Source of the DNA: a virus
Direction: 5' to 3' (one strand)
Length of the DNA: 64,000 nt
Virus record (IMG/VR): IMGVR_UViG_3300045684_000009
Coordinates: 62,001-126,000 of that record
Position numbers and translations under genes: made by a program. The notes under the pieces are model-generated. The model worked only from the letters and a program-made list of their open reading frames with translations. It did no database searches and was not told the origin of the DNA. Each line of letters opens with the position of its first letter. Position 1 is the first letter of the stretch. Of the stretch, positions 1 through 64,000 are shown piece after piece.

Positions 1-2
1 AG

Positions 3-2462
3 TTTAACAAGACGTATGGTGAGATGCAGTCTAACATGACGAATGCTATGTTTTCAGGTGACACACAGACAGCAATAAAATTGTTTAATGAGTTAAATCA
101 ACTACCCAAAAGTAGGAACTTTAGAGTGGCGGGTGAAAATAGTGCGATATTAAATTCCATAACCAACTTTAAACCTGAGTTAAAGACTGGTCAAGCATTC
201 GATACTCAAGGAGCTTTAAGTTTTTCTAAGAAAGCTGAAGATTGGTTAAGACAAGATGATAATAAGTACAGGTCGTTGACTGATTTTATGCGACAAGAAG
301 GAGTTAGTAATTTAGAAGACTTCGTGTATAATGAGAATGAGGCTGTAAAAGAAATAGACACATATATAAAAGCAGATGCTGACTTCGAATATAGACAATT
401 AATGGCTGAGTCCATTGGTGGTAATCCTGCATTAGCTGAATTAAGAGAGAGGTTAGTAGACGGTGGAGACATATCTTCACAAGATTTAGCTAAATTCCTT
501 ATGTCAAATGGAACTACAAAGCAACATATTGCTAACACAATTGGTGGTGGAGAAAAAGGTTTAACTAAATACATCGATCAAAGAAGACAAAACACTACTA
601 TAAATGAAAAACAACTCAACAAAGTCATAGATGTAGCTACAGAACTTAATCCTCAACTATATGAAGTGGAGGTTGATGGTAAGAAGTATGAGGTGAAGTT
701 GGATGCGTTAGGTCGAATAGTAGAAGATAGGGTGGAGACAATAGGTAATATTGAGCAAGCCGAAGCCGAGTTTGGTTTTGACACTCAATTAGCTACTCAG
801 AAAAACGAAGCGGCGGTTCAGTTAGAAAAAGAGAAGACAACTAGAAAAGCTACAAAACAAACATACGAAGCTAATAGAACTTCTTCAAGTAAAAATACAT
901 ATGAAACTATAAATAATTCTGGACTAGTTGATAATGAGCTAGATGCCGATTCAATGTCTAAAGATATGTTGAATGCGTATGAGGATGGGAAAGAGATGGA
1001 TGTATTGTTTGCTGAAATAGTAGAGACATATGAAATAGAGGGCGACGAAGCTAAAAAAGAATTAGCAGACACTATAGAAAAGACTTATAGAAACTATAAA
1101 TCTAATGGTCTTGAGGCGGGTATTAATAAAATAGAACCTATTAAAGAATCAACAAGTACCGACTTTATAAAACCTTCGGGAAATGAGATATTAGATATGG
1201 GTGAATTGTTCCATAAAATTGAAAGCCCTAATAAAGGTTTTGGAGCTACCAATGATGAAACAACAGCTTTAGGTAATTGGCAATTCTTATACACTGACTT
1301 CAGAGACCAAATATCGGCAGCTATAGACGATAGAGGTTTGGAGTGGGAAGGTATACAACTTACAGATGAAGAGGAGGATTACTTCAGAACTAATAACATA
1401 TGGGGTTCGGCTAAACGACGTAAGGCTAATAATCTTACAGAGGATGATAAGAAGAAAGCTGCGGCGTTTTTAAGAAGCCCAGAAGCTCAAAAAGACTTAT
1501 GGGGAAGTAATTACGAAGAATATAAATCAAACTTACCACAATTAAGAGAGTTAGACACTGAAGGTAAATACAGTGATGCTCAACTTATGTATATGTTACA
1601 TCACCAAGGTACATTAAAGTCAGCTAGTGAATTTATCAAAACAGGTAAATCTCCTATAACGGCTGCAGGTAGAAATATAACTAATGAATTAAATAGAGCA
1701 TTATCTAAGATGGCTAAGGTTTCTAGTAATAGTGGTTTTACAGGGTTTATAGATGAGGACGGTATGAGTAGAGGTTCTAGTGATACCGTAACTCCACAAA
1801 CAGAGTTTGATCCTAGCATATATTACGATATAGATTCGAAAACAACTCTTACAGAACCAACCTCTGTTGACCAAGGTTCTACAACAGAACCTGTAGATTC
1901 TACATCTGAAGTTGCACAAAGTCAACCACAATCTCGATTGGAGAAAGTATTAACAGATACTCAAGAAGAAAGAACTCAGGTATTTGGAGAACTGGCTACA
2001 TTAGACACCGAAATAGGTAAATATGAGGAAGTTATAAATACATTACCAGACACCGACGAGTTTGGTAGAGACAACCAAGAGAAAATAGACTTATTAGAAT
2101 CGCGAAGACAAGCAATCAATAAAAAACTATCTAAAGAGAGAGCTTTTGAAAGGCTTAATAAGAAGAATGACGGTGCGTTTACTGAAATGAATGACAGAGA
2201 AGAGGTCGCTAATTTAATCATAGAGAAGATGGGTCAAGTAGGTCCAGGAAAAGAACATGAATTCGATGAAGTAAGGCGAGTGTCAGGTAACGCCAAAGTT
2301 AGAGGTAATTTAAAAGTAAGAATGTCATCAGATGGTGAGACTTATGTAATTACAGCAGGTCAAGGTAGAGTCACAAATCCTAAAACAGGTGGCGAAGTAT
2401 TTAACAAAACAGATCTTGTTGATTATTTAAGAGTGGCGGATGATATTAAATTAAAAAAGTAA
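3..2462 (+). CDS. Internal virion protein with lytic transglycosylase-like domain (5' end outside window)
   Basis: The frame is open from the first base of the window (codons from position 3), so the ATG at 24 is probably internal and the gene starts upstream. At least 812 residues are visible. Around residues 390-430 the segment MGELFHKIES...ALGNWQF resembles the catalytic region of soluble lytic transglycosylases (Glu, then a G-x-Y/W-Q-F motif). Long charged coiled-coil stretches flank it, and a Ser/Thr/Gln-rich linker near residues 595-645 precedes a C-terminal coiled coil. In podophages such proteins are carried in the virion and open peptidoglycan during DNA entry. It sits 7 bases upstream of the giant virion gene. 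One copy of the 20-bp dispersed repeat lies in the linker (1859-1878). The transglycosylase call is from motif shape only. Confidence 0.6.
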   Translation, partial: FNKTYGEMQSNMTNAMFSGDTQTAIKLFNELNQLPKSRNFRVAGENSAILNSITNFKPELKTGQAFDTQGALSFSKKAEDWLRQDDNKYRSLTDFMRQEGVSNLEDFVYNENEAVKEIDTYIKADADFEYRQLMAESIGGNPALAELRERLVDGGDISSQDLAKFLMSNGTTKQHIANTIGGGEKGLTKYIDQRRQNTTINEKQLNKVIDVATELNPQLYEVEVDGKKYEVKLDALGRIVEDRVETIGNIEQAEAEFGFDTQLATQKNEAAVQLEKEKTTRKATKQTYEANRTSSSKNTYETINNSGLVDNELDADSMSKDMLNAYEDGKEMDVLFAEIVETYEIEGDEAKKELADTIEKTYRNYKSNGLEAGINKIEPIKESTSTDFIKPSGNEILDMGELFHKIESPNKGFGATNDETTALGNWQFLYTDFRDQISAAIDDRGLEWEGIQLTDEEEDYFRTNNIWGSAKRRKANNLTEDDKKKAAAFLRSPEAQKDLWGSNYEEYKSNLPQLRELDTEGKYSDAQLMYMLHHQGTLKSASEFIKTGKSPITAAGRNITNELNRALSKMAKVSSNSGFTGFIDEDGMSRGSSDTVTPQTEFDPSIYYDIDSKTTLTEPTSVDQGSTTEPVDSTSEVAQSQPQSRLEKVLTDTQEERTQVFGELATLDTEIGKYEEVINTLPDTDEFGRDNQEKIDLLESRRQAINKKLSKERAFERLNKKNDGAFTEMNDREEVANLIIEKMGQVGPGKEHEFDEVRRVSGNAKVRGNLKVRMSSDGETYVITAGQGRVTNPKTGGEVFNKTDLVDYLRVADDIKLKK
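1859..1878 (-). repeat. Dispersed palindromic repeat copy 1
   Basis: In consensus orientation AACCTTGGTCAACAGAGGTT on the minus strand. In coding sequence of the transglycosylase-like gene (encodes SVDQGS). Identical to copy 11. Confidence 0.85.
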
Positions 2463-2469
2463 GTAAGTA

Positions 2470-5400
2470 ATGAACGAAGAATTATTACAATTAATATACG
2501 ACAATGAAGGTTTTGAAGATAGAGGTGTCAGCTTTGATAAGTTTAAAACTGACATGTCTAACCCTGAACTACAATCTTTAATATTTGAGAAAGCTGGTTT
2601 TGAAGATAGAGGTATAAGCTTTGATAAGTTCCAACAAGACTTAGGAATGTCTCAACCTCAACCAACACAAATTGCAGAACCTAAAAAGGAACTCACAGCA
2701 AAGGAGAGAATGAGAGCGTTGGTCAACCAAGGTTCTGAAACAGAAGTAGAGGGTGAAAAGGATATAAACAATCCTTTAAAATCTTTTGGTAAGAGTTTTT
2801 ATAATTCAGCAGTGTCGTTACCTTCTCAAGTTATAGATGGTATAGATATACTTAGTAATCAAGGAGCGATGGGTATTATAAAAGGGGCTAAGGTTTTGGC
2901 AGACGTGATAGGTGCAGAAGATACTTCTGAATTCTTAGAAGAGTCTATAGGTCGTGGTGAAACAATGAAACAAGTTACGTTAGATAGAATGCTCGAAAGT
3001 GCGAACAAGCGATCAGAAGCTAACGAAGGGCTTACTAAATCTATTAGAGACGTGTTTGATGACGACCCTTTAATAGATAACATCATAGATGGAGTGAATT
3101 TAGTGGCGGGTTTTGCAGGAGATGCTTTACCTACGATAGCAGCAAGTGTTCTATCATATGGTACAACGGGTTTTGCTCAAATGACTACAGAAGGTTACAC
3201 TAGTGCTGTGATGGCTAAAGCAGAGGTGTTAGGTATAACCCCCGAAGAAGTTATAGATCAAGGTTTAGATCAAGACGCTTTAATAATCTCTATGGCTGCA
3301 GCAGGTGCTGCGTTAGAATTCTTAGGTGCTAAAGGTGTGGCGAAACAAGCTATGAGTAATTTATCTAAGAAGAGTTTCACAAACGAAATTAGAAAAAGAG
3401 GAAAAGGATTCCTTAAGAGTCCTGTTAACATAGAGGGTGTCACGGAAGCAGCTCAAAACTTATTAACATCTATATCTACAGCAGCAGAGTCAGGTCAAGA
3501 ACTAGACGAAAACTATTTTAGAGAATTAGGTATAGACTCTGTAGATGCGTATATTGGTGGTGCATCAGGTGCGGCAGGTGCTAACGTTATAACTAGTCAA
3601 TTAGGAAAGTTAAATCAGAAGTTGTTTAAACAAGGTACTACTGCACAAGCTGTATCAGAAGCTGCTCCTAATTTATCACAAAAAGACCAAGATAAAATAA
3701 TAGATTTACAAACAGAGTTAGAAACGTTAGAAGATAACGACACTGAAGCTGGAAAACTACGTAAAGCTGAATTAAAGAATGAAATCAAAAGTATACAATT
3801 TCCTGAAGAAGATACTACTAAGCAGACTGAGAAGTCGGATGCGGTGGTAAAAGACAAACCTAAGAAAAAGACAGATACCAAGACGAAGATACCAGACTTA
3901 ACTGATGACCAATATAACACATTTGTAGATACAGGTGATGCCTCACAAGATATAGTAGACGGTATCGCTGCAAAGATTGCAGATGATGCTCCACTCACAG
4001 ACCGTGAGAGAGCCGTACAACAAGCTAAAGGTGTAAACATAGAAGAAGCTCTCCAAGCTGTAAAAGACCGAGACGTAGCTTCTGATGACCTCTCAACGCC
4101 TGTTGTAGAGCCAATTGAAACATCTGAGGCGGGATTAAAGGTTCAATTTAAGAAATTCTTCTCTTCTAGAGCGAAAGGTAAAGAGAAATCAGGTATTAAA
4201 AGCGAACAAGACGTTGAAAACAACGCTTCTTTTGCAGCTACAATACTTAGAGCTGTAGCTGAAACTAGAGCAAAGCAATTAGGTATCACTCCTGAAGAGT
4301 ATATATCTAATACATTTAGCGGTGGAATAGGAAAGATGAAAACATCAGACATCGATGAGGCTCAATCTAAAAAGCAAAGTGATGACGACATAATTACGTT
4401 CACTAAACCTTTAAATGGTGAGTTATATTCTAAGAGTAAAGAGTCTGAGTTTGAACAAGTACCTGTAAAGTTAGGTGACATAGGTGTTGAACAAACATCG
4501 TCACCCGATGACGGGGGTAGGTCCACGTATACTATAAAAGCAAAAGACCAAGAACTAGGTACAATAGAAGTGTTAGAAGATGGTGACACTGTTAGAATAG
4601 ATTTATCTAATCTGTTAGGTACAGTATATGGTAAAGGTGATAATGTAATAAACCTCGCCAACACACTAGCTAAGGCGGCGAAACACACTAAACTAAAATT
4701 AGATAAACTAGGTAACACATTAACTACTGTAACTGCAGACACTTGGGTGACTGGTAATCTAAATTCAGGAAAAGGTATAGGTAAGAAAGCGTATATCGAT
4801 TTAGGTAACAAGTTAGCACTAGAAGGTGTAACCTTACAGTCAGATAGAGAGGGTAGTAGAAGCGACGCTGCTAACGCTATGTGGAACAACCTCGTTAAAG
4901 ACGGTAAGGCTGAATTGATTGATGATACTTATAATACACCCGACGGTGTAAAGAAAACAAATAGATATCAATTCATACCAGATGATGGTGGTATTAATAA
5001 CATACAAGATGCGGTAGAGTACTTAGATAGAAGAATACCTGAATTAGAGAAGCAAGGTGCTAACAAGTCGCGAATAGCTAGATTGAAGGAGTATAGAAAT
5101 GCTTTAGATAAGGATTCTAAGTTCCAAAACGACAACTCAATAAATAGAGGTGCGGTTGTAACTTTGGCTAATATGGATTTGTTAATAACGTCATTAGAAC
5201 AACCTAATGCTTTTACAGCTATCCACGAATTCTTTCATGGGTTTATGAAGGATGCTACACCTGCTGAAAAGCAATTATTCGTAGATGAATATAATAAATC
5301 GTTTAAACCTACGGATAAAAGAGAGTTAGCTAAAAGCTTTAAGAACAGAGATGTTGAAGAATTTGGAGCTAGAATGTTTGAGAAATACATCGGTAACGGT

Positions 5401-8400
5401 AGAGTTGTTGATGGTAGATTGAATGCAGAAAAGAAAGCTAGATTCCAACAAATATTTGATGCATTCTCTGAATGGATGGGTGATGTATACAATCGTATTA
5501 TAACGTACACAAATAAAAAAGGACAAACTGCGGAGGTAAAAGTATCTCGTGAAGTTAAAGACTTATTTGATAATCTTTTAAATATAAAAACAAATGTCAA
5601 AATCAAAAATGACCAAAAACCCAAAAGGAGCAACAATGACCAAAGGGTTCGGGAAACGCAAGAAGAAGATGATGGGCAAATCTCCGAAGATGAGATAGTA
5701 AATGATGGGGATCGAGTAAGATCCCCCACTCAAAAGACTATAAACAATGCAGATGCCCCTACTCAAAGTGATGAGGAGTTCTTAAAAAACTTAGATGAAG
5801 TGTATCACTCTGATAAGTCTATAAATAGAGAGATAAACTCCACCATAAAGTCGATGGGTTCTGCGGGGTTCACCAATATTGAATCTTTATCTTTTTCGAA
5901 TGCTTTAAAAGAAGCAGCCAAAGCTGGTAGAATAAGCCCTGACGGTTCTAAAGAGCGTCAGATAGCTCATGATGTGTTAGATGGTGCAGGTGTAGATGAG
6001 TTTGATGAAATCGCTTTACAATTTGCTCTAGCTAATACTCAGAGAAAATTAGTAGAATATATAGGTGAGGCACAGTCGTTACCAGATGTTAACGCTGAAT
6101 TATCTCAAAAGATATTAAGTACCAGACAAGATTTAGATATATTTAATTTAGCCTTACATAGAAGTGGTCAAATTGGTGGTAGAGTTCTTAGAATGCGTCA
6201 GGTTTTATTAAACGATCTTAACAGTTTGGGGTCTATGATTTCTAAGATTGAGTCATCTTCTATACCTGTGAATCAGAAGAAAGCATTGAGAGATTTAGCT
6301 AACAAAATCGATCAAAATTCTAAAGACATTCAACAAAAAGTGTCAGATTCTACAGATACAATTAGGTCCAAAGCTAAATCTGAAACAGGTAAGTTTATTA
6401 AAGAAAATAAGAAGTCATCAAAAAGAGCTAACAAAGACGCTAGAACCAACTTTAAAGATAAGTTTTCTAAAAAGAACGATAAGAAGGGAAAAGGAGATGT
6501 TAAGTTTTCGCAAGATGGTTATGACAATGGTTCTTCGTCAATTGTCGAGTATGCAAAGTATTTAATCAAAAGAGATTTAAAACTTACAGACTTGAATAAA
6601 TTAGCAATAGGTAAATCTATAGATATAGGTAAAGATGATTTTAAAAAGGTGGAAAGTAATAAATTCATAGATTCTGAAGGTTCTGAATTTAGTACTAAAC
6701 AGTTGGCTAATAAGATTAAAAACTATAATAAAAAAATAGAGACTATTGAAGGTGTGGTGGACGAGATATTACAAACATACAACCAACTACCTAATAAAAA
6801 TCCTAACTTCATAGTAACAAGAGACGATATACTTCTTAGTATGTCTAACGGGATTAATCAGAACATACTTAAATCTAGAGAAAGGCTTACCAAGGATTTA
6901 ATTGAATTAAGAAAGATAAACTTACAACTCACTAAACTTAAGAATAGTGTGGAGGGCGTGGTTACTCAAGCTAAGGCTAAAAAGATAATAGACTATTCTA
7001 AACCTTTATCTGATCTTAAAGCTGCAGTGAAAGCTATCAACAGTGTATACACTAATAAAGACAAGTTGTTTTCAATGTCTGAAGATGAAAAAGGTAGGGT
7101 TGCTGAAATGACAGCAGAAATATCTAGGCTATATTCTGCAATATTTATGAACGATGGTGCGGGTATAACAGATGACCAAGTCAAACAACTAATGAGTATA
7201 GCTAATAATCTAAATCACGACAAGAAGATTGATAGATTAACTAAAAAGAGAGATAGCTTACTTGATGGTAGTTACACACCACCAAAACAAAGAACTAAGA
7301 AACGAGTAGAAGACGACGATATAGCGCAACTTATCGATCAAAACATCGAATTGAGGGGTGAATTTATGGACAAACTTAGGAGAGCAGAAGTTTATTATTC
7401 AATACTTGTTGAAGAGATAAAGGCTGTAGATCCTGATAACCCTACTGAAGCTGAAATTAAGAAGGCTAACTGGGTGTGGGATAAGAAGATTCTATTTAAC
7501 TTTAGGAACTGGTTTGAAGGTTTTAGAACTTATAAGTTGGGTCTCGATTTCTCATTTGGGTTTATGCAAGGTGGTCCTATGATTTTTAAAACTTTAGCTG
7601 AGAATACTGCAGGTAGAGGTGTAGATATAGTCACAGGTCGAGATAGGTTTACTACTAGAGGTAGTTTGAACTATGAAGGGTTGAAAGATGCGTTACATAA
7701 AGCTGTATCAATTGGGTTGAAAGCAGGTTCTGATAGAAACTTAGATGCTGCTGTGGATGATTACAAATCTCTTATGACTCTATCTTCAAATAGATTAGGT
7801 AAAGCTATGGGTGTTAAAATGGAGAAACCTGGACATAGTAACGATGATATGTTTAAAGGTAGGACTGCAGCAGACTTTATAAGTGACACGCCTGTATTAA
7901 AATTCATGAAAGTTATAGCATCAACGTTTGAGAATTTCTCAGAGGCTAGTTATACTGTATTTATTAACAGACTTGCGGCCACCCAATGGAACACATTTCT
8001 TAAAGTAAATGAAAATGCGTCTGTTGAGGAAATGAAGGAATACGCAAAAGTTATAAATAACAATGTAGGAAGGTCTAATCTTAAAGTTACTGGTCCTATG
8101 AGTGATATAATATTAGCTCCTCGATTTTACACATCTAGGATTCACATGTTAGCAGAACCATTTAAGGTGTTAGGTAGAGGTATAAAAAAGAAGGGTAAAT
8201 TAAATCTTGCAGATAAAGAAAGACTTAGAGATTTAACATCTACTGTTACAGGTTATACAGCGTTGATAGCGTTGATGGCAATGGGTGGATGGGATTATGA
8301 AGAAGACCCAAGAGCTAAAGGGTTTGCTAAATTCAAAAAAGGAGATGAAACTATAGATTTTACTGCTGGAATGGGTAAGTGGGCAGATGTAGCTGTTAAG

Positions 8401-9111
8401 TCTTTGGCTTTTACAGATTCAATATCTGGTGTTGAGGCTTTTAGTAAGTTGTTTGGTGAGAGACTAAAATCAGAAGAGTTCAATAAATTTACAGACGCAC
8501 CTTTGACATTAGGTCTTAGAAAGATAGGAACATCGCTTAACGTACCATTTTTATGGTTAAACTCGTTAATGACAAATGAAAACGTAATTGGTCAAAACTT
8601 AGGAGTAGAGTGGTATCAGAGATTACCTAACACTATAGTTGCTGCAATATCTCCTATTGTTTTTCAAGACTTTATTACAGATGCTATTAATCAACCTTTA
8701 GATGAGAAATATCCATCCCCATTTTGGGCGAAAGAATATAGTAATACTTTATCTATCTTAGGTATAGGTCATATAGATTATGAAAATAACTTAAAACATA
8801 TACATGTTATAAAACATTTAGATAAGTTAGAAATATCACCCGATAGGTCTATTGACAGAAGTGTTGTTACTAAAAGAATACCCGAAGTAGATAAGGCTAG
8901 TTTTAGAAACGAAGCTATTATAGACAACGCTAAAGCTGAAATAAAACACGCAGTTGGTAGTAGAATATTGGCGGACTTAAATAAAGGTAAAAACCCAAGT
9001 AAAGAAGTTATAGCTAAATATACAAAAGATGAGGCAACTAGAATTCTAAGAATATATTCAAAACACTACGGTCTTAAGTTCAACTCATCAGGTAAAGCTA
9101 AGAAGAAGTAA
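2470..9111 (+). CDS. Giant polyvalent virion protein (2213 aa) with HExxH metallopeptidase motif
   Basis: 2213 residues. The N terminus has two near-identical repeats of about 34 residues (GFEDRGVSFDKF / GFEDRGISFDKF). These are followed by a Gly/Ala-rich, partly hydrophobic region (about 190-380), a long acidic/basic linker, and a zinc-protease-like motif HEFFHG near residue 918 with a downstream EEFGARMFEKY that could supply the third ligand. The C-terminal ~530 residues resemble the region often found at the end of phage polyvalent proteins (LPD38-like, from memory). Such proteins are packaged and may be injected. An unusual low-complexity, GC-richer linker at about residues 1040-1090 contains an overprinted reading frame and a hairpin (reported separately). 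One dispersed repeat copy lies at 2715-2734. The function of most of the chain is unknown. Confidence 0.6.
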   Translation: MNEELLQLIYDNEGFEDRGVSFDKFKTDMSNPELQSLIFEKAGFEDRGISFDKFQQDLGMSQPQPTQIAEPKKELTAKERMRALVNQGSETEVEGEKDINNPLKSFGKSFYNSAVSLPSQVIDGIDILSNQGAMGIIKGAKVLADVIGAEDTSEFLEESIGRGETMKQVTLDRMLESANKRSEANEGLTKSIRDVFDDDPLIDNIIDGVNLVAGFAGDALPTIAASVLSYGTTGFAQMTTEGYTSAVMAKAEVLGITPEEVIDQGLDQDALIISMAAAGAALEFLGAKGVAKQAMSNLSKKSFTNEIRKRGKGFLKSPVNIEGVTEAAQNLLTSISTAAESGQELDENYFRELGIDSVDAYIGGASGAAGANVITSQLGKLNQKLFKQGTTAQAVSEAAPNLSQKDQDKIIDLQTELETLEDNDTEAGKLRKAELKNEIKSIQFPEEDTTKQTEKSDAVVKDKPKKKTDTKTKIPDLTDDQYNTFVDTGDASQDIVDGIAAKIADDAPLTDRERAVQQAKGVNIEEALQAVKDRDVASDDLSTPVVEPIETSEAGLKVQFKKFFSSRAKGKEKSGIKSEQDVENNASFAATILRAVAETRAKQLGITPEEYISNTFSGGIGKMKTSDIDEAQSKKQSDDDIITFTKPLNGELYSKSKESEFEQVPVKLGDIGVEQTSSPDDGGRSTYTIKAKDQELGTIEVLEDGDTVRIDLSNLLGTVYGKGDNVINLANTLAKAAKHTKLKLDKLGNTLTTVTADTWVTGNLNSGKGIGKKAYIDLGNKLALEGVTLQSDREGSRSDAANAMWNNLVKDGKAELIDDTYNTPDGVKKTNRYQFIPDDGGINNIQDAVEYLDRRIPELEKQGANKSRIARLKEYRNALDKDSKFQNDNSINRGAVVTLANMDLLITSLEQPNAFTAIHEFFHGFMKDATPAEKQLFVDEYNKSFKPTDKRELAKSFKNRDVEEFGARMFEKYIGNGRVVDGRLNAEKKARFQQIFDAFSEWMGDVYNRIITYTNKKGQTAEVKVSREVKDLFDNLLNIKTNVKIKNDQKPKRSNNDQRVRETQEEDDGQISEDEIVNDGDRVRSPTQKTINNADAPTQSDEEFLKNLDEVYHSDKSINREINSTIKSMGSAGFTNIESLSFSNALKEAAKAGRISPDGSKERQIAHDVLDGAGVDEFDEIALQFALANTQRKLVEYIGEAQSLPDVNAELSQKILSTRQDLDIFNLALHRSGQIGGRVLRMRQVLLNDLNSLGSMISKIESSSIPVNQKKALRDLANKIDQNSKDIQQKVSDSTDTIRSKAKSETGKFIKENKKSSKRANKDARTNFKDKFSKKNDKKGKGDVKFSQDGYDNGSSSIVEYAKYLIKRDLKLTDLNKLAIGKSIDIGKDDFKKVESNKFIDSEGSEFSTKQLANKIKNYNKKIETIEGVVDEILQTYNQLPNKNPNFIVTRDDILLSMSNGINQNILKSRERLTKDLIELRKINLQLTKLKNSVEGVVTQAKAKKIIDYSKPLSDLKAAVKAINSVYTNKDKLFSMSEDEKGRVAEMTAEISRLYSAIFMNDGAGITDDQVKQLMSIANNLNHDKKIDRLTKKRDSLLDGSYTPPKQRTKKRVEDDDIAQLIDQNIELRGEFMDKLRRAEVYYSILVEEIKAVDPDNPTEAEIKKANWVWDKKILFNFRNWFEGFRTYKLGLDFSFGFMQGGPMIFKTLAENTAGRGVDIVTGRDRFTTRGSLNYEGLKDALHKAVSIGLKAGSDRNLDAAVDDYKSLMTLSSNRLGKAMGVKMEKPGHSNDDMFKGRTAADFISDTPVLKFMKVIASTFENFSEASYTVFINRLAATQWNTFLKVNENASVEEMKEYAKVINNNVGRSNLKVTGPMSDIILAPRFYTSRIHMLAEPFKVLGRGIKKKGKLNLADKERLRDLTSTVTGYTALIALMAMGGWDYEEDPRAKGFAKFKKGDETIDFTAGMGKWADVAVKSLAFTDSISGVEAFSKLFGERLKSEEFNKFTDAPLTLGLRKIGTSLNVPFLWLNSLMTNENVIGQNLGVEWYQRLPNTIVAAISPIVFQDFITDAINQPLDEKYPSPFWAKEYSNTLSILGIGHIDYENNLKHIHVIKHLDKLEISPDRSIDRSVVTKRIPEVDKASFRNEAIIDNAKAEIKHAVGSRILADLNKGKNPSKEVIAKYTKDEATRILRIYSKHYGLKFNSSGKAKKK
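2715..2734 (+). repeat. Dispersed palindromic repeat copy 2 (divergent)
   Basis: AGCGTTGGTCAACCAAGGTT on the plus strand, about 4 mismatches from consensus, in the giant virion gene (encodes VNQGS). Confidence 0.65.
5594..5698 (+). other. Overprinted small basic ORF inside the giant virion gene
   Basis: In a frame different from the host gene, an ATG at 5594 (further ATGs at 5609 and 5636) opens a 34-codon frame ending TAG-TAA. The encoded peptide is extremely basic (run GKRKKKMMGKSPKM). An AGGAG sequence lies 6 bases before the third ATG. A perfect 7-bp hairpin follows at 5707-5726. It lies exactly over the low-complexity linker of the giant protein. No evidence of expression; it may be a chance frame created by a compositionally odd insert. 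Confidence 0.2.
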
Positions 9112-9116
9112 TAAAA

Positions 9117-9150
9117 ATAACCCCTCCAACACTTTTGTCAGAGGGGTTAT
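9117..9150. terminator. Bidirectional terminator between convergent genes
   Basis: A perfect 10-bp stem ATAACCCCTC/GAGGGGTTAT closes a 14-base loop. Read on the minus strand it is followed by a T-rich tract (TTTTATTA). It lies between the stop of the giant plus-strand gene (9111) and the stop of the last gene of the leftward operon (9173), as expected for a shared terminator. Confidence 0.85.
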
Positions 9151-9172
9151 ACGAAATGCTAGTAACTTGTTC

Positions 9173-9427
9173 TTAATTATCGTTTATATCGTCTAGTAAA
9201 TCTTTAATAGCAACGTCTGAGTTGAAATTGTTTATTAAAGGTTCTACAGTTTCATTGAATACTTTATCAATGTCATCTAATAAAGTAAACAACATTATAT
9301 CATCTGTTGTTGGTTTTTTATTCGAACTCTGTATAGACATATTAATACCGAACGCTATTTTGTGCGTGGTCATAAGGGTACTCAATATTTCTATATTTTT
9401 CAATAACATATCTTTTTTGTCATCCAT
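9173..9427 (-). CDS. Hypothetical protein, 84 aa
   Basis: Not recognised. A short, mostly alpha-helical, acidic protein (ends DLLDDINDN) with a KNIEIL...LLDDIDKVF helix pattern. It is the last gene of the leftward operon, 2 bases after the 9430 gene and just before the terminator hairpin. Confidence 0.6.
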   Translation of the reverse strand: MDDKKDMLLKNIEILSTLMTTHKIAFGINMSIQSSNKKPTTDDIMLFTLLDDIDKVFNETVEPLINNFNSDVAIKDLLDDINDN

Positions 9428-9429
9428 AT

Positions 9430-9705
9430 TTACTTAGATTTATAAGCTACAACCTTCTTACTATCATCACCACCTGTGATAAATATGTTAAAGGTTTGAG
9501 AACTAGTTGTAATAACTTCAATATCGAAGTCTTTAATTAGATTATTGATTAAGGCGTCTATATAAAACAACCCACCATAATCAGTTGTCAATCTTAACGC
9601 TGCATGCATTAAGTTTATTGGTGGTGGCGATTTACCTTTATAAATGAAATAATCATTCATAGTAGTTATATCTACATTACCATACTTAGTCGGTGGATGT
9701 TGCAT
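9430..9705 (-). CDS. Hypothetical protein, about 91 aa
   Basis: Not recognised. It overlaps the 3' end of recA. The first available ATG (9744) would overlap recA by 59 bases, so the ATG at 9705 (MQHPPTKYG) or the one at 9660 (MNDYFIYKG) is more likely. The protein is a mixed alpha/beta fold with a Lys-rich end. Its position directly after recA and before the operon terminator suggests co-transcription with recombination genes, but nothing in the chain shows a function. Confidence 0.5.
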   Translation of the reverse strand: MQHPPTKYGNVDITTMNDYFIYKGKSPPPINLMHAALRLTTDYGGLFYIDALINNLIKDFDIEVITTSSQTFNIFITGGDDSKKVVAYKSK

Positions 9706-10723
9706 CCTGTAATTCAGGTATTGTAAGGTTCTCTTCTGATTCATTCTCTATATTTATACGTTCTTCAATAATAGATTCATCTATCCTTGCTCTAATTTCA
9801 GCTTCAAGACCTTCATTATCTTTAATGAACTCTTTAACTTTGTTTGAGCCTTGACCTAACTTTGTACCATCATACGCGTACCAAGAACCTGATTTGTTGA
9901 TTATATCAAAATCAACAGCGTTGTCAACAACGTCTTGAAGTATATCAAACCCCACACCATTGTAATAATACAAAGTGAATCTTTTACCTCTATTTCCTGA
10001 TAGTTTGTCTTTGTTAACAGTTACGTTAACCTTCTGACCTATCACTTCTGTACCGTCTTTTGCGTTAGCCAAGCTAAGTCTTAACTTTTGTGCGGGATAA
10101 TATCCTACACCTTTACCGCCTGGTTCAACTATAGGTTCGAATGTGTTTCCAATATTATCATAGACCTTGTTGGTCATGAGTAACGCTGTATCAGTCTTAT
10201 ACACTCTACCTCTAAACTTCTTAAAGAACTTGTTAATGATTCTAGCATCTGTTCCCATCTTAGTTGACTGCATGTCATCTTGGAACTCGGCGGCAGAACC
10301 AATGGAAGTTAAACCATCATGTATAATGATATCACATATGTCACACATATCATATACTATATTAGCAGCTTCCTCTAAGTACTCAGGTTGTAATACGTGT
10401 ATTCTTTCACGTTCTATACCAAAGTAGTCGTATACCCACTTATATGAAGCCTCAGTCCACTCAAACTCACAGTCTAAGAAGCCAATATCTGCGTCTTTGT
10501 TATATCCTGCCATCTGCAAAGCTAAACTAGTTTTACCCGTAGAATATTTACCTGCATATGTTGTAATCTTTCCAATTCCTGGACCTCCACCAAGATATCT
10601 ATCGAATGAGGGGAATGGGTTGTCTAATCTCCTAACACTATCATTGAGTTTAGGCTTTTGTCCTTCGTACTTTTTATAAAGAGCGTCTAACGAACCTAAC
10701 GCTTTATCCATCTTTTTAGCCAT
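9686..10723 (-). CDS. recA: RecA/UvsX-family recombinase
   Basis: 345 residues, the usual RecA length. The Walker A motif GKYSTGKTSLAL lies near residues 58-69. A Walker B-like hydrophobic strand ending in Asp (CDICDIIIHDG) lies near 130-140, and a RecA loop-like region GGKGVGYYPAQ follows at about 200. The C terminus carries an acidic tail (ENESEENL). In phages RecA-type enzymes coat single-stranded DNA and drive strand exchange for recombination-dependent replication and repair. It starts 2 bases after the end of the next upstream gene, so both are in the same leftward operon as the polymerase, SSB and NinG-like nuclease. Confidence 0.9.
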   Translation of the reverse strand: MAKKMDKALGSLDALYKKYEGQKPKLNDSVRRLDNPFPSFDRYLGGGPGIGKITTYAGKYSTGKTSLALQMAGYNKDADIGFLDCEFEWTEASYKWVYDYFGIERERIHVLQPEYLEEAANIVYDMCDICDIIIHDGLTSIGSAAEFQDDMQSTKMGTDARIINKFFKKFRGRVYKTDTALLMTNKVYDNIGNTFEPIVEPGGKGVGYYPAQKLRLSLANAKDGTEVIGQKVNVTVNKDKLSGNRGKRFTLYYYNGVGFDILQDVVDNAVDFDIINKSGSWYAYDGTKLGQGSNKVKEFIKDNEGLEAEIRARIDESIIEERINIENESEENLTIPELQDATSTD

Positions 10724-10724
10724 A

Positions 10725-11126
10725 TTATTTAGTTAATGAAATTCGTGAACTAATTGCATTTAATATCTGATTAACTGCATCTACCATTATCTTTACTTTG
10801 TAATACTTTCTACCTGCTTCTAACCAATCGTTTTCAGCTTCCGCACATTCAAGTCTAGCGGTATTAGATAACTCTTCACGAGCTATGTTCCTACCTGTTT
10901 TCTCTGATTTAGAACCTCGCAACCTTTCCTCTACTTCGGCAATACATCGTTTACGTCTGTAATCTGCTGCTTCATGTCCGTGTCTTATATCTGAATAAAA
11001 GTCTGACATCAAGAATAATTGATGACTTATATCTTCTCTCATTGATACTAGATCGTCAGGGTCATACGTTTCTTTTTTAGCATTGTATCTGTCTATTAAT
11101 TTTGAAATTGCTTCTACTGGATGCAT
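10725..11126 (-). CDS. Hypothetical helical protein, 133 aa
   Basis: Not recognised. It is all-helical by composition, rich in Arg, Glu and Ala, with predicted coiled-coil segments (EVEERLRG, ECAEAENDWLEAGRKYYKVK). It lies 2 bases upstream of recA. Small helical proteins next to phage recombinases are sometimes mediators, but that is only a positional guess here. Confidence 0.65.
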   Translation of the reverse strand: MHPVEAISKLIDRYNAKKETYDPDDLVSMREDISHQLFLMSDFYSDIRHGHEAADYRRKRCIAEVEERLRGSKSEKTGRNIAREELSNTARLECAEAENDWLEAGRKYYKVKIMVDAVNQILNAISSRISLTK

Positions 11127-11129
11127 TTG

Positions 11130-11426
11130 TTATGTTTTTTTAAGAGTCATGTAATTAGAAAAATAGTTTGGATTGTCAGCATATAAAACATCTAACGCCA
11201 TTTTAAGTTGTGCAAATTCATAAAATGCGAAGTTGATTTTTGTACCAAGTATATTCATAAACACGTCGTCATCATTTATCTCTATTTTTAGAAACTTAGA
11301 TTTAGGATTTAGATAACCACCTGCTTCATTAAATGTATATTTTGTGATATCATTTTTTAATTCTTTAGTGACAGTATAATCAATCTCATTGGTACACTTG
11401 TTCACTATAAATAGTTTATCTTTCAT
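11130..11426 (-). CDS. Hypothetical protein, 98 aa
   Basis: Not recognised. The start is taken at ATG 11426 (MKDKLFIVNK), which overlaps the upstream gene's stop by 11 bases. An upstream in-frame start at 11462 would give a larger overlap and an untypical N terminus. It is a small alpha/beta protein without motifs. Confidence 0.6.
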   Translation of the reverse strand: MKDKLFIVNKCTNEIDYTVTKELKNDITKYTFNEAGGYLNPKSKFLKIEINDDDVFMNILGTKINFAFYEFAQLKMALDVLYADNPNYFSNYMTLKKT

Positions 11427-11709
11427 AATTTTTATCTTTATAAACGTGATGTAAAAACTCACCTACTTGAATTACAGGTGTGTCGTTGATTTTCCAAATG
11501 CCATTTTGTACAACTAGATTGGTGAGAGATTTACATGGGAATGTGAATGAGTTCCCATCCACTTTAACATCACCTAATATTACAATTGAGTACATGTCAC
11601 CACCATAATAATAAGATAATATATCCCCATACTCATACCAATCTACATCTAAACGTATAACATCTGATTCTTTAGAGTTAAACAATTCTAAACACATTGA
11701 TTTAGCCAT
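11416..11709 (-). CDS. Hypothetical protein, 97 aa
   Basis: Not recognised. The chain is beta-rich with many aromatic residues (YYYGGDMYSIVILGDVKV). It lies between a DNA methylase gene (4 bases upstream) and another unknown gene that it overlaps. Confidence 0.6.
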   Translation of the reverse strand: MAKSMCLELFNSKESDVIRLDVDWYEYGDILSYYYGGDMYSIVILGDVKVDGNSFTFPCKSLTNLVVQNGIWKINDTPVIQVGEFLHHVYKDKNYER

Positions 11710-11713
11710 ATAT

Positions 11714-12382
11714 TTATTGTTTATTTAAATTATGTATTAAATTGACACTCTCAAGAACTTCCTTGCACAATTCGTTTGGTATCTTACTTCTATTGTAATT
11801 ACCTTTTAAACCTTGAGTTCCTGTCCTACTACCTCTAGGTGCGGGTTGGTGGTGGCAATTCTTATTACCATTAAAACACTCCTTTCTCGGTTTCCAACCA
11901 TCCACATTGAACATACTATATAGGTGGTTAGTCCATATATCAGTTGGTTTTGCTCTAAAATCACCATAAGTACAGTACCAAACTGTAGTTCTTTCTAAAT
12001 CAGCAACGACTGGTAACTTCCGCAATTTACCTCTAGGGTTTTCCATAAACCATTTTAAATTAGGGTTTAAATTCAAGAAGTGATTTATAATATTTAAAGT
12101 CGATTGTACGTACTCAACACCTTTTAAAGCGTTCTCACTTTTAGGAGTGTGGTCTTTATTCCAATGCTTTCCTATACTTGCAACACTGAAGTACGTGCAT
12201 GGTGGTGATGCCCATATAACATCAGGTATAAACGGCACTTTAGATACATCAAAAGAGTTAATATCTACAGAGTAGTCTATATCATCAAAGTCGTTAATAT
12301 CAGAAGAGAATACGTTGAAACCTTGTTTCTCAGCCTCTTTTCCAACACTTCTAGACCCTGCAAATAATTCTAATAAATTCAT
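11714..12382 (-). CDS. DNA cytosine methyltransferase-like protein
   Basis: 222 residues. SAM-binding motif I appears at the N terminus (LLELFAGSRSVGKEAEKQG) and the catalytic-type PPC motif in WASPPCTYFS near residue 60. Later come an ENPRGKLRKL segment (motif VI-like ENP) and a C-rich tail (CFNGNKNCHHQPAPRGSR). It is short compared with normal C5 methylases, which have a longer target-recognition domain. It probably methylates phage DNA against host restriction or belongs to the short phage Dcm-like group. No restriction endonuclease is visible nearby. A second methylase lies at 17802-18779. Confidence 0.7.
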   Translation of the reverse strand: MNLLELFAGSRSVGKEAEKQGFNVFSSDINDFDDIDYSVDINSFDVSKVPFIPDVIWASPPCTYFSVASIGKHWNKDHTPKSENALKGVEYVQSTLNIINHFLNLNPNLKWFMENPRGKLRKLPVVADLERTTVWYCTYGDFRAKPTDIWTNHLYSMFNVDGWKPRKECFNGNKNCHHQPAPRGSRTGTQGLKGNYNRSKIPNELCKEVLESVNLIHNLNKQ

Positions 12383-12384
12383 AA

Positions 12385-12732
12385 TTATTGTTTTAATTGG
12401 TTAGCGTATTGTTCCATTATTTCTTCCAATGTTATGTAATCACCATCACCATACCAAAAAATAGGCTCTATTGGATTTACTCCTTTGCTCTTCAAAAATT
12501 CCTCTGCGCTCTTTGTCTCTTTAATATGGTGTACATTCCCGATAATATGACTCACCACTTCACTATCGGGCTGCTCTGATTCGATTAACTCAAGTAGTTT
12601 GATTGCTTCACACTTAGCACCTTGATAGTGATTATAAATAGGACGTCCTAGCAATGGGTTGTCTCTCACTTCTATCATTTTAGCTTTTAACTCTACAATC
12701 CTATCCTTTATCTGTTGTATTAAGTATTTCAT
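12385..12732 (-). CDS. Hypothetical protein with YANQLK C-terminal tag
   Basis: 115 residues. An N-terminal helix (IKDRIVELKAKMIEVRD) is followed by a middle region and then the module SAEEFLKSKGV...ITLEEIMEQYANQLKQ. The final peptide is almost the same as the end of the gene at 13155 (MEAYANQLKL), and the underlying DNA is also similar (24 of 27 bases). The role is unknown; the tail looks like a shared interaction or localisation module. Confidence 0.65.
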   Translation of the reverse strand: MKYLIQQIKDRIVELKAKMIEVRDNPLLGRPIYNHYQGAKCEAIKLLELIESEQPDSEVVSHIIGNVHHIKETKSAEEFLKSKGVNPIEPIFWYGDGDYITLEEIMEQYANQLKQ

Positions 12733-12741
12733 ATTATTGTT

Positions 12742-12882
12742 TTAATTGGATACTGCGAAAAGAATAAGCATACACACAAAAGATACTACTATAATTATAC
12801 CTAAGAAGAAAAGTACATTCTGTAATGTGCTAGGTGATTCTTCTTCCATAATTTCCCAAAAATAATCATCTTCTATTTTCAT
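12742..12882 (-). CDS. Small single-span membrane protein, 46 aa
   Basis: The start is taken at ATG 12882 (MKIEDDYFWEI) rather than the in-frame codon at 12975, which would lie inside the next gene. Acidic N-terminal part, then one strong hydrophobic segment (VLFFLGIIIVVSFVCMLILF). Function unknown. Confidence 0.5.
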   Translation of the reverse strand: MKIEDDYFWEIMEEESPSTLQNVLFFLGIIIVVSFVCMLILFAVSN

Positions 12883-12898
12883 CTTACTTGTTTTAGTT

Positions 12899-13117
12899 TT
12901 AGTTATTTTTTTTAATTTTCTTAGATTTTTTATTAGGCTTGTATCGTTTTGTAGTGGTAACCTTCCATGTATCATTGCCTAAATTTTTCCAAATAGGATT
13001 TTCATAATGCTTCTCAAATACCGCGTACCATTTCACAACAAGTAATATCATAAGAAATATAGCTGCTATTACGCAAAAGAGTAATATTGATACTAATAAT
13101 GTGTCTAATGTTTCCAT
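12899..13117 (-). CDS. Small membrane protein with basic tail, 72 aa
   Basis: A hydrophobic segment spans residues 5-30 (TLLVSILLFCVIAAIFLMILL). A cytoplasmic-looking, strongly basic C terminus follows (KPNKKSKKIKKNN). It is followed after 16 bases by another one-span membrane gene. Pairs of small membrane proteins may act in lysis or in remodelling the host membrane, but nothing specific is seen. Confidence 0.55.
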   Translation of the reverse strand: METLDTLLVSILLFCVIAAIFLMILLVVKWYAVFEKHYENPIWKNLGNDTWKVTTTKRYKPNKKSKKIKKNN

Positions 13118-13154
13118 ATTTTGTTTTTCAGTGATTCTTCTAATAAATCCATAA

Positions 13155-13427
13155 TTATAGTTTTAACTGGTTAGCGTATGCTTCCATCGCATCTAAAATA
13201 TGTAAAATCATTTCAGTTTGATTATCGTTATCGATTGCTATAAAAATATCATCTTCGTATAGTTTCAAAATTTGAGCTGCACTTTTCTCAGCGATAAATT
13301 TCACCTTCCAATATTCTTTATCATAGTATTCTAACACTATTGGACGTTCGTCACCTACTTTAAATTCAATAGATGGGTCGTCTTCGTGTGTATATGATTT
13401 AATACAAATACCTGTAACTGTTTTCAT
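13155..13427 (-). CDS. Hypothetical protein with YANQLK C-terminal tag
   Basis: 90 residues, beta-rich first half (GICIKSYTHEDDPSIEFKVGDERPIV). It ends with LDAMEAYANQLKL, a near copy of the tail of the 12385 gene. Overlaps the 13424 gene by 4 bases. Function unknown. Confidence 0.65.
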   Translation of the reverse strand: MKTVTGICIKSYTHEDDPSIEFKVGDERPIVLEYYDKEYWKVKFIAEKSAAQILKLYEDDIFIAIDNDNQTEMILHILDAMEAYANQLKL

Positions 13428-13891
13428 AATAATTCTTTAATTAACTCAATATAATCATTTCTAAATGTAATGTCAAGTGTTTTAGACCTATTTAACAAAT
13501 CATTAACAAGTTCTTCACCTAATACTTCTTCGAACTTTTGGTGGTGTAAAGACCTAAAACCTTCGACAGCCACCTGAGCATCCCAACAATTAGATTGTTC
13601 ACTACATATTAAACAATTATCGAAATCCCACCTCAATCCTAAATGTGCTCTATCGATATAATGACACACTTGTGCTTTGTTAAGTCTCCACCACTTGTTA
13701 GTTAAAGGACAATGGAACTTACCCCCTGAGAAGTCATCAGATGACATCTGAAGGAGTTTCTCTCTAAAGAGATAGTCTAAGACCTTTTTGATGTCAGAGT
13801 TGCTTAAAGGAGCTGTAGTAGCTTCTGTATCTATAACTAACTTGTCGTAATTATCGTTAGTCCATTTTTTGGGGTTGAAGTATTTAGTCAT
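13424..13891 (-). CDS. NinG/Rap-like nuclease
   Basis: About 155 residues. The start is taken at ATG 13891 (MTKYFNPKKW); an upstream in-frame start would add an odd hydrophobic leader overlapping the next gene. The central pattern C-P-L-T...VCHYIDRAHLGLRWDFDNCLICSEQSNCWDAQ matches the zinc/HNH-like core of the lambda NinG (Rap) family: a His-Tyr-Ile-x-Arg step, an L-R-W-D-x-x-N step and paired cysteines. Rap cuts recombination intermediates such as D-loops and Holliday junctions. A location between recA and replication genes fits that role. The assignment is by motif only. Confidence 0.6.
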   Translation of the reverse strand: MTKYFNPKKWTNDNYDKLVIDTEATTAPLSNSDIKKVLDYLFREKLLQMSSDDFSGGKFHCPLTNKWWRLNKAQVCHYIDRAHLGLRWDFDNCLICSEQSNCWDAQVAVEGFRSLHHQKFEEVLGEELVNDLLNRSKTLDITFRNDYIELIKELL

Positions 13892-14069
13892 CGTTAAACT
13901 TATAAGGTGAATAAAAATCACTATCAAGAGGTAAGACATTAATAGCCTCTCTTAATGCTTGAATAACCATCTCAGGTTTAACTGTTATAGCCCCGAGGGC
14001 TGGGGAGGGCGTGAATTGCACCTCCCCAAATGTTGTGTAAATTTTAATTGCTGACTTGTCTTTGTTCAT
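13884..14069 (-). CDS. Hypothetical protein, 61 aa
   Basis: Not recognised. It overlaps the NinG-like gene by 8 bases and starts 2 bases after the ribonucleotide reductase stop. Its coding sequence contains a strikingly GC-rich block with strong competing hairpins (13991-14028). Confidence 0.6.
   Translation of the reverse strand: MNKDKSAIKIYTTFGEVQFTPSPALGAITVKPEMVIQALREAINVLPLDSDFYSPYKFNDD
13991..14028 (-). promoter_or_regulatory. GC-rich block with mutually exclusive hairpins
   Basis: Inside the 61-aa gene just downstream of the ribonucleotide reductase gene. An 8-bp stem TGGGGAGG/CCTCCCCA closes a 12-base loop. Its GGGG arm can alternatively pair with the CCCC at 13991-13994 (7-base loop). 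In a very AT-rich genome this is an outlier. It could be an mRNA processing or attenuation structure; that is inference. Confidence 0.3.
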
Positions 14070-14071
14070 AT

Positions 14072-15988
14072 CTAATATATTAGATCACATGAACCGCCTG
14101 CACAAGCCAACTCTCCTTTAAGATTTGTATTGTCATGCTTTTCTGTGATTTTGGTTAAATCAATAGGGTTATCTCTAATGTACTTCATACGTTTATTATA
14201 TTCGTACTCTGTACAGTTCTGAAAAGGAGCATCTTTATAAGTACCGCCATCATACGGTAATACAGATAACCCATTATAGTTATCTCTATGTTTCCATAAC
14301 CATTCTCCTACATCGTCCCAATCACCTTCTTTCACGCTACAAGTAGCTGATACGTTATTCGTATTTGGTCCTGATACATGGCCTTGATGTACCCATTCTA
14401 AATTGAATCTGTCAACTCTTTCTAAGAAACCTAACCAGTCCTCATTCTCTCTCAATGTAGCCGTTTTAGGTGCTTTTTGAGGGATACCGATTACGGCAGA
14501 ATTAGGTTGATAGTCCATCACTTTAATTAGTGAGGGATGATTCTTTACAAAATAATTATACAAATCATCTCCAACAGTACATTGCATGTTTCTAATGTAG
14601 AATTCAGAATGCCAAGCATGTATACCGCTAGAACTACCTACTACACAACTTGTTGTACCGCTAGGTTTGACTGTGGTGGTTCTAGCCGCAGGGTTAATAC
14701 CTATAAGATTAGCCACTCTTACATTCTCATCTTTGACTATTGCGGCGGCTTCTAACAAGTCCATATCGTATATATTGCCATTACATATACCCGTAAGACC
14801 TACACCAATTAACGCATCCTTTTCCGTATTATCCTGCCAGTCAGGACGAAGATAATGGAAATCTGTAAACCCTGCCTGTAACGTACCAAAGAATGCTGCG
14901 ACCCTAGACCTCTCATTGAAATCTTTTTGATCTCTTAATGTACCTGCATTTAGCTCTGTTAAGTTACAGAATGTACACCATCTTAATGATATTTCACAGC
15001 ATGGGTTAGTACCGTAATTGGGGTCGTTCGTGAAGTAAATACCAGGCTCTCCTGAACCTGAGTCTTTTACTATCTTCCAAAAGTCAATAAAGTCTTTCTT
15101 CTTAACTCTACCTCTCACAAACACTGCAGAATTATTGGCTCTACCTCTTTGTGGGTTATTCTCCCACCAATTCCCATGTTTACATGTAGCCATATCTTTC
15201 GAGTCCATAGAGAATAGAGAGATAAGAGCTGCGCGACGAATTCCACCAGCTAATACAGCATCAGCAATGTGACAACATATATCGTGACATTGAAGGTCAG
15301 TCAATTTATCTCCATTATCCATGCTATTAAGAATCGATTCTATATTTACTAATGCAATTCTTAAAGGGTCTGGTCCAGGAGCTTTACCTCCTGCGGTGAC
15401 TAAAGCCTCACCTTTTTCTCTAATGTCTGAGAAGTCATATCTAGGTTTATACTTACGTAACCCCATATAAGACTGTATAAGTACTTTAATAGCATCAGAC
15501 CATCCTTCTATAGAGTCTGATATAAGATACTTTCGCTCTTTCAGGGGTTTCTGTATCGATGGTAACTTTCTGATGTGGGAGAATTGAACAGAGTAACCTA
15601 CTCCCGTACCACCCAATAACAAGAACATGAGTTCACTAAAAGCATGCACATCATCTATAGGTAAATACCCGCAATTATATACTCTACTTTCGGTCTTTTC
15701 AATTGCTGGCCCTGCAAACTGTAATGCTCTCATACTAGGTAACAAGTCTCTATTGTATAAATACTTAGAGTTAGTTACAATTTCATCTGCTAATGATCCT
15801 TTCTCTGTTGTTAATACCTTAGTTTTGAATTGGGCATATACATCATCTCCACAATACTTCTTTAATAGCATTGCTATATATCTGTCAATAATCTCATCCC
15901 AATTCTCTCTTCTTTTTAAATCAGGTCTATATCTCGCATACTTGTTATAAACGACAATATCTGATAATAGTTGTTGTGATTCATTCAT
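14072..15988 (-). CDS. nrdJ: Adenosylcobalamin-dependent (class II) ribonucleotide reductase
   Basis: 638 residues. Reduces ribonucleotides to deoxyribonucleotides for phage DNA synthesis. Visible landmarks: NCGYLPIDD near residue 105 (first redox Cys), a glycine loop LLLGGTGVGYS, and NPCCEISL near 310 (radical Cys and catalytic Glu). Then come CNLTELNAG, the motif VKPSGTTS near 430, and the C-terminal redox pair CAGGSC. The single-chain form with no separate radical-generating subunit and the C-terminal cysteines fit the monomeric B12-dependent class. It needs cobalamin from the host or the environment, a common choice in marine phages. Flanked by small genes with 2-3 base gaps. Confidence 0.88.
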   Translation of the reverse strand: MNESQQLLSDIVVYNKYARYRPDLKRRENWDEIIDRYIAMLLKKYCGDDVYAQFKTKVLTTEKGSLADEIVTNSKYLYNRDLLPSMRALQFAGPAIEKTESRVYNCGYLPIDDVHAFSELMFLLLGGTGVGYSVQFSHIRKLPSIQKPLKERKYLISDSIEGWSDAIKVLIQSYMGLRKYKPRYDFSDIREKGEALVTAGGKAPGPDPLRIALVNIESILNSMDNGDKLTDLQCHDICCHIADAVLAGGIRRAALISLFSMDSKDMATCKHGNWWENNPQRGRANNSAVFVRGRVKKKDFIDFWKIVKDSGSGEPGIYFTNDPNYGTNPCCEISLRWCTFCNLTELNAGTLRDQKDFNERSRVAAFFGTLQAGFTDFHYLRPDWQDNTEKDALIGVGLTGICNGNIYDMDLLEAAAIVKDENVRVANLIGINPAARTTTVKPSGTTSCVVGSSSGIHAWHSEFYIRNMQCTVGDDLYNYFVKNHPSLIKVMDYQPNSAVIGIPQKAPKTATLRENEDWLGFLERVDRFNLEWVHQGHVSGPNTNNVSATCSVKEGDWDDVGEWLWKHRDNYNGLSVLPYDGGTYKDAPFQNCTEYEYNKRMKYIRDNPIDLTKITEKHDNTNLKGELACAGGSCDLIY

Positions 15989-15991
15989 ATT

Positions 15992-16330
15992 TTAATTTAA
16001 TTTATCTAAAGCTTCTTCTAAACATTCATTCATACTTGCACCACCGTTGTAATATACAAGGTCAAAAGAATATACTCCTTCCCCTATTTCATTTGCCATT
16101 ATTACTTCATAGGGATCGTGTTGATCTAACTTTACGAACTCGTACAGCTTACCTGTACTTTTATGAAAGAAGTATTCTTCATACAGTTCGTCAGTTAATG
16201 CGTGAGTATTGGACTCGTGATAACTAGCTACATTTATTTTACGTTTTAAAATAATATCTCTACAATATTCTTCAATATCGTCTGTAATCACTTCTCGAAT
16301 AACTCCTTTGTAATACACTGTTTCGCTCAT
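15992..16330 (-). CDS. Hypothetical protein, 112 aa
   Basis: Not recognised. Mixed alpha/beta and acidic, it ends in an ECLEEALDKLN helix. Sits 3 bases upstream of the ribonucleotide reductase gene. Confidence 0.6.
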   Translation of the reverse strand: MSETVYYKGVIREVITDDIEEYCRDIILKRKINVASYHESNTHALTDELYEEYFFHKSTGKLYEFVKLDQHDPYEVIMANEIGEGVYSFDLVYYNGGASMNECLEEALDKLN

Positions 16331-16332
16331 GT

Positions 16333-16512
16333 TTATTCTAATTTGTCATTTAAGAAATCTTCAAACTCTCGGTAATCAAACCTATAGTCCGAAATGTATT
16401 GTTGCAACATGTCGAGTAACATTTGTTCGATAAGGTTGTCAGGTATTAATACTAAAGCCTCTGATGGAACAGATTCTAAATCCGCTAAATCATGTATGTA
16501 TGGTATTTCCAT
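16333..16512 (-). CDS. Hypothetical acidic protein, 59 aa
   Basis: A clean ATG-to-TAA frame filling the gap between the 15992 and 16517 genes with 2- and 4-base spacings. The protein is acidic and helical (LIEQMLLDMLQQYISDYRFDY). No known motif. Packing into the operon is the main support. Confidence 0.6.
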   Translation of the reverse strand: MEIPYIHDLADLESVPSEALVLIPDNLIEQMLLDMLQQYISDYRFDYREFEDFLNDKLE

Positions 16513-16516
16513 TTAC

Positions 16517-16858
16517 TTATGTTTTAGATTCTTCTCTATCGTCACCACTTCCGTGTAACGTGTTAGTCTCTCTTCTTTTTGTTAATTTATTAAAGTTAGC
16601 TTCTAATATTTCCTCTAAAGTTAATTGTAACTCATTTGCAATTGCGGTACAGTACCAAATAACATCTCCAATCTCTTTTTTTATCTGATCTCGATTCTCT
16701 TGTACTACGTGACCTCCTTGGTCTCTGTAAATCTTTTTAACTTTTTCAGCAACTTCACCTGCTTCACCTGTAAGTCCTAGAGCGCAATATGCTAGTCCTA
16801 TTTCTTTAGGATATATTGCAGTCATTCCTATTATTGTTTGATATTCAGCTAATGTCAT
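16517..16858 (-). CDS. mazG: MazG-like nucleotide pyrophosphohydrolase
   Basis: 113 residues. The MazG helical metal-binding pattern is clear: EAGEVAEKVKK (E-x2-E) near residues 32-42 and KEIGDVIWYC (E-x2-D) near 62-71, followed by the typical tail NFNKLTKR...LHGSGDDRE. Such phage enzymes hydrolyse (d)NTPs to (d)NMPs and may change nucleotide pools or ppGpp-linked signalling in infected cells. Lies in the nucleotide-metabolism stretch with the reductase. Confidence 0.85.
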   Translation of the reverse strand: MTLAEYQTIIGMTAIYPKEIGLAYCALGLTGEAGEVAEKVKKIYRDQGGHVVQENRDQIKKEIGDVIWYCTAIANELQLTLEEILEANFNKLTKRRETNTLHGSGDDREESKT

Positions 16859-16868
16859 ATTATTTGTT

Positions 16869-17450
16869 TTAAAAAACGTAAGTTAATGCGAAGACTCCAC
16901 CTGCTCCTACAATAGTACCCATCAGAGGAGAACCCTCACGGTTTCCTATAAAGTAACCAACACCACCACCTAATACTGTGGCGAGTAGTCTAAGCTTCTT
17001 TATCTTTGAGTTTGTTACATTGGTGAAATAGTCTTCAATGTTTCCTAGACTCTGAGTAGTCTGATTAGTAAGCTTGAGAGTCTCAGTGTGTACCTCCCAA
17101 GCATCTTGAATGATTTTCTCATTATTCCTTACAAGTAGTTCATTTGATTTAGATACTTGAGCCATAGAACCTGATAACAAACCATTCTTCTTCATTATCA
17201 AATTGTTCTCAGTCAGAGATCTTTCTAATTCTGATATCTTTAGTTTATAATCAGAATTAACATCTAACAGATGGTCAAATACTTTCAGTTGCCAAGTGTT
17301 AATTACATGCAACGTGTCGTGACCTTTGTTGACCAATGTTATTGGAAAACGAGTATCACTTTTAACCTCAAATATGAACTTCTTAGAAGCTTGACCACTT
17401 AAAGTCAAAGCTAAGAATACCAAGAGTACTAAAGCTATTAGTTTCTTCAT
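16869..17450 (-). CDS. Secreted/envelope protein with signal peptide and C-terminal hydrophobic region
   Basis: 193 residues. A classical signal peptide (MKKLIALVLLVFLALTLSGQA) is followed by a beta-rich part, a long coiled coil (about 60-135), and a glycine-rich hydrophobic end (VLGGGVGYFIGN...MGTIVGAGGVFALTYVF) like a membrane-inserting hairpin. Overlaps the upstream membrane gene by 4 bases. The pair could be envelope or lysis proteins. A dispersed repeat copy lies at 17321-17340. Confidence 0.5.
   Translation of the reverse strand: MKKLIALVLLVFLALTLSGQASKKFIFEVKSDTRFPITLVNKGHDTLHVINTWQLKVFDHLLDVNSDYKLKISELERSLTENNLIMKKNGLLSGSMAQVSKSNELLVRNNEKIIQDAWEVHTETLKLTNQTTQSLGNIEDYFTNVTNSKIKKLRLLATVLGGGVGYFIGNREGSPLMGTIVGAGGVFALTYVF
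17321..17340 (-). repeat. Dispersed palindromic repeat copy 3
   Basis: AACATTGGTCAACAAAGGTC on the minus strand, inside the signal-peptide protein gene (encodes TLVNKGH). Confidence 0.8.
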
Positions 17451-17812
17451 TGTTCTTCTTTAAATTGTTCATCTAATTTATGTCTAATAATCACGTTAAG
17501 TCCATCTAACTGAGTGTCAGAATTAAACTTAGGAGATGCTCTTTGAGGTTTCCTCTTTAATAACGTAAGTTCGTCTGTTAAAGCTATTATTTCCTCCCTA
17601 TATATAGAGTCTTGTGCAGAGAACATTTCTATTTCTCTGATTACACCATTTAGTGAATCTATCTCGGTGCTCAACTTAACAACAGTTTGTTGTTCGATAA
17701 CTAGTTTGTTTTTAACGTTACCGTACTGTACAGTGTAGTAAGTTAGACTAGCGATTAACATTGCTATTAAAATTAAACCGATTTTATCCACTTCACTTAA
17801 GTTAATTTTCAT
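17447..17812 (-). CDS. Membrane-anchored coiled-coil protein, possible inner-membrane spanin
   Basis: 121 residues. One N-terminal transmembrane segment (IGLILIAMLIASLTYYTVQYG) is followed by a long coiled coil (VIEQQTVVKLSTEIDSLNGVIREIEM and onward). This is the layout of Rz-type inner-membrane spanins. It overlaps by 4 bases a gene for an exported protein. No overlapping lipoprotein gene is seen, so the lysis role is only a hypothesis. Confidence 0.4.
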   Translation of the reverse strand: MKINLSEVDKIGLILIAMLIASLTYYTVQYGNVKNKLVIEQQTVVKLSTEIDSLNGVIREIEMFSAQDSIYREEIIALTDELTLLKRKPQRASPKFNSDTQLDGLNVIIRHKLDEQFKEEQ

Positions 17813-18779
17813 ATGTTATGTTTTTTAATATGTGACAAATAGTATCTATATTCCACCCATTCCCTAACATCTTGTAACGTTGAGTGTTTGATACTGACTC
17901 TGTAAAATTATCAGGAACTGTTTGCAATCTTTCACACTCAAGGGGTGACAACCTTCTACAATATTCTTCAATGACACCATATGGAACTCCTTTAAACATG
18001 TTAGCAGTTAAACAAGCTGCTTTACCGTCTAAAGGGTTTCTATGGAATTCCCATCTAGGTTTACCGTTTCTAAGTCTATCCATATAACCGATAGCTTTAT
18101 CAGATAATATTAGATAATCTTTAGACACAGTTGTTATAGCGTTAGACTTCTGAGTACCGTTGACTTCTATACGTTGTTCAATAGTACCGTTGTCGGTGTA
18201 TCGACCTCTTTTGGCAGCACCCCAATAAACAGTTTTATCTTCAACTATGTCTTTCAATAAGATACCTTTGTCTTCAGGATTCCAATCTACACCTTTGATG
18301 TTGGTCCAATAAATCCTTGGTCTATTTTGTGCTGAAAACAACCTAGAGTTTAATAACTCACCCTCTACTCCAAACAAATCGTCTAGTACATTTTTATTAA
18401 CCTTAGACATTTTGACATTCTCAAATAAGAACTTAACGTTAGGGTTCTTAGATTGTACATGTTTAAAAATATCTCGAGTTACGTATGCAAGTTGACCTCG
18501 TTCGTCATCGAAACCTTTATTGAGTCCTGATAGTGAGAACGACTGACATGGGAATCCCCCGATTAATAAATCTATGGTGGACCAATCTAAATCCCAATCC
18601 TCCCACTTCGTCACATCTCCTAATCTGATAATGTCAGGGTAGTTAACCTCAGACACTAAGGTTGCAAATTTATCAACCTCACTTGCATAGTAATTGCCTA
18701 CTGAAATGTCAGACCTTTCAAGAGCTAACCTTCCACACGACATACCATCGAAGAGTGATAATACATTTAATTCACGCAT
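17802..18779 (-). CDS. dcm: C5 cytosine-specific DNA methyltransferase
   Basis: 325 residues. Motif I LSLFDGMSCGRLAL at the N terminus; motif IV GGFPCQSFSLSG near residue 77 with the catalytic Cys in PCQ; motif VI FLFENV near 123; motif VIII NRPRIYWTN near 155. C-terminal motifs include LSPLECERLQTVP and YKMLGNGW (motifs IX and X). All the usual parts of a phage Dcm/DNMT3-like enzyme are present, so it should be active. It likely protects phage DNA from restriction. Overlaps the exonuclease gene by 13 bases. Confidence 0.9.
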   Translation of the reverse strand: MRELNVLSLFDGMSCGRLALERSDISVGNYYASEVDKFATLVSEVNYPDIIRLGDVTKWEDWDLDWSTIDLLIGGFPCQSFSLSGLNKGFDDERGQLAYVTRDIFKHVQSKNPNVKFLFENVKMSKVNKNVLDDLFGVEGELLNSRLFSAQNRPRIYWTNIKGVDWNPEDKGILLKDIVEDKTVYWGAAKRGRYTDNGTIEQRIEVNGTQKSNAITTVSKDYLILSDKAIGYMDRLRNGKPRWEFHRNPLDGKAACLTANMFKGVPYGVIEEYCRRLSPLECERLQTVPDNFTESVSNTQRYKMLGNGWNIDTICHILKNITYEN

Positions 18780-19681
18780 TCAAAATAGTTTTGTTTTTCA
18801 TTGAAATTTGCTAATACCACCATATCCTTTTTAATAGGTTTGGAACTCTTAACTGTGTAATCTTCGTTATCGTCACCTTGAATTTGATACATCTGTTTCT
18901 TACCTTTAACCTTTGAAACCATTACAACTGTAGTTTGCAAGTCAGGTGCAGATGGTGGTGGTACATTAAGGAGAATATCATCATACAACACTATATTCTC
19001 TAACCTAAGTCTCTTAACTATATTAAAGGTAGCTAATACATCATGAGATACATATTGAGTTATATCCTCTAATCTACCATCGTAATATGCAGCATTTACC
19101 ATAGACCCGTCAATATCTCCTTTTGGTGAGGGAATGTCAAGGTGGTAACATAAAGCTATCAATGATGAACCAGGACCTGTGAACGCAGACTTATACATCT
19201 CGTTAGTATCGAGAAGGTCAATCTCCCAAGGTTTAGCACCTAGTACATCTAACATCTTAGGTACTTTTAAAGAGTTAGATTGATAAGCTTTTACCAATTG
19301 GGGATAATCAAAGTATTTACCTGCATGCGCACACAATGTGAATTTATTGTCGTATAGTTTTTCAAGTATTTCTCCTAGTTCAACCAACACTTCACTTTCA
19401 CTGTCTGATGATATTGTCTTAATTCTGAACGTTTGGTCGGATTGTGACCAATATCCAATACCTACCGCTATTATTTTATTGAACTCTGCATATAATGCGG
19501 CGGTTCTTTTAAATAAACTGTTTAACTCATCTGAGTCAGGTATTTCACCTTCGTTCTTGTTCTTATACTGCCATGCTAACTTACCTGCTTCAGATAAGTC
19601 GTCATAGTTTTCTGTTTTAGCACAAGTCTCTATATCGATGAATGCTATCTTTGTTAAATCTAATCGTTTAATGTAATTCAT
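18767..19681 (-). CDS. DnaQ/PolB-type 3'-5' exonuclease
   Basis: 304 residues. DEDD exonuclease motifs: Exo I FIDIET near residue 16, Exo II CAHAGKYFDYP near 118, and Exo III YVSHDVLATFN near 215 (Y/H-x3-D type). Resembles the predicted 3'-5' exonuclease family related to the PolB proofreading domain. The phage polymerase at 36466 has its own exonuclease motifs, so this may process recombination or RNA ends instead of proofreading. The C-terminal 60 residues are beta-rich and not recognised. Confidence 0.75.
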   Translation of the reverse strand: MNYIKRLDLTKIAFIDIETCAKTENYDDLSEAGKLAWQYKNKNEGEIPDSDELNSLFKRTAALYAEFNKIIAVGIGYWSQSDQTFRIKTISSDSESEVLVELGEILEKLYDNKFTLCAHAGKYFDYPQLVKAYQSNSLKVPKMLDVLGAKPWEIDLLDTNEMYKSAFTGPGSSLIALCYHLDIPSPKGDIDGSMVNAAYYDGRLEDITQYVSHDVLATFNIVKRLRLENIVLYDDILLNVPPPSAPDLQTTVVMVSKVKGKKQMYQIQGDDNEDYTVKSSKPIKKDMVVLANFNEKQNYFECVN

Positions 19682-19682
19682 A

Positions 19683-19928
19683 TTATTGTTGTCTATGTTC
19701 GTTTGAATAACTTACTTTAATACGGTTGCGTCCTAATATATACGCCACACCATCTATAAAACCTTCTGCTTTTTCTTCGCCTTTATCATGATAATAGTCA
19801 CCATAAGATTTAACAAGTTTACCGTCAATATATATATCTACACCTTGGCAATCACCACCAAAATCCTCATCCTTATCTTCTTCATCATAATATCCGAACC
19901 ATGTTGTTACTGTTATTTTTGTTTTCAT
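19683..19928 (-). CDS. Hypothetical acidic protein, 81 aa
   Basis: Not recognised. The N-terminal half is very acidic (YYDEEDKDEDFGGDCQG) and the second half looks like a small beta-sheet domain (VDIYIDGKLVKSYG). It lies downstream of a terminator-like hairpin that separates it from the SSB-like gene. Confidence 0.6.
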   Translation of the reverse strand: MKTKITVTTWFGYYDEEDKDEDFGGDCQGVDIYIDGKLVKSYGDYYHDKGEEKAEGFIDGVAYILGRNRIKVSYSNEHRQQ

Positions 19929-19956
19929 ATCGTACTATTTTCGTAATGTTTAATTT

Positions 19957-19986
19957 AACCCCCACACCTGAATTGATGCGGGGGTT
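19957..19986 (-). terminator. Hairpin after the SSB-like gene
   Basis: A 7-bp stem AACCCCC/GGGGGTT closes a 16-base loop in the 67-base gap after the SSB-like gene. On the minus strand it is followed by AAATTAAAC, only a weak T tract, so it may be a partial terminator or an RNA-stability hairpin that keeps SSB expression high. Confidence 0.55.
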
Positions 19987-19995
19987 GATAGTCAA

Positions 19996-20673
19996 TTAAA
20001 ATAAAAGCTCATCAGAAGTTTTTTCACTTACTTCGTTTTCAACTTCATCGTCATTTGTTTCTGATCTGTTACCTGCAGAATCGAACCAATCTTGTAATGT
20101 CACATCTAAATCAGTACAAATTTGATCTGCTTCAGGTGTTATACCTGAGCTTTCTAATACAGGAACTCTAAAGGTTACAACACCTTTCTTCCTCTGTTCG
20201 AAGTCGGTACAAGTAACTGAACCTTCAGTCACTGGCTTGTCTTTTGAGAATTCTATCCAAGAACCTAACGCAGAACCCGAAAGTTCTAATGTTCCTATTG
20301 AATACTCACCATCTTCATTCTTATATGCTACGTATAAATAGTTAGCATACTTTCCTCCGTTGTCTCTAATGGAATCTTTTATGTCAGCATATAAACCTTT
20401 ACATACTGTCTTCTTTCCACATCGAACTGTAAGAACTTCTGACGATTGGTCTATAATGTGGTTAGACCACAATCTACCACCAATGGCGTCATTCCACCCC
20501 GTAATACCGCTTCGTTCGTCTAATACAACAAACGTGAATGGGTTTTTTACTAACTCATCTTCGTCTCCGTTGTAAAACTTGAACACACCGCCATCTGCGC
20601 CTCCCTTCCATATAAATCGTCTAGTTACTGGTGAAGGTCTAGACATACCTTGGTTTGGTCTTGATCGACTCAT
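19996..20673 (-). CDS. Putative single-stranded DNA-binding protein
   Basis: 225 residues. A Ser/Arg/Pro N terminus is followed by a beta-rich domain with many aromatic and basic residues. The long acidic tail ends in DELLF. An acidic tail with a terminal hydrophobic residue is the hallmark of SSB proteins that recruit partners. It sits among replication genes and is set apart by hairpin and spacer, as expected for a protein needed in large amounts. The OB fold itself cannot be verified by eye. Confidence 0.5.
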   Translation of the reverse strand: MSRSRPNQGMSRPSPVTRRFIWKGGADGGVFKFYNGDEDELVKNPFTFVVLDERSGITGWNDAIGGRLWSNHIIDQSSEVLTVRCGKKTVCKGLYADIKDSIRDNGGKYANYLYVAYKNEDGEYSIGTLELSGSALGSWIEFSKDKPVTEGSVTCTDFEQRKKGVVTFRVPVLESSGITPEADQICTDLDVTLQDWFDSAGNRSETNDDEVENEVSEKTSDELLF

Positions 20674-20706
20674 AAAATATATATATTTAAAAAGTTAAAA
20701 AATCAA

Positions 20707-21534
20707 TTAAAATAGCTCTATAATTTCTAAATTCTTTGGTTGCACTGCGTTCTTACCCCACCCCTTCTCTACCGTAATAGAGAAGTACTTTTCAAACACA
20801 CTATTAGTAGTAAACACTTTGTCAAAATAATCAGTAACAGGGTCTTCTCCTAATCCTTGAACCGTTATATGAGACACTGCTAAATACTTCTTTCCCACAT
20901 TCGCACTATCTAACAATGCAGATAATCCCTTAAAAGTTCCCCCACCAATCGAAATGTCATCAATAATCAACACATCTTTCCCTCCAAAGTCATCAATAGG
21001 TAATTGTTGCTTCAATTTAGTCTTACCATTTACATACGTTCGTACTTTTGAGGCGGATAAAACATCACCTTTCCAACCCAACGTATCCATAGTCTTATTA
21101 ATCCATTTGTAAGCACCTGCGTCAGGAGATAGTATACTTACACTTTCATCAATGTGATCGCCTATACTCTTTAACACCTTATTAACAAAAAGAGTATTAT
21201 CCATAATCTCCACCTTATCACCCATATAAGCCTCCACGACTTCGGGGTTATGTGGGTGGAAGATGACGAAATCAGCATCCATACCATTTAAGAACTTACA
21301 TACTTGCTTTAAACCGCTAGATTCATCATCATTGAATCTCTTATCAGCTTGGCCATCAATTAACCAAGGTATTATGATAGCAGGTCTTTCTGCGTACTTG
21401 TGATTATGTGCATCAACATATTGACCTAACTGCCATAACTCTGCATAGTCTCCTATTCTGTATACTACTTGAGGTTCATCTTCCTCAATCTTCCAATAAG
21501 TAGTACCGTCTGGGTGTGATATTAGTTTATTCAT
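20707..21534 (-). CDS. PRPP-synthetase-like enzyme (possible ADP-ribose pyrophosphate synthetase, NARP1)
   Basis: 275 residues from ATG 21534 (MNKLISHPDG). The PRPP-binding loop is clear: VLIIDDISIGGGTF near residue 190. The ATP-side segment ILSPDAGAYKW is also typical of ribose-phosphate pyrophosphokinases. Somewhat shorter than bacterial Prs (about 315). In known phages, Prs-like/NAMPT-like pairs form NARP1, where this enzyme (Adps) pyrophosphorylates ADP-ribose. Ordinary PRPP synthesis for NMN formation is the alternative. Overlaps the HAD gene by 8 bases and is the last of a three-gene set 23670-20707. Confidence 0.8.
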   Translation of the reverse strand: MNKLISHPDGTTYWKIEEDEPQVVYRIGDYAELWQLGQYVDAHNHKYAERPAIIIPWLIDGQADKRFNDDESSGLKQVCKFLNGMDADFVIFHPHNPEVVEAYMGDKVEIMDNTLFVNKVLKSIGDHIDESVSILSPDAGAYKWINKTMDTLGWKGDVLSASKVRTYVNGKTKLKQQLPIDDFGGKDVLIIDDISIGGGTFKGLSALLDSANVGKKYLAVSHITVQGLGEDPVTDYFDKVFTTNSVFEKYFSITVEKGWGKNAVQPKNLEIIELF

Positions 21535-21910
21535 TGCCGTTAATTTTATCGTATACTCGACCCAACATTGAGAGAGCGCCATCTAACCCAGCTCTATCGT
21601 CAAGTAATATGTTGAAATAAGGTTTAGACTCTGTTCCGAACTTAAGATTTGGAATTGCGGGAGTATTAACTCCTACAATATTCAACCCAACTTCCTTACA
21701 ATACCTCTCTATAAATGGATATCTTTCAGGAGCAGAAGCTGTCCAAATAATGATGATCATTTGATCTTGCATTCGTAGTAACTCACCTATTGTAATCATA
21801 CATCTACCCCAACTCGACATTCTATATGGAAATATAGTGTCATCGAAATCTACAGCAACTATTAATTTACCGTGAGTTACCCACTCATCTGTTAATCTCT
21901 GTTCTATCAT
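21527..21910 (-). CDS. Small HAD-superfamily phosphatase
   Basis: 127 residues. HAD motif I DFDDTIFPY near residue 21, motif II IIWTAS near 55, then a LLDDRAG motif near 107. No cap domain. Overlaps both neighbours (NAMPT-like and PRPP-synthetase-like) by 4-8 bases, which suggests it works with them, for instance by removing phosphates from nucleotide intermediates. It could equally be a 3'-phosphatase for RNA repair, since the kinase at 32104 lacks one. Confidence 0.75.
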   Translation of the reverse strand: MIEQRLTDEWVTHGKLIVAVDFDDTIFPYRMSSWGRCMITIGELLRMQDQMIIIIWTASAPERYPFIERYCKEVGLNIVGVNTPAIPNLKFGTESKPYFNILLDDRAGLDGALSMLGRVYDKINGNE

Positions 21911-23670
21911 AATTGTTCATTTATACGTTGTCTAATAGTATCCAATGACTCGTCAATCAATAACTTACCATCTCTGAATACTTCTTTTAATTCTCCTGCA
22001 TTTTCTACTGACCAAGTGACTCCATCAAAAGCTTTAATCTTGTCATCTTGTCTGCCTACAGATATCAAACCTTTCAAACTCTTCTTATTCATTCCACCCT
22101 TTGTTTTAGGGTCTTTGAATATCTCTTTACCTCTTGTTTCATATTCAACATGTTCTTGGTCCATACTGTGTCTAGGTAGTTTAACTGATTGCTCAATATA
22201 CGTAGCTTTCATAGCAAATCCAAATGTATCTCTAGTATTCATCTGATAAGTATAAGAACCTATACCTAGAACTAGATTGTTAGTAGAGAATCCTTTAGCG
22301 ACTAATCTCTCACATATTTTATTAGCAATAGGAATAGTTACTGAGTCACCATAGATAAGACCTATGTGAGTATCAAGGTGCTTGTACATGTTACCATCGC
22401 TTCCTTCTACTTCTGTTCCTCCAAATGCATCCCACAATACTTCGATTGAGCCTTTGAATTCAGGACTATTTTCTAACTTAGTAAATGTGGACTTATCAGA
22501 ATCTTTACCGTAGTTGTCTATGTAGTAATATTGTTTATCGTATCTATTCCAATCAGGTGAGTATTTAACTGAATATAATTCACCTTTATAACTTATCACC
22601 TTAGTTATATCCCCACCACATTCACCATGAGGCGTATCCTCTCTCAACTCTGTATCTAAATACTCAGTAGCCCATTCCTTAAACTCTTCAAAAGTTTCAG
22701 GCTTGTCAAATCTTTTGTAGATCTTACCACATATCATATCCACAATATCACCCGAGTCAGGGCGAACCACCACTCTACCATCACGAGCCATTATCTCTGC
22801 TTTAAACTCAGTACATAATAAGTTAAGCAATGACCAATAGTCATATGTATCAGCTACTATCGACACTATACCTGTAGGGTATAAGTCCAACATGTGGCGG
22901 ATATAAGCTCTCTCATCACCCTCTCCTTCATAATGTGAAGATGCTACTGAATGCTCACTGGCAGGTACTGAACCTGCGATAAGTCCGTTTGCGTTATAAT
23001 ACTCCTTAGCAGCTAAGAATGCAGGAATAGTGTCTGTACCTGTAAATGATGTTAAATGGGCTAAACCACATACTGACGAGTGTCTACCAAATAAACCTCT
23101 CATTGCAAAACTGTGACCTTGCCAATCAACAAAATCAACAGGAGTTCCCGTTAATCTAGCATATTTCATAAGTATTTGCTTGTATTCTCTAGCTATAGTG
23201 GCGTTAGTCATATATGGCCACAACTCTGCAGAAAACAAAGTCTCTAAATAATTAGTTAACCAAAAGCATTTAGGGTCAGTGTTGTAGACTGTAACTGCAG
23301 GAACGCCTATCGGACACATTGTTCCTTCAGGTAATGCTTTAATTACCAAAGGTAAGTATCCTAAATCGTGCAGGTAACCTATGTGGTCAGCATCGTATTC
23401 TGAACCCATAAATTCTGACATCAATGCTGAATACTCTTCTACCATTAACTCCTTATCTGCGCTGAAGAAGTGGTCTTCAAAGTCTGCAATTAACTTCTTA
23501 AGCACTATCTGAATTCCAAACACCACCACTCCATCAGTGTTGTTACCTTGATAATGTCTGCTTGAGCGTGGAGTCCAATTTGAATATACTAACGTAGTAT
23601 TCTTTGGATACTGAGCTCTGTGTGACAACTTGTAGGCATCAGTTGCGTAAATCGGATTTTCATGTATCAT
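21907..23670 (-). CDS. Nicotinamide phosphoribosyltransferase-like enzyme (NAMPT/Namat)
   Basis: 587 residues, slightly longer than typical NAMPT (about 490). Family features: N-terminal TDAYKLSHRAQYP; the block LFGRHSSVCGLAHLTSFTGTDTIPA near 193-217; SEHSVASSHY with the catalytic-type His; VRPDSGD near 300; and a GIGSYTYQ segment near 475. The known reaction joins nicotinamide to PRPP to give NMN. In NARP1 the homologue Namat uses ADP-ribose pyrophosphate and makes NAD+ directly. No NMN adenylyltransferase is visible in the window, which favours NARP1. Overlaps the HAD gene by 4 bases. Confidence 0.9.
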   Translation of the reverse strand: MIHENPIYATDAYKLSHRAQYPKNTTLVYSNWTPRSSRHYQGNNTDGVVVFGIQIVLKKLIADFEDHFFSADKELMVEEYSALMSEFMGSEYDADHIGYLHDLGYLPLVIKALPEGTMCPIGVPAVTVYNTDPKCFWLTNYLETLFSAELWPYMTNATIAREYKQILMKYARLTGTPVDFVDWQGHSFAMRGLFGRHSSVCGLAHLTSFTGTDTIPAFLAAKEYYNANGLIAGSVPASEHSVASSHYEGEGDERAYIRHMLDLYPTGIVSIVADTYDYWSLLNLLCTEFKAEIMARDGRVVVRPDSGDIVDMICGKIYKRFDKPETFEEFKEWATEYLDTELREDTPHGECGGDITKVISYKGELYSVKYSPDWNRYDKQYYYIDNYGKDSDKSTFTKLENSPEFKGSIEVLWDAFGGTEVEGSDGNMYKHLDTHIGLIYGDSVTIPIANKICERLVAKGFSTNNLVLGIGSYTYQMNTRDTFGFAMKATYIEQSVKLPRHSMDQEHVEYETRGKEIFKDPKTKGGMNKKSLKGLISVGRQDDKIKAFDGVTWSVENAGELKEVFRDGKLLIDESLDTIRQRINEQL

Positions 23671-23681
23671 ATTGTTGTTTT

Positions 23682-23954
23682 TTAATTTATTTTATCATAA
23701 GTTTTATCAAATATTATGGGGTCACAAGGATAATACTCACCCTCAACTCCCCTAATAATTACGTAACCGTGAGGTACTTTATATGAATCGCCTTCTAAAG
23801 TTCTAACCCAAATCTCATTTTCAAAGCCAAGTTGAGATACAATAAAGTGGTCCTTAATTAGATCATCCATATTGCCTAACCAATTGACAAGTTCGATATA
23901 GTCACCATCCCAAATGTGATAATTAATTTCTACTGGTTTCTTTCTTGCTTTCAT
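23682..23954 (-). CDS. Conserved phage protein, 90 aa
   Basis: Start at ATG 23954 (MKARKKPVE), which overlaps the upstream stop as ATGA. The pattern KARKKPV...TLEGDSYKVPHGYVIIRGVEGEYYPCDPIIFDKTY is a widespread phage protein family of unknown function, recognised from memory. Possibly a small beta-domain. Confidence 0.75.
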   Translation of the reverse strand: MKARKKPVEINYHIWDGDYIELVNWLGNMDDLIKDHFIVSQLGFENEIWVRTLEGDSYKVPHGYVIIRGVEGEYYPCDPIIFDKTYDKIN

Positions 23955-24154
23955 GAGCATACGAATTCTACGAATTTATTAATATTGTTATCATTATGGA
24001 AAGGGTCGATACTGTCATCACCCCTACACTCTTCAGCCTTTATTGGAAATAATTGTAACGCATAGTTAAAATAGGCTTGACCCCATCTCCACTCTGAAGG
24101 TTTATTATTTACGTCCATGACTAATTTATTAATTCTTTCTAGTTTTGTTTTCAT
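23951..24154 (-). CDS. Hypothetical protein, 67 aa
   Basis: Contains the pattern WRWGQAYFNYALQLFP...ECRGDDSIDPFHND, which I associate with small proteins of phages; role unknown. Overlaps both neighbours by 4 bases. Confidence 0.65.
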   Translation of the reverse strand: MKTKLERINKLVMDVNNKPSEWRWGQAYFNYALQLFPIKAEECRGDDSIDPFHNDNNINKFVEFVCS

Positions 24155-25041
24155 AATATATCGTTTAAATGTTTAATTCTTTTATGTCCCACATCATACT
24201 GTTGATTGTGTGGTGCATCCATCAAATAACAACAAACACCAGCTCTATTTAAATCTATAAAGTTATGATAACTGTCATCTACAAATATATCCAACTCTAA
24301 TTCTAAAGCAATATCGACCTTAGACCTACCTACACCAACAGTATGTACGGGTTTGGTGGGGAATCCCGAATCGAATAACCACTGTTTCGTTACGTCCGTA
24401 TCAACTGGACGGGACGTGATGTAACAGTGGGGTTCGAATGGGAGGGTATAATCTACTTTCTTAGGAAGAGATAAGTAAAACTCAGTAAGAGTATCTTGGT
24501 CTGTCATCCTATCAAAGTGATCTCTAGTCTTATAATCAAAGTACCAATATTTAGGATCTGGATCAAGCCCATGTAGATTGGTCCAAGGTCCAACCCAATC
24601 ACACAACACCTCATCGATATCTAGACCTATCTTAAAGTCTCGAAGGTATTCATGTTTTCTATCATCACCTTGAGGATATATCTTATAATAAGTTATTAAA
24701 GACGCAAGACCCCAGGCAGCATTCCCTAAATGTAAAGTTCCCAAATCGGGATCAACATCTTCACCTTTAACCCAAGATGATATATGTCGTTTAACGCTTG
24801 CCATAGACCCCATCCAATTTTGTCCTAATCTCCAATTGTCTGCACCATCGTCTACAATAGTCATACTTGCAGAATCTTCTAGCGATATGTTAGCTCCTTT
24901 ATGTTGAACACCTTTTGCATCTTCATATATTGTGTATTTATGTGCACCTAAAGTGTACACCTTAGCTAACTCATCTAGGAACTCTTGAGGTATCAATTCG
25001 TACCTTAATTTTCCTTTATTGTATCTTTTTGCTTTACTCAT
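24151..25041 (-). CDS. Fusion: DUF5664-like dNTP diphosphohydrolase domain plus HAD 5'-nucleotidase
   Basis: 296 residues in two parts. Residues 1-135 (RYNKGKLRYELIPQ, TLGAHKYT, DNWRLGQNW, HLGNAAWGL) match, from memory, the family called dATP/dGTP diphosphohydrolase N-terminal (DUF5664), an all-helical MazG-like fold. Residues 145-296 form a HAD-like 5'-nucleotidase: IGLDIDEVLCDW (DxDxxxCD), ITSRP and IFVDDSYHN. Together the halves could take a dNTP to dNMP and then to deoxynucleoside, shaping nucleotide pools. No PurZ-like gene is seen, so there is no sign of diaminopurine DNA in the window. Confidence 0.7.
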   Translation of the reverse strand: MSKAKRYNKGKLRYELIPQEFLDELAKVYTLGAHKYTIYEDAKGVQHKGANISLEDSASMTIVDDGADNWRLGQNWMGSMASVKRHISSWVKGEDVDPDLGTLHLGNAAWGLASLITYYKIYPQGDDRKHEYLRDFKIGLDIDEVLCDWVGPWTNLHGLDPDPKYWYFDYKTRDHFDRMTDQDTLTEFYLSLPKKVDYTLPFEPHCYITSRPVDTDVTKQWLFDSGFPTKPVHTVGVGRSKVDIALELELDIFVDDSYHNFIDLNRAGVCCYLMDAPHNQQYDVGHKRIKHLNDIL

Positions 25042-25186
25042 GTTTATCTTTTTTTGTTTCTGAACCTTGGTTAGCCGAGGCTTCTAATATTGCGTAATAT
25101 GCTTTACAATGGTCACATTGATACATACACTTAGGTTTGTCGTCTATGTCTCGTTGACAGTAGTTAAAATTCGATTGGTTCGTCAT
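25034..25186 (-). CDS. Small putative zinc-binding protein, 50 aa
   Basis: An ATG-to-TAA frame overlapping the next gene's start by 8 bases and the upstream stop by 23. Four cysteines in the pattern C-x10-C-x3-C-x2-C (NYC...KCMYQCDHCKAYYA) suggest a small zinc finger. The C-terminal ASANQGSETKKD is encoded by a dispersed repeat copy (25063-25082). Confidence 0.6.
   Translation of the reverse strand: MTNQSNFNYCQRDIDDKPKCMYQCDHCKAYYAILEASANQGSETKKDKHE
25063..25082 (+). repeat. Dispersed palindromic repeat copy 4
   Basis: AACCTTGGTTAGCCGAGGCT, inside the 50-aa zinc-finger-like gene (encodes SANQGS). Confidence 0.75.
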
Positions 25187-25394
25187 AATAAGTTTCTTGT
25201 TGCATTATTGTTTTTAAAATTATGATATCTTTCATATCAAAATAGTGTGCGATAAATATTCCATGATAATATGCACCCCACAACCCATCGTCGTCTGCTA
25301 TAGTCAGCCCATCGTATTCGGGATGTAAACTCCAAGATACATTGTTCGTCCAAACAAATCCAGCTTTAATTAATCCGTTAATTGTTATATTCAT
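25164..25394 (-). CDS. Hypothetical protein, 76 aa
   Basis: Not recognised. A Trp- and Tyr-rich small alpha/beta protein (NVSWSLHPEYDGLTIADDDGLWGAYYHG). Packed in the operon with a 1-base gap upstream. Confidence 0.6.
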   Translation of the reverse strand: MNITINGLIKAGFVWTNNVSWSLHPEYDGLTIADDDGLWGAYYHGIFIAHYFDMKDIIILKTIMQQETYYDEPIEF

Positions 25395-25395
25395 A

Positions 25396-25908
25396 TTATT
25401 CAGGTAATAATTTGTTAATTAGTTCTCTTGCAAATGCGTGAGTGGTCTCCAAGTTTAGTGTAGTCATTAATTCTTCATACTCTTTTCTACACTCATTTTC
25501 AAAATCTTTAGACTTTTTAACTATTGCAGTTAATTGATTAAGAATTTCATCATATTCAGGTTTCCACAAAATCAATTCATCATGTGCGTACTTCGATGTT
25601 AAATTAATCCTTTTTTTATCAGATGAAATGAAATCTTTATCTTTTCTTATACCTACTATTTCTATAAGATTTGTACTATTAGAACCGAACATTCGACCAC
25701 CAAATGAAGGTCTATTCATAACCTTAAAAGGTTTAAATGTAGCATTACGCTTGATGTAATCATCTACTGCTTTTTTAGCAGAAGCATAAGATTGCTTATC
25801 TTTACTTTGCCAATCTCGAGAGTCCTCAACTACTGCGTAAAACTTCTCACGAACTGTATCGAACATTATTTCAAAACCTCGATAATCTTCTATTAATGCT
25901 TTGCTCAT
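25396..25908 (-). CDS. Hypothetical protein, 170 aa
   Basis: Not recognised. A beta-rich N-terminal part (IEDYRGFEIMFDTVREKFYAVVED) is followed by a C-terminal coiled coil rich in Lys and Glu. It lies between the RecA-fold ATPase and small unknown genes. Confidence 0.65.
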   Translation of the reverse strand: MSKALIEDYRGFEIMFDTVREKFYAVVEDSRDWQSKDKQSYASAKKAVDDYIKRNATFKPFKVMNRPSFGGRMFGSNSTNLIEIVGIRKDKDFISSDKKRINLTSKYAHDELILWKPEYDEILNQLTAIVKKSKDFENECRKEYEELMTTLNLETTHAFARELINKLLPE

Positions 25909-25922
25909 ATTTGTTTATTTTA

Positions 25923-26717
25923 TTAAAATTTAAATTCATCCCCTACTAATCTAATATATCCTCTATCATCATGTTCAAAACATACGGGAGCATATACGGG
26001 TAAGTTCCTAGCCCTATTATTAGTCGCACATGATACGCCAGTTTTAGTGTCATATTCTACTAACCAAGACGAAGTACATTTCTTGTCTATAACCGCACCT
26101 AAATGTCCTAAAGTATCTATACCCCCTCTATTAGCATGTATCACCACACCAATTACACAGTCATATTCCTCTGCAGCGTTAAGTAAGAACGTAGTAACAC
26201 GTTTCACACTACTTTCATCGTTGGGATTCTTCACTAAATCGGCAACTTGGTCTATGAATATGAAACCTATCTCTTTGCCAGATTTAATCATATTGTCAAT
26301 TATCCCTTTTATCAAGTCTAACCTTTCAACAAAGTCAAATTGGCGGAGATGAAACGAGTAATACCCATCTATATTATTATCCTTATGTAAAGAAGTATGA
26401 AACTTCTTTTGATTCTTACCCCACTGATTCTTCGATTCCTCTGTGACAAAATCAAGTATAACTTGGTCTCCTATCTCCATAGAGAATCCTAAGTTTATCA
26501 ACTCATCGTCTGTATAATTAGCAGACTCTATACCTTTAACGAAACCACTCTTCCTAGTTTTCTCTCTTCCATATATTACAACAAGGTCACCAGGACCTGC
26601 TACGCCAATAGGTGTATCTAAGTCAGCGTTTTTATAGTATAGGTAATAAGAATCCTCATCGTAGTGTTTATTAAAGTCGTATTTAATCTCTTCTAATAGT
26701 TCTTTATTTAAATCCAT
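25923..26717 (-). CDS. RecA-fold (RepA/AAA_25-like) ATPase with atypical Walker A
   Basis: 264 residues. P-loop region VVIYGREKTRKSGFVKG near 47-63, where the expected Gly of GxxxxGK[S/T] is Arg (GREKTRKS). Walker B-like IGFIFIDQVADL near 150-161 with the Asp. Later come VVIHANRGG and SCATNNRARNLP. The arrangement fits RepA/DnaB-like helicase-core ATPases of mobile elements. It has its own promoter-like sequence 33 bases upstream. Could load a helicase or remodel replication DNA; the altered P-loop leaves its ATPase activity open. Confidence 0.65.
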   Translation of the reverse strand: MDLNKELLEEIKYDFNKHYDEDSYYLYYKNADLDTPIGVAGPGDLVVIYGREKTRKSGFVKGIESANYTDDELINLGFSMEIGDQVILDFVTEESKNQWGKNQKKFHTSLHKDNNIDGYYSFHLRQFDFVERLDLIKGIIDNMIKSGKEIGFIFIDQVADLVKNPNDESSVKRVTTFLLNAAEEYDCVIGVVIHANRGGIDTLGHLGAVIDKKCTSSWLVEYDTKTGVSCATNNRARNLPVYAPVCFEHDDRGYIRLVGDEFKF

Positions 26718-26749
26718 ATATTATGTCATTTGTTTTATTTAATACGTTG

Positions 26750-26780
26750 TAAATATACAAAATAGCTAGTGAACTTCAAA
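26750..26780 (-). promoter_or_regulatory. Promoter upstream of the RecA-fold ATPase gene
   Basis: On the minus strand TTTG (26777-26780), exactly 19 bp, then TATATTTA (26750-26757). This matches the Bacteroidota -33/-7 layout (TTTG-N19-TAnnTTTG) with one mismatch. The start of transcription would lie about 25 bases before the ATG at 26717. Confidence 0.6.
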
Positions 26781-27053
26781 GTTTTCTACTTCTTTTAACA
26801 ATTCATTAACTTCTTCTATTTCTAAACCATCCAAATCATCAGGTGTAACAGGTCTAAATCTTGATAATCGGAAATGAGTGTAAGGGAAATTATTAGAGGT
26901 GTCTATTTCTTCTACAGACACCCCCAAAACTCCCCCCATCATACTCATCTTAACTACTTCTAATATCGTATAAATTCCATCCTTCTTAATCCATTTGGAA
27001 GCAGGAAAGTCAGGAGGTTTATTACTATCGTCAATACATACTATTTGGTCCAT
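26766..27053 (-). CDS. Conserved phage protein, 95 aa
   Basis: The pattern VCIDDSNKPPDFPASKWIKKDGIYTI...NFPYTHFRLSRF is a small phage family I recognise by pattern, with unknown function; likely a compact beta barrel with an acidic C-terminal helix. Its 3' end overlaps the promoter of the next gene. Confidence 0.7.
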   Translation of the reverse strand: MDQIVCIDDSNKPPDFPASKWIKKDGIYTILEVVKMSMMGGVLGVSVEEIDTSNNFPYTHFRLSRFRPVTPDDLDGLEIEEVNELLKEVENFEVH

Positions 27054-27057
27054 TATA

Positions 27058-27420
27058 TTAATTAGTATTTTGACATTGTTTTAATACAAAGTTGAATAAT
27101 CTATCTTTGTTTCTAAAGTTATACCTCTTTTTAGCTCCTTTAAACCTAACCCAATTGTTTGCAGGATTTACATACATATTCCCATTTACAAACAGTTGTT
27201 GTTGATGATACCTGTATTCAAATTTAATATCTTCATTTTTCTCAAGGCGTTCAGCAAATCTATCGTATGATGCCCACTTCCTACGCTTATGTCGATAGTT
27301 ACTTTCTTCTAAAGAAGATTTAACACATTCACAAAAATCTTTGTGACATTTAGGGTCAAATATTTCACTATCTATGGCCCATTTACAAGTATCTTCGTTG
27401 TGATGTAAGTCTTTTCTCAT
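27058..27420 (-). CDS. Hypothetical basic protein, 120 aa
   Basis: Not recognised. His/Cys-rich start (HHNEDTCKW...CHKDFCECV) could bind metal. The rest is strongly basic (RHKRRKWASYDRF, KGAKKRYNFRNKDR) and may bind nucleic acid. Confidence 0.6.
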   Translation of the reverse strand: MRKDLHHNEDTCKWAIDSEIFDPKCHKDFCECVKSSLEESNYRHKRRKWASYDRFAERLEKNEDIKFEYRYHQQQLFVNGNMYVNPANNWVRFKGAKKRYNFRNKDRLFNFVLKQCQNTN

Positions 27421-27421
27421 A

Positions 27422-28066
27422 TCAATTAGTATTTCGATTGTGATGAGAGTCTAAGAACGCCTCTCTAATATTACAGAAATCTAGGAACTCGTCAATAGTT
27501 ATAGGTCGGTATTCACCAATCGCGTTATATACGTTGTCAATACCTACATCAAATGATTTACCTAACCCCGCATATGAACCATGAACATGACCAAAAGCAT
27601 GAAATGCTCCCTTATGTCCTTGATGCCATATAGCCATAGGATAATGGTTAACAACTATATTGTTCCCTTTGAATTGGATGTATTGAGTGTCGGCTGCAGG
27701 TAACACATTCTCGAAATAGTGTTTGTGTAAACCTTTAGTTCGAATGTTATGATCGTGATTACCATATGTTAGAATGATATTCTTACAGTTCACTCGTTCT
27801 GCAAACTCTAATATTCTATGTGCACCACCAAATGCAACATCACCTGCATGCATTAATACATCGTTCTCCTTTACGTTTTCGTTGATACCTTTAATAATAG
27901 TATCATTCATTTCTTCTAAGGTGTCGAAGTCTCGCACTGAGTTGTCACCTCCATGTTGAGATAAATCCCAACGAGTAGTTCCTCTACATATGTTGTTGTG
28001 TGCGTAATGTGTATCGGAAGTTAACCATAGTTGGTCAAACTTATTTAATGAGTCAAATCTTACCAT
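27422..28066 (-). CDS. Calcineurin-like metallophosphoesterase
   Basis: 214 residues. Metal-binding signature in order: LTSDTHYAHNNI (D-x-H), HAGDVAFGG (GD), LTYGNHDHN (GNHD), VVNHYPM (H) and FGHVHGSY (GHxH). Hydrolyses phosphoester bonds; phage homologues may act on nucleotides or 2',3'-cyclic phosphate RNA ends. Lies upstream of the CCA-adding/RNA repair stretch, so an RNA end-healing role is plausible but unproven. Confidence 0.85.
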   Translation of the reverse strand: MVRFDSLNKFDQLWLTSDTHYAHNNICRGTTRWDLSQHGGDNSVRDFDTLEEMNDTIIKGINENVKENDVLMHAGDVAFGGAHRILEFAERVNCKNIILTYGNHDHNIRTKGLHKHYFENVLPAADTQYIQFKGNNIVVNHYPMAIWHQGHKGAFHAFGHVHGSYAGLGKSFDVGIDNVYNAIGEYRPITIDEFLDFCNIREAFLDSHHNRNTN

Positions 28067-28099
28067 TTTACTGATTTTAATTTCTTATTTAATTATTAT

Positions 28100-28291
28100 T
28101 TAATCGCACCAAGGCTCTCCTTTATCTAATTCTCCAAATAATCTGTTAGATAATCTACGAGCCCTGTTAATAACTTCGTCATCTAATAACTCCTTGTTCT
28201 CGTCAATGTATTGTGTTAATGCAACACATATTATAACTACATCTTTATAGTGTAATTTTGTTGTTACTTTTTCATATATGTCGTATCCCAT
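28100..28291 (-). CDS. Hypothetical protein, 63 aa
   Basis: Not recognised. Helical, with a YIDENKELLDDEVINRARRL helix. Its start touches the stop of the CCA-enzyme gene. Confidence 0.6.
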   Translation of the reverse strand: MGYDIYEKVTTKLHYKDVVIICVALTQYIDENKELLDDEVINRARRLSNRLFGELDKGEPWCD

Positions 28292-29019
28292 TACTTCTTA
28301 TTTGTCATTTGTAATTTCCAGCCTTTAGGAAACAGTTGTTTATATATTTCAAAATTCCACATTTGAAGACATTCTAACCACCACAAAGTATCATACGTAT
28401 TGTGGTTAAACATCTTATTCAATTCAGAGTAAACTCTTTCAGTAGATATTACTGAGAAGTCTCCATTGTAATCTTTGATAGCGTCTTCTATCTCATCTGA
28501 CAATTCAAACTCTTTAGTACATGCAAATCTCAATGCTCTCAATATACGTAGAGGGTCATCGTTGAAAGTCACATGAGCGTCAATAGGTGTTTGTAAAATT
28601 CGGTTAGCCAAATCTTCCATCCCACCAAACAAATCAATAATCTCACCATCCTCCGCTTTAGCCATTGCATTAACAGTAAAGTCTCTACGCTCTAAGTCAT
28701 CTCTCAATGTACCTAGTTCAACTATAGGAGTCCTTGTTCCCTCCACATATCCAACTTCTTTTCGGGCAATAACAAAGTCAGCAACACCACTATGAGTATG
28801 GTCATCGGGAAACAAAGCACGAACAGTATAACAATTTTCCGTAACCAAAAAGATTTCATATCCTTGTGTTTCTAAATGTTCAGCAAATTTGCGTGTAACT
28901 GTATTGACATCCCATTTTGTGGGGTCATCTAATACAACCGAATAATCTATATCCTTAGATTGTAATCCTAACAATTGGTCTCTTATCCGACCACCAACCT
29001 CATATAGTGTATATTTCAT
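28291..29019 (-). CDS. cca: CCA-adding enzyme / poly(A) polymerase family tRNA nucleotidyltransferase
   Basis: 242 residues from ATG 29019 (MKYTLYEVGGRIRDQLLG). Class II nucleotidyltransferase signature: VGGRIRD...DIDYSV near 8-28. Also RRDFTVNAMA near 110, FGGMEDLANRIL, and DDPLRILRALRFA near 155 (RNA-binding helix). Adds or repairs the 3'-CCA of tRNAs. It is shorter than cellular enzymes because the C-terminal body and tail are reduced. The phage tRNA-Gln does not encode CCA, so such an enzyme (host or phage) is needed. Overlaps the upstream stop codon (TAATG). Confidence 0.85.
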   Translation of the reverse strand: MKYTLYEVGGRIRDQLLGLQSKDIDYSVVLDDPTKWDVNTVTRKFAEHLETQGYEIFLVTENCYTVRALFPDDHTHSGVADFVIARKEVGYVEGTRTPIVELGTLRDDLERRDFTVNAMAKAEDGEIIDLFGGMEDLANRILQTPIDAHVTFNDDPLRILRALRFACTKEFELSDEIEDAIKDYNGDFSVISTERVYSELNKMFNHNTYDTLWWLECLQMWNFEIYKQLFPKGWKLQMTNKK

Positions 29020-29270
29020 TACCAACTCACTCTAAATGTAATTTCATCGCCAATATTGACTCGCATTTTACCCCTAACCTTGCGCAAATGCTCACAAGCT
29101 TGTTCACATGCCATATCTAAAGGCATATCATCATCTTCTGTAAATCCAACGTATTCTGAAACTGTATGGTTGTAGGTTTCACCGTCATAAAAGTCTAAAT
29201 CCTTCCATAATTCAATTACGTGTGGGGGGAAACCATCTTGAAATATTTCATATATCCTTGTTTGTTTCAT
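29019..29270 (-). CDS. Hypothetical acidic protein, 83 aa
   Basis: Not recognised. Small alpha/beta protein with an acidic middle (TEDDDMPLDMACEQACEHL). Overlaps neighbours by single bases. Confidence 0.6.
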   Translation of the reverse strand: MKQTRIYEIFQDGFPPHVIELWKDLDFYDGETYNHTVSEYVGFTEDDDMPLDMACEQACEHLRKVRGKMRVNIGDEITFRVSW

Positions 29271-29626
29271 TATGCTCCTAATTTTAATACATCAGTAAAT
29301 GAAGGTTCGGATATTGAGATATTCCAACTACCCTTAATCTCACCAGCCTTAGTGATAGTCTTCCACATATCTCCATGCTCCTCACCCTCACCCTCTACGA
29401 AGAAGAAGTGGTTGGGGAATAACTTTGAAAGCTCCTTAATATTTGATTCATGATCGTACCATTTCATGTCATCACCAAGTTCACCTAAATCAATACTGTA
29501 CTCAGATATATCTTCTAACCTACGTTCTATTAGGTATGCCTCGTCAGATGTATAATCCAACTTTTCAAATTTACCATTTGTCTTTTCAGTGTAAACGTTT
29601 ACTATAAATCTTGTGTAATATCCCAT
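29270..29626 (-). CDS. Hypothetical protein, 118 aa
   Basis: N terminus MGYYTRFIVNV and acidic body resemble a phage family I know by pattern (MGYYT...); function unknown. Likely a single alpha/beta domain. Confidence 0.6.
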   Translation of the reverse strand: MGYYTRFIVNVYTEKTNGKFEKLDYTSDEAYLIERRLEDISEYSIDLGELGDDMKWYDHESNIKELSKLFPNHFFFVEGEGEEHGDMWKTITKAGEIKGSWNISISEPSFTDVLKLGA

Positions 29627-29627
29627 G

Positions 29628-30173
29628 TTATGCTAATTTAAATTGTTTTAAAAATGTTCTTAAATCGAGAATACTTTCTCCACCCATTTCTGTTAAATAC
29701 TTTTCCCACGCATCTGGAAAATCAAGAGATAAAGCTGTAGGTTCTTGGTCAGATTTATATACACCTTTAGAATCAGGGTCTAACCACTTATTAAAGTCAG
29801 GATACTTATCATAATCCCACACTCTCTCGTCAGCAAGAAATACTACTGCGGTGAGTGCGTCATTTAAGTCTGGCTCATGAAATGTAGCGTGAGGTACGTC
29901 ATTATTAACTAACCAAGCATGCTGCTGATTTAAAGTGCCGATACTAAACCCTTCATCGTCTATTTTACTATTAGTAGTACCACCATTAAGTATAATGAAT
30001 GTTTTATCATCCTCTGCCCATATATTGCAATCATGAACACAGCCCGCATTCAGGCAATCATAATTGTCCATCATATACTCAACAACAGCATGTCCAAACT
30101 GTATACCTTGTTGAATAGGTGAAAGGTTGTACGGTACGAGTCCGTACATTCTGTATTTTAGTTTATCTGTCAT
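29628..30173 (-). CDS. PTH2-like peptidyl-tRNA hydrolase
   Basis: 181 residues. The layout LSPIQQGIQFGHAVVEYM near 16-33, then KTFIILNGGTTNSK, then VPHATFHEPDLNDALTAVVFL follows the archaeal/eukaryotic-type PTH2 fold: a G-x2-x2-Q-x-x-H-A helix, a beta strand, and a strand-helix with an E/D-P-D pair. The family releases peptides from peptidyl-tRNA. A C-terminal extension of about 60 residues is extra. Neighbours are tRNA and RNA repair genes, which supports the call. No catalytic proof. Confidence 0.5.
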   Translation of the reverse strand: MTDKLKYRMYGLVPYNLSPIQQGIQFGHAVVEYMMDNYDCLNAGCVHDCNIWAEDDKTFIILNGGTTNSKIDDEGFSIGTLNQQHAWLVNNDVPHATFHEPDLNDALTAVVFLADERVWDYDKYPDFNKWLDPDSKGVYKSDQEPTALSLDFPDAWEKYLTEMGGESILDLRTFLKQFKLA

Positions 30174-31246
30174 AAGTTATCTTTTCTAATTGTTAATAAT
30201 AAATTCTGTGTAAACTTAGGCTTAACCTCGCGAGGTAAATTAGATGCATCAAATGCTGCTTTAATATCGTCAATCATAGACTCAGCATCGTCAAGTAATT
30301 CGTCATACTTCATCTCACCTCTACGGATTTGAAGTAGATATTCTCTCTCAGGTCTACGCACCACAATACCTTTACCATCTGCAATGTCCTTAGACATATT
30401 TAGAAGTCTCATACAATGCATCATGTTTTTGTGGTCGTATCCTTGCTCTCCCTTTAGATTATCTCTATATCTAGCTTCATTCCTATTCTCTAACCATTCA
30501 GTGTATTCTCTATAATCCTTACAATGCATTGAGTATGCATCTACATCAAATCTAAGATACGTTAGGTGACAAGCGTCTTTAGGTATGCTCACAGTTCTAA
30601 CATTGTTAGAATCGTCACCAATAATACCACCATCCCCGTCATCCATGTCGTACATAGAGTATGTATTTGGGATGTTATTAACTTTAGCTAAACCTATATA
30701 CTTTTGAGCAATTATGGGGTCACCTGCCCCATTAATGTCGCACCATTTTTTAAAATTTACAGTGTGTTCGTTGTACATTAATACATAACAAAAATCAAGT
30801 ACATCCTTTCTAGTCATTGCTTTAGCCTCTTGGTTTATTTTCTTATTTAAACCTTTTGCCTTTTGTATTTGAGAGTACGCGTATCCTGTATACGTATGTT
30901 TTAACTTTGTAGTGATGAATTTGGCTCTAGTTTCTTCAGGGAAGTATTTAACCCAATCATCTGTTGTAATACGTACACAGTCGTCGGGTAAATTAAACAA
31001 CTCCTGCATATTAGGATTACCTTTCGATAATAGTTCTATAAATCGACCTATTTCATAATATGTTTCATCGTTGGTGTTGTCGGATATTTGAGGAATATAT
31101 CTACCCGCAAGTACTTCATCTGTGGGTAGAATAAAAACACCCCTCACGTCAACGTCACTACCTTCTACGTTTGTCCCATAAGCATGTGAACCCGATATAC
31201 CTTCGAATATAATGCGCCCCGAAGTTCTTAATTGTTCAATATTCAT
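30170..31246 (-). CDS. RNA-repair-type nucleotidyltransferase (RlaP-like, pol beta fold)
   Basis: 358 residues. The pol beta nucleotidyltransferase motif lies near 18-36: GSHAYGTNVEGSDVDVRG (GS...D-x-D). A long helical C-terminal part follows. Resembles the RlaP family (RNA repair pathway DNA polymerase beta family), which clusters with RNA ligases. Two shorter relatives lie at 32583 and 33379 and the ligase at 34523. Likely adds nucleotides to, or modifies, broken RNA ends. Overlaps both neighbours by 4 bases. Confidence 0.75.
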   Translation of the reverse strand: MNIEQLRTSGRIIFEGISGSHAYGTNVEGSDVDVRGVFILPTDEVLAGRYIPQISDNTNDETYYEIGRFIELLSKGNPNMQELFNLPDDCVRITTDDWVKYFPEETRAKFITTKLKHTYTGYAYSQIQKAKGLNKKINQEAKAMTRKDVLDFCYVLMYNEHTVNFKKWCDINGAGDPIIAQKYIGLAKVNNIPNTYSMYDMDDGDGGIIGDDSNNVRTVSIPKDACHLTYLRFDVDAYSMHCKDYREYTEWLENRNEARYRDNLKGEQGYDHKNMMHCMRLLNMSKDIADGKGIVVRRPEREYLLQIRRGEMKYDELLDDAESMIDDIKAAFDASNLPREVKPKFTQNLLLTIRKDNL

Positions 31247-31797
31247 ATTTGTGATTTAAAATAATTTAATGATTTTACAACCCTGGTGTCAAAAACATCT
31301 TCAGATGTATACCGTTTAATTATGTGGTCCACATATTCTGATTTATGACGCTTCCAAGTACTCACAGCTTCTCTTTTTTCTGAAAATACACCGATATGAC
31401 GCTCCAACCCGTCGTGATTCATTCTAACCCTGTATTTACCATTTTTAATAGTTATTCCTGTAGGTAGTTCTCGATTCAGGGATGAGTGAAGATTTAAGCA
31501 GTTATTAACATATCTAGGTATAAATACGCAAACATCAGGGTCGTATCTTTTATTACCTGGCTTCAATAAATCCTTATCTAAATGATACCCATCTATATAG
31601 TTAGAGTCCCACCATTGTTTAAATTTAGAGAACGATAACCATTCCGAACAGACGGAACAATCAACGTATGTGGGATACTTATTGAGAGATTTAGGTGAAT
31701 ATACTCTAAATAATATAGATTTCCAAATTGCATATTCTTTTAATTTAGACACCCCTCCTCCATAGTCATTCATACCTACGCCGTATACCAATCCCAT
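31243..31797 (-). CDS. HNH-type homing endonuclease with AP2-like domain
   Basis: About 184 residues from ATG 31797 (MGLVYGVG). The N-terminal half has the phage HNH-like pattern CSVCSEWLSFSKFKQWWD...HLDKDLLKPG...DVCVFIPRYVNN. The C-terminal half GITIKNGKYRVRMNHDGLERHIG resembles an AP2-type DNA-binding domain. This combination is typical of free-standing homing endonucleases that spread between phages. It lies inside the RNA repair operon between unrelated genes. Confidence 0.65.
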   Translation of the reverse strand: MGLVYGVGMNDYGGGVSKLKEYAIWKSILFRVYSPKSLNKYPTYVDCSVCSEWLSFSKFKQWWDSNYIDGYHLDKDLLKPGNKRYDPDVCVFIPRYVNNCLNLHSSLNRELPTGITIKNGKYRVRMNHDGLERHIGVFSEKREAVSTWKRHKSEYVDHIIKRYTSEDVFDTRVVKSLNYFKSQI

Positions 31798-31801
31798 AAT
31801 A

Positions 31802-32107
31802 TTATAATGTTGATTCTTCAATGAATAAATACTCTCCTGAATCTAACCTACGTCTACAGTCATCTAATCCACAGTTTAGAAACTCATTTCTATATTTACC
31901 TGTAGTTCTTGAATAGTTCCAAGCACCTGTCAAGAAAACTGTATCGCTGTTGTCTTTTATAGCGATTATACTATCATATGATTTGAACATACTACCATTA
32001 TCAAATTCGATAATTATTTGCTTTGGTGTTAAGTTGCGACCACGCGTTCGCATGTTCCTAGCACTCTTAAATGTACCTAACGTTTGTACTACTGTTTTAA
32101 GTTTCAT
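31802..32107 (-). CDS. Conserved phage protein, 101 aa
   Basis: Pattern GRNLTPKQIIIEFDNGSMFKSYDSIIA...WNYSRTTGKYRNEFL...RRLDSGEY matches a small phage family of unknown function (possibly DUF8033, from memory). Beta-rich N-terminal part. Confidence 0.7.
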   Translation of the reverse strand: MKLKTVVQTLGTFKSARNMRTRGRNLTPKQIIIEFDNGSMFKSYDSIIAIKDNSDTVFLTGAWNYSRTTGKYRNEFLNCGLDDCRRRLDSGEYLFIEESTL

Positions 32108-32586
32108 ATTCCATATTTTGAATAGAGCTGTTTAAACTCTAAGTTACCTAATAAAGATTCTAATTGTTTCTGTTGTTTTCTAATTACTTTCCCTCCCACA
32201 CATCTATCTCTATACATATCACGTTCTAAACATTGGTCAACCGAAGTTTTCATTAAAAATATATGAGGGTCGAAGTTAATGTTACCAATTAAAGGTTTAA
32301 GATAAGATATCTTTAAATTAGTAGCATCTATGATAACATTTCTATCTGCACATGTGGCGGAGTCAAGTATGCCATTAATTACATCAGTAACTAATTCTTC
32401 CCTATAACTTATATCTTTAGAGTTATAGTAATCTTTATGTTGATGGTCTTCTAACCCCCACAATGCACTTCTAATACTATCTCTTGATACTATTATAGTG
32501 TGAGAGTGTTCTTTCATCAACCTCTTTGCTTCTGTAGACTTACCTGAACCTGATACGCCTATAAGTATAAACATTTTATTCATCAT
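32104..32586 (-). CDS. Polynucleotide/RNA 5'-kinase (T4 Pnkp kinase-like, no phosphatase domain)
   Basis: 160 residues. P-loop GVSGSGKSTEAK near 8-19. VSRDSIRSALW near 34-44 and IIDATNL near 82 are like the T4 polynucleotide kinase lid and base motifs. The HAD 3'-phosphatase domain of T4 Pnkp is missing, so the separate HAD protein at 21527 or the metallophosphoesterase at 27422 could supply 3' end healing. Next to nucleotidyltransferases and near an RNA ligase. One dispersed repeat copy (32229-32248) lies inside the gene. Confidence 0.75.
   Translation of the reverse strand: MMNKMFILIGVSGSGKSTEAKRLMKEHSHTIIVSRDSIRSALWGLEDHQHKDYYNSKDISYREELVTDVINGILDSATCADRNVIIDATNLKISYLKPLIGNINFDPHIFLMKTSVDQCLERDMYRDRCVGGKVIRKQQKQLESLLGNLEFKQLYSKYGI
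32229..32248 (+). repeat. Dispersed palindromic repeat copy 5
   Basis: AACATTGGTCAACCGAAGTT, inside the kinase gene (encodes TSVDQC on the minus strand). Confidence 0.85.
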
Positions 32587-33386
32587 TCTGATTTTAAATG
32601 TAAGCTAATATATTGTCTTAATTGTTTCATACCAGTTAACTGGCCACCTATTGATATTTCATGATGTAAATTATCAGCATCTAACTTGTCTTTCTCTCTC
32701 TTTCGAATCCTCTTATCAATCCACGCCAATAACTCATCTTTGTTAACAGAACCTGGCGTACTGTAATCTCCCGACTTAGGTGCTAAACTCTTAAACTCAG
32801 AATATTTGTCTTTAAATAATGTATGGTATCTAGCATGTATAACCTCCCACAATTCATTCCTTTCATGTTTATCAGCCAAGATATATAATTCTTCAAGTAA
32901 CCACTTATACCTTGCTGGTTCTACGATGTCACCATGTCTTATTATCTGAATTCCGAAATCAAATATACGAATGGCGTGGAATATAGACTTTATAGCTAAC
33001 ACCTTGTCATAATCTGCAGATACAGTTAACTTCTTATTTCCCTTAACCCACGCACCGTTGGCAACTGTCGAGAACGACTTCCTAAGTTTTCCTAAATCAA
33101 TATCTATAGGTCCATAATTTCGATCACTATCAAGGTATATACATTCAATCGCCCTAACGTCATGAGCGTCAACTGCTGCATCGAAATCAACCTTAGTAAA
33201 TATATGTATTGTAATATTACCTTCATCTATTAGAGAACCGTAATCGGGGTAAGGCTCACCGTCTGCTAATACTAATATGTAGTCATGGTCAGAACCTTTT
33301 CGTTGAGTACCGTAAGTAAATGAGCCAAACTTAAATATAGAATCGAAGTTTAATGTGGATGTTACTTTATCTAATTTATCATGCAT
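32583..33386 (-). CDS. Predicted nucleotidyltransferase (pol beta fold)
   Basis: 267 residues. FKFGSFTYGTQRKGSDHDYIL near 18-38 is a GS...D-x-D nucleotidyltransferase motif; a helical C terminus follows. Overlaps the kinase (4 bases) and the next nucleotidyltransferase (8 bases). One of three such genes in this stretch; likely works on RNA ends together with kinase and ligase. Confidence 0.7.
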   Translation of the reverse strand: MHDKLDKVTSTLNFDSIFKFGSFTYGTQRKGSDHDYILVLADGEPYPDYGSLIDEGNITIHIFTKVDFDAAVDAHDVRAIECIYLDSDRNYGPIDIDLGKLRKSFSTVANGAWVKGNKKLTVSADYDKVLAIKSIFHAIRIFDFGIQIIRHGDIVEPARYKWLLEELYILADKHERNELWEVIHARYHTLFKDKYSEFKSLAPKSGDYSTPGSVNKDELLAWIDKRIRKREKDKLDADNLHHEISIGGQLTGMKQLRQYISLHLKSE

Positions 33387-34074
33387 ATCTAAATTCTCTT
33401 ATATTATTTGAATCTAATAATTGTTGTAACAACGGATCATCACAATCCTCAATGTAATAGTTTTCTAACTCTCCTTTATTGTACATATCGTTCATGGTCT
33501 TCCTCAAACCATCGTGTCTGTTCTTAAGGCGAACTACCATTTTATGGTTGTTGTTGTATAACTCTATTTGTTTTCTAACGCCCTCCAATGTGGGAAGTTC
33601 ATTCTTTAGTAGACAACTAGCACAGTATAAACCTCTAGCAGCGTGTCCTAACTTCTTATCGTGTTTCCAATTCCTTATATCTCGTTTAGCGAAACCTAAA
33701 TAAGCCTTAATTACTTTGTAAGTTCTTACGTGAGCTAAAGCTGATTCATCTAACAGGCTACCTTTTTTAAATAAAGACCTATTCCACATAATTACATCAC
33801 TGTTTATAGTGGATTCACCCGAGGTTTGATTGCGGGAGAATTGATCCATTGTTGTCCAAATATAATCAGTGTTATCTTCTGTATATTGGAATTGATGAGA
33901 GTTTGGGAACATCCCTAAGTCATCATTCCACGAAGTTGGTGGTCGATAAACACACAATAAATCCAGATCACTATCTCTACTATTAGTTCCATATAACCTA
34001 GAACCTATTGTTACCTTCCTGTTTGTGAAACTATCTAATCTTAGATGTTCCTCTTTAGTTATTTTAATGTTCAT
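33379..34074 (-). CDS. Predicted nucleotidyltransferase (RlaP-like)
   Basis: 231 residues. TIGSRLYGTNSRDSDLDLL near 22-40 is the GS...D-x-D motif; later helical parts (HAARGLYCASCLLKNELP) resemble those of RlaP-type enzymes. The start touches the NADAR gene stop. Third nucleotidyltransferase of the RNA repair group. Confidence 0.7.
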   Translation of the reverse strand: MNIKITKEEHLRLDSFTNRKVTIGSRLYGTNSRDSDLDLLCVYRPPTSWNDDLGMFPNSHQFQYTEDNTDYIWTTMDQFSRNQTSGESTINSDVIMWNRSLFKKGSLLDESALAHVRTYKVIKAYLGFAKRDIRNWKHDKKLGHAARGLYCASCLLKNELPTLEGVRKQIELYNNNHKMVVRLKNRHDGLRKTMNDMYNKGELENYYIEDCDDPLLQQLLDSNNIREFRYA

Positions 34075-34526
34075 CAGATTCTATTTAGTTTACGGAGTCT
34101 ATGTAATTGTCTGCAAAACTCTCTTTCAGTTAATACGGTTTTGGATTCATCATTATGGCCTATGTTGTGGGTAAATACAGCATCCCCTGACGCCTCTAAA
34201 TCCTTTCTAAATTGTTCATTAGTATTTAATGCATCGTATGCTCTAGTTAGTAGGTCTTGATAATTATCTGACTTCCTTTTGTATGTTATATCATTCCACC
34301 ATAACATCTGTAACGATTGCCACCTCTTATTTCTACCCTTACCTTTTCGTTTAGCAGCAATACCTACGAGTGTGCATGTATATTTCTGAGCATTAGTGTC
34401 ATGATATTTAAACGCCTGTAATAACCCCTCCATAGACGCACACTCTACCCCGTCAAATATAAAAGACCTAGCTGTGAAGTTACTCAACCTTGCAGCAACT
34501 CCTTTATTACTCTTTCCTATGTTCAT
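34074..34526 (-). CDS. NADAR (YbiA-like) family protein
   Basis: 150 residues. LSNFTARSFIFDGVECASMEG near 14-34 followed by LLQAFKYHD is the NADAR entry motif (S-N-F...G...S-x-E). The end has the family-like DLEASGDAVFTHNIGHND. NADAR proteins bind ADP-ribose-type ligands. Some remove ADP-ribose from guanine bases in DNA, reversing DarT-type toxins. Lies between the RNA ligase and nucleotidyltransferases. The C-terminal active-site part is divergent, so activity is uncertain. Confidence 0.6.
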   Translation of the reverse strand: MNIGKSNKGVAARLSNFTARSFIFDGVECASMEGLLQAFKYHDTNAQKYTCTLVGIAAKRKGKGRNKRWQSLQMLWWNDITYKRKSDNYQDLLTRAYDALNTNEQFRKDLEASGDAVFTHNIGHNDESKTVLTEREFCRQLHRLRKLNRI

Positions 34527-35866
34527 ATACTTTCTTGTTCTTCCATGTCCACAAGTTTATCAGAGTCTTTTACAATTCCCTCAAGAACTTTGTGTGCAAA
34601 TGATTTATGTTTAAATAATAGTGGAGCTTCACCACCTCTGTCTATTCTAACTACAACACCTTCTCTTAATGTATTAGGGAAGAAGTCACATGGTACTTTA
34701 GTAGTTTCATACTCCACATAACTCTTAAAGTTTGTGAGTCCACCACTAACAACTAATTCGAATGCCCCTGATTCATTAGTTAAATAACCAGATATAATCT
34801 CAGGGCAGTGTTCAATCTCCATTTCTTCACATCTTCTCTTAACTCTCTCCCACGAATAATCAACGCTACTTCCTTGCTCGTTAGTTAATGTCATTCTATA
34901 TACGAAGATATTGAACTCACCTGCATCGCAACCATACTGCATTGGAATCTCTGCACCATAGAACTCTATCATTCTATCATACTCTTCCTTACTAAAGAAG
35001 TCTTTCAACTTTCTAGTAACATGTGTAGGTTGTATGTTCTGACCAGAAGGCGTCTGACCGACTATCTCAAAGTAAACAGTCTCACCCTTACAAAGCTTAC
35101 CTTCAACCTTCTTAGATGCTAATGACCATATGTCATCATCATAGAAGTCTTGATTACCTTCTCTCTTATCACCTTCTATGGTTTTAACAACCTTTCTAGA
35201 ACCAACTACGTACCCATATTGAGGGTCAGGGGTTGTACCAAATAACTTATGATACCATTTCTTCTTCTGTACTATTGGTAGATAACCAGTACGTCCCGAA
35301 GTTCCATGAAGTTTACAAGTCATAGTGACGTGGTCACCGTCCTTCAACTTATCATAATACCTCATCAAATGGTCTGTACTCATATGCTCTTTAAACAATG
35401 GAACTCTATTCTCTCTAGCTTTACCTAACTTACCTAGATTGGCACGAGTAGTAGCATACTTCCTAACATACTTCTCACAAATAGTAACTCCGTTTATCTT
35501 ATGGTCTTGAACACCATTGTCTAACTCTATAGTTCCTATAACGGGTTCTAATTGTGCGAATGATAGAAATAGACATGTACACTGTACACCTTTCAACCTT
35601 ATAGGTTTGATTCTACCATTGTCTCCAAGGTATCCTACTTTAGTCACATCTTCATTCAACTCTTTATGTCTATACATATTGAGTCTAGAGGCTATTTCGG
35701 GGAATAACTTGGATTCACAATCAATTATAATACCTCTTGTACCTATTGGGTTTTCAGATATAGATACAATGGCTATCTCACCGCACATCTCAGTCCAAAC
35801 TATTCGGTCTGCTCCCTCTATTGGATTGTGGGTTTTTATTTCTGTTACAATAAATTCTCCTGTCAT
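34523..35866 (-). CDS. RNA ligase (ATP-dependent, Rnl5-like layout)
   Basis: 447 residues from ATG 35866, which shares a base with the upstream stop (TAATG). Ligase motifs: motif I TCKLHGTSGR (adenylated Lys) near 195; motif III-like VYFEIVGQ near 270; motif IV EGVVVRID near 405; motif V LFKHKSF near 420. The ~150-residue N-terminal domain before motif I suggests the Deinococcus-type RNA ligase (Rnl5) layout rather than T4 Rnl1. Seals broken RNA; with the kinase and nucleotidyltransferases it would repair cleaved tRNAs. Confidence 0.8.
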   Translation of the reverse strand: MTGEFIVTEIKTHNPIEGADRIVWTEMCGEIAIVSISENPIGTRGIIIDCESKLFPEIASRLNMYRHKELNEDVTKVGYLGDNGRIKPIRLKGVQCTCLFLSFAQLEPVIGTIELDNGVQDHKINGVTICEKYVRKYATTRANLGKLGKARENRVPLFKEHMSTDHLMRYYDKLKDGDHVTMTCKLHGTSGRTGYLPIVQKKKWYHKLFGTTPDPQYGYVVGSRKVVKTIEGDKREGNQDFYDDDIWSLASKKVEGKLCKGETVYFEIVGQTPSGQNIQPTHVTRKLKDFFSKEEYDRMIEFYGAEIPMQYGCDAGEFNIFVYRMTLTNEQGSSVDYSWERVKRRCEEMEIEHCPEIISGYLTNESGAFELVVSGGLTNFKSYVEYETTKVPCDFFPNTLREGVVVRIDRGGEAPLLFKHKSFAHKVLEGIVKDSDKLVDMEEQESI

Positions 35867-36090
35867 TATAATGTAGGCGTTGTGGCAGATGTAATCCACC
35901 TATTAAGTAATTGGGCTTCCATGTTGTTTTTAAAATCAGCATCACCCATGTCAATTATTGGTATTTCAAAATCAATTCTAGTGAAGTCACCTAAATTGCA
36001 GACATAATGGGCTACACCTTTTCTTATGTAGCTAAAGTAAGCAATAGGTTTCTGCTTGTATAAAGCTTTTTTAATTTCTGTATTTGTCAT
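35866..36090 (-). CDS. Conserved phage protein, 74 aa
   Basis: Pattern TEIKKALYKQKPIAYFSYIRKGVAHYVCNLGD...FEIPIIDMGDADF fits a small phage family of unknown function known by pattern. Likely beta-rich. Confidence 0.65.
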   Translation of the reverse strand: MTNTEIKKALYKQKPIAYFSYIRKGVAHYVCNLGDFTRIDFEIPIIDMGDADFKNNMEAQLLNRWITSATTPTL

Positions 36091-36253
36091 TGTTTATTAG
36101 TTTATCAAGTTCATAATCGTTAGCTAACCAAGCTTGAACTCCATACGGAGTCTGTTCTATTATCACATGGGGTCGGTCAATATCTCCCGATGTTAAAACT
36201 CTTATGTGAGTCTCTTCATTTAACATAAAGTCGTGTGTTACTCTATCTTCCAT
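36071..36253 (-). CDS. Hypothetical protein, 60 aa
   Basis: Not recognised. Overlaps the next gene by 20 bases. Beta-strand-rich (THIRVLTSGDIDRPHVIIEQT). Confidence 0.55.
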   Translation of the reverse strand: MEDRVTHDFMLNEETHIRVLTSGDIDRPHVIIEQTPYGVQAWLANDYELDKLINNDKYRN

Positions 36254-36254
36254 T

Positions 36255-36503
36255 TTATTTCCTTTTTAATTGTTTAATTTCATCTTCTGTCAACGACCAC
36301 CAATCATTATTATCACTGTGTTCATAATCTAATATATAATCACAATAATCCCAATCATTAATAATCTCTCTAGGGTGCGGCAAGTCCATAGGATCAACTC
36401 CTGAATTTAAAAGAGTCTTCCAATGACTTCTCACTATTCGCCAATATATATCTTTCTTATATGCTTTATCTTTGTATATCGCCTTTTTGTAACTTCTCGA
36501 CAT
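36255..36503 (-). CDS. Conserved MSRSYKK-type protein, 82 aa
   Basis: Begins MSRSYKKAIYKDKAYKKDIYW, a start I associate with a widespread phage protein type; the rest is acidic and Trp-rich. The 5' part overlaps the polymerase 3' end by 38 bases. Function unknown. Confidence 0.65.
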   Translation of the reverse strand: MSRSYKKAIYKDKAYKKDIYWRIVRSHWKTLLNSGVDPMDLPHPREIINDWDYCDYILDYEHSDNNDWWSLTEDEIKQLKRK

Positions 36504-38460
36504 CTTTTTGATTTATAGTGTTAATTAATTCATGACATTGATCTATATAATAGTCATAGTTAATTCCAGAATATCTATAAGAACCTCTTTTAGCTTTAGG
36601 TGATTCTTTACCGTGTATTATCTCAGTACGCGTCACCGTTGGTAATGGTGTTACTAGAAAACCCTTATTTACAGCTTGTAAGTTGTTAACTCTATTATCT
36701 AAGAAATGTTTGAATATATTAAATCCATCTTTCGATATATAATATCTGACTACTCTACCTTCAAACTTCTTCCTCTCAATCTTAGTTACTATATCTTCAG
36801 AGGCTTGTATACCTACATATTCAAAATTAGACTTATTCTTAATACCTATAAGGAAGTCATGTATATTGTTGTGGGTTAGTATAGTATCTTCAACATTCAC
36901 CCCATTAATATAATATTCAGATAAAGCTTGCGGTATTATAGATGCTGAAGGGTTCTTATGATATGACCCTTTAATATCATCATATGTCTCAAACATACCT
37001 TTACGTTTGACATTACCCTCCAAATCAATCGATAGATAGTTGTTAACATCTTTGATAACCATTTTAGAATACTGAACTTCTTCTAATATAAGACCTGTCA
37101 GTGATTCAAAGCTTTTACAAGCGTTTCTAAGAATCTCTAAATCCACCTTCTTAATCATCATTGTTAATCCGTCAGTATTCACTTGAATAATCTGACCTAA
37201 TTGTGAAAGTCTGTCACATAACATTGACAATAATAATTGACCATTTACTGTGGTGGAGACGGTACATTGAGGGTCAAACACTATACTATATTTGTTATTG
37301 AATAACCCATATATTGAGTTAAGTACAAGTTTTAAAGATTTATTCTTAATACTCCCTTTAGGGTGTCGCTTCCTTTCATTATATAATTTCTCTAGAATTA
37401 TAGTAAACTTCTTAGATAGATGTTCAGGGAATATGTCACCCGTAATAGCCAACCAAGGATAATATGATGCGAAATCTAAATCAATTAGTATTTCATCAGA
37501 TTTAGGTTCGTAACAACCAGGTGAAATACAAGCATGTAATCCGCCTGCGCCATACTCATATGTTAACCCCCCAAATTCCATAGAGAATCCTAAAACCTTT
37601 TTACCTTTTAGTTCAATCTCACCATTTGGATTCTTTCGAAGTACCTTACTTTGAAAATGTCTTAAAGCTTCATTAAATTCAGGATTCTTGAAATTGATAT
37701 AGTTTCTAATCAAATCTTTAACCACTATTTGTTCTCGATCTGTTTTGAGCTTCTTAAGTTGAGGTTTAGTCAATTTCAACTCTTCTGACAATATCTCTTT
37801 TAACATGAAAGAAGATATTGAGGGTTCAGACATGTTAATCAGTCTAGGTTCTTTATATTCTCTATATAAACCTTTCCTTAAATCTATATCTTCTTGACAT
37901 GTTAGATAAAAAGCATACGTGTCTTCTACATCTTTCTTATTATATTTGATAATAGCGTCTACCTTTTTTTGAGTATCAATCATCTCTGTAAAATGATAGG
38001 GTAAATCTTGCATACTTGGGCGGCGCATGGAAAAACCTAACCATTTCAACGAAGTAGTCTTAGCACTACCTATACCGTAATGATTAACACTCATTAAATC
38101 AAGTTCAGTTAACTTCTTCTTCCACTCGTCGTATTCACTATCCCACCTATCAGTTTTCAACCTACCTATAACACTTTGAGCAAATTCGAACACTTCTGTA
38201 CCTGTGTGTAGGTGACCTCTCAATATATGTTCTAACACTTGACCATCAAACTTTAAATTGTTATAGCCTACGAGTGAAGGTTTCGTTTTAAGCCACTTTA
38301 GAAGCTCTGTGCGGTCATTTCTCCCCCCAACTATGTCATGCATCACAAAGTCTACAAAGATACCTGTGTGAGGTTCTAACGCCACCACAGTGAATAAGTT
38401 GGCATATGTTTCTATATCATATATCCATACATTCTTGTTTATGTCTATGTTTGGTGTCAT
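36466..38460 (-). CDS. Family B-like DNA polymerase
   Basis: About 664 residues from ATG 38460 (MTPNIDINKN). Exonuclease motifs: WIYDIETY near 13 (Exo I), GYNNLKFDGQ near 69 (Exo II), YNKKDVEDTYAFY near 155 (Exo III). Polymerase motif A LIDLDFASYYPWL near 335, motif B LKLVLNSIYGLF near 375, motif C-like QVNTDGLTMMI near 430. Motif C keeps one Asp (NTDG instead of DTDS), a variant seen in some phage enzymes. The core replicase, with primase at 57780 and SSB at 19996. Confidence 0.85.
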   Translation of the reverse strand: MTPNIDINKNVWIYDIETYANLFTVVALEPHTGIFVDFVMHDIVGGRNDRTELLKWLKTKPSLVGYNNLKFDGQVLEHILRGHLHTGTEVFEFAQSVIGRLKTDRWDSEYDEWKKKLTELDLMSVNHYGIGSAKTTSLKWLGFSMRRPSMQDLPYHFTEMIDTQKKVDAIIKYNKKDVEDTYAFYLTCQEDIDLRKGLYREYKEPRLINMSEPSISSFMLKEILSEELKLTKPQLKKLKTDREQIVVKDLIRNYINFKNPEFNEALRHFQSKVLRKNPNGEIELKGKKVLGFSMEFGGLTYEYGAGGLHACISPGCYEPKSDEILIDLDFASYYPWLAITGDIFPEHLSKKFTIILEKLYNERKRHPKGSIKNKSLKLVLNSIYGLFNNKYSIVFDPQCTVSTTVNGQLLLSMLCDRLSQLGQIIQVNTDGLTMMIKKVDLEILRNACKSFESLTGLILEEVQYSKMVIKDVNNYLSIDLEGNVKRKGMFETYDDIKGSYHKNPSASIIPQALSEYYINGVNVEDTILTHNNIHDFLIGIKNKSNFEYVGIQASEDIVTKIERKKFEGRVVRYYISKDGFNIFKHFLDNRVNNLQAVNKGFLVTPLPTVTRTEIIHGKESPKAKRGSYRYSGINYDYYIDQCHELINTINQKDVEKLQKGDIQR

Positions 38461-38461
38461 A

Positions 38462-38977
38462 TTAGTCGTTTTCATCATCAAGTTCTAAAGTGTCATCTTC
38501 TTCTGAATACATAGGTGACCATTTCTCAAATTTATCAATTATCATAGGTCTTATAGTTGGAAATTCTAAATCGACATGAGATTTCTTAAACGAAGCTTGT
38601 TCGTCACCTATTAGGTGTTCAGGAGTCTTTAAATCTAAATAATATCCTTTAAATACACTCAAGTATCTAGATGTTCGGTACATGTATGGGTTATACTTAG
38701 ATAAAGAATCATCTACCACCCAACAATCAACTTTTATAGTGGTGAACACTGGTTCGTTTTGTTGTTCGCGTCTTAGATACTCGTCATTTCCGTCATTTAT
38801 ATACGTTTCTTCACTGAGTATTTCGTTTATAATCAACTTTTCACCCTCGTACTCTATATATTTCTCTTGCTCGAGAAATACTAACACAAAGTCATAATAA
38901 CCTTCGGCTATATGTTCTTTTTGAATTTGGGTGGGCGAACTTCCACCAATTAAATCAATCACATTTTGTTTATTCAT
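38462..38977 (-). CDS. Hypothetical acidic protein, 171 aa
   Basis: Not recognised. First gene after the divergent promoter region, just before the polymerase. Acidic tail (SEEDDTLELDDEND) and beta-rich core. Could be a polymerase partner by position only. Confidence 0.65.
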   Translation of the reverse strand: MNKQNVIDLIGGSSPTQIQKEHIAEGYYDFVLVFLEQEKYIEYEGEKLIINEILSEETYINDGNDEYLRREQQNEPVFTTIKVDCWVVDDSLSKYNPYMYRTSRYLSVFKGYYLDLKTPEHLIGDEQASFKKSHVDLEFPTIRPMIIDKFEKWSPMYSEEDDTLELDDEND

Positions 38978-39036
38978 TTTAAATAGATTATATAGTATAA
39001 GTTATATTTAATTAATAGATTGTCTTAATAATACTG

Positions 39037-39067
39037 TAAAAATACAACAAAAAAGGTATATTTGCAA
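39037..39067 (-). promoter_or_regulatory. Leftward promoter of the replication operon
   Basis: On the minus strand TTGC (39064-39067), 19 bp, TATTTTTA (39037-39044). The same spacing and related boxes occur at 58821-58851 and 26750-26780. Lies 60 bases before the ATG at 38977. Confidence 0.55.
39057..39064 (+). promoter_or_regulatory. Rightward -7 box for the structural module
   Basis: TATATTTG fits the Bacteroidota -7 consensus TAnnTTTG exactly and is followed by CAAC. No clear -33 box is seen 19 bp upstream. It precedes a 120-base leader that holds a dispersed repeat (39095-39114) and a 6-bp hairpin TCTACA/TGTAGA (39147-39161) before the ATG at 39189. Confidence 0.45.
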
Positions 39068-39094
39068 CAATTTAAGACCATTTAACACAATGTT

Positions 39095-39114
39095 AACATT
39101 GGTCAACAGAGGTT
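39095..39114 (+). repeat. Dispersed palindromic repeat copy 6
   Basis: AACATTGGTCAACAGAGGTT in the leader of the plus-strand structural operon, 30 bp after the -7 box, between divergent operons. Confidence 0.85.
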
Positions 39115-39188
39115 TACCACCGCCCCTAACCTTAAAATGCGGTGAGTCTACACTTTGTAGATACCGTAAAACTAAAAACGAGAAAAGC

Positions 39189-39719
39189 ATGGGATTCCAG
39201 CTTAATTACGAAATTAGGCAACTTAAAAAGTGTCTAAAAGAGCTTAAATGTTCTGTGGCAAACCTGTTTTCAGGTGTAGAAGCCGAGGATATACTCACTA
39301 TCAACAATGATGGCGACATAGTTTCACACCCACAATTAACAGTAAGTGACGAGGTATTGACTTCTGACTTAGGTATTGCTGTAAACGGCGGTTTAATGTT
39401 AAATGTTAGAAAAGAACCTGCGGGCGATTACACCTTGGCTACAAACGATATAGTATTCATGTATTCATCATTAACTTTCGGTGTAGAAAGTGTATTAACT
39501 TTACCTCTTACCCCAATTGAAAATCAAGTATATATTATTAAAGATAGCGGTGGGGAAGCGACGATAGGCGGTGGTGGAAAGTTTATAAGAATCGATGTAG
39601 CACCAGGGTCAGGACACGATATAGATGGGTTAAATGACAGGAGCATTATAACAGCATACGGGTACAGACATTTAATATTTAACGGCGGCACTTGGTCTGT
39701 AATAGGCAGTGACGTATAA
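39189..39719 (+). CDS. Putative structural / host-interaction protein, 176 aa
   Basis: Start at ATG 39189 (MGFQLNYEIRQL), preceded by an A-rich leader; upstream in-frame codons lie in the leader with the repeat and hairpin. Helical start then beta-rich, Gly-rich repeats (TIGGGGKFIRIDVAPGSGHDIDG) as in tail-fibre or surface proteins. First gene of the plus-strand module. Confidence 0.55.
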   Translation: MGFQLNYEIRQLKKCLKELKCSVANLFSGVEAEDILTINNDGDIVSHPQLTVSDEVLTSDLGIAVNGGLMLNVRKEPAGDYTLATNDIVFMYSSLTFGVESVLTLPLTPIENQVYIIKDSGGEATIGGGGKFIRIDVAPGSGHDIDGLNDRSIITAYGYRHLIFNGGTWSVIGSDV

Positions 39720-39728
39720 AACATAAAC

Positions 39729-40121
39729 ATGGCAGATTATCAGCTAATAAACACATTAGAATATCAAACTAGATTATTAGGATGTATTAAAGAATCGGTT
39801 AGCACTTTAAGCGGCGGTGACGTTGTTGCACCCATTGGTGGAACGATAGTAGGAACAATTCAAAATGCAGTAGCAACGCTTACTACAGGAGATTTAACTG
39901 GTGCTTCTTCTGATATAAGATCAATAAATGTACAACTGGAATCTTCAACTCTTGTTGAAGTGTTGGTTACATTTACAGATAACTCAACTACCACGCATAA
40001 TATGTTTGGTGGTAGTTACACTTTAGAGTTAGACAATAATCAAACGGCGGTGAAATCAGTCACATTAACAGAAATTGATGGAACATCTACTAGAGCCATT
40101 ATTAATTACATAAGTAAATAA
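39729..40121 (+). CDS. Putative structural protein, 130 aa
   Basis: Thr/Ser/Gly-rich, beta-type sequence (VVAPIGGTIVGTIQNAVATLTTGDLTG) after a short helix. Typical of small decoration or fibre proteins; no specific family seen. Confidence 0.55.
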   Translation: MADYQLINTLEYQTRLLGCIKESVSTLSGGDVVAPIGGTIVGTIQNAVATLTTGDLTGASSDIRSINVQLESSTLVEVLVTFTDNSTTTHNMFGGSYTLELDNNQTAVKSVTLTEIDGTSTRAIINYISK

Positions 40122-40130
40122 AAAACAAAT

Positions 40131-41078
40131 ATGATAAATCTTTTCATGATGATATTTATAGCAGGACTTATTTCGGGAGTTATCGGAGTAAGTATTACAA
40201 AAAAAGGTAGAGCCTTTTTTGTTGACCTTTGGGTTAAGTTACGATATCTATTCTCAACTAAGGTAGACATAGAGTCAGCAAACTACGGATGTGTAGATGG
40301 CGATACAGAAGCTTTTAGAGTATTAGGTTCAATAAAACCTATTGAGGGTTATATCACTTGGTATTTAGATACTGACCACCTATCTAAACGAAGCATCTCT
40401 AGAGAAGACGCTATCAAAGGATTAAAGAAAGGTTTTGGTATACTAGCTCCACACATGAGTAACGTTGAATTTAAAGAAGTTCTCAGTAAAGAAGGTGCTC
40501 AAATAGTTATAGGTTTTTATAAGAATGGCGAACAAGGTTTACCAAAGGCTTTCTCTCCAAATACATTAGCTTACGCATATTTAGCAAATAATACAGATGC
40601 GTTAGGTATAGTTTCAGATATGTTTTTTAATGAACGCTTCTTGTGGGCATTATCTCATGGGGCAGGACGAATTAACTTTACCAAAGTATTCGTACATGAA
40701 GTGTTACATTCATTAGGTATGTATCATAATACAGCAGATAAGTCTAGCATACTATACCCATCGTATTCGCCTAATAATACTATCAAACTAGCAACTGACG
40801 ATATTAATGGTTTAAAGTTTCTTTATGAAAAATATGAAGGACCAACTGATACACCTGACGACGATGATGATTCAGATGATGGAAATGGTGGTGGGCAAGA
40901 CGAAGATAACTGCGCAAAGCATTTAGAAAGAATTACAGTGTTAAATAAGGAGCTGGCAGCATGTAGAACAAAGGCTGCTACTGATATAAGAAAGCTAGAA
41001 GACACTATTAAACAAAAAAACAAAGACATAGCTGTATCGTCTAAAATCATACAGTCTATAAAGTCGTTATTAAAATAA
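40131..41078 (+). CDS. Membrane-anchored matrixin-like zinc metalloprotease
   Basis: 315 residues. N-terminal transmembrane segment (residues 1-21), basic stop-transfer, then a metzincin domain. VHEVLHSLGMYH near 187-198 gives the HExxHxxGxxH zinc site. SSILYPSY follows at the place of the Met-turn with Leu in place of Met, and DDINGLKFLY matches the end of matrixin domains. Then comes an acidic linker (DTPDDDDDSDDGNGGG) and a C-terminal coiled coil. No prodomain Cys switch is obvious. It lies among structural genes, so it could be a virion protease or an enzyme placed in the host envelope. Confidence 0.75.
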   Translation: MINLFMMIFIAGLISGVIGVSITKKGRAFFVDLWVKLRYLFSTKVDIESANYGCVDGDTEAFRVLGSIKPIEGYITWYLDTDHLSKRSISREDAIKGLKKGFGILAPHMSNVEFKEVLSKEGAQIVIGFYKNGEQGLPKAFSPNTLAYAYLANNTDALGIVSDMFFNERFLWALSHGAGRINFTKVFVHEVLHSLGMYHNTADKSSILYPSYSPNNTIKLATDDINGLKFLYEKYEGPTDTPDDDDDSDDGNGGGQDEDNCAKHLERITVLNKELAACRTKAATDIRKLEDTIKQKNKDIAVSSKIIQSIKSLLK

Positions 41079-41082
41079 AACA

Positions 41083-42555
41083 ATGAGCATAAATAGTTCT
41101 TATACAAATAAGTCAAATATAACTTCTGAGTTGTTGTATTCCAACTATGCGGCAACGCTTGCTGACACATCGGAACTCGATAGCGGTTGGTTAGACGTAA
41201 GTGGTGTAGATAAAATACAATTTTCAGGTAGGTCAGATACAGCAGGTCTTAATCTTGTAATTGATTCAAGAGGTGACTCGTCACAAACTGTATTGACTAC
41301 TAATACCATATATTCAGATGGTCCGTTCTTCCTATTCAACGTCCCAGCTAGACAAAACGAAATGAGGTTTAGGTGGCAGAACAACACGGGAGGATCTGTA
41401 AACGATGTAACTTCGGAAGTAAAAGCGACTTACGGTAGTTCCGACAAATTATCTGTATTCCCAGTTGGAGTTCAACCATCAGATTTCTCACAAGCAGCTT
41501 TAGTGCAATCTGTACTTAGAGGACAAGAACCTGTAAACGGTACATATAAACAAGTACAAGTTAATCAATCAGGAGCGATGCTTACTTCCGATTTTGGTAC
41601 AGAGGTTTCTCGAGGATTATATGAAGGTACAGGTATTAATGTTAAATTTGGTAGAAATAGCGATATAGACATAGGAACACCAGAGGATGTGTGGGAAGGT
41701 GGTGGAATTTACACTGGGTTTCCTACATCTGAAGAGGCAATTCAAGTGTTTAGTTCAAGCGGTGCGGACGTAGGTAGTGTTTTATCAACAGAAGTAGCAA
41801 CAAGTGGGACTAGTACTACAATGACATCAATAGGAGCAACTTTTGTAAGTTCAGGCGTAACAGTAGGTGACGTTATGGTAAATGACACCAAAGGAGAACA
41901 TGGAATTATATCTAATGTTACAGAAGATACATTGACTGTTTATAGTATGTCAGGAGGTGTTACTAACGAAGCAGGAGACAATGTTAGAGTAGTTACTAAT
42001 TCATCTACAGGTGTTTCATTAATAAGACTGCAATCGTTGCTTGATGGTAATTTTATTAAGCAAACGGACGTCTACGTGGTGACGAATGGTGTGACAAGTG
42101 TATCTACACCACTTAGTAATTATACTAGATGTTCTAGAGTAAAAGCTATCCATGCAGGAAGTGGCGGAGTGAATGCTGGTAACATAACTGTAAGACAAGC
42201 CACCACTACAACTAATGTTTATTCAACAATGCAAGTAGGGTATGGTCAATCTACTGTATCAGCAACATCTACACCTTCTGATAAGATATACCTTATAAAA
42301 TCAATTGATGTAGAAATGGCTAGATCTAACGGTTCAGCAGGTTCTGCGGTAATTCAATTTCTTGTTAGAGAAAGAGGTGGTGCTTGGAATGCAAAAAGAG
42401 TATATGATGTTACTGATTCAGTATCAGTAAATACTAAATTTGTAGGAGGGATTGTAGTAAATCCTATGTCTGACATAAAGGTGCGGGTAACTTCTGTATC
42501 AGATAATAACACATCTGTGGAAGCCTCGTTTGAATACTTTATAATAGACATTTAA
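41083..42555 (+). CDS. Virion structural protein, 490 aa
   Basis: Ser/Thr/Gly/Val-rich beta protein throughout, with segments like DVWEGGGIYTGFPTSEEAIQVFSS that occur in phage appendage or capsid-associated proteins. No signal peptide or enzyme motif. Largest protein of this module, probably a fibre or decoration component. Confidence 0.6.
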   Translation: MSINSSYTNKSNITSELLYSNYAATLADTSELDSGWLDVSGVDKIQFSGRSDTAGLNLVIDSRGDSSQTVLTTNTIYSDGPFFLFNVPARQNEMRFRWQNNTGGSVNDVTSEVKATYGSSDKLSVFPVGVQPSDFSQAALVQSVLRGQEPVNGTYKQVQVNQSGAMLTSDFGTEVSRGLYEGTGINVKFGRNSDIDIGTPEDVWEGGGIYTGFPTSEEAIQVFSSSGADVGSVLSTEVATSGTSTTMTSIGATFVSSGVTVGDVMVNDTKGEHGIISNVTEDTLTVYSMSGGVTNEAGDNVRVVTNSSTGVSLIRLQSLLDGNFIKQTDVYVVTNGVTSVSTPLSNYTRCSRVKAIHAGSGGVNAGNITVRQATTTTNVYSTMQVGYGQSTVSATSTPSDKIYLIKSIDVEMARSNGSAGSAVIQFLVRERGGAWNAKRVYDVTDSVSVNTKFVGGIVVNPMSDIKVRVTSVSDNNTSVEASFEYFIIDI

Positions 42556-42582
42556 AATTAAAAAACAACAAAAGCAAGACGA

Positions 42583-43026
42583 ATGAAAAAAACAATATTA
42601 GAAAGAACAAAAGATTTTGACACAGATAAGTTAAAGAAACCAAATCCACTTGATGTACTACATGATTTAAGAATTGTGAGAGATGCATTGGATAATGCTA
42701 TAGAAGATGCTGCGAAAGTTGCGGCGGAAACAAAGACTTCATTAGTTAAATTACTAGGCGATCACCGCAATCTATCAGTTGAGTTTGGAAACCTTGCTAG
42801 TTCAAGTAAGAACTATGCAAAACAACAAGCTGAGAACGCCTTTGTAAGAGCACATAAAGATGCGTTGGAACTATCCAAGGTGTTAGAGAAGAAGATATCG
42901 CACATCACTTCTCAGAGAGTTACACGAGAAGATTTAGAAGCTTTAAGACTTAGGTTGTTAGACTTAGAAGGTCGTAAGGGTTTCTTGAGTAGGTGTTGGA
43001 ATAAGATTAAAAGTATATTCTCATAA
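42583..43026 (+). CDS. Coiled-coil protein with amphipathic C terminus, 147 aa
   Basis: Almost fully helical with long heptad stretches (ALELSKVLEKKISHI, EALRLRLLDLEG) and a C-terminal amphipathic motif GFLSRCWNKIKSIFS. Last gene before the strong terminator. Function unknown; possibly an internal or tail structural protein. Confidence 0.55.
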   Translation: MKKTILERTKDFDTDKLKKPNPLDVLHDLRIVRDALDNAIEDAAKVAAETKTSLVKLLGDHRNLSVEFGNLASSSKNYAKQQAENAFVRAHKDALELSKVLEKKISHITSQRVTREDLEALRLRLLDLEGRKGFLSRCWNKIKSIFS

Positions 43027-43036
43027 ATGGGAATTG

Positions 43037-43065
43037 AGGGGAGACATTTAGTCTCCCCTTTTTTT
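43037..43065 (+). terminator. Strong intrinsic terminator
   Basis: A perfect 9-bp stem AGGGGAGAC/GTCTCCCCT with a 5-base loop, followed by seven Ts on the plus strand. Ends the structural operon in front of the convergent minus gene at 43067. Confidence 0.95.
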
Positions 43066-43066
43066 A

Positions 43067-43444
43067 TTACTGCACGTAGCTTGCAGGGATTTTACAAAAC
43101 TTTCCGTCAGTCTTCTCTGCGATAATAGGGTACTTCCTAGATCGTGGTGCGATGCCTACGATTTTATATTTACGACCATTCAACTCAACCTCGGTCAACC
43201 ATTGTTGGGGAGTCAAACCATAGGAACTACAATGTCTCATGTAGTCAGCTTTGAAAGATAACAACTCCCCATCCTTTTGATTATCCGCCGTACCAATCAC
43301 TGCTTCCAGTTTAGTTCTGAATCCATAGTCATCATAACTAATGTTACCTAGACTTAACTTAATAGAGTGCTTTGTTTCTAACGCCGCAACTGCTTTTGCA
43401 AAGTCTGTTCTGAATTGTTTAAAACTTGCTTTGTCTGTTTTCAT
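43067..43444 (-). CDS. Conserved phage protein, 125 aa
   Basis: Pattern FRTDFAKAVAALETKHSIKLSLGNISYDDYGF...YKIVGIAPRSRKYPIIAEKTDGK is a phage family known by pattern, of unknown function. One dispersed repeat copy (43187-43206) encodes part of it. Confidence 0.65.
   Translation of the reverse strand: MKTDKASFKQFRTDFAKAVAALETKHSIKLSLGNISYDDYGFRTKLEAVIGTADNQKDGELLSFKADYMRHCSSYGLTPQQWLTEVELNGRKYKIVGIAPRSRKYPIIAEKTDGKFCKIPASYVQ
43187..43206 (+). repeat. Dispersed palindromic repeat copy 7
   Basis: AACCTCGGTCAACCATTGTT, inside the 125-aa gene; read in a different frame (encodes QWLTEV). Confidence 0.8.
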
Positions 43445-43455
43445 GTTAATTATTT

Positions 43456-43644
43456 TTATTTATTTAATTTTGTTTTCATTAATTCTAATTCAGTTAATAC
43501 GTTTGTAGCCACCTCCTTTATTTTCACAATTTTGTAATCGACTTTAGTAGCATTACATATCTGAATTGCTTGTTCTAATGATATTGCTATAACATGGCGG
43601 TCTTGCCCGTAAATATCAACAGCTCTATATAAGTTCAATTGCAT
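43456..43644 (-). CDS. Hypothetical protein, 62 aa
   Basis: Not recognised. A short alpha/beta protein (DRHVIAISLEQAIQICNATKVDYKIVKI). Confidence 0.6.
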   Translation of the reverse strand: MQLNLYRAVDIYGQDRHVIAISLEQAIQICNATKVDYKIVKIKEVATNVLTELELMKTKLNK

Positions 43645-43648
43645 AACT

Positions 43649-43948
43649 TTATTTTATTAATTTATTAATCATTAATTCCCACTCACCATTCTTATAACTG
43701 TTAGTATACACTCTAGCTGTATCAAACTTCATCTTTATTTGTGCGTAACGAAAGTCAGGGTTTTTAAGTACCGCAGCTTCAAACTCTGAATCCATATACT
43801 CTAAAACTCTAGTATCACTAATAGCCATACCATAATGGCGTGGTGTTAAATAGCGAACCCACTTCTCATTAAACTCAGTTGAAGTCATGTTAGCTTTCTT
43901 CATCATGTTAATTAATTGCTGATGAGCACTCATTAGTATTATGTTCAT
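43649..43948 (-). CDS. Hypothetical protein, 99 aa
   Basis: Not recognised. The region MTSTEFNEKWVRYLTPRHYGMAISDTRVLEYMDSEF looks like a small helical, possibly DNA-binding protein. The start overlaps the Thg1-like stop as ATGA. Confidence 0.6.
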   Translation of the reverse strand: MNIILMSAHQQLINMMKKANMTSTEFNEKWVRYLTPRHYGMAISDTRVLEYMDSEFEAAVLKNPDFRYAQIKMKFDTARVYTNSYKNGEWELMINKLIK

Positions 43949-44766
43949 AACCTTATGTTGTGTTGTTTATAAATGTTTGGATCGTTTAGGGTCATTGGTG
44001 TTTCTATAGCACCCCAAAACCATCTCACCACACTATCTAAAGGTATCTCAGTATGGCTATCGACCAACTGACCATCAATAGTCATTTGCTTTACAATGAA
44101 CGAACCTCTCTTCTTACTATAGTGTAGGTCATTCCAATTGTGACCTTTCTGAAAACACAACTCCTGCACTTCATCTCCACTCTTCTTATGTAGTTCTTTG
44201 TGTGAGTATAAGGATTGACCTAACATACTGATAGAGTTCTTCACCGCATCTCGTTGTCTTGCATGGAAGTAATTAGGTACTTCTTCTTTTGGTATATTGA
44301 ACACTCTTGAGTCGAAGAATGCTAAAGGCATATTATCAATAGACTCTAGTATAAATTCCCCATAATTACTCTCTTCTGATTTACCCCAATCGTTTACTCT
44401 CGATATTCTTAACTGATTAAACTTTGCGGTACATAAGGAAGCACTTATACTTGTCATCTTCTGTACTGAGTAATCAAACCAAGCCTGAGTCTTAAGATTC
44501 ACATAATCTGTAATAAGGATAGATATCTCATCACTTTGAACATACGCACATTTAGCTCCCTCAATCTTTGAGCATAAATATGTAGCAGTATCTCGCATAT
44601 CTTCAATCAAACCTTCGTCAAAAGGTTTATCAAGCCCTCGTGTATATGTGTGGAAAGCTTTACCATCGAGTCTCATTATCACAGGAGTCCTTCTAGTTAG
44701 GAAAGTCCTGCTACGGGTTTCGTAATTAGCTTTCATTCTTTGCATAATTGGGTCGTTCTTACTCAT
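43945..44766 (-). CDS. Thg1-like (tRNA-His guanylyltransferase family) 3'-5' polymerase
   Basis: 273 residues. Family landmarks: FLTRRTPVIMRLDGKAFHTYTR near 19-40 with a metal-binding Asp; CAYVQSDEISILI near 72-84 with the second catalytic Asp; QKMTSISASLCTAKFN near 100; YFHARQRDAVKNSISMLGQ near 165. Thg1-like proteins add nucleotides to the 5' end of RNA, and bacterial members repair 5'-truncated tRNAs. Sits in the accessory region away from the other RNA repair genes, which suggests separate acquisition. Confidence 0.88.
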   Translation of the reverse strand: MSKNDPIMQRMKANYETRSRTFLTRRTPVIMRLDGKAFHTYTRGLDKPFDEGLIEDMRDTATYLCSKIEGAKCAYVQSDEISILITDYVNLKTQAWFDYSVQKMTSISASLCTAKFNQLRISRVNDWGKSEESNYGEFILESIDNMPLAFFDSRVFNIPKEEVPNYFHARQRDAVKNSISMLGQSLYSHKELHKKSGDEVQELCFQKGHNWNDLHYSKKRGSFIVKQMTIDGQLVDSHTEIPLDSVVRWFWGAIETPMTLNDPNIYKQHNIRL

Positions 44767-45050
44767 TCTAACTTTTTTAATTGTTTATTAATGAAGTCTA
44801 TCAACACTGGGGTAAACATAAACGCTATATTGTTAAGGTCATCAAGCAGGATATCAGTTATTTCATTACTCCCTACAGCAATAAGCACACTACAACAAAT
44901 TAACCATATTAAATAACCAAGCATCATTTTTATAGGTAAAGGTTGTTTACTAAAAGCTAATACAACCGCATCCATCTCCAAAAAAGTATGACACAAATAC
45001 CCCAAAATAAATAATACGACTGCTGTCCAAAATGTTGTTACTATATCCAT
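44763..45050 (-). CDS. Membrane protein, 95 aa
   Basis: Two to three hydrophobic segments (TFWTAVVLFILGYLCHTFL; MMLGYLIWLICCSVLIAVG) and a short charged tail. Size and layout are holin-like, but no lysis neighbours prove this. Confidence 0.5.
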   Translation of the reverse strand: MDIVTTFWTAVVLFILGYLCHTFLEMDAVVLAFSKQPLPIKMMLGYLIWLICCSVLIAVGSNEITDILLDDLNNIAFMFTPVLIDFINKQLKKLE

Positions 45051-45460
45051 TATATTAATTTTAATGCTTCTTGTAATCCTTGCTCTAAGGCTTTCTCATA
45101 ACTTTTATATTTGTTATCGACATATATTCCTAAATGATAACTATCAAAATCAGCTTTACTGTACAATTGATTCAATTCACATCCAAATAATGGGTTATTA
45201 AGACTTCGCCAAGTGATATTAATATGTATACCATGCACTTCCCTCAACCATCGTTGTAGTAGAGATTGAGTACTTTTAAAATATAATATAACTTCTTCTG
45301 ATTTTTTGTCATACTCACTCCTACGTAAATAGCTATCCCAAACTTTACCATTCTCATCGCAATAGTAAAATGGTGTATAAGCTATATTCTTCCATATAAT
45401 AGGAAACCCCTTCTCCTTAGCTAACTTAGCTGTTTTAAATGTTATTAGTTCATCTTTCAT
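45050..45460 (-). CDS. Hypothetical protein, 136 aa
   Basis: Start at ATG 45460 (MKDELITFKTAKLAKEKGF); an upstream GTG at 45487 is less likely. The sequence TFKTAKLAKEKGF...YYCDENGKVW...LQRWLREVHGIHI resembles a small phage family with unknown function. Confidence 0.6.
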   Translation of the reverse strand: MKDELITFKTAKLAKEKGFPIIWKNIAYTPFYYCDENGKVWDSYLRRSEYDKKSEEVILYFKSTQSLLQRWLREVHGIHINITWRSLNNPLFGCELNQLYSKADFDSYHLGIYVDNKYKSYEKALEQGLQEALKLI

Positions 45461-45666
45461 ACTTCTAATTTTACATGATGATAACACCTCTTACACACAT
45501 ACCCCGTAGATTTATCTGATATAGTTTTATCGCACCTTGTGCAATCAGATAGTTTAGGAGGAGCATTAGCTTTCAATATCTCTTCTTTACTTAAGAAGTA
45601 TAAAGCATCACCCATACTGTCTTGAGCTTCAAGCCATTTTCTAATCTGTTCTATTGTAAATCTCAT
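45457..45666 (-). CDS. Zinc-ribbon-like protein, 69 aa
   Basis: Helical start (IRKWLEAQDSMGDALYFL) then two CxxC knuckles (DCTRCDKT and VCKRCYHH), fitting one zinc site. May be a small nucleic-acid or protein-interaction factor. Confidence 0.6.
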   Translation of the reverse strand: MRFTIEQIRKWLEAQDSMGDALYFLSKEEILKANAPPKLSDCTRCDKTISDKSTGYVCKRCYHHVKLEV

Positions 45667-45976
45667 TGTTCTTGATTTTATTAATTACAGCATTTAACCA
45701 TTTGGTACGAGGTTGTACTGAATATTTTTCCCACCAATATGTAGCATAAACCTCATTTTTAGATATTGTCGTAAGGAAATCCTTACATCTATAGTATTGT
45801 TTGATATAAGTATGCTTGTTGGCTCTAGCGTTCAATACACACAAACCCCCAATACCTACCTCAGATACCTCGAATACTCTATCCATCATGTTTTCTAATC
45901 CAACCAATAATCTCTCAATTCTTTCAGGTGAATACCCTGCAAGAACGATGTCGATTTGTTCTTCGTATTTAATCAT
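45641..45976 (-). CDS. Hypothetical protein, 111 aa
   Basis: Start at ATG 45976 (MIKYEEQIDIVL); the upstream codon is TTG. Not recognised. Helical with a Lys/Tyr-rich C terminus. Overlaps the zinc-ribbon gene by 26 bases. Confidence 0.55.
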   Translation of the reverse strand: MIKYEEQIDIVLAGYSPERIERLLVGLENMMDRVFEVSEVGIGGLCVLNARANKHTYIKQYYRCKDFLTTISKNEVYATYWWEKYSVQPRTKWLNAVINKIKNNEIYNRTD

Positions 45977-45977
45977 G

Positions 45978-46175
45978 TCAATCAATTTCAATTACTAAAT
46001 TAATACGCTGCATGTTTATACCATCGTATAACTTACGCTTCTCTTGTAAGTCTTCACTTGGCATAACATAAACTGGATAGTCTTCATAACTAAACGTGTC
46101 ACATACACTTATGATGTGGGTAGCACCTAACAATTGTGCTTCTTTTATCCACCTCGCTTTACGATTTCCTTTCAT
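45978..46175 (-). CDS. Hypothetical protein, 65 aa
   Basis: Not recognised. Short alpha/beta protein (TYPE order: basic helix, then HIISVCDTFSYEDYPVYVM). Confidence 0.55.
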   Translation of the reverse strand: MKGNRKARWIKEAQLLGATHIISVCDTFSYEDYPVYVMPSEDLQEKRKLYDGINMQRINLVIEID

Positions 46176-46186
46176 TAGTTTTATAT

Positions 46187-46369
46187 TTATTCTTCAAATA
46201 TATCTGTGAACTCTATAGGTTCATCAGATTCAAAATACTTAGCAGCTTCGTCATGATAGCTTTTAATTTCACCCTTCTTTTTACGCTTAGGTTCTAAATA
46301 CCAATATATGCCTAGACAAGTTAGGCATATTATTAAAGCAATCAAAAATACATTAATTATTGTTATCAT
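46187..46369 (-). CDS. Single-span membrane protein, 60 aa
   Basis: N-terminal transmembrane segment (IINVFLIALIICLTCLGIYWYL), a basic stop (EPKRKKKG), and an acidic cytoplasmic tail. Function unknown. Confidence 0.55.
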   Translation of the reverse strand: MITIINVFLIALIICLTCLGIYWYLEPKRKKKGEIKSYHDEAAKYFESDEPIEFTDIFEE

Positions 46370-46416
46370 TTTGTACGAGTTTATTTCTGTAATTAGTTTT
46401 ATTAGTTGTCATGTTC

Positions 46417-46809
46417 TTAATTTACGAAGTTATAAATATAATCAAATAACCAATCTATACCTAATGCTTGACTAAAGTAGTTCATTATTATTGTAGAGAT
46501 TATGGTGGTTAGTACCCACCCAAATATATTACCGAAAGTCTCAAATATCTTAGAGAACCACCCACCAAGAAACCTAAGTTCTAAATAGTATAATATACTA
46601 CCTGTGAATCCATAGAATCCTATGTAGTAGAATAACATTGATACTATTTTGTGGGCGATGATATATTCAAGCTTATCATAAGCTGAACATAATGATTGCC
46701 ACATGCAATCCATATTATCTAACCACATCCAACACACAAGGTCGGCTAACTGACTAGAGAAGATTCCTAGAATTAAAAACACTGTTGCTAATTGTATCTT
46801 GTTGTTCAT
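46417..46809 (-). CDS. Multi-span membrane protein, 130 aa
   Basis: Four hydrophobic segments (LATVFLILGIFSSQLADLVC, IVSMLFYYIGFYGFTGSILYYL, FGNIFGWVLTTIISTIIMNYF and a C-terminal one). Not recognised. Confidence 0.55.
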   Translation of the reverse strand: MNNKIQLATVFLILGIFSSQLADLVCWMWLDNMDCMWQSLCSAYDKLEYIIAHKIVSMLFYYIGFYGFTGSILYYLELRFLGGWFSKIFETFGNIFGWVLTTIISTIIMNYFSQALGIDWLFDYIYNFVN

Positions 46810-46833
46810 ATTAGTTTATATTTATTAGTTTTA

Positions 46834-46853
46834 AACATTGGTCAACCATTGTC
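46834..46853 (+). repeat. Dispersed palindromic repeat copy 8
   Basis: AACATTGGTCAACCATTGTC, between the membrane-protein gene (46809) and the small Cys-rich gene (46857). Confidence 0.85.
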
Positions 46854-46856
46854 TAG

Positions 46857-47030
46857 TTAATAATCACTGCTTTTTACAATACCATCGTTCCATGCACCAC
46901 ATAGCATGCATTGAAGTTCATCATTTAAATTGCAAGCGTTACATCCACAAACATCTCCTACAAAATCGTCATACGAATCTACAATGTTAGGATATGTTTT
47001 GTCTAAATCATCTGAACCTAGTACTGACAT
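46857..47030 (-). CDS. Small Cys-rich protein, 57 aa
   Basis: An ATG-to-TAA frame in the gap, overlapping the next upstream stop by 23 bases. Acidic start, then cysteines in CGCNACN...QCMLCGAW, which may bind zinc or a metal cluster. A dispersed repeat (46834-46853) lies just downstream. Confidence 0.55.
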   Translation of the reverse strand: MSVLGSDDLDKTYPNIVDSYDDFVGDVCGCNACNLNDELQCMLCGAWNDGIVKSSDY

Positions 47031-47184
47031 CTTTCAAGTTTTTAATTAGTGTTCTAATAATCATACCTTTTATATTAAAAGAGTTCATATATTCGTGGTG
47101 AGTTTTAGGTTCACCAAATATATCAGCATACAATTCAGAAGCTGTATCTATATACTTCTCATAAACGTTCCAAGGTATATCCAT
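47008..47184 (-). CDS. Hypothetical protein, 58 aa
   Basis: Start at ATG 47184 (MDIPWNVYEKY), which avoids a 12-base overlap with the 47190 gene. Helical, not recognised. Confidence 0.5.
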   Translation of the reverse strand: MDIPWNVYEKYIDTASELYADIFGEPKTHHEYMNSFNIKGMIIRTLIKNLKDVSTRFR

Positions 47185-47189
47185 AATAT

Positions 47190-47390
47190 TTAATTTATAC
47201 AAACTGCGTCAGGATTATCTTCAGTATCCATGAAGTAGTTGTCGTTGTATTTACCTAACGTGGGTGAATACTTAACGGTGGTGTAATTGTTACCTTCATC
47301 ATCAGATGAATGAATCGCTGTCAAATCTTTAGCTTCGGGGTTCTCTTTTAAGAAGTGAATTAGTCCGTCTACATATTGTTTTAAAGTCAT
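47190..47390 (-). CDS. Conserved phage protein, 66 aa
   Basis: MTLKQYVDGLIHFLKENPEAKDL...SSDDEGNNYTTVKYSPTLG...DAVCIN fits a small widespread phage family of unknown function. Confidence 0.65.
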   Translation of the reverse strand: MTLKQYVDGLIHFLKENPEAKDLTAIHSSDDEGNNYTTVKYSPTLGKYNDNYFMDTEDNPDAVCIN

Positions 47391-47536
47391 AATATTTTTC
47401 TAGGTTCAGTACCTCCATCTAATATAAACCAAAAGGTTACAAAAGGTACAAAGTTAATGCAAAATCGATTATTGTATTCAGAGTAATGGCAACCTATCCA
47501 CACAGATTCCCATCTAAATAGTATTCCGTATTTCAT
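47387..47536 (-). CDS. Small protein of phage type, 49 aa
   Basis: An ATG-to-TGA frame whose stop overlaps the next start (ATGA). The pattern ESVWIGCHYSEYNNRFCINFVPFVTFW resembles a small phage family known by pattern. Fits exactly between the neighbours. Confidence 0.65.
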   Translation of the reverse strand: MKYGILFRWESVWIGCHYSEYNNRFCINFVPFVTFWFILDGGTEPRKIL

Positions 47537-47538
47537 GA

Positions 47539-47826
47539 TTAATCGTATTTATGATATTTAGTAGTCTTTCCTCTCACCGCAGTTCCGTATTTCTTATACA
47601 CTTCTATACAAACTGAATGAGTATTGCAATGAATGTGTTGAACACTTAACGTATCACCTTGTGAATTGAGTGAGTAAATTGGTGGATCACCTACAAGTTC
47701 ACAACTTGAGTCATATAGGTTTTCTGCACACAGTGGATATCTACTCGTTGTACAACATGCAAGTAACGCACAGCAGCCGAATATTATAAGCCACCATAGC
47801 CAAATTGTTTTGTCTGGATTTTTCAT
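47539..47826 (-). CDS. Putative lipoprotein, 95 aa
   Basis: N-terminal hydrophobic helix ending in a lipobox-like LLACC (WLIIFGCCALLACCTTSR), then a Cys-containing exported domain. Could be an outer-membrane spanin or an exclusion lipoprotein; not recognised. Confidence 0.5.
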   Translation of the reverse strand: MKNPDKTIWLWWLIIFGCCALLACCTTSRYPLCAENLYDSSCELVGDPPIYSLNSQGDTLSVQHIHCNTHSVCIEVYKKYGTAVRGKTTKYHKYD

Positions 47827-48083
47827 TATAATTTTGTTAATTTAAAAAAGTTAATCTCATCTGTGTACCCATTGTCGTTGAGATACTCAAGTATAACTTC
47901 GGTAGATGTGTCAACAATGCTACATTCAACATCGAAGAATTCGTTAACTAAGTTATTTTCAACAGTGTAAGTTGTTATAGTTTTCCACCCAGTCAACTCT
48001 TTGATGCCATCACCTACGTCTTGATATTGGTTTTCAACTACGTAATATAAATTTCTCATGTTTTGTCTTGTTTGAGGTTTCAT
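47826..48083 (-). CDS. Hypothetical protein, 85 aa
   Basis: Not recognised. A second ATG at 48059 (MRNLYYVVENQYQ) is an alternative start; the first ATG sits 2 bases after the upstream stop as is usual here. Beta-rich. Confidence 0.55.
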   Translation of the reverse strand: MKPQTRQNMRNLYYVVENQYQDVGDGIKELTGWKTITTYTVENNLVNEFFDVECSIVDTSTEVILEYLNDNGYTDEINFFKLTKL

Positions 48084-48085
48084 AA

Positions 48086-48214
48086 TTAATCTTCTACGAA
48101 GTATGCAGCAATTACAAACGCAAATGTGCCTTGAATAAATACAGGCTCAAGAGTTAACATATATGTTACGACACATATGGTTGAGCTTATTATTAAATAA
48201 ATTGATTTTCTCAT
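48086..48214 (-). CDS. Small membrane protein, 42 aa
   Basis: ATG-to-TAA frame filling the gap between neighbours with 2-3 base spacings. Two hydrophobic stretches (SIYLIISSTICVVTYML and FIQGTFAFVIAAYFV). Confidence 0.5.
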   Translation of the reverse strand: MRKSIYLIISSTICVVTYMLTLEPVFIQGTFAFVIAAYFVED

Positions 48215-48217
48215 AGT

Positions 48218-48427
48218 TTAGTATTTATAGTGATAAAATGAAGGGTATTCTATTACAGAATCATAAGCCTCTTCTAGTACTGATGCGTCAATTGCGTCAT
48301 CAAACCATATTGAATTAGAGTTGGCATCCATATACCTCCACAAACCTGTATTAGTAAATACAACCATACAAATTGTTGGATGAAATTCTCTGATAGCTTC
48401 AAAAGCTTTTAATATTTCTCGTGTCAT
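48218..48427 (-). CDS. Hypothetical protein, 69 aa
   Basis: Start at ATG 48427 (MTREILKAFEAI). The in-frame codon at 48460 lies inside the promoter box, so cannot be the start. Not recognised; a small alpha/beta protein. Confidence 0.6.
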   Translation of the reverse strand: MTREILKAFEAIREFHPTICMVVFTNTGLWRYMDANSNSIWFDDAIDASVLEEAYDSVIEYPSFYHYKY

Positions 48428-48445
48428 AGTTAACGTTTTATATAG

Positions 48446-48470
48446 TGAACAAATATACATAAATTGTTCA
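48446..48470 (-). promoter_or_regulatory. Promoter box within an operator-like inverted repeat
   Basis: Perfect arms TGAACAA (48446-48452) and TTGTTCA (48464-48470) flank 11 bases. On the minus strand TATATTTG (48450-48457) inside it matches the Bacteroidota -7 box exactly, 23 bases before the ATG at 48427. The arrangement suggests a repressor operator covering the promoter. Confidence 0.5.
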
Positions 48471-48484
48471 ACATGATGAACCTT

Positions 48485-48667
48485 TTAATCAAATAAAGTC
48501 TCATCTTCAAAATCAATATCTTCTTTCGTATATGGGTTAACACATGGAACAGAGGATTCGTATATACTAGCATCTATTCCAAATATCCCATTAGTCTCTG
48601 TATCTCTGTAAATATCTAAAGTCTCATCTTCATTTGAGATTGACCCTATCTGTTTGTATCTTTTCAT
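48485..48667 (-). CDS. Conserved small protein, 60 aa
   Basis: MKRYKQIGSISNEDETLDIYRDTETNGIFGIDASI...NPYTKEDI fits a phage small-protein pattern. Overlaps the next upstream gene by 38 bases in another frame. Lies just upstream of the operator-like promoter. Confidence 0.6.
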   Translation of the reverse strand: MKRYKQIGSISNEDETLDIYRDTETNGIFGIDASIYESSVPCVNPYTKEDIDFEDETLFD

Positions 48668-48983
48668 AGTTTAGTTCTTTAATATTTAAATTGTTAAAAT
48701 CTGCAGGTAACTCATTGTCTATAGCTGCCCTTATCAATCCCGACTTTACTCGTTCTAATACATCATTAACTACGCTCTCAAAGCTGTATTGAAATTCGTC
48801 TACTTTATCCATTACAGAATCTAATGAGTCGTGCTCGAATGGTTCGTAAATAACTACATCAGGTGGAACATCGTAATCACCATTAGCATGGGCTTCCTCA
48901 AGAAGTTTAACATCTCTATCAAAGTCATCCCCAGATGAACACAGTATTTGCATGTAAGCGGCTGTTCGAATTATATCTTCCAT
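48630..48983 (-). CDS. Hypothetical acidic protein, 117 aa
   Basis: Start at ATG 48983 (MEDIIRTAAYMQIL). Strongly acidic middle. Not recognised. Confidence 0.55.
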   Translation of the reverse strand: MEDIIRTAAYMQILCSSGDDFDRDVKLLEEAHANGDYDVPPDVVIYEPFEHDSLDSVMDKVDEFQYSFESVVNDVLERVKSGLIRAAIDNELPADFNNLNIKELNYEKIQTDRVNLK

Positions 48984-49017
48984 TGTTATAAGTTTATGTG
49001 GTCTGCGCGACCTGTTA

Positions 49018-49227
49018 TTATTGTAATATTTTATTTGGGTCAAATGGTTCATTATACCAATCTTCTACTACATCGTCAACTTGGAATGAATCACATATGT
49101 AATCATCATCAGGTATACTAAGGAATTTATTTAAAGCTTTGTCGGCTGCTTCTTGTAAGTTTTCAGCATCTACAGTGAACACTTCTACTTTCTGATATAT
49201 TATAGGTATGTCATAACTTTTGCTCAT
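49018..49227 (-). CDS. Hypothetical protein, 69 aa
   Basis: IIYQKVEVFTVDAENLQEAADKALNKFLSIPDDDYICDSFQVDD resembles a small phage family in which a strand-helix-strand unit predominates. Function unknown. Confidence 0.6.
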   Translation of the reverse strand: MSKSYDIPIIYQKVEVFTVDAENLQEAADKALNKFLSIPDDDYICDSFQVDDVVEDWYNEPFDPNKILQ

Positions 49228-49239
49228 ATTTATTATATT

Positions 49240-49404
49240 TTAGTCATTTAATTCATCAACTAATTCGTCGATATTAATTTTCAATTCTTCAATAGAGTTT
49301 GCGAACTCCATGAATGCGTCACAATCGTCTATACTGTACGCTTCGTAGTACCCCCACTCATTAGCAACAGTATCTATATTATAACCTTTGTATTTCTCTG
49401 TCAT
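49240..49404 (-). CDS. Hypothetical acidic protein, 54 aa
   Basis: ATG-to-TAA frame in the gap before the tRNA. Acidic C-terminal helix (SIEELKINIDELVDELND) and aromatic N-terminal part. Not recognised. Confidence 0.55.
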   Translation of the reverse strand: MTEKYKGYNIDTVANEWGYYEAYSIDDCDAFMEFANSIEELKINIDELVDELND

Positions 49405-49431
49405 GATTTCTATCTTTTAAAATAAAAGTAG

Positions 49432-49502
49432 TTAGAGTAGGAGGATTCGAACCTCCGATATCAGCTCCAAAAGCTGATGTGTTACCACTACACTATACTC
49501 CA
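49432..49502 (-). tRNA. tRNA-Gln (anticodon UUG)
   Basis: 71 nt on the minus strand. Acceptor arm TGGAGTA/TACTCTA with discriminator A, D arm GTGT/ACAC, anticodon arm TCAGC-TTTTGGA-GCTGA (anticodon UUG, reading CAA), variable loop TATC, and T arm GGAGG-TTCGAAT-CCTCC. U1-A72 and the acceptor start are usual for tRNA-Gln. The 3' CCA is not encoded. CAA is the frequent Gln codon of this AT-rich phage. Confidence 0.95.
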
Positions 49503-49510
49503 ATAATAAA

Positions 49511-49669
49511 TCAAGCTTTGAATATCTCACCCATAAGTCTTTCGACTCGTTCCCATGACCACGTACACTTGTAATTCAAGCTAATGGAAATACCAATACG
49601 CTATATAGGTCTATTTGTGAATGCAGGAATAAACTTAGCTACTCTTCCTCTTATTGAGCAGTACTTGAT
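49511..49669 (-). pseudogene. Decayed small gene with in-frame TAG and lost start codon
   Basis: The same frame reads K-Y-C-S-I-R-G-R-V-A-K-F before and R-I-G-I-S-I-S-L-N-Y-K after a TAG codon at 49601-49603, giving a coherent protein-like chain of about 50 residues ending at TGA 49511-49513. The expected start at 49667-49669 reads ATC after an A-rich leader. Two lesions (start and nonsense) suggest a pseudogene, directly next to the tRNA gene. The alternatives are a recoded gene or a sequencing error. Confidence 0.5.
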
Positions 49670-49680
49670 CTGTTGTTTTC

Positions 49681-49920
49681 TTATTTAGTTTTAGACTTCG
49701 GTTGACCAATGTTTTCCGTTATTGTTTGAGGTTCAACTTCGGTCCACGCAGTAATGTAAATCTTATCACCGTCTTTGTTTATTCCACTACAATACATACC
49801 ATCGAGTTTGTGTATTGTAATTTCATCACCTTTATTTACCACTAATGCCCCAGGCGGCGTTCGTATGATATTATCAGTCACTATAACTTTTGTTCCATAA
49901 GTTACTTCATGTGCTTCCAT
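49681..49920 (-). CDS. Hypothetical protein, 79 aa
   Basis: Small beta-barrel-like domain (YGTKVIVTDNIIRTPPGALVVNKGDEITIHKLDGM) and a Lys-rich tail (GQPKSKTK) encoded by a dispersed repeat copy. Not recognised. Confidence 0.6.
   Translation of the reverse strand: MEAHEVTYGTKVIVTDNIIRTPPGALVVNKGDEITIHKLDGMYCSGINKDGDKIYITAWTEVEPQTITENIGQPKSKTK
49694..49713 (-). repeat. Dispersed palindromic repeat copy 9
   Basis: AACATTGGTCAACCGAAGTC on the minus strand, near the 3' end of the 79-aa gene (encodes NIGQPKS). Confidence 0.85.
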
Positions 49921-49941
49921 AATTTATTAATTATTTAGTTA

Positions 49942-50391
49942 TTAATTTCTTATCCAATGTAAACCCGCACGTTTAGTACCTGCGCTTACTAACAACCCTA
50001 TACCAACATCTAACAATAGATGTTCTATCTTTTGTTTTTCTCCAAGTGTGATGATTACGCCACCAGTTATGTAACCTATCTTTCTCAGATCATCTGATAC
50101 ATGATAGTAATCAAATACACCAAAGTTTTTAGCATACCAATTGTCTTTATTTTCCCATGATGAAGACCCCCAAAATCCACTTGGGTCAGCACCATACTTT
50201 CTTTCAAATGAAGTGCGCCCATCAAACTCATAACCTTCTACTGCTCCATCAATAAACCCTGTGACTGCTAATACAGACCACCCTATTACTTTGCTCTTAG
50301 GTACTTTGTATTGGGCTTGTAAGTGATCTGGATAGGATATTGCCCATGCCAACACTACTAATATCAATATAATCTTTAATTTATCACTCAT
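49942..50391 (-). CDS. Membrane/exported protein, 149 aa
   Basis: N-terminal signal-like helix (IILILVVLAWAISYPDHLQAQ), a second hydrophobic part (VIGWSVLAVTGFIDGAVEGY), and a final glycine-rich hydrophobic stretch. Not recognised. Confidence 0.5.
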   Translation of the reverse strand: MSDKLKIILILVVLAWAISYPDHLQAQYKVPKSKVIGWSVLAVTGFIDGAVEGYEFDGRTSFERKYGADPSGFWGSSSWENKDNWYAKNFGVFDYYHVSDDLRKIGYITGGVIITLGEKQKIEHLLLDVGIGLLVSAGTKRAGLHWIRN

Positions 50392-50405
50392 TAGGTATAA
50401 TGTTT

Positions 50406-50609
50406 TTAACTTAATTCGAATCTAAATTTAGGGGTATCGTTATCTATCTTGCTCAACTTATCTGCGACCTCATTAAATTTTAAGCAGGTGTTATAATATT
50501 GTGAACTTAATGTCAGCAGTAATTTATGCCCACAACTGTAATCCTCAAAACCATCCCTTGCTTTTAAATACAATTTTCTGTATTGCTTTTTCAAATACCA
50601 TTTTTTCAT
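50406..50609 (-). CDS. Hypothetical basic protein, 67 aa
   Basis: Helical, basic N terminus (MKKWYLKKQYRKLYLKARDGFE). Function unknown. Confidence 0.55.
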   Translation of the reverse strand: MKKWYLKKQYRKLYLKARDGFEDYSCGHKLLLTLSSQYYNTCLKFNEVADKLSKIDNDTPKFRFELS

Positions 50610-50612
50610 CTT

Positions 50613-50813
50613 CTATTGTTTTAATTGGTCATCTTTAAAATTAAAATCTATCTCTGACATGGGTGTTAAATAATCTATGCCGCTATCGTAACAATCTAAC
50701 TTTAACTCATCTGATAAATCTAATGACTGGTCAGGAGAGAACAAATAACGTAATAACAAAATTAACAATGTGAAAAGTAATTGTGTGATACCATATATTA
50801 AATAACTATTCAT
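50613..50813 (-). CDS. Single-span membrane protein, 66 aa
   Basis: N-terminal transmembrane segment (YLIYGITQLLFTLLILLLRYLF) and an acidic tail. Not recognised. Confidence 0.5.
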   Translation of the reverse strand: MNSYLIYGITQLLFTLLILLLRYLFSPDQSLDLSDELKLDCYDSGIDYLTPMSEIDFNFKDDQLKQ

Positions 50814-50822
50814 TCTATTGTT

Positions 50823-51284
50823 TTAATTGTTTTTCCAATTCCACCACATAATACCTAATCTTGGACCTCTATTAGTTTCAACTCCTAAAGACAAGTGTAA
50901 TCCACTCCAACATTGCCACCCAATGTCAATACCATAAGATATAGAAGTATCTGTATAAGTATCAACAGAAGCAATACTACCTGCTAAAGATATGGTAGGA
51001 TGTATCATGTGTCCAATACTTATTCTTCTACCGAAACCATTTAATTCATCATCAGATATAACACCAAGTGATAAATAAGTATCTCCATAACCTCCAATAA
51101 AGTTTAAATCATAATCAGCAAATGGATTTTCATTGTCAATTATTCTTCCTAAAGACACACCAATTTTAAATTGCGGTTCTTGTATAATTCTTGTTGGTGG
51201 TGGCATAGGCCCTCCACATGCATCTTCTTGTGCTACACCTAATAAGGGTAGTACACATAATAATAATATAATAATCCTTTTCAT
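50823..51284 (-). CDS. Exported beta-rich protein, 153 aa
   Basis: Signal peptide (MKRIIILLLCVLPLLGVAQ) followed by alternating strands (FKIGVSLGRII, LNFIGGYGDTYLSLGVI, RISIGHMIHPTISLAGSIAS, GIDIGWQCWSGLHLSLGVET). The pattern looks like a small outer-membrane beta barrel or its phage mimic. Could change the host surface. Confidence 0.5.
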   Translation of the reverse strand: MKRIIILLLCVLPLLGVAQEDACGGPMPPPTRIIQEPQFKIGVSLGRIIDNENPFADYDLNFIGGYGDTYLSLGVISDDELNGFGRRISIGHMIHPTISLAGSIASVDTYTDTSISYGIDIGWQCWSGLHLSLGVETNRGPRLGIMWWNWKNN

Positions 51285-51553
51285 GTTAATATTTTTAATC
51301 CTGTTTTTTTACGTAGAGTAGTATACCCTACTTTAAATTTCTTAAGTAATCTAGGCATGTCTTGAGGTTTGCGATTCAAATAAGATGCTGCGATATCGGG
51401 GTCGCCATTACTTCTTAACAATGCTTTTACAACATTCACACGAAGATTCACATTTAAGTTTAATCCTAATACTTTAGCTAACATTTCGTTAAGTTCATCT
51501 TCTAACAATAAAACATATACCGACTTATCCTGTTTAACTCCTTTTATTCTCAT
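51281..51553 (-). CDS. Putative small DNA-binding regulator, 90 aa
   Basis: The C-terminal half VVKALLRSNGDPDIAASYLNRKPQDMPRLLKKFKVGYTTLRKKTG resembles a Fis-type helix-turn-helix (the D-x-A-A-x-x-L-N-x-x step). Could bind the dispersed palindromes or operator sites, which is speculation. Confidence 0.45.
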   Translation of the reverse strand: MRIKGVKQDKSVYVLLLEDELNEMLAKVLGLNLNVNLRVNVVKALLRSNGDPDIAASYLNRKPQDMPRLLKKFKVGYTTLRKKTGLKILT

Positions 51554-51558
51554 TGTTT

Positions 51559-51693
51559 TTATTTGTTAAATAAATATTTTACTATTGCCACTAAACCCGA
51601 CATCACAACATGTATAATTACCGTAGCTGATAAAACATAAAACACAGTTCTAGCTGCACTTGTACCGTTTAATACTTCTATTATTTCAATCAT
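51559..51693 (-). CDS. Small membrane protein, 44 aa
   Basis: ATG-to-TAA frame in the gap with 5- and 6-base spacings to the neighbours. A hydrophobic middle (FYVLSATVIIHVVMSGLVAIVKY). Not recognised. Confidence 0.5.
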   Translation of the reverse strand: MIEIIEVLNGTSAARTVFYVLSATVIIHVVMSGLVAIVKYLFNK

Positions 51694-51699
51694 AATTGA

Positions 51700-51987
51700 T
51701 TATAAATGATTATTAATAACTTCAACAATCTTAGACAGTGTTGACAGTTTTATACTAAAGCGTTGTTGAACCAATCGTTTACTTTTGTACTCTTTTAATA
51801 ATTCAAAATCTTTATATAATTCAAAGTTACTAGTAAGAGTCCGTCTGCTAATAATTAACGCTGGATCCATTGTATCAGTCTTTGTGACTGTGAATTGTGT
51901 TTTACTAAGTTCGCCGAAGTTAGTTTTAGACTTCAAACTAAACGTAGGTGTAAGAAACCGTATTACTTCTGTGATATCGTTATTCAT
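51700..51987 (-). CDS. Hypothetical protein, 95 aa
   Basis: Not recognised. Beta-rich, basic (KLSTLSKIVEVINN). Preceded by a dispersed repeat copy (52017-52036) and a C9 tract. Confidence 0.55.
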   Translation of the reverse strand: MNNDITEVIRFLTPTFSLKSKTNFGELSKTQFTVTKTDTMDPALIISRRTLTSNFELYKDFELLKEYKSKRLVQQRFSIKLSTLSKIVEVINNHL

Positions 51988-52016
51988 AATATTTGAATTT
52001 TATAAATTAATAACCA

Positions 52017-52036
52017 AACCTTGGTCAACCGAAGTT
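52017..52036 (+). repeat. Dispersed palindromic repeat copy 10
   Basis: AACCTTGGTCAACCGAAGTT, intergenic upstream of the 95-aa gene and next to the C9 tract. Closest copy to the consensus. Confidence 0.9.
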
Positions 52037-52060
52037 GAGGGAGGGTCGAAACCCCCCCCC
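52037..52060. repeat. C9 homopolymer with G-rich complement
   Basis: GAGGGAGGG at 52037-52045 (allowing one base of flank) faces a run of nine Cs at 52052-52060, directly after a dispersed repeat copy in an 87-base intergenic gap. Can form a hairpin; the run length could vary between phage copies. Could also be an assembly artefact. Confidence 0.4.
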
Positions 52061-52074
52061 ATCTACAGAATTAG

Positions 52075-52206
52075 TTACCTATTAGTATAGGTGTTTCCGT
52101 GGTCATCTGTCACTTCTTTACCTTGGTTGGAGGTATAAGTGTTGTAAGACAACCATAAGAAAATTGCAGTAGCTAAAAGGCCACCAATTGATAAATACAA
52201 AACCAT
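52075..52206 (-). CDS. Small membrane protein, 43 aa
   Basis: ATG-to-TAA frame upstream of the gap. One transmembrane segment (LYLSIGGLLATAIFLWLSY) and a hydrophilic tail. A degenerate palindrome-like sequence (52120-52137) lies within. Lies next to the band-7 gene and may act with it. Confidence 0.55.
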   Translation of the reverse strand: MVLYLSIGGLLATAIFLWLSYNTYTSNQGKEVTDDHGNTYTNR

Positions 52207-52235
52207 AATTAGTTGTTTTTTAAAAAGTTAATAAA

Positions 52236-53537
52236 TTACTTACCACCGTTCATTTTGGCGATAAGCTCTAATGCTCTCTCCGCACCAAATACTTTCATCA
52301 AGTCAGATGAATTACCATCACTACCTCCCATAATAACTACTTGAGGTGTAGATGCTTTGGCGATGTTTGCAGACGTTACCTCAGCAATCTTAATCTGAAG
52401 TTCCATCTTCTGCTCTGGCGTAAGTCCTGCAGCAACTAATGCTCTGTTGGCAGCAGCTTGCGCTCTACCTTCTTGCTCAATCTTATCAGCAGTATATTTA
52501 GCTTGTTCAGCTTGCTCCTTAGCAACCAACTTAGCTTTACGTGCTTGAATGACTTCTCTTTGTTCTTCTGCCTCCTCAGTAGCCTTAACTTGTGCAATTT
52601 GTTCTCTACCTTTAACTTCGGCAGTCATCTCTTTCTGTTGAGCTGCTACCAATTCTTGTTTAGAGTTAGCTTCATCTGCAGCAAACTTAATCTTAGTCTG
52701 TAACTTAATGTAGATTTGATTATCATATTGAACATTATCTATAGACGCAAACGATGGTCTCATACCTATGTCGTTAATGTCCTTAATAGATTTCTTATTA
52801 CGTAGTACCCTACCTAGTGAATCAACTCTAGGTTCTACCTCAATATAAGTCTTAGATGTACCGTCTGTTTGAGTTCTACTCTTAGTTTTAGTAACTAACA
52901 ACACCTGCCCTAATGATAATTGATCTTGAAAGTATTCATTCAATTGTGATTGACCACCACTATAGTGATCTTCTGACGAAAGACGTTGGCAAGAATAACT
53001 AGCCGTCTGTCTTTGATACTGCATTAATGTAGTGGTTGCTAGATTACTTATATTACCGTAAGTATTATGCAACTTCAACATGGTAGGTTCATCCAGTGGT
53101 AAATCCCACTTAACCGTATGACTCAATTGAGCAGCATCTCCTTCTGAGAATGTTCCAGGATGTTCTGCCATCCAGTAGTCTGCTTCGGGTGACCTGTGGT
53201 CTTTAGGTGAAATCTGTAACGTAACGTTGTTAGGATAAGTAGTTACCTTCGAGAAGAAACCACTGTAGTAAAATCCTGGGCTAAACTTAGTGTACAGATC
53301 ACCACCAAATGTCTGCACTACTTGTCTTTCACCTGCATCATTAACAGAGAATGGATTACCCATCATTGCAACGAATGTCAAGATTAAGAACAACCATCTC
53401 ATTCTGTACACTTTTGAACCTATTAAGTCGTCCAAGTGTAAGTTATTTCCATCCTTGTCGTAACCTGTAGGTATTACCTTGGACGCGAACAATAGGATGG
53501 CCAATAAAAAGAATATAATTCCTAAAAATGTAATCAT
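52236..53537 (-). CDS. SPFH/band-7 (prohibitin-like) membrane protein
   Basis: 433 residues. Two N-terminal transmembrane segments (ITFLGIIFFLLAILLFASK and WLFLILTFVAMMG). A band-7 domain follows from about residue 65 (AGERQVVQTFGGDLYTKFSPGFYYSG). A long coiled coil of alternating Glu/Ala/Gln (about 290-370) leads to a short C-terminal part. Such scaffolds form membrane ring assemblies; phage versions may guard the membrane or inhibit host proteases, as prohibitin-like HflK/C do with FtsH. Exact role unknown. Confidence 0.75.
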   Translation of the reverse strand: MITFLGIIFFLLAILLFASKVIPTGYDKDGNNLHLDDLIGSKVYRMRWLFLILTFVAMMGNPFSVNDAGERQVVQTFGGDLYTKFSPGFYYSGFFSKVTTYPNNVTLQISPKDHRSPEADYWMAEHPGTFSEGDAAQLSHTVKWDLPLDEPTMLKLHNTYGNISNLATTTLMQYQRQTASYSCQRLSSEDHYSGGQSQLNEYFQDQLSLGQVLLVTKTKSRTQTDGTSKTYIEVEPRVDSLGRVLRNKKSIKDINDIGMRPSFASIDNVQYDNQIYIKLQTKIKFAADEANSKQELVAAQQKEMTAEVKGREQIAQVKATEEAEEQREVIQARKAKLVAKEQAEQAKYTADKIEQEGRAQAAANRALVAAGLTPEQKMELQIKIAEVTSANIAKASTPQVVIMGGSDGNSSDLMKVFGAERALELIAKMNGGK

Positions 53538-53555
53538 AAAAATTAATGTTTTTAG

Positions 53556-53819
53556 TTAAATAAATAAAGGACTGTTTGGGTCTTGATTTTCAATCATAGA
53601 TACCGTACCTTTCCCACCCATATGGTTAGGAGATACAGACCTACCTTGTTTTCCTTTTACTATAGGTAGTTGTTTCCAACTGTCAAAACGCCACGCAATA
53701 TTTCTATCTTCGTGCGGTTGTTGAAAATGCATTCTCCCCCACGCAACAAATGGATTAAACGTGGGGGATTGAGCAATTATTAATGTCAATCTGTCGAATA
53801 AATTTAGTGTTTTAGTCAT
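53556..53819 (-). CDS. Hypothetical protein, 87 aa
   Basis: Not recognised. Aromatic-rich (TFNPFVAWGRMHFQQPHEDRNIAWRF). Directly downstream of two tiny frames. Confidence 0.55.
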   Translation of the reverse strand: MTKTLNLFDRLTLIIAQSPTFNPFVAWGRMHFQQPHEDRNIAWRFDSWKQLPIVKGKQGRSVSPNHMGGKGTVSMIENQDPNSPLFI

Positions 53820-53834
53820 GTTTAATATTTTTGT

Positions 53835-53975
53835 TTAGAGAAACTCCTCTTCAGGAATATTAAAATCATTATCATTATCAGAATCATTCTTCCAATCTTT
53901 GTACTTAGAATACACCCACTCATATATTTGAGCAAGTGTAAATAAGGAGGCTAGTAACGCGAGTAATCTATGCAT
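53835..53975 (-). CDS. Small protein with acidic tail, 46 aa
   Basis: ATG-to-TAA frame in a 230-base gap. Hydrophobic N-terminal helix (LLALLASLFTLAQIYEWVY) and very acidic end (NDSDNDNDFNIPEEEF). Could be membrane-associated. Confidence 0.5.
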   Translation of the reverse strand: MHRLLALLASLFTLAQIYEWVYSKYKDWKNDSDNDNDFNIPEEEFL

Positions 53976-53984
53976 GATTCTGTT

Positions 53985-54056
53985 TTAGCGTGAATAATGA
54001 GTAGGCTCAACTAAAGCCCACACTTGATAATATCTTCTTCTGAACATTCTTCTCAT
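53985..54056 (-). CDS. Tiny basic protein, 23 aa
   Basis: A 23-codon frame whose ATG overlaps the upstream stop as ATGA; sequence starts MRRMFRRRYYQVW. Coupling to the upstream gene favours translation, but the shortness makes it uncertain. Confidence 0.3.
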   Translation of the reverse strand: MRRMFRRRYYQVWALVEPTHYSR

Positions 54057-54424
54057 TTAAGTAGTTTTTCTAATGATTTAATATCCAACTCTTTCAGTGA
54101 GGCTTCTTTCTTTTCTTGAATCAAAGATAATATCTTTTGATTATGGGCTTTTACTCCCGATTGAGCCATCGCAGTCTCTTTCTCTTCCACCAAAGTGTTA
54201 AGAACAGCTAGTACAATGTCGAACTGTAACTTAATGGTTTTATCCTTTGTACTCTTTTTAGACAGATAAGACTTACCTTTAGAATCATCGTATGACTTAG
54301 CTAACCCTACAGCCAATTCATCTAAATCCCCTAAAGACAAGTCCCAAAGCTGATCTAACGACAGTAAACCTTTAGTGGTTGGGAATTTTAGCTTCAACCT
54401 AGAAGCCTTCATAAAATCTGACAT
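54053..54424 (-). CDS. Hypothetical basic helical protein, 123 aa
   Basis: Not recognised. Helical, rich in Lys and Leu (DKTIKLQFDIVLAVLNTLVEEKETAM...EKKEASLKELDIKSLEKLL). Lies just downstream of the large 705-residue gene. Confidence 0.6.
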   Translation of the reverse strand: MSDFMKASRLKLKFPTTKGLLSLDQLWDLSLGDLDELAVGLAKSYDDSKGKSYLSKKSTKDKTIKLQFDIVLAVLNTLVEEKETAMAQSGVKAHNQKILSLIQEKKEASLKELDIKSLEKLLK

Positions 54425-54445
54425 ATTTGTTGTTTTAAATGTTAA

Positions 54446-56563
54446 TTAAAATTTAATCTTAAGCATTCTTTTGTGAGACCCTTGTACTTTTACAAGCACT
54501 TCATCTCTTACTGTGGCGTTAAAGCCTAAACCTGATAATTGGTCACCGTTTGTAGGTTCTATCATACAAGTATTACCCAACACCTCCAATACTTTCCTAT
54601 GTTTTCTTAATTCAGGTATTAAGTCTACATTGTGAAATGATCGTATTGACGCAGGAGTTTTACATCCTTCCAACATAAATAGATAATTCTTATTTCCTAC
54701 TTCATTCTCACCCCAATGATTAGGGCTTAAACACATTAGGTTTACTTTGTGGAAGTTATTACTGTCCAAACCGTATATGTTTTTAGATGTTGAGGTGTGA
54801 GGAAGTTTGTGAGTTATATCGACCATCCTCCCGTCTTTAATATTAACTCTTGCTATTTCAGTATCTTTCATCACTGAACCTTCAACTCTATAGTTGAACG
54901 TATCGTTGTCCATCTCTATTTCGGCATTAAAACCTGTGTTTCTACCTTTGTCGTAATTCTTCACCCAAAACTTATACTCTCCATCTTTCATCTTAGATCG
55001 GTCTGACCAAGTGATATTTTCAACTCCTAATTTTGTAGGTCGAATCATATCCACATCTAGATTACCAGTCATGCTCGTTTTATCTCTACCTCTATATCTA
55101 GAGAAAGAAATGTGACTACCGTTAGGTTCTTGTGCATGTACGTCAAAGTCACATCGACTTCTTCCATCTTCATTCCAAGATATGCTACATCTTAATACTC
55201 CATCAACCTTACCCCCAGCTGCTTTGACTGCTGTTTTAATTTCACTCTTTCCCGCCAAATTACCGTTGAACGTTTGAGAATAGTTATTTGAATAATTGAA
55301 TATAGGTTTAGAACCTTGGTCAACAGAGGTTGTCAACGTCATCATGTTTGCTGCATGTTGGTTCTCTAAGAACACTTCTAATGAGGTAGCAGAAGGTAAT
55401 ACAGTTTCCATGAACTTATTTATAGATATCTCTTCAACATTCTCGAACTCATTTCTACTATGTCTACTTTTCTTTGTAGTTGTCACTCCATCAAATATAG
55501 ATGCAGTTTTTATAACGCCGTCTCCTGAATTAACATGTAGAATTTCACTAATGTCTATGTCAGATAGTGTGGCGTATCTTCTATTAAAAGAACTTTCGTA
55601 TCCGTTTTCATCCACATATTTCTTAGCAGCCTCAACTTGCTTCTTAGTTATAGGTGCTGATGCTTTCATGTAATTGACGGGGTCTACTCTTTTATTCCAA
55701 TTCAAGCAAGCTTTATTTATATCCTCACCTTGAGATAACTCGACACATAGAACACCTATTAGTTCATTTCTAAACTTAGCAATGTTTAAATCTCTAGACT
55801 TGACCCAACACCAATTTGGTTGATACTTTTTAGCCAACTCATCATATTCAGTTTTGAACTCAACCATAGTCTCAATTTTACTAAGTTGAGATTCAGCATT
55901 CAGTAAAGAACCTTGATTGATAAGGTCTTTAACTAAGATAAACGTGTCTAGGGATATTTCCTCCATAGCTCGTTGAAACACTTCCATGTTGGTTCGATGA
56001 TGTGCCATAAGCGACTCTACAGATGACCCCGACATATCTACGAATTGTTTGGGGATATCTAAAAAGAAGTGGTCAAAGGTTCTGATTTCTCCTTCTTTCA
56101 CTACACCGTACAGTTCAGCTTCATCTTTTGTATACCTTTTATGATTGTCTTTCACTCCAAGTCTGAAAACCTTTTGAGTTCTTTTACAAGCCTCGTAAGG
56201 TAGACTTTTTAACTCATCAAATGTTTCAAGAAATACATTTTCAATCTTAGAAGCTTTAATCTTCTTGGATATAGCTTTCATAGATTTAGAATACTCATCA
56301 GATGCGTCTACATCAAATAAGCTAATAAGATTTCCATCATCGTCTATAGCAACTATATTACCATATCTACGTATGAAGTTTTTACAATGATTACAATTGT
56401 GTACTGTAGATTGAGGATCTCTAAATACAGGATCATTCTTTTTCAAGAACGATTTAAGGTACAAATCCCACACAGCTCTCCCAGTCATTGTTACTCGGAA
56501 AAGTTGTCTATCAACCATGTTCTGTTGAAAATGTTGCTGAATTAAATTATTTAATGTTTTCAT
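54446..56563 (-). CDS. Large hypothetical protein with C-terminal beta domain, 705 aa
   Basis: Helical N-terminal ~400 residues with two CxxC pairs (HNCNHCKNF and near ACKRTQ). The C-terminal domain from about residue 450 has the strand pattern LRCSISWNEDGRSRCDFDVHAQEP and NLDVDMIRP...VENITW...YKFWVKNYDKGRNTGFNAEIEM, similar to a domain of YfaP/DUF2135-like proteins by memory. Such domains occur in large envelope or virion proteins. A dispersed repeat copy sits at 55312-55331 within the linker. Function unknown. Confidence 0.6.
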   Translation of the reverse strand: MKTLNNLIQQHFQQNMVDRQLFRVTMTGRAVWDLYLKSFLKKNDPVFRDPQSTVHNCNHCKNFIRRYGNIVAIDDDGNLISLFDVDASDEYSKSMKAISKKIKASKIENVFLETFDELKSLPYEACKRTQKVFRLGVKDNHKRYTKDEAELYGVVKEGEIRTFDHFFLDIPKQFVDMSGSSVESLMAHHRTNMEVFQRAMEEISLDTFILVKDLINQGSLLNAESQLSKIETMVEFKTEYDELAKKYQPNWCWVKSRDLNIAKFRNELIGVLCVELSQGEDINKACLNWNKRVDPVNYMKASAPITKKQVEAAKKYVDENGYESSFNRRYATLSDIDISEILHVNSGDGVIKTASIFDGVTTTKKSRHSRNEFENVEEISINKFMETVLPSATSLEVFLENQHAANMMTLTTSVDQGSKPIFNYSNNYSQTFNGNLAGKSEIKTAVKAAGGKVDGVLRCSISWNEDGRSRCDFDVHAQEPNGSHISFSRYRGRDKTSMTGNLDVDMIRPTKLGVENITWSDRSKMKDGEYKFWVKNYDKGRNTGFNAEIEMDNDTFNYRVEGSVMKDTEIARVNIKDGRMVDITHKLPHTSTSKNIYGLDSNNFHKVNLMCLSPNHWGENEVGNKNYLFMLEGCKTPASIRSFHNVDLIPELRKHRKVLEVLGNTCMIEPTNGDQLSGLGFNATVRDEVLVKVQGSHKRMLKIKF
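55312..55331 (+). repeat. Dispersed palindromic repeat copy 11
   Basis: AACCTTGGTCAACAGAGGTT, inside the 705-aa gene (encodes TSVDQGSK). Confidence 0.9.
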
Positions 56564-56600
56564 ATGATATATTAATTATAAGTTTTAATTAAAGTTGGTG

Positions 56601-56954
56601 TTATATCCTAAACACATTTACTACAAAATAATCAGTATCACCTTGGCAAACACCCGTCATGTAGTTCTGTTTATATACCACTTTAATCTTATGACCACCC
56701 ATAGTAGACAATGAGTCTATAACAGAAGGGTCAGTCACAGTAAAGTTAAACTGAGTACCTGCGGTATCACCCGTTTGTAAAGTTCCTTCCCAAGTTTTAC
56801 ATAGGAATCCTTTGTTAGAGAATTTAACAAGTTCTCCTATTCGTTCTCCTTCTGAGAATCCTCCAATACTTATGAAGACTTTACTAACCATAAATGCCGA
56901 CATTATTATCAATGCACTTATCACTAGTTTTGAAAATACAGTTAAACGTTTCAT
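56601..56954 (-). CDS. Membrane-anchored hypothetical protein, 117 aa
   Basis: N-terminal hydrophobic segment (LVISALIIMSAFMVSKVFISIGG) and beta-rich exterior part (GFLCKTWEGTLQTGDTAGTQFNFTVTD). A conserved-looking family in marine phages by pattern, role unknown. Confidence 0.55.
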   Translation of the reverse strand: MKRLTVFSKLVISALIIMSAFMVSKVFISIGGFSEGERIGELVKFSNKGFLCKTWEGTLQTGDTAGTQFNFTVTDPSVIDSLSTMGGHKIKVVYKQNYMTGVCQGDTDYFVVNVFRI

Positions 56955-56965
56955 GTTTTATTTAT

Positions 56966-57307
56966 TTATGTGAAATAATAATTATAAGATTCGATTAAGA
57001 TAACTAAGTGTAATATTTGATCTAACGCTGTCCAATTTATCATGGCTCTTTCAGTTTCACCCGAAGGTAAATACCAATCTATTACGCCGTGGGATATTAC
57101 GTTTATAAGTAAGAATACACATGTGTCTGTAGCATTATTACCCATAATTAACATAGCTGCACATATTATACCAATATATGAATAAACGTCCGCAACAATA
57201 TGTCCAAACAACGTCCGCACATTACTCTTCTTACTTTTAGCAGTCTCTCTAGATTGTAAAACCCAATCTCCTATGAAGTGTAAAGTTATTATAATTGAAT
57301 ATATCAT
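56966..57307 (-). CDS. DUF3307-like membrane protein, 113 aa
   Basis: LHFIGDWVLQSRETAKSKKSN...LFGHIVADVYSY and ISHGVIDWYLP are the landmarks of DUF3307 membrane proteins. Three hydrophobic helices. Function unknown. Confidence 0.65.
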   Translation of the reverse strand: MIYSIIITLHFIGDWVLQSRETAKSKKSNVRTLFGHIVADVYSYIGIICAAMLIMGNNATDTCVFLLINVISHGVIDWYLPSGETERAMINWTALDQILHLVILIESYNYYFT

Positions 57308-57318
57308 ATTGTTTAAAT

Positions 57319-57741
57319 TTAAACGGTTGGCTCAACAACCTTATTAGGAAATACAGCATCACCATGAAATGACAATTCGATATTGTATTTTCTAAATAGT
57401 TCAATCAACTTTTGTTCTCGTTCTTCGATTGTAATAAAACAATCGTCGTTAATATCCATCGCTCTTTTTGATAACTCAGTATTCTCCCAAATACCTGATT
57501 CTTCGTCTTGTATTGTAAGAATATCTATAGTTTCACCTACAACCATAGGCTCAGGAGACCCCCCAACGTTAACCCCTTCTGAGACACATATCTGACCTAA
57601 ACAACACATAAATCCCTCATCGTTACATAAAACAGTCTCACCTCTACCTACCACATTTACATTTAAAATAAATTCAGAAAGCTCAAATTCGTCTCCACCA
57701 CTTCTCCATTTACTTCTGTCAATTTCGTATGCTTTTTTCAT
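57319..57741 (-). CDS. Hypothetical protein, 140 aa
   Basis: Not recognised. Acidic, Cys-rich core (TVLCNDEGFMCCLGQICVSEG). Preceded by dispersed repeat copy 57761-57780 which lies in the short gap before its start. Confidence 0.6.
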   Translation of the reverse strand: MKKAYEIDRSKWRSGGDEFELSEFILNVNVVGRGETVLCNDEGFMCCLGQICVSEGVNVGGSPEPMVVGETIDILTIQDEESGIWENTELSKRAMDINDDCFITIEEREQKLIELFRKYNIELSFHGDAVFPNKVVEPTV

Positions 57742-57760
57742 GTTAATTTGTTTTTATATA

Positions 57761-57780
57761 AACCTCTGTTAGCCGAGGTT
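57761..57780 (-). repeat. Dispersed palindromic repeat copy 12
   Basis: AACCTCGGCTAACAGAGGTT on the minus strand, in the gap between the primase stop and the 140-aa gene start. Confidence 0.8.
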
Positions 57781-58775
57781 TAATATTGATTAATGAATGA
57801 GTTTAATTGATATATAATGTTTGTCATATTACCATCGCAGAACTTCCATTCCTCTGTTATATCCTTAGTAGTATCCCCAGTAAATCTGAAGTTTATAGTA
57901 GGTATTTCGAGGCGTGTTTCAATCTTGCTTGCGATTCTCTGACCCGTTTGATGTTCGTTGTGGTCGGTGTCTCCTATATATATGATGTTTGGGAATCTTG
58001 ACTTTAATTCATCCCACCGCAATAGTAATTGTTTAATTGAACTTTCAGAAGGGTTATATACGCAAGGATATTTCTCTTTCAATACGTGCTTAAAGAATAC
58101 CATCATATCTTTTTTACCTGAATTGATGAATAAGTATTTGGCGGACTTAGGAAGGTTTCTATAATTACCTAACTCAAATATCCCACCACTTCTCCACTTA
58201 CGCTCATGCTTTTTATGCATAGGTGAGTACATCTTCCAACCTATCCTACTTCCATAGTCATCATAATATTCAAATACGAACTTAGGTTGTTCATCTTTCT
58301 TCCACTCAATCTCAAAGTTAGAGTAACTTATAGACTCTAGTGATTTGATATCATTTATAACCATATCAGAGGTGGTCATACCTGCTTCTTTCATCCACCA
58401 ATTTATCTCAGCATTTGTATAATCAATAGATGTTATAACATTGGCGGGGGATGATTTCTTAACAATAGGTTTTAAATCAGTCAAGTTATGCTCAGTTTGA
58501 ATTCTACCTTTTAATATTTGTTGAATGTGGTGGTGGGTAAGACGAAGTGTTAAATCCTCCATCTCTCTCACAAATGTTATCACATTTCCCGACCTATCCA
58601 ATTCATTCCTCTTACACCACAATATAGAATCACCATCATCTGTGGGGAATAGTAAGAAACTAGGGTTGTGTTCTGTTTGGTGGGGAAAAGGACACCTGAT
58701 AGAACAAGGTAAACTAAAGTCACCTATATAGTGAGAATAAACTTGGTATTGTTGATTAAAAGATAGTTTCATCAT
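57780..58775 (-). CDS. DNA primase, DnaG-like with Toprim domain
   Basis: 331 residues. N-terminal zinc-type remnant CSIRCPFPHQTEHNPSFLLFP near 22-42, similar to the CHC2 zinc-binding step. Then a domain leading to the Toprim site: FINSGKKDMMVFFKH near 216 and YIGDTDHNEHQTGQRIASK near 272 (D-x-D). Makes RNA primers for the phage polymerase. The end of the gene (57780) is the last base of a dispersed repeat copy. Transcribed from the promoter-like sequence at 58821-58851. Confidence 0.75.
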   Translation of the reverse strand: MMKLSFNQQYQVYSHYIGDFSLPCSIRCPFPHQTEHNPSFLLFPTDDGDSILWCKRNELDRSGNVITFVREMEDLTLRLTHHHIQQILKGRIQTEHNLTDLKPIVKKSSPANVITSIDYTNAEINWWMKEAGMTTSDMVINDIKSLESISYSNFEIEWKKDEQPKFVFEYYDDYGSRIGWKMYSPMHKKHERKWRSGGIFELGNYRNLPKSAKYLFINSGKKDMMVFFKHVLKEKYPCVYNPSESSIKQLLLRWDELKSRFPNIIYIGDTDHNEHQTGQRIASKIETRLEIPTINFRFTGDTTKDITEEWKFCDGNMTNIIYQLNSFINQY

Positions 58776-58820
58776 TATTGTTTAATAGTGTGTTAAAAAG
58801 CATTAGTTCTTACGTTTTAG

Positions 58821-58851
58821 TGAAGGTACAAAAAATAAGGTAAACTTGCAA
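58821..58851 (-). promoter_or_regulatory. Promoter upstream of the primase gene
   Basis: On the minus strand TTGC (58848-58851), 19 bp, TACCTTCA (58821-58828). It shares the GTTGCAA...TACCTT stretch with the promoter at 39037-39067. The 101-base gap 58776-58876 holds no gene. Confidence 0.55.
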
Positions 58852-58876
58852 CTTTTTAACACACTTTAACATTTAT

Positions 58877-59488
58877 TTAACGCATATAGTATGAGTATAT
58901 GGTATGTATATATTGTCGAATGAGATTGATACTGTTTGTAGGTGACCTTGTACGGGTTTCTAACATTTGACTTGATTCACTTTCTTCATCACTTATCGTA
59001 GTTTCTTCTTCTGCGTTGGGTGATTCGGGTTCATCACTTTCACAGTTTACAACTGTCGCTTCCATAGTGGGTGTTATAATGTCGTAACTGTGTACCCAAC
59101 TCCCATCATCGTAATTTGACCATTTTCTATCATATGTTGTAAAAGATTCTTTTCGCTTACGCTCTGGCGAAATAGATTCCATCACAGTTTTCAACAAATC
59201 TTTAAGTTCTACATTGTATAGATTCCCTATGTTTTTTAGAACTGACTCAAGTCCAAACAGGTTTAAATCCAACAACTTATATTGACCTTGTGCGAACTCT
59301 AAATAGTTATCACCACTTCCTTCAAAATACACTAAAGAACCATATGGTGAGTCTTCAACTTTGGTAACTATTACAACTTTACCATGAAAGTCTTCGAACA
59401 ATTGCGAATAAGCATATACATCAACTAATATTCGATCTCCTACTTTGACTAAATCGCCTTGATTTTTCTTGTTTAATTTATAATTCAT
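58877..59488 (-). CDS. Hypothetical protein, 203 aa
   Basis: Not recognised. N-terminal beta domain (KVGDRILVDVYAYSQLF...GKVVIVTKVED) and a Ser/Glu-rich acidic middle (CESDEPESPNAEEETTISDEESESS), then a basic end. The stretch is the end of an operon in front of the primase promoter. Confidence 0.6.
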   Translation of the reverse strand: MNYKLNKKNQGDLVKVGDRILVDVYAYSQLFEDFHGKVVIVTKVEDSPYGSLVYFEGSGDNYLEFAQGQYKLLDLNLFGLESVLKNIGNLYNVELKDLLKTVMESISPERKRKESFTTYDRKWSNYDDGSWVHSYDIITPTMEATVVNCESDEPESPNAEEETTISDEESESSQMLETRTRSPTNSINLIRQYIHTIYSYYMR

Positions 59489-59909
59489 ATATTTTATTAT
59501 TTGTTATTAGTAATACATTCGAACCTACAAATCTTGTCTTAACTTTTCTACCATCACACACACAATTCCTAATAAAATAATTATCATAATACGGATTATA
59601 AGTTATCCAAGGTAATGTATTCAAATGTTGCTCTGAGACCTCATTAGAATCGATGTCAGAGACTTTCTCTGCGATTAGGTATGCATGTGGAGTTTTCTTA
59701 GTAGAGGCTCTTACACGCTCTCTAATGTTGTCATTTATATATATAGAAACATTGGTCAACCGTAGTTGATTACTGTGTGCGATTACCAACCATCTATTTC
59801 CAATCTGCTGTTGTATAGATAACACGAACCCTTTTCTATTTAGATTTCTGTAAATTCTAGATAGTTTGTGTGGGTTGTATGTTCTACCTTTATATGATAT
59901 CATATCCAT
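59478..59909 (-). CDS. Hypothetical phage-type protein, 143 aa
   Basis: Pattern ISYKGRTYNPHKLSRIYRNLNRKGFVLSIQQ...NRWLVIAHSNQLRLTNV resembles a family of marine phages with unknown role. A second ATG at 59903 is possible. One dispersed repeat copy lies at 59748-59767. Confidence 0.6.
   Translation of the reverse strand: MDMISYKGRTYNPHKLSRIYRNLNRKGFVLSIQQQIGNRWLVIAHSNQLRLTNVSIYINDNIRERVRASTKKTPHAYLIAEKVSDIDSNEVSEQHLNTLPWITYNPYYDNYFIRNCVCDGRKVKTRFVGSNVLLITNNKIYEL
59748..59767 (+). repeat. Dispersed palindromic repeat copy 13
   Basis: AACATTGGTCAACCGTAGTT, inside the 143-aa gene (encodes LRLTNV, another frame). Confidence 0.85.
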
Positions 59910-60181
59910 TTTTCATAATGATTATGTAATGCCCTTCCTAAAACATTGGCTTTATCGTATTCCATCTGTCTTTCAACATTCAACTTCTCTCGTTCTTTCA
60001 TTAACTTTAAATGTCTTTTGTAGCAAATCCGCCAAAATACTTTGTAAGATTCTCTTTTCAATGCAATACTAAGTATTACAGTGTAATCTACAATACAAGT
60101 TTTGTGAACATCATCCTCAATGTATATAAGCCTATCTCCATAATACGCTAAGAGGTCCGATTGTGGGGTTATTGTTTCCAT
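59900..60181 (-). CDS. Hypothetical basic protein, 93 aa
   Basis: Not recognised. Mixed strand start (YYGDRLIYIEDDVHKTCIVDYTV) and basic helices (RICYKRHLKLMKEREKLNVERQ). Confidence 0.55.
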   Translation of the reverse strand: METITPQSDLLAYYGDRLIYIEDDVHKTCIVDYTVILSIALKRESYKVFWRICYKRHLKLMKEREKLNVERQMEYDKANVLGRALHNHYEKWI

Positions 60182-60543
60182 GTTTCCTTTTTAAGTAACG
60201 CGTCAGCTTTTGCAACTATCATCTGTACGTCTGTGTAGTCCATTATAGCTACAGCTTTTATAAAGTTGTACAACTCTTTAGAAATATCACACGTAGAGTC
60301 TTCAACGTCTAACGTTAATTTTTCAGTAGATATCCCAAATACTTCTTCTTCACTCCACACACCCGATTCTACTGCCACTTCTTGTATGTAATCCAAGAAA
60401 TTAACGACCCCATCAATATCAGATGCTTCTGCTCTTGTTATCTCACAGTCAGATGTGTACTTATCCATTGCTACATTTACTAGTGAATTCTTTTGTATAC
60501 GTAATAAACTCCAATCAGGTGCGGTGATGAGAAATGTTTTCAT
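60169..60543 (-). CDS. Hypothetical acidic protein, 124 aa
   Basis: Not recognised. Acidic, with helix-rich C-terminal part (KELYNFIKAVAIMDYTDVQMIVAKADALLKKE). Confidence 0.55.
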   Translation of the reverse strand: MKTFLITAPDWSLLRIQKNSLVNVAMDKYTSDCEITRAEASDIDGVVNFLDYIQEVAVESGVWSEEEVFGISTEKLTLDVEDSTCDISKELYNFIKAVAIMDYTDVQMIVAKADALLKKETWKQ

Positions 60544-60545
60544 TT

Positions 60546-60899
60546 TTATAATTTTAAATAATGTTTTGAATCAATTGCTTTCTTTATATGTTTGTACAGA
60601 AATCTATCAAGCATTACGTCTCCATAATTCAATTTAATAAAGTAAATAGTAGCTTCCACCATATCGCCATATTTACCTGGGTTAGTGTAATAACCTATAG
60701 GTTGGTGAGCCGTCAATGTGCGTATTGTAAACAAAGGTTTAATGGTCGATAAGAATTTATTAGAATTAAGATAGATACGTACTAACTCTCTTTGACGTTT
60801 TGGCAGCATGTAGGTGAGATTATCTATTTTAACTTTAAGAATTTTATCTCCTCTAATTGCCCACGATTGTAAATGCTCAGGATAATTCTTCTTACACAT
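60546..60899 (-). CDS. Hypothetical basic protein, 117 aa
   Basis: Start at ATG 60899 (MCKKNYPEHLQSW); the longer in-frame version would run into the next gene. Basic, helix-rich; may bind nucleic acid. Confidence 0.55.
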   Translation of the reverse strand: MCKKNYPEHLQSWAIRGDKILKVKIDNLTYMLPKRQRELVRIYLNSNKFLSTIKPLFTIRTLTAHQPIGYYTNPGKYGDMVEATIYFIKLNYGDVMLDRFLYKHIKKAIDSKHYLKL

Positions 60900-60912
60900 G
60901 TTTAAAGTTAGT

Positions 60913-61122
60913 TTAATCAAACTGATAATACATTCTGTCAATAGTTTGCTGCGTTGCGCCATTCTTACGTGCAAACTCTATAGCGTTCATTGAATGACCC
61001 TCCTTACCTTGCGGACATAGGTCAGCTATTAACTCACATACCCCTCTTAAATATTCAGGGTGTACATTGTTAATGTCATCTATAAGGTTAGAGGCTATGT
61101 TTTCGATTTTAGTATAATCCAT
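60913..61122 (-). CDS. Hypothetical protein, 69 aa
   Basis: Start at ATG 61122 (MDYTKIENIASNL); the codon at 61128 is TTG. The end NAIEFARKNGATQQTIDRMYYQ resembles a small helix-turn-helix-like unit; not certain. Confidence 0.5.
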   Translation of the reverse strand: MDYTKIENIASNLIDDINNVHPEYLRGVCELIADLCPQGKEGHSMNAIEFARKNGATQQTIDRMYYQFD

Positions 61123-61124
61123 AA

Positions 61125-61307
61125 TCAATATATTGATATTCCATTAATCTTTAAGAAGTCGTCTGCTAATTCTTTCTTCTTAACTTCACACACCCTTTTA
61201 ATATTTTGTGACACAGGATTAGATTTAGAACCTTGGCTGACCGATGTCATCAGACTCATTTTAATTATGTCTTTTCGTATCTCCTTGTAATCCATAAAAT
61301 CTTTCAT
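61125..61307 (-). CDS. Hypothetical basic protein, 60 aa
   Basis: Two basic helices around a TSVSQGSKS segment encoded by dispersed repeat copy 61229-61248. Not recognised. Confidence 0.5.
   Translation of the reverse strand: MKDFMDYKEIRKDIIKMSLMTSVSQGSKSNPVSQNIKRVCEVKKKELADDFLKINGISIY
61229..61248 (+). repeat. Dispersed palindromic repeat copy 14
   Basis: AACCTTGGCTGACCGATGTC, inside the 60-aa basic gene (encodes TSVSQGS). Confidence 0.75.
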
Positions 61308-61308
61308 A

Positions 61309-61668
61309 TTATCTTCTTATAAGTTTGTAGGTTATATCCCATTTCCCATAAACATGCGGTGGGACTAATAAATCAATTACACTACACCAACTATACCTAT
61401 TGTTCATTATGTCTTGTATTTCGTAAGTACCTTCTACCTCACAACCCCCACACCTTATGATAACCAAATCTCCATATGCAAGAGTACCATTGTAAATCAT
61501 ATTACGTGGTACTGCTGCTATTCTTGGTGGATTTTGGGGGTCACTTATTGTGTAACCGCTTGATGTTATACAAGGTGTCGAATCTGTTTGAGAAGACACA
61601 GCATGATAAACCGTAGCTTGTGTAAAGTGTGGCGTTTGAAATAGTAACAATATTATAAACAATATCAT
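61309..61668 (-). CDS. Exported 3D-domain-like protein, 119 aa
   Basis: Signal peptide (MILFIILLLFQTPHFTQA), then ATVYHAVSSQTDSTPCITSSGYTI...RIAAVPRNMIYNGTLAYGDLVIIRCGGCEVEGTYEIQDIMN, close to the 3D/double-psi-barrel domain of lytic transglycosylases (cf. MltA C-terminal, Barwin-like). Two Cys may form a disulfide. Possible peptidoglycan-acting protein. Confidence 0.55.
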   Translation of the reverse strand: MILFIILLLFQTPHFTQATVYHAVSSQTDSTPCITSSGYTISDPQNPPRIAAVPRNMIYNGTLAYGDLVIIRCGGCEVEGTYEIQDIMNNRYSWCSVIDLLVPPHVYGKWDITYKLIRR

Positions 61669-63176
61669 ACAACAGATGTTAAAAAGTCAAATAACTGTTT
61701 TTTATCACATTTTTCTAAAGCTGCTGTTAATTCTAGATATTTTGCTAATGATATATTGTCACCACATATTTCAAACAGACAATCTTTTGGAAGAACTTCA
61801 TCCGTAATACTACATTTACTTATTTGACTTTTATGATAAAGGTGTTCATTAAATTTCACAAGATGTTCGTGGCCTTTAGGTAGGTAAGTTTTGTCTTTTA
61901 ATTGTACGCAATCTTCCTCCCATTCATATTCATTAATGTGTTGGCACATTCTTGCGTGGTTAGTAGGAATAGGGTTACCGCTAACTGTATTAAATTCTAA
62001 GTATTCTTCGGGAACTCTTTGGTCAATTCTACCAATGTATTCGGAATTTCTGTCGTCATACCAATCACCTTCCCAATATAGGAATCGACTACCTTCGTGA
62101 CATCTATATCTATGTATTAGTTTTTTATTTGTACGTCTGTTTATAAACACACCACACCCGTCTGAGTATACGAGTGTGTCCAAATAAGGATTATAATCAT
62201 GGTCAGCATTATCTAGAGTGACACATATAGATAGTTCAATTTCGTTGATGTACCCGTTTTGCGGAGACATTACATATTCTCCATCTTCAAACGTATTATA
62301 GCGAGACCTATACCACCACTTATTCCTTCTAGCGTAATTTACAAAGGCTTCTTGAGTACCTTGAGACCCATACACTCTATCCATAAATTTAAATCCATCA
62401 TCTGTAGTCCATATTAAAGCCCTACCTTCCAATAAACCTTCTTTATTTATCAACGTCAATAATTCAATTTTAGAGGGGTTGTCAACGAATATATCTAACC
62501 AATGTTGACATCTTTTATATCTCAAACACGAGTCTTGTAAACTGTAGGTTTGTCTGGTTGAATAATTGTCTTCTAAATACCAAAATCTAACATCTTCTCC
62601 TTTTACTATTTTGAATTCGAATTGCATTTCTTGGACGATACCTAACCACTCGTTAACTCCTTGTTCTATTTCTGCATGGGTAACATCAGGAAACACATTC
62701 TTTAAAACCTTACCTACCTTGGACATCATTCTACATGATTGGTCGTATACATCTACATCTTTAAATATACACTTCTCTAATGAGTCAAAAGTATGAAAAG
62801 ATATCTTAAATGGGTCAGTAGAACAAAAGTCTAAATGTGAGTACTTAGAATCAAAAGAGTCTGTAAGTAATCTATTCAACAGTGTGGAATTACTTTTTGA
62901 TATTATATTTGCCAATCTCTTACGTACCGACCAATTGAATGCGTCGCGTGTTGCCTTCTCTAATTCACCTTTAAATTGGTAGAAACCGTCCATTGCTTCT
63001 TTAATACTTGCATACCCATTAAAACAAACATCTGTTGGACTTTTCAACCCTATTTGTAAATTGTTTAAAAACACTCTATCACGCAATGTTTCTATATATA
63101 CTCTACCACCCAATGGATTATAACATATAGTATCCTTAAGTGTATATTCTTTTAAATTCTTATGTATTATTTTCAT
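61665..63176 (-). CDS. Conserved hypothetical protein, 503 aa
   Basis: Long protein with SLQDSCLRYKRCQHWLDIFVDNPSKIELLTLINKEGLLEGRALIW...KFMDRVYGSQ near the middle, similar to a family of phage proteins of unknown function by pattern. Cys-rich C-terminal part (ISKCSITDEVLPKDCLFEICG) could bind zinc. Overlaps the 61309 gene by 4 bases. Confidence 0.6.
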   Translation of the reverse strand: MKIIHKNLKEYTLKDTICYNPLGGRVYIETLRDRVFLNNLQIGLKSPTDVCFNGYASIKEAMDGFYQFKGELEKATRDAFNWSVRKRLANIISKSNSTLLNRLLTDSFDSKYSHLDFCSTDPFKISFHTFDSLEKCIFKDVDVYDQSCRMMSKVGKVLKNVFPDVTHAEIEQGVNEWLGIVQEMQFEFKIVKGEDVRFWYLEDNYSTRQTYSLQDSCLRYKRCQHWLDIFVDNPSKIELLTLINKEGLLEGRALIWTTDDGFKFMDRVYGSQGTQEAFVNYARRNKWWYRSRYNTFEDGEYVMSPQNGYINEIELSICVTLDNADHDYNPYLDTLVYSDGCGVFINRRTNKKLIHRYRCHEGSRFLYWEGDWYDDRNSEYIGRIDQRVPEEYLEFNTVSGNPIPTNHARMCQHINEYEWEEDCVQLKDKTYLPKGHEHLVKFNEHLYHKSQISKCSITDEVLPKDCLFEICGDNISLAKYLELTAALEKCDKKQLFDFLTSVV

Positions 63177-63178
63177 AA

Positions 63179-64000
63179 TTATTCTGGATTTAATATTAAT
63201 TCATATTTACCACAGTCCTCACATCTATAATACTCACTACTGAGTCCGTCAACATACATGTCACCTTCACAACTACGACATTCGATAGGGTCTTCTTCTC
63301 GATAGTAAGCTTCTAGAAGTTCTTTCATAGACATGTTACTTTTAAACTGTTCAAATGATGCAGGTGTTTCTGCAGCTTTACTCCACCTATTTCCACTAAA
63401 TTGCGTGAACAGTTCAATAAATAATTCTAAACATAACATTGCTTCACAGATGTTGACAATTTCTATATCGGTGTGTGCTTCATAATACCCGCAAGATACA
63501 TTAGCTGCACAACACCCTGCTCCATTTATTATAAGCTCACCTACATCAGTCATAGACCCAATGTTAAACTTATAACCGTATTCCCCAAGTAAACCATCGA
63601 CAGCCATGTTGAATTCATTTGTAGTAGTGTTGACTCCGTTAGTATAGTTAACGAAATCGTTTGTATCTGACCTTCTGTCACCTTGTAATATAAAACAACA
63701 GTCTTCGAAAAAGGAGGTGTCAAAGTCCGTAGACCCTAGACACCCCACCTCTTCATCTACAAACAACACCACCTTACAAGCATCTAATGCGAGTAAGCAT
63801 TCTAAACACAACCACACGCCTACTAAATCATCACCCCCACATCCAACTTGTTCGTAATTGGATATTGCCATGAAGCAACCTTTGTGTTCTATGATGTCAT
63901 AATCTTCACGGAAAATGTGCACTTGATCTAAATGCGCAACAACTGCTGGATAAAACTCACCATCTTTAGGTTTACCTTTCACTATAGATACGTTACCTAA
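63179..64000 (-). CDS. M20/M42-type zinc metallopeptidase (5' end outside window)
   Basis: The frame stays open to the window edge (LGNVSIVKGKPKDGEFYP), so the start lies beyond 64000. Conserved metal-binding order: VAHLDQVH (His), GCGGDDLVGVW (bridging Asp), VDEEVGCLGS (Glu pair), QGDRRSD (Asp), YYEAHTDIE (His). Matches M20/M42-like aminopeptidases. A C-terminal zinc ribbon follows (CRSCEGD...RCEDCGKY). May digest peptides from host proteins or help in lysis; function in the phage is unknown. Confidence 0.65.
   Translation of the reverse strand, partial: LGNVSIVKGKPKDGEFYPAVVAHLDQVHIFREDYDIIEHKGCFMAISNYEQVGCGGDDLVGVWLCLECLLALDACKVVLFVDEEVGCLGSTDFDTSFFEDCCFILQGDRRSDTNDFVNYTNGVNTTTNEFNMAVDGLLGEYGYKFNIGSMTDVGELIINGAGCCAANVSCGYYEAHTDIEIVNICEAMLCLELFIELFTQFSGNRWSKAAETPASFEQFKSNMSMKELLEAYYREEDPIECRSCEGDMYVDGLSSEYYRCEDCGKYELILNPE

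Follow-up and report, generated by a model that had tools for sequence, protein, structure and literature searches.

A phage operon of predicted RNA end-repair genes with three polymerase beta-type nucleotidyltransferases and a NADAR protein

Introduction

RloC-like tRNases remove a nucleotide, so plain heal-and-seal repair fails. Could one phage locus supply the enzymes to heal, refill and seal such a break? We addressed this for a 64,000-nucleotide stretch of viral DNA (the window), taken from a virus record of 133,828 bases (positions 62001-126000). A first-pass annotation had proposed a near-complete tRNA maintenance and repair kit between positions 28291 and 49502. Here, we argue that these genes probably let the phage counter host defence by repairing RNA, and that tRNAs cleaved by host nucleases are the most likely substrate. 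Support comes from protein families, predicted folds and conserved motifs, as well as from an unbroken operon and from linkage that is conserved elsewhere.

Results

Organisation of the operon

An unbroken string of minus-strand genes runs from position 38977 to 28291, and neighbouring genes overlap or are at most 1 bp apart. The repair operon spans 28291-35899 on this strand. Transcription would pass through the genes for a DNA polymerase, the Rnl5-like RNA ligase, gp30.3, nucleotidyltransferases NT3 and NT2, and the 5'-kinase. Next are a small unknown protein, an HNH endonuclease, NT1 and the PTH2-fold protein. The string ends with two unknown proteins and the short CCA-type nucleotidyltransferase, after which a metallophosphoesterase gene follows. 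Coordinates are listed in Table 1. The components had been described as lying in one phage segment. This holds for the operon genes, which are contiguous. Conversely, the Thg1-like gene and the tRNA-Gln gene are 8-13 kb away, past a plus-strand block (39090-43026). A megablast search of the operon against named phages gave no match, and PADLOC reported no defence family apart from a weak match of the metallophosphoesterase. The HNH endonuclease, overlooked in the first-pass annotation, is probably a homing element inserted in the operon and outside its repair function.

Table 1. Features of the locus, with positions in the window.
Feature	Position	Strand	Basis
Calcineurin-like metallophosphoesterase, candidate 3'-end phosphatase	27422-28066	-	phrog_547 E 2.5e-43, PF00149
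Class II CCA-type tRNA nucleotidyltransferase, short form	28291-29025	-	head + neck, 244 aa
PTH2-fold protein, putative peptidyl-tRNA hydrolase	29628-30173	-	phrog_3668 and predicted fold
NT1, RlaP-family pol-beta nucleotidyltransferase	30170-31246	-	PF10127 E 4.2e-19
HNH endonuclease	31243-31821	-	phrog_953 E 1.2e-61
Polynucleotide 5'-kinase, kinase domain only, 160 aa	32104-32586	-	AAA_33 E 1.5e-19, phrog_505 E 3.4e-25
NT2, divergent pol-beta nucleotidyltransferase	32583-33386	-	phrog_388 E 5.5e-9
NT3, RlaP-like pol-beta nucleotidyltransferase	33379-34074	-	PF10127 28.4 bits
gp30.3-family protein, phage NADAR (guanosine de-ADP-ribosylase fold)	34074-34526	-	PF08010 E 3e-49
Divergent Rnl5-like ATP-dependent RNA ligase	34523-35899	-	phrog_968 E 3e-56
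DNA polymerase	36466-38481	-	
Thg1-like 3'-5' polymerase, bacterial TLP type	43945-44766	-	PF04446 E 1.2e-26
tRNA-Gln (TTG), 3' CCA not encoded	49431-49502	-	ARAGORN and Rfam

Ligase, kinase and candidate phosphatase

The KxHGT motif of the ligase is invariant in our alignment, and the N-terminal OB domain matches Naegleria Rnl5 (NgrRnl, 5cot; E 1.5e-5). The match to TIGR02306 (E 1.5e-4, 20.8 bits) does not reach the equivalog cut-off of 151. Judged by sequence, the protein is an Rnl5-like relative and not a TIGR02306 equivalog. A scan of viral contigs with the single ligase sequence detected no relative, and an alignment-based search was needed in its place. The kinase matches the CthPnkp kinase (4gp6; E 5e-7), Pnkp1 (4xrp) and T4 Pnkp; the Clostridium Pnkp kinase is the nearest solved structure. 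Taken with the phage families in Table 1, these matches bear out the Rnl5-like ligase and 5'-kinase that had been predicted from the DNA.

The kinase has no fused 3' phosphatase domain; PF25109 is absent here and present in the relatives at loci L029, L031 and L121. At locus L033, the gene order is ligase, NT3, metallophosphoesterase and kinase-only PNK. Hence, the metallophosphoesterase, which lies ~4 kb from the kinase but shares its strand and nearly abuts the operon, may stand in for the absent domain. The first-pass annotation had suggested both HAD and metallophosphoesterase enzymes for end healing. The metallophosphoesterase stands, just outside the interval 28291-49502. Conversely, the proteins scanned in that interval include no HAD phosphatase; the only weak candidate (24151-25041; NT5C, E 0.026) lies outside it.

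Three pol-beta nucleotidyltransferases

Both NT1 (69.6 bits) and NT3 exceed the Pfam gathering cut-off of 23 for the RlaP model, PF10127. NT2 has no match to this model. It matches Pfam NTP_transf_2 under the cut-off (18.5 bits) and the MntA antitoxin weakly, and its Taibaiella relative passes the cut-off of PF01909. The GS...DxD signature is invariant in the alignments of NT1 (17 sequences) and NT3 (15 sequences). Among 87 sequences aligned with NT2, GS and DxD are invariant, and KxxKK and KSxxHxxR are conserved. The proposal of three pol-beta nucleotidyltransferases is therefore upheld, for NT1 and NT3 by PF10127 and for NT2 by phrog_388 and the Taibaiella relative. That they might be of antibiotic or toxin-antitoxin type had been considered from the outset. 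Instead, NT1 and NT3 pass the RlaP model, and NT3 recurrently adjoins RNA ligase and PNK genes.

A phage NADAR

The gp30.3 gene had escaped the first-pass annotation. Proteins of the gp30.3 family are the phage subgroup of NADARs, and the T4 NADAR takes ADP-ribose off guanosine in DNA and RNA (PMC11125620, PMC11833690). Comparison with NADAR by hhalign gave 14.7%. The AF2 model (pLDDT 94.2) has YbiA, Geobacter NADAR and Phytophthora NADAR as its best three PDB matches, and this agreement with NADAR structures settles the fold. Residue H120 is invariant among 32 sequences and, we infer, corresponds to the phage-type histidine of PMC11125620.

CCA-type, PTH2-fold and Thg1-like proteins

The CCA-type enzyme matches PF01743 (E 9.9e-19), PF12627 and phrog_24229 (E 4e-65). 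Its DxD, RRD and (E/D)DxxR-type motifs are invariant across 17 relatives. The family named in the first-pass annotation is thus correct. The protein lacks the C-terminal body and tail domains, and long relatives have 384-425 residues. We considered whether the gene was truncated or misread and rejected this, since proteins of 244-249 residues recur (10 of the 17 relatives). Because the body and tail domains are absent, the CCA specificity of this recurrent short form is putative. The record has two tRNA genes, the predicted tRNA-Gln, which ARAGORN and Rfam confirm, and a tRNA-Met (G000 position 9775), and neither appears to encode its CCA; in tRNA-Gln, the bases that follow the acceptor stem do not read CCA. 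Both tRNAs would thus be immediate substrates for the enzyme.

The PTH2-fold protein has no sequence-level match in Pfam or PDB. Structure prediction, the check that had been proposed, gave an AF2 model (pLDDT 85.7) for which the top PDB matches are all of the Pth2 family (MJ0051, AF2095, PH1539, SsPth2, Bit1 and relatives), with probability up to 1.00. The PTH2-like assignment is sound at the level of fold. Q25 and H28-A29 fit the Pth2 motif. Read by eye, the canonical lysine appears as Q21, which makes it uncertain whether the protein acts as a hydrolase. For the Thg1-like protein, the match is to BtTLP of Bacillus (4kgk; E 6.6e-53), and the catalytic residues D34, D79 and E80 are invariant. 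Together with PF04446, this substantiates the original assignment.

Conserved linkage in phages and bacteria

We counted neighbours at 15 distinct NT3 loci, of which the window is one. With a ligase profile built in part from NT3 neighbours (Pfam independently identifies two of those ligases), an RNA ligase was found at most 2 kb from NT3 at 9 of the 15 loci, compared with 1 of 79 PTH2 control loci (Fisher p 4e-8). For PNK, the counts were 7/15 and 4/79 (Fisher p 1.5e-4). In Tenacibaculum phage pT24, RNA ligase and Pnk genes are annotated close to NT3. For NT2, in a broader viral sample, just 11 of 79 loci had a ligase gene at a distance of 2 kb or less. Besides L033, compact arrangements include ligase-NT2-NT3-PNKP with overlapping genes (L029) and Rnl5-like ligase-NT3-PNKP (L031).

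The linkage extends to bacteria. In Taibaiella chishuiensis, a contig of 1.78 Mb carries an operon (L121) that reads RlaP-NT1-ligase-NT2-NT3-PNKP-Hen1-PNKP ligase-PNKP. The ligase-NT3 pair is kept at two further bacterial loci, of which one also has PNKP. Bacteria seldom carry NT3; a search of 399 genomes of Taibaiella's order gave only two strong matches, and Taibaiella is one of these.

Genes for CCA-type, PTH2 and NT1 (RlaP) proteins adjoin in Raoultella phage Ro1. Other phages hold clusters of CCA, PTH2, Thg1 and ligase genes (L238 and L244), and the L238 ligase is a TIGR02306 equivalog.

Discussion

A model for repair

The proposal of repair against tRNA-targeting nucleases, with refilling before sealing, is well supported by the gene content and by the linkage in phages and bacteria; its HAD component was not found. 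The enzyme activities, the order of steps, tRNA as the substrate and the role assigned to each of NT1-NT3 are our reading of these observations. Broken ends would first be cleaned; gp30.3 would take ADP-ribose off guanosines, and a phosphatase, probably the metallophosphoesterase, would clear the 3' end. The kinase would then add a phosphate to the 5' end. If nucleotides are missing from the broken 3' end, a type of lesion that the literature ascribes to RloC, at least one of NT1-NT3 may replace them. Joining of the ends would fall to the Rnl5-like ligase. The CCA-type and Thg1-like enzymes could rebuild the tRNA termini, and peptidyl-tRNA on stalled ribosomes could be freed by the PTH2-fold protein. 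The part of Iyer et al. (2021; PMC7824862) that deals with jumbo phages supports these roles for RlaP, CCA, Thg1 and PTH2.

Alternatively, two unrelated sets may lie side by side, one a general RNA end-repair operon (ligase, NADAR, NT3, NT2 and kinase) and the other independent translation-upkeep genes (CCA-type, PTH2 and Thg1) serving the phage's own tRNAs. Such a division has a real, if lesser, chance of being correct. The Thg1 and tRNA genes are outside the operon, CCA addition is needed by both phage tRNAs, and NT3 is linked with ligase and PNK, whereas PTH2 is linked mainly with CCA, Thg1 and NT1. Against this, a single overlapping gene string holds everything but Thg1 and the tRNA. Furthermore, the proposed sets mix elsewhere, with NT1, PTH2 and ligase together at two loci (L158 and L242) and CCA, PTH2, Thg1 and ligase together at two others (L238 and L244).

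For a single repair system, the most far-reaching version would make NT2 and NT3 unrecognised pol-beta families that act with RlaP in multi-nucleotide gap-filling of cleaved tRNAs, coupled to ADP-ribose removal by NADAR and common to phages and some Bacteroidota. We offer this tentatively and doubt that it will hold in full. It is unlikely, to a greater degree, that NT2 and NT3 instead alter RNA ends or proteins, in the manner of the MenT or MntA nucleotidyltransferases, and so regulate or block repair. The sub-threshold Pfam matches of NT2 and its weak similarity to MntA would fit such a role, as would the failure to recognise by eye a third acidic residue near DxD in the alignments. However, NT3 scores above the RlaP cut-off, no partner toxin was seen, and in phages as well as bacteria both genes share operons with ligase and PNKP.

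Finally, we consider it very unlikely that the main role is to counter ADP-ribosylation of RNA or DNA, with ligase and kinase mending the ends left behind; although gp30.3 sits between ligase and NT3 with overlaps of 1-4 bp, T4 gp30.3 has the corresponding guanosine activity (PMC11125620, PMC11833690) and Deinococcus has a ligase-PARG-kinase operon (PMC11833690), NADAR is absent from other annotated ligase-NT3 operons, and gp30.3 is seldom near repair genes elsewhere.

With several nucleotidyltransferases beside a ligase and a kinase, operons of this kind open the refill step, long predicted, to direct testing. The presence of a NADAR gene hints that the same operon may also reverse RNA ADP-ribosylation. 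Recurrence across bacteria and unrelated phages provides a defined gene set for reconstitution.

Comparison with known systems

The first-pass annotation regarded the pathway as undescribed as a whole. This does not stand. In section 3.4.9 of Iyer et al. (2021; PMC7824862), tRNAs, ATP-dependent RNA ligases, kinases, calcineurin-like/HAD phosphatases, RlaP, CCA, Thg1 and PTH2 of jumbo phages are already predicted to act as one complement against tRNA cleavage. There, RlaP would refill nucleotides lost by RloC-type cleavage before ligation, and PTH2 would act in rescue. Content in these classes is the same here. What differs from the complement as that section gives it is a 134 kb record, a mostly contiguous operon, three RlaP-like nucleotidyltransferases, an Rnl5-like ligase and NADAR; the section makes no mention of linkage of the NT2/NT3 type. 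A large part of the set is also present in named phages. The genome of Vibrio phage 2.275.O holds an Rnl5-like ligase, RlaP, NT2, NT3, PNKP, CCA and PTH2 at dispersed positions, with no Thg1 or gp30.3 detected. Xanthomonas phage XacN1 has RlaP, NT2, PTH2, CCA, Thg1 and a kinase, and three Rnl2-family ligases according to the jumbo-phage account (PMC7824862). Hence, the whole repair set is not new. The locus is an unusual version of it; a compact operon with three RlaP-like nucleotidyltransferases and NADAR, and its bacterial counterpart, have no description in the literature compared, leaving aside the source of RlaP (Burroughs and Aravind, 2016).

T4 Pnkp-Rnl1 tRNA repair shares the heal-and-seal logic of 5' kinase and ligase, and T4 also has gp30.3. 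Conversely, the kinase here is a kinase-only protein, the ligase is Rnl5-like and not Rnl1, and there are additional nucleotidyltransferase, CCA-type, PTH2 and Thg1 genes. Deinococcus DRB0098-DRB0100 (ligase, PARG and phosphatase-kinase; PMC11833690) likewise brings together a ligase, an ADP-ribose hydrolase and a kinase, with PARG in place of NADAR and no mention of nucleotidyltransferases. Unlike the phage locus, the Taibaiella operon, grouped here with Pnkp-Rnl-Hen1 systems, includes Hen1, a PNKP ligase, a second PNKP, a further RlaP and a T4 Rnl1-type ligase, and no NADAR was seen among the genes scanned. The two nonetheless share relatives of NT1, NT2, NT3 and the kinase, with an RNA ligase in one operon. 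What the present analysis adds is this linkage, of NT3 with RNA ligase and of NT1-NT3 relatives within a single bacterial operon.

Genes within and near the putative repair operon

The minus-strand repair operon is interrupted by an HNH endonuclease gene, which overlaps the next gene by 20 bp. Elsewhere in the window, a HicB-like family was matched weakly at 43067-43444 (E 0.0059).

The first-pass annotation placed a possible HAD phosphatase among tRNA repair genes at 28291-49502. The pyrophosphohydrolase-like protein listed below is possibly the HAD that was meant; it is encoded outside that interval.

Coordinates of features in the window and comparison loci
Feature	Locus	Coordinates	Remarks
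Ribose-phosphate pyrophosphokinase-like gene and adjoining nicotinamide phosphoribosyltransferase gene	window	20707-23670	phrog_619, phrog_448
dATP/dGTP pyrophosphohydrolase N-terminal domain, C-terminal NT5C (HAD) match	window	24151-25041	HAD match weak, E 0.026
HNH endonuclease	window	31243-31821	between RlaP nucleotidyltransferase and 5'-kinase genes
CCA-PTH2-Thg1-ligase cluster, compact	L238, uncultivated phage contig	2771-9007	
CCA-PTH2-Thg1-ligase cluster, compact	L244, uncultivated phage contig	5240-10448	
Taibaiella chishuiensis operon	L121	3819-13842	four pol-beta nucleotidyltransferases, two RNA ligases, two PNKPs, Hen1, exonuclease

Comparison with other systems

The pyrophosphokinase-like and phosphoribosyltransferase genes look similar to a phage NAD+ resupply pair of the NARP1 kind. 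In other phages, such pairs are frequently close to PTH2 and ligase loci. Compact clusters of CCA, PTH2, Thg1 and ligase genes occur in two uncultivated phage contigs; the ligase of the L238 cluster is identified by TIGR02306, the Rnl5-type equivalog model.
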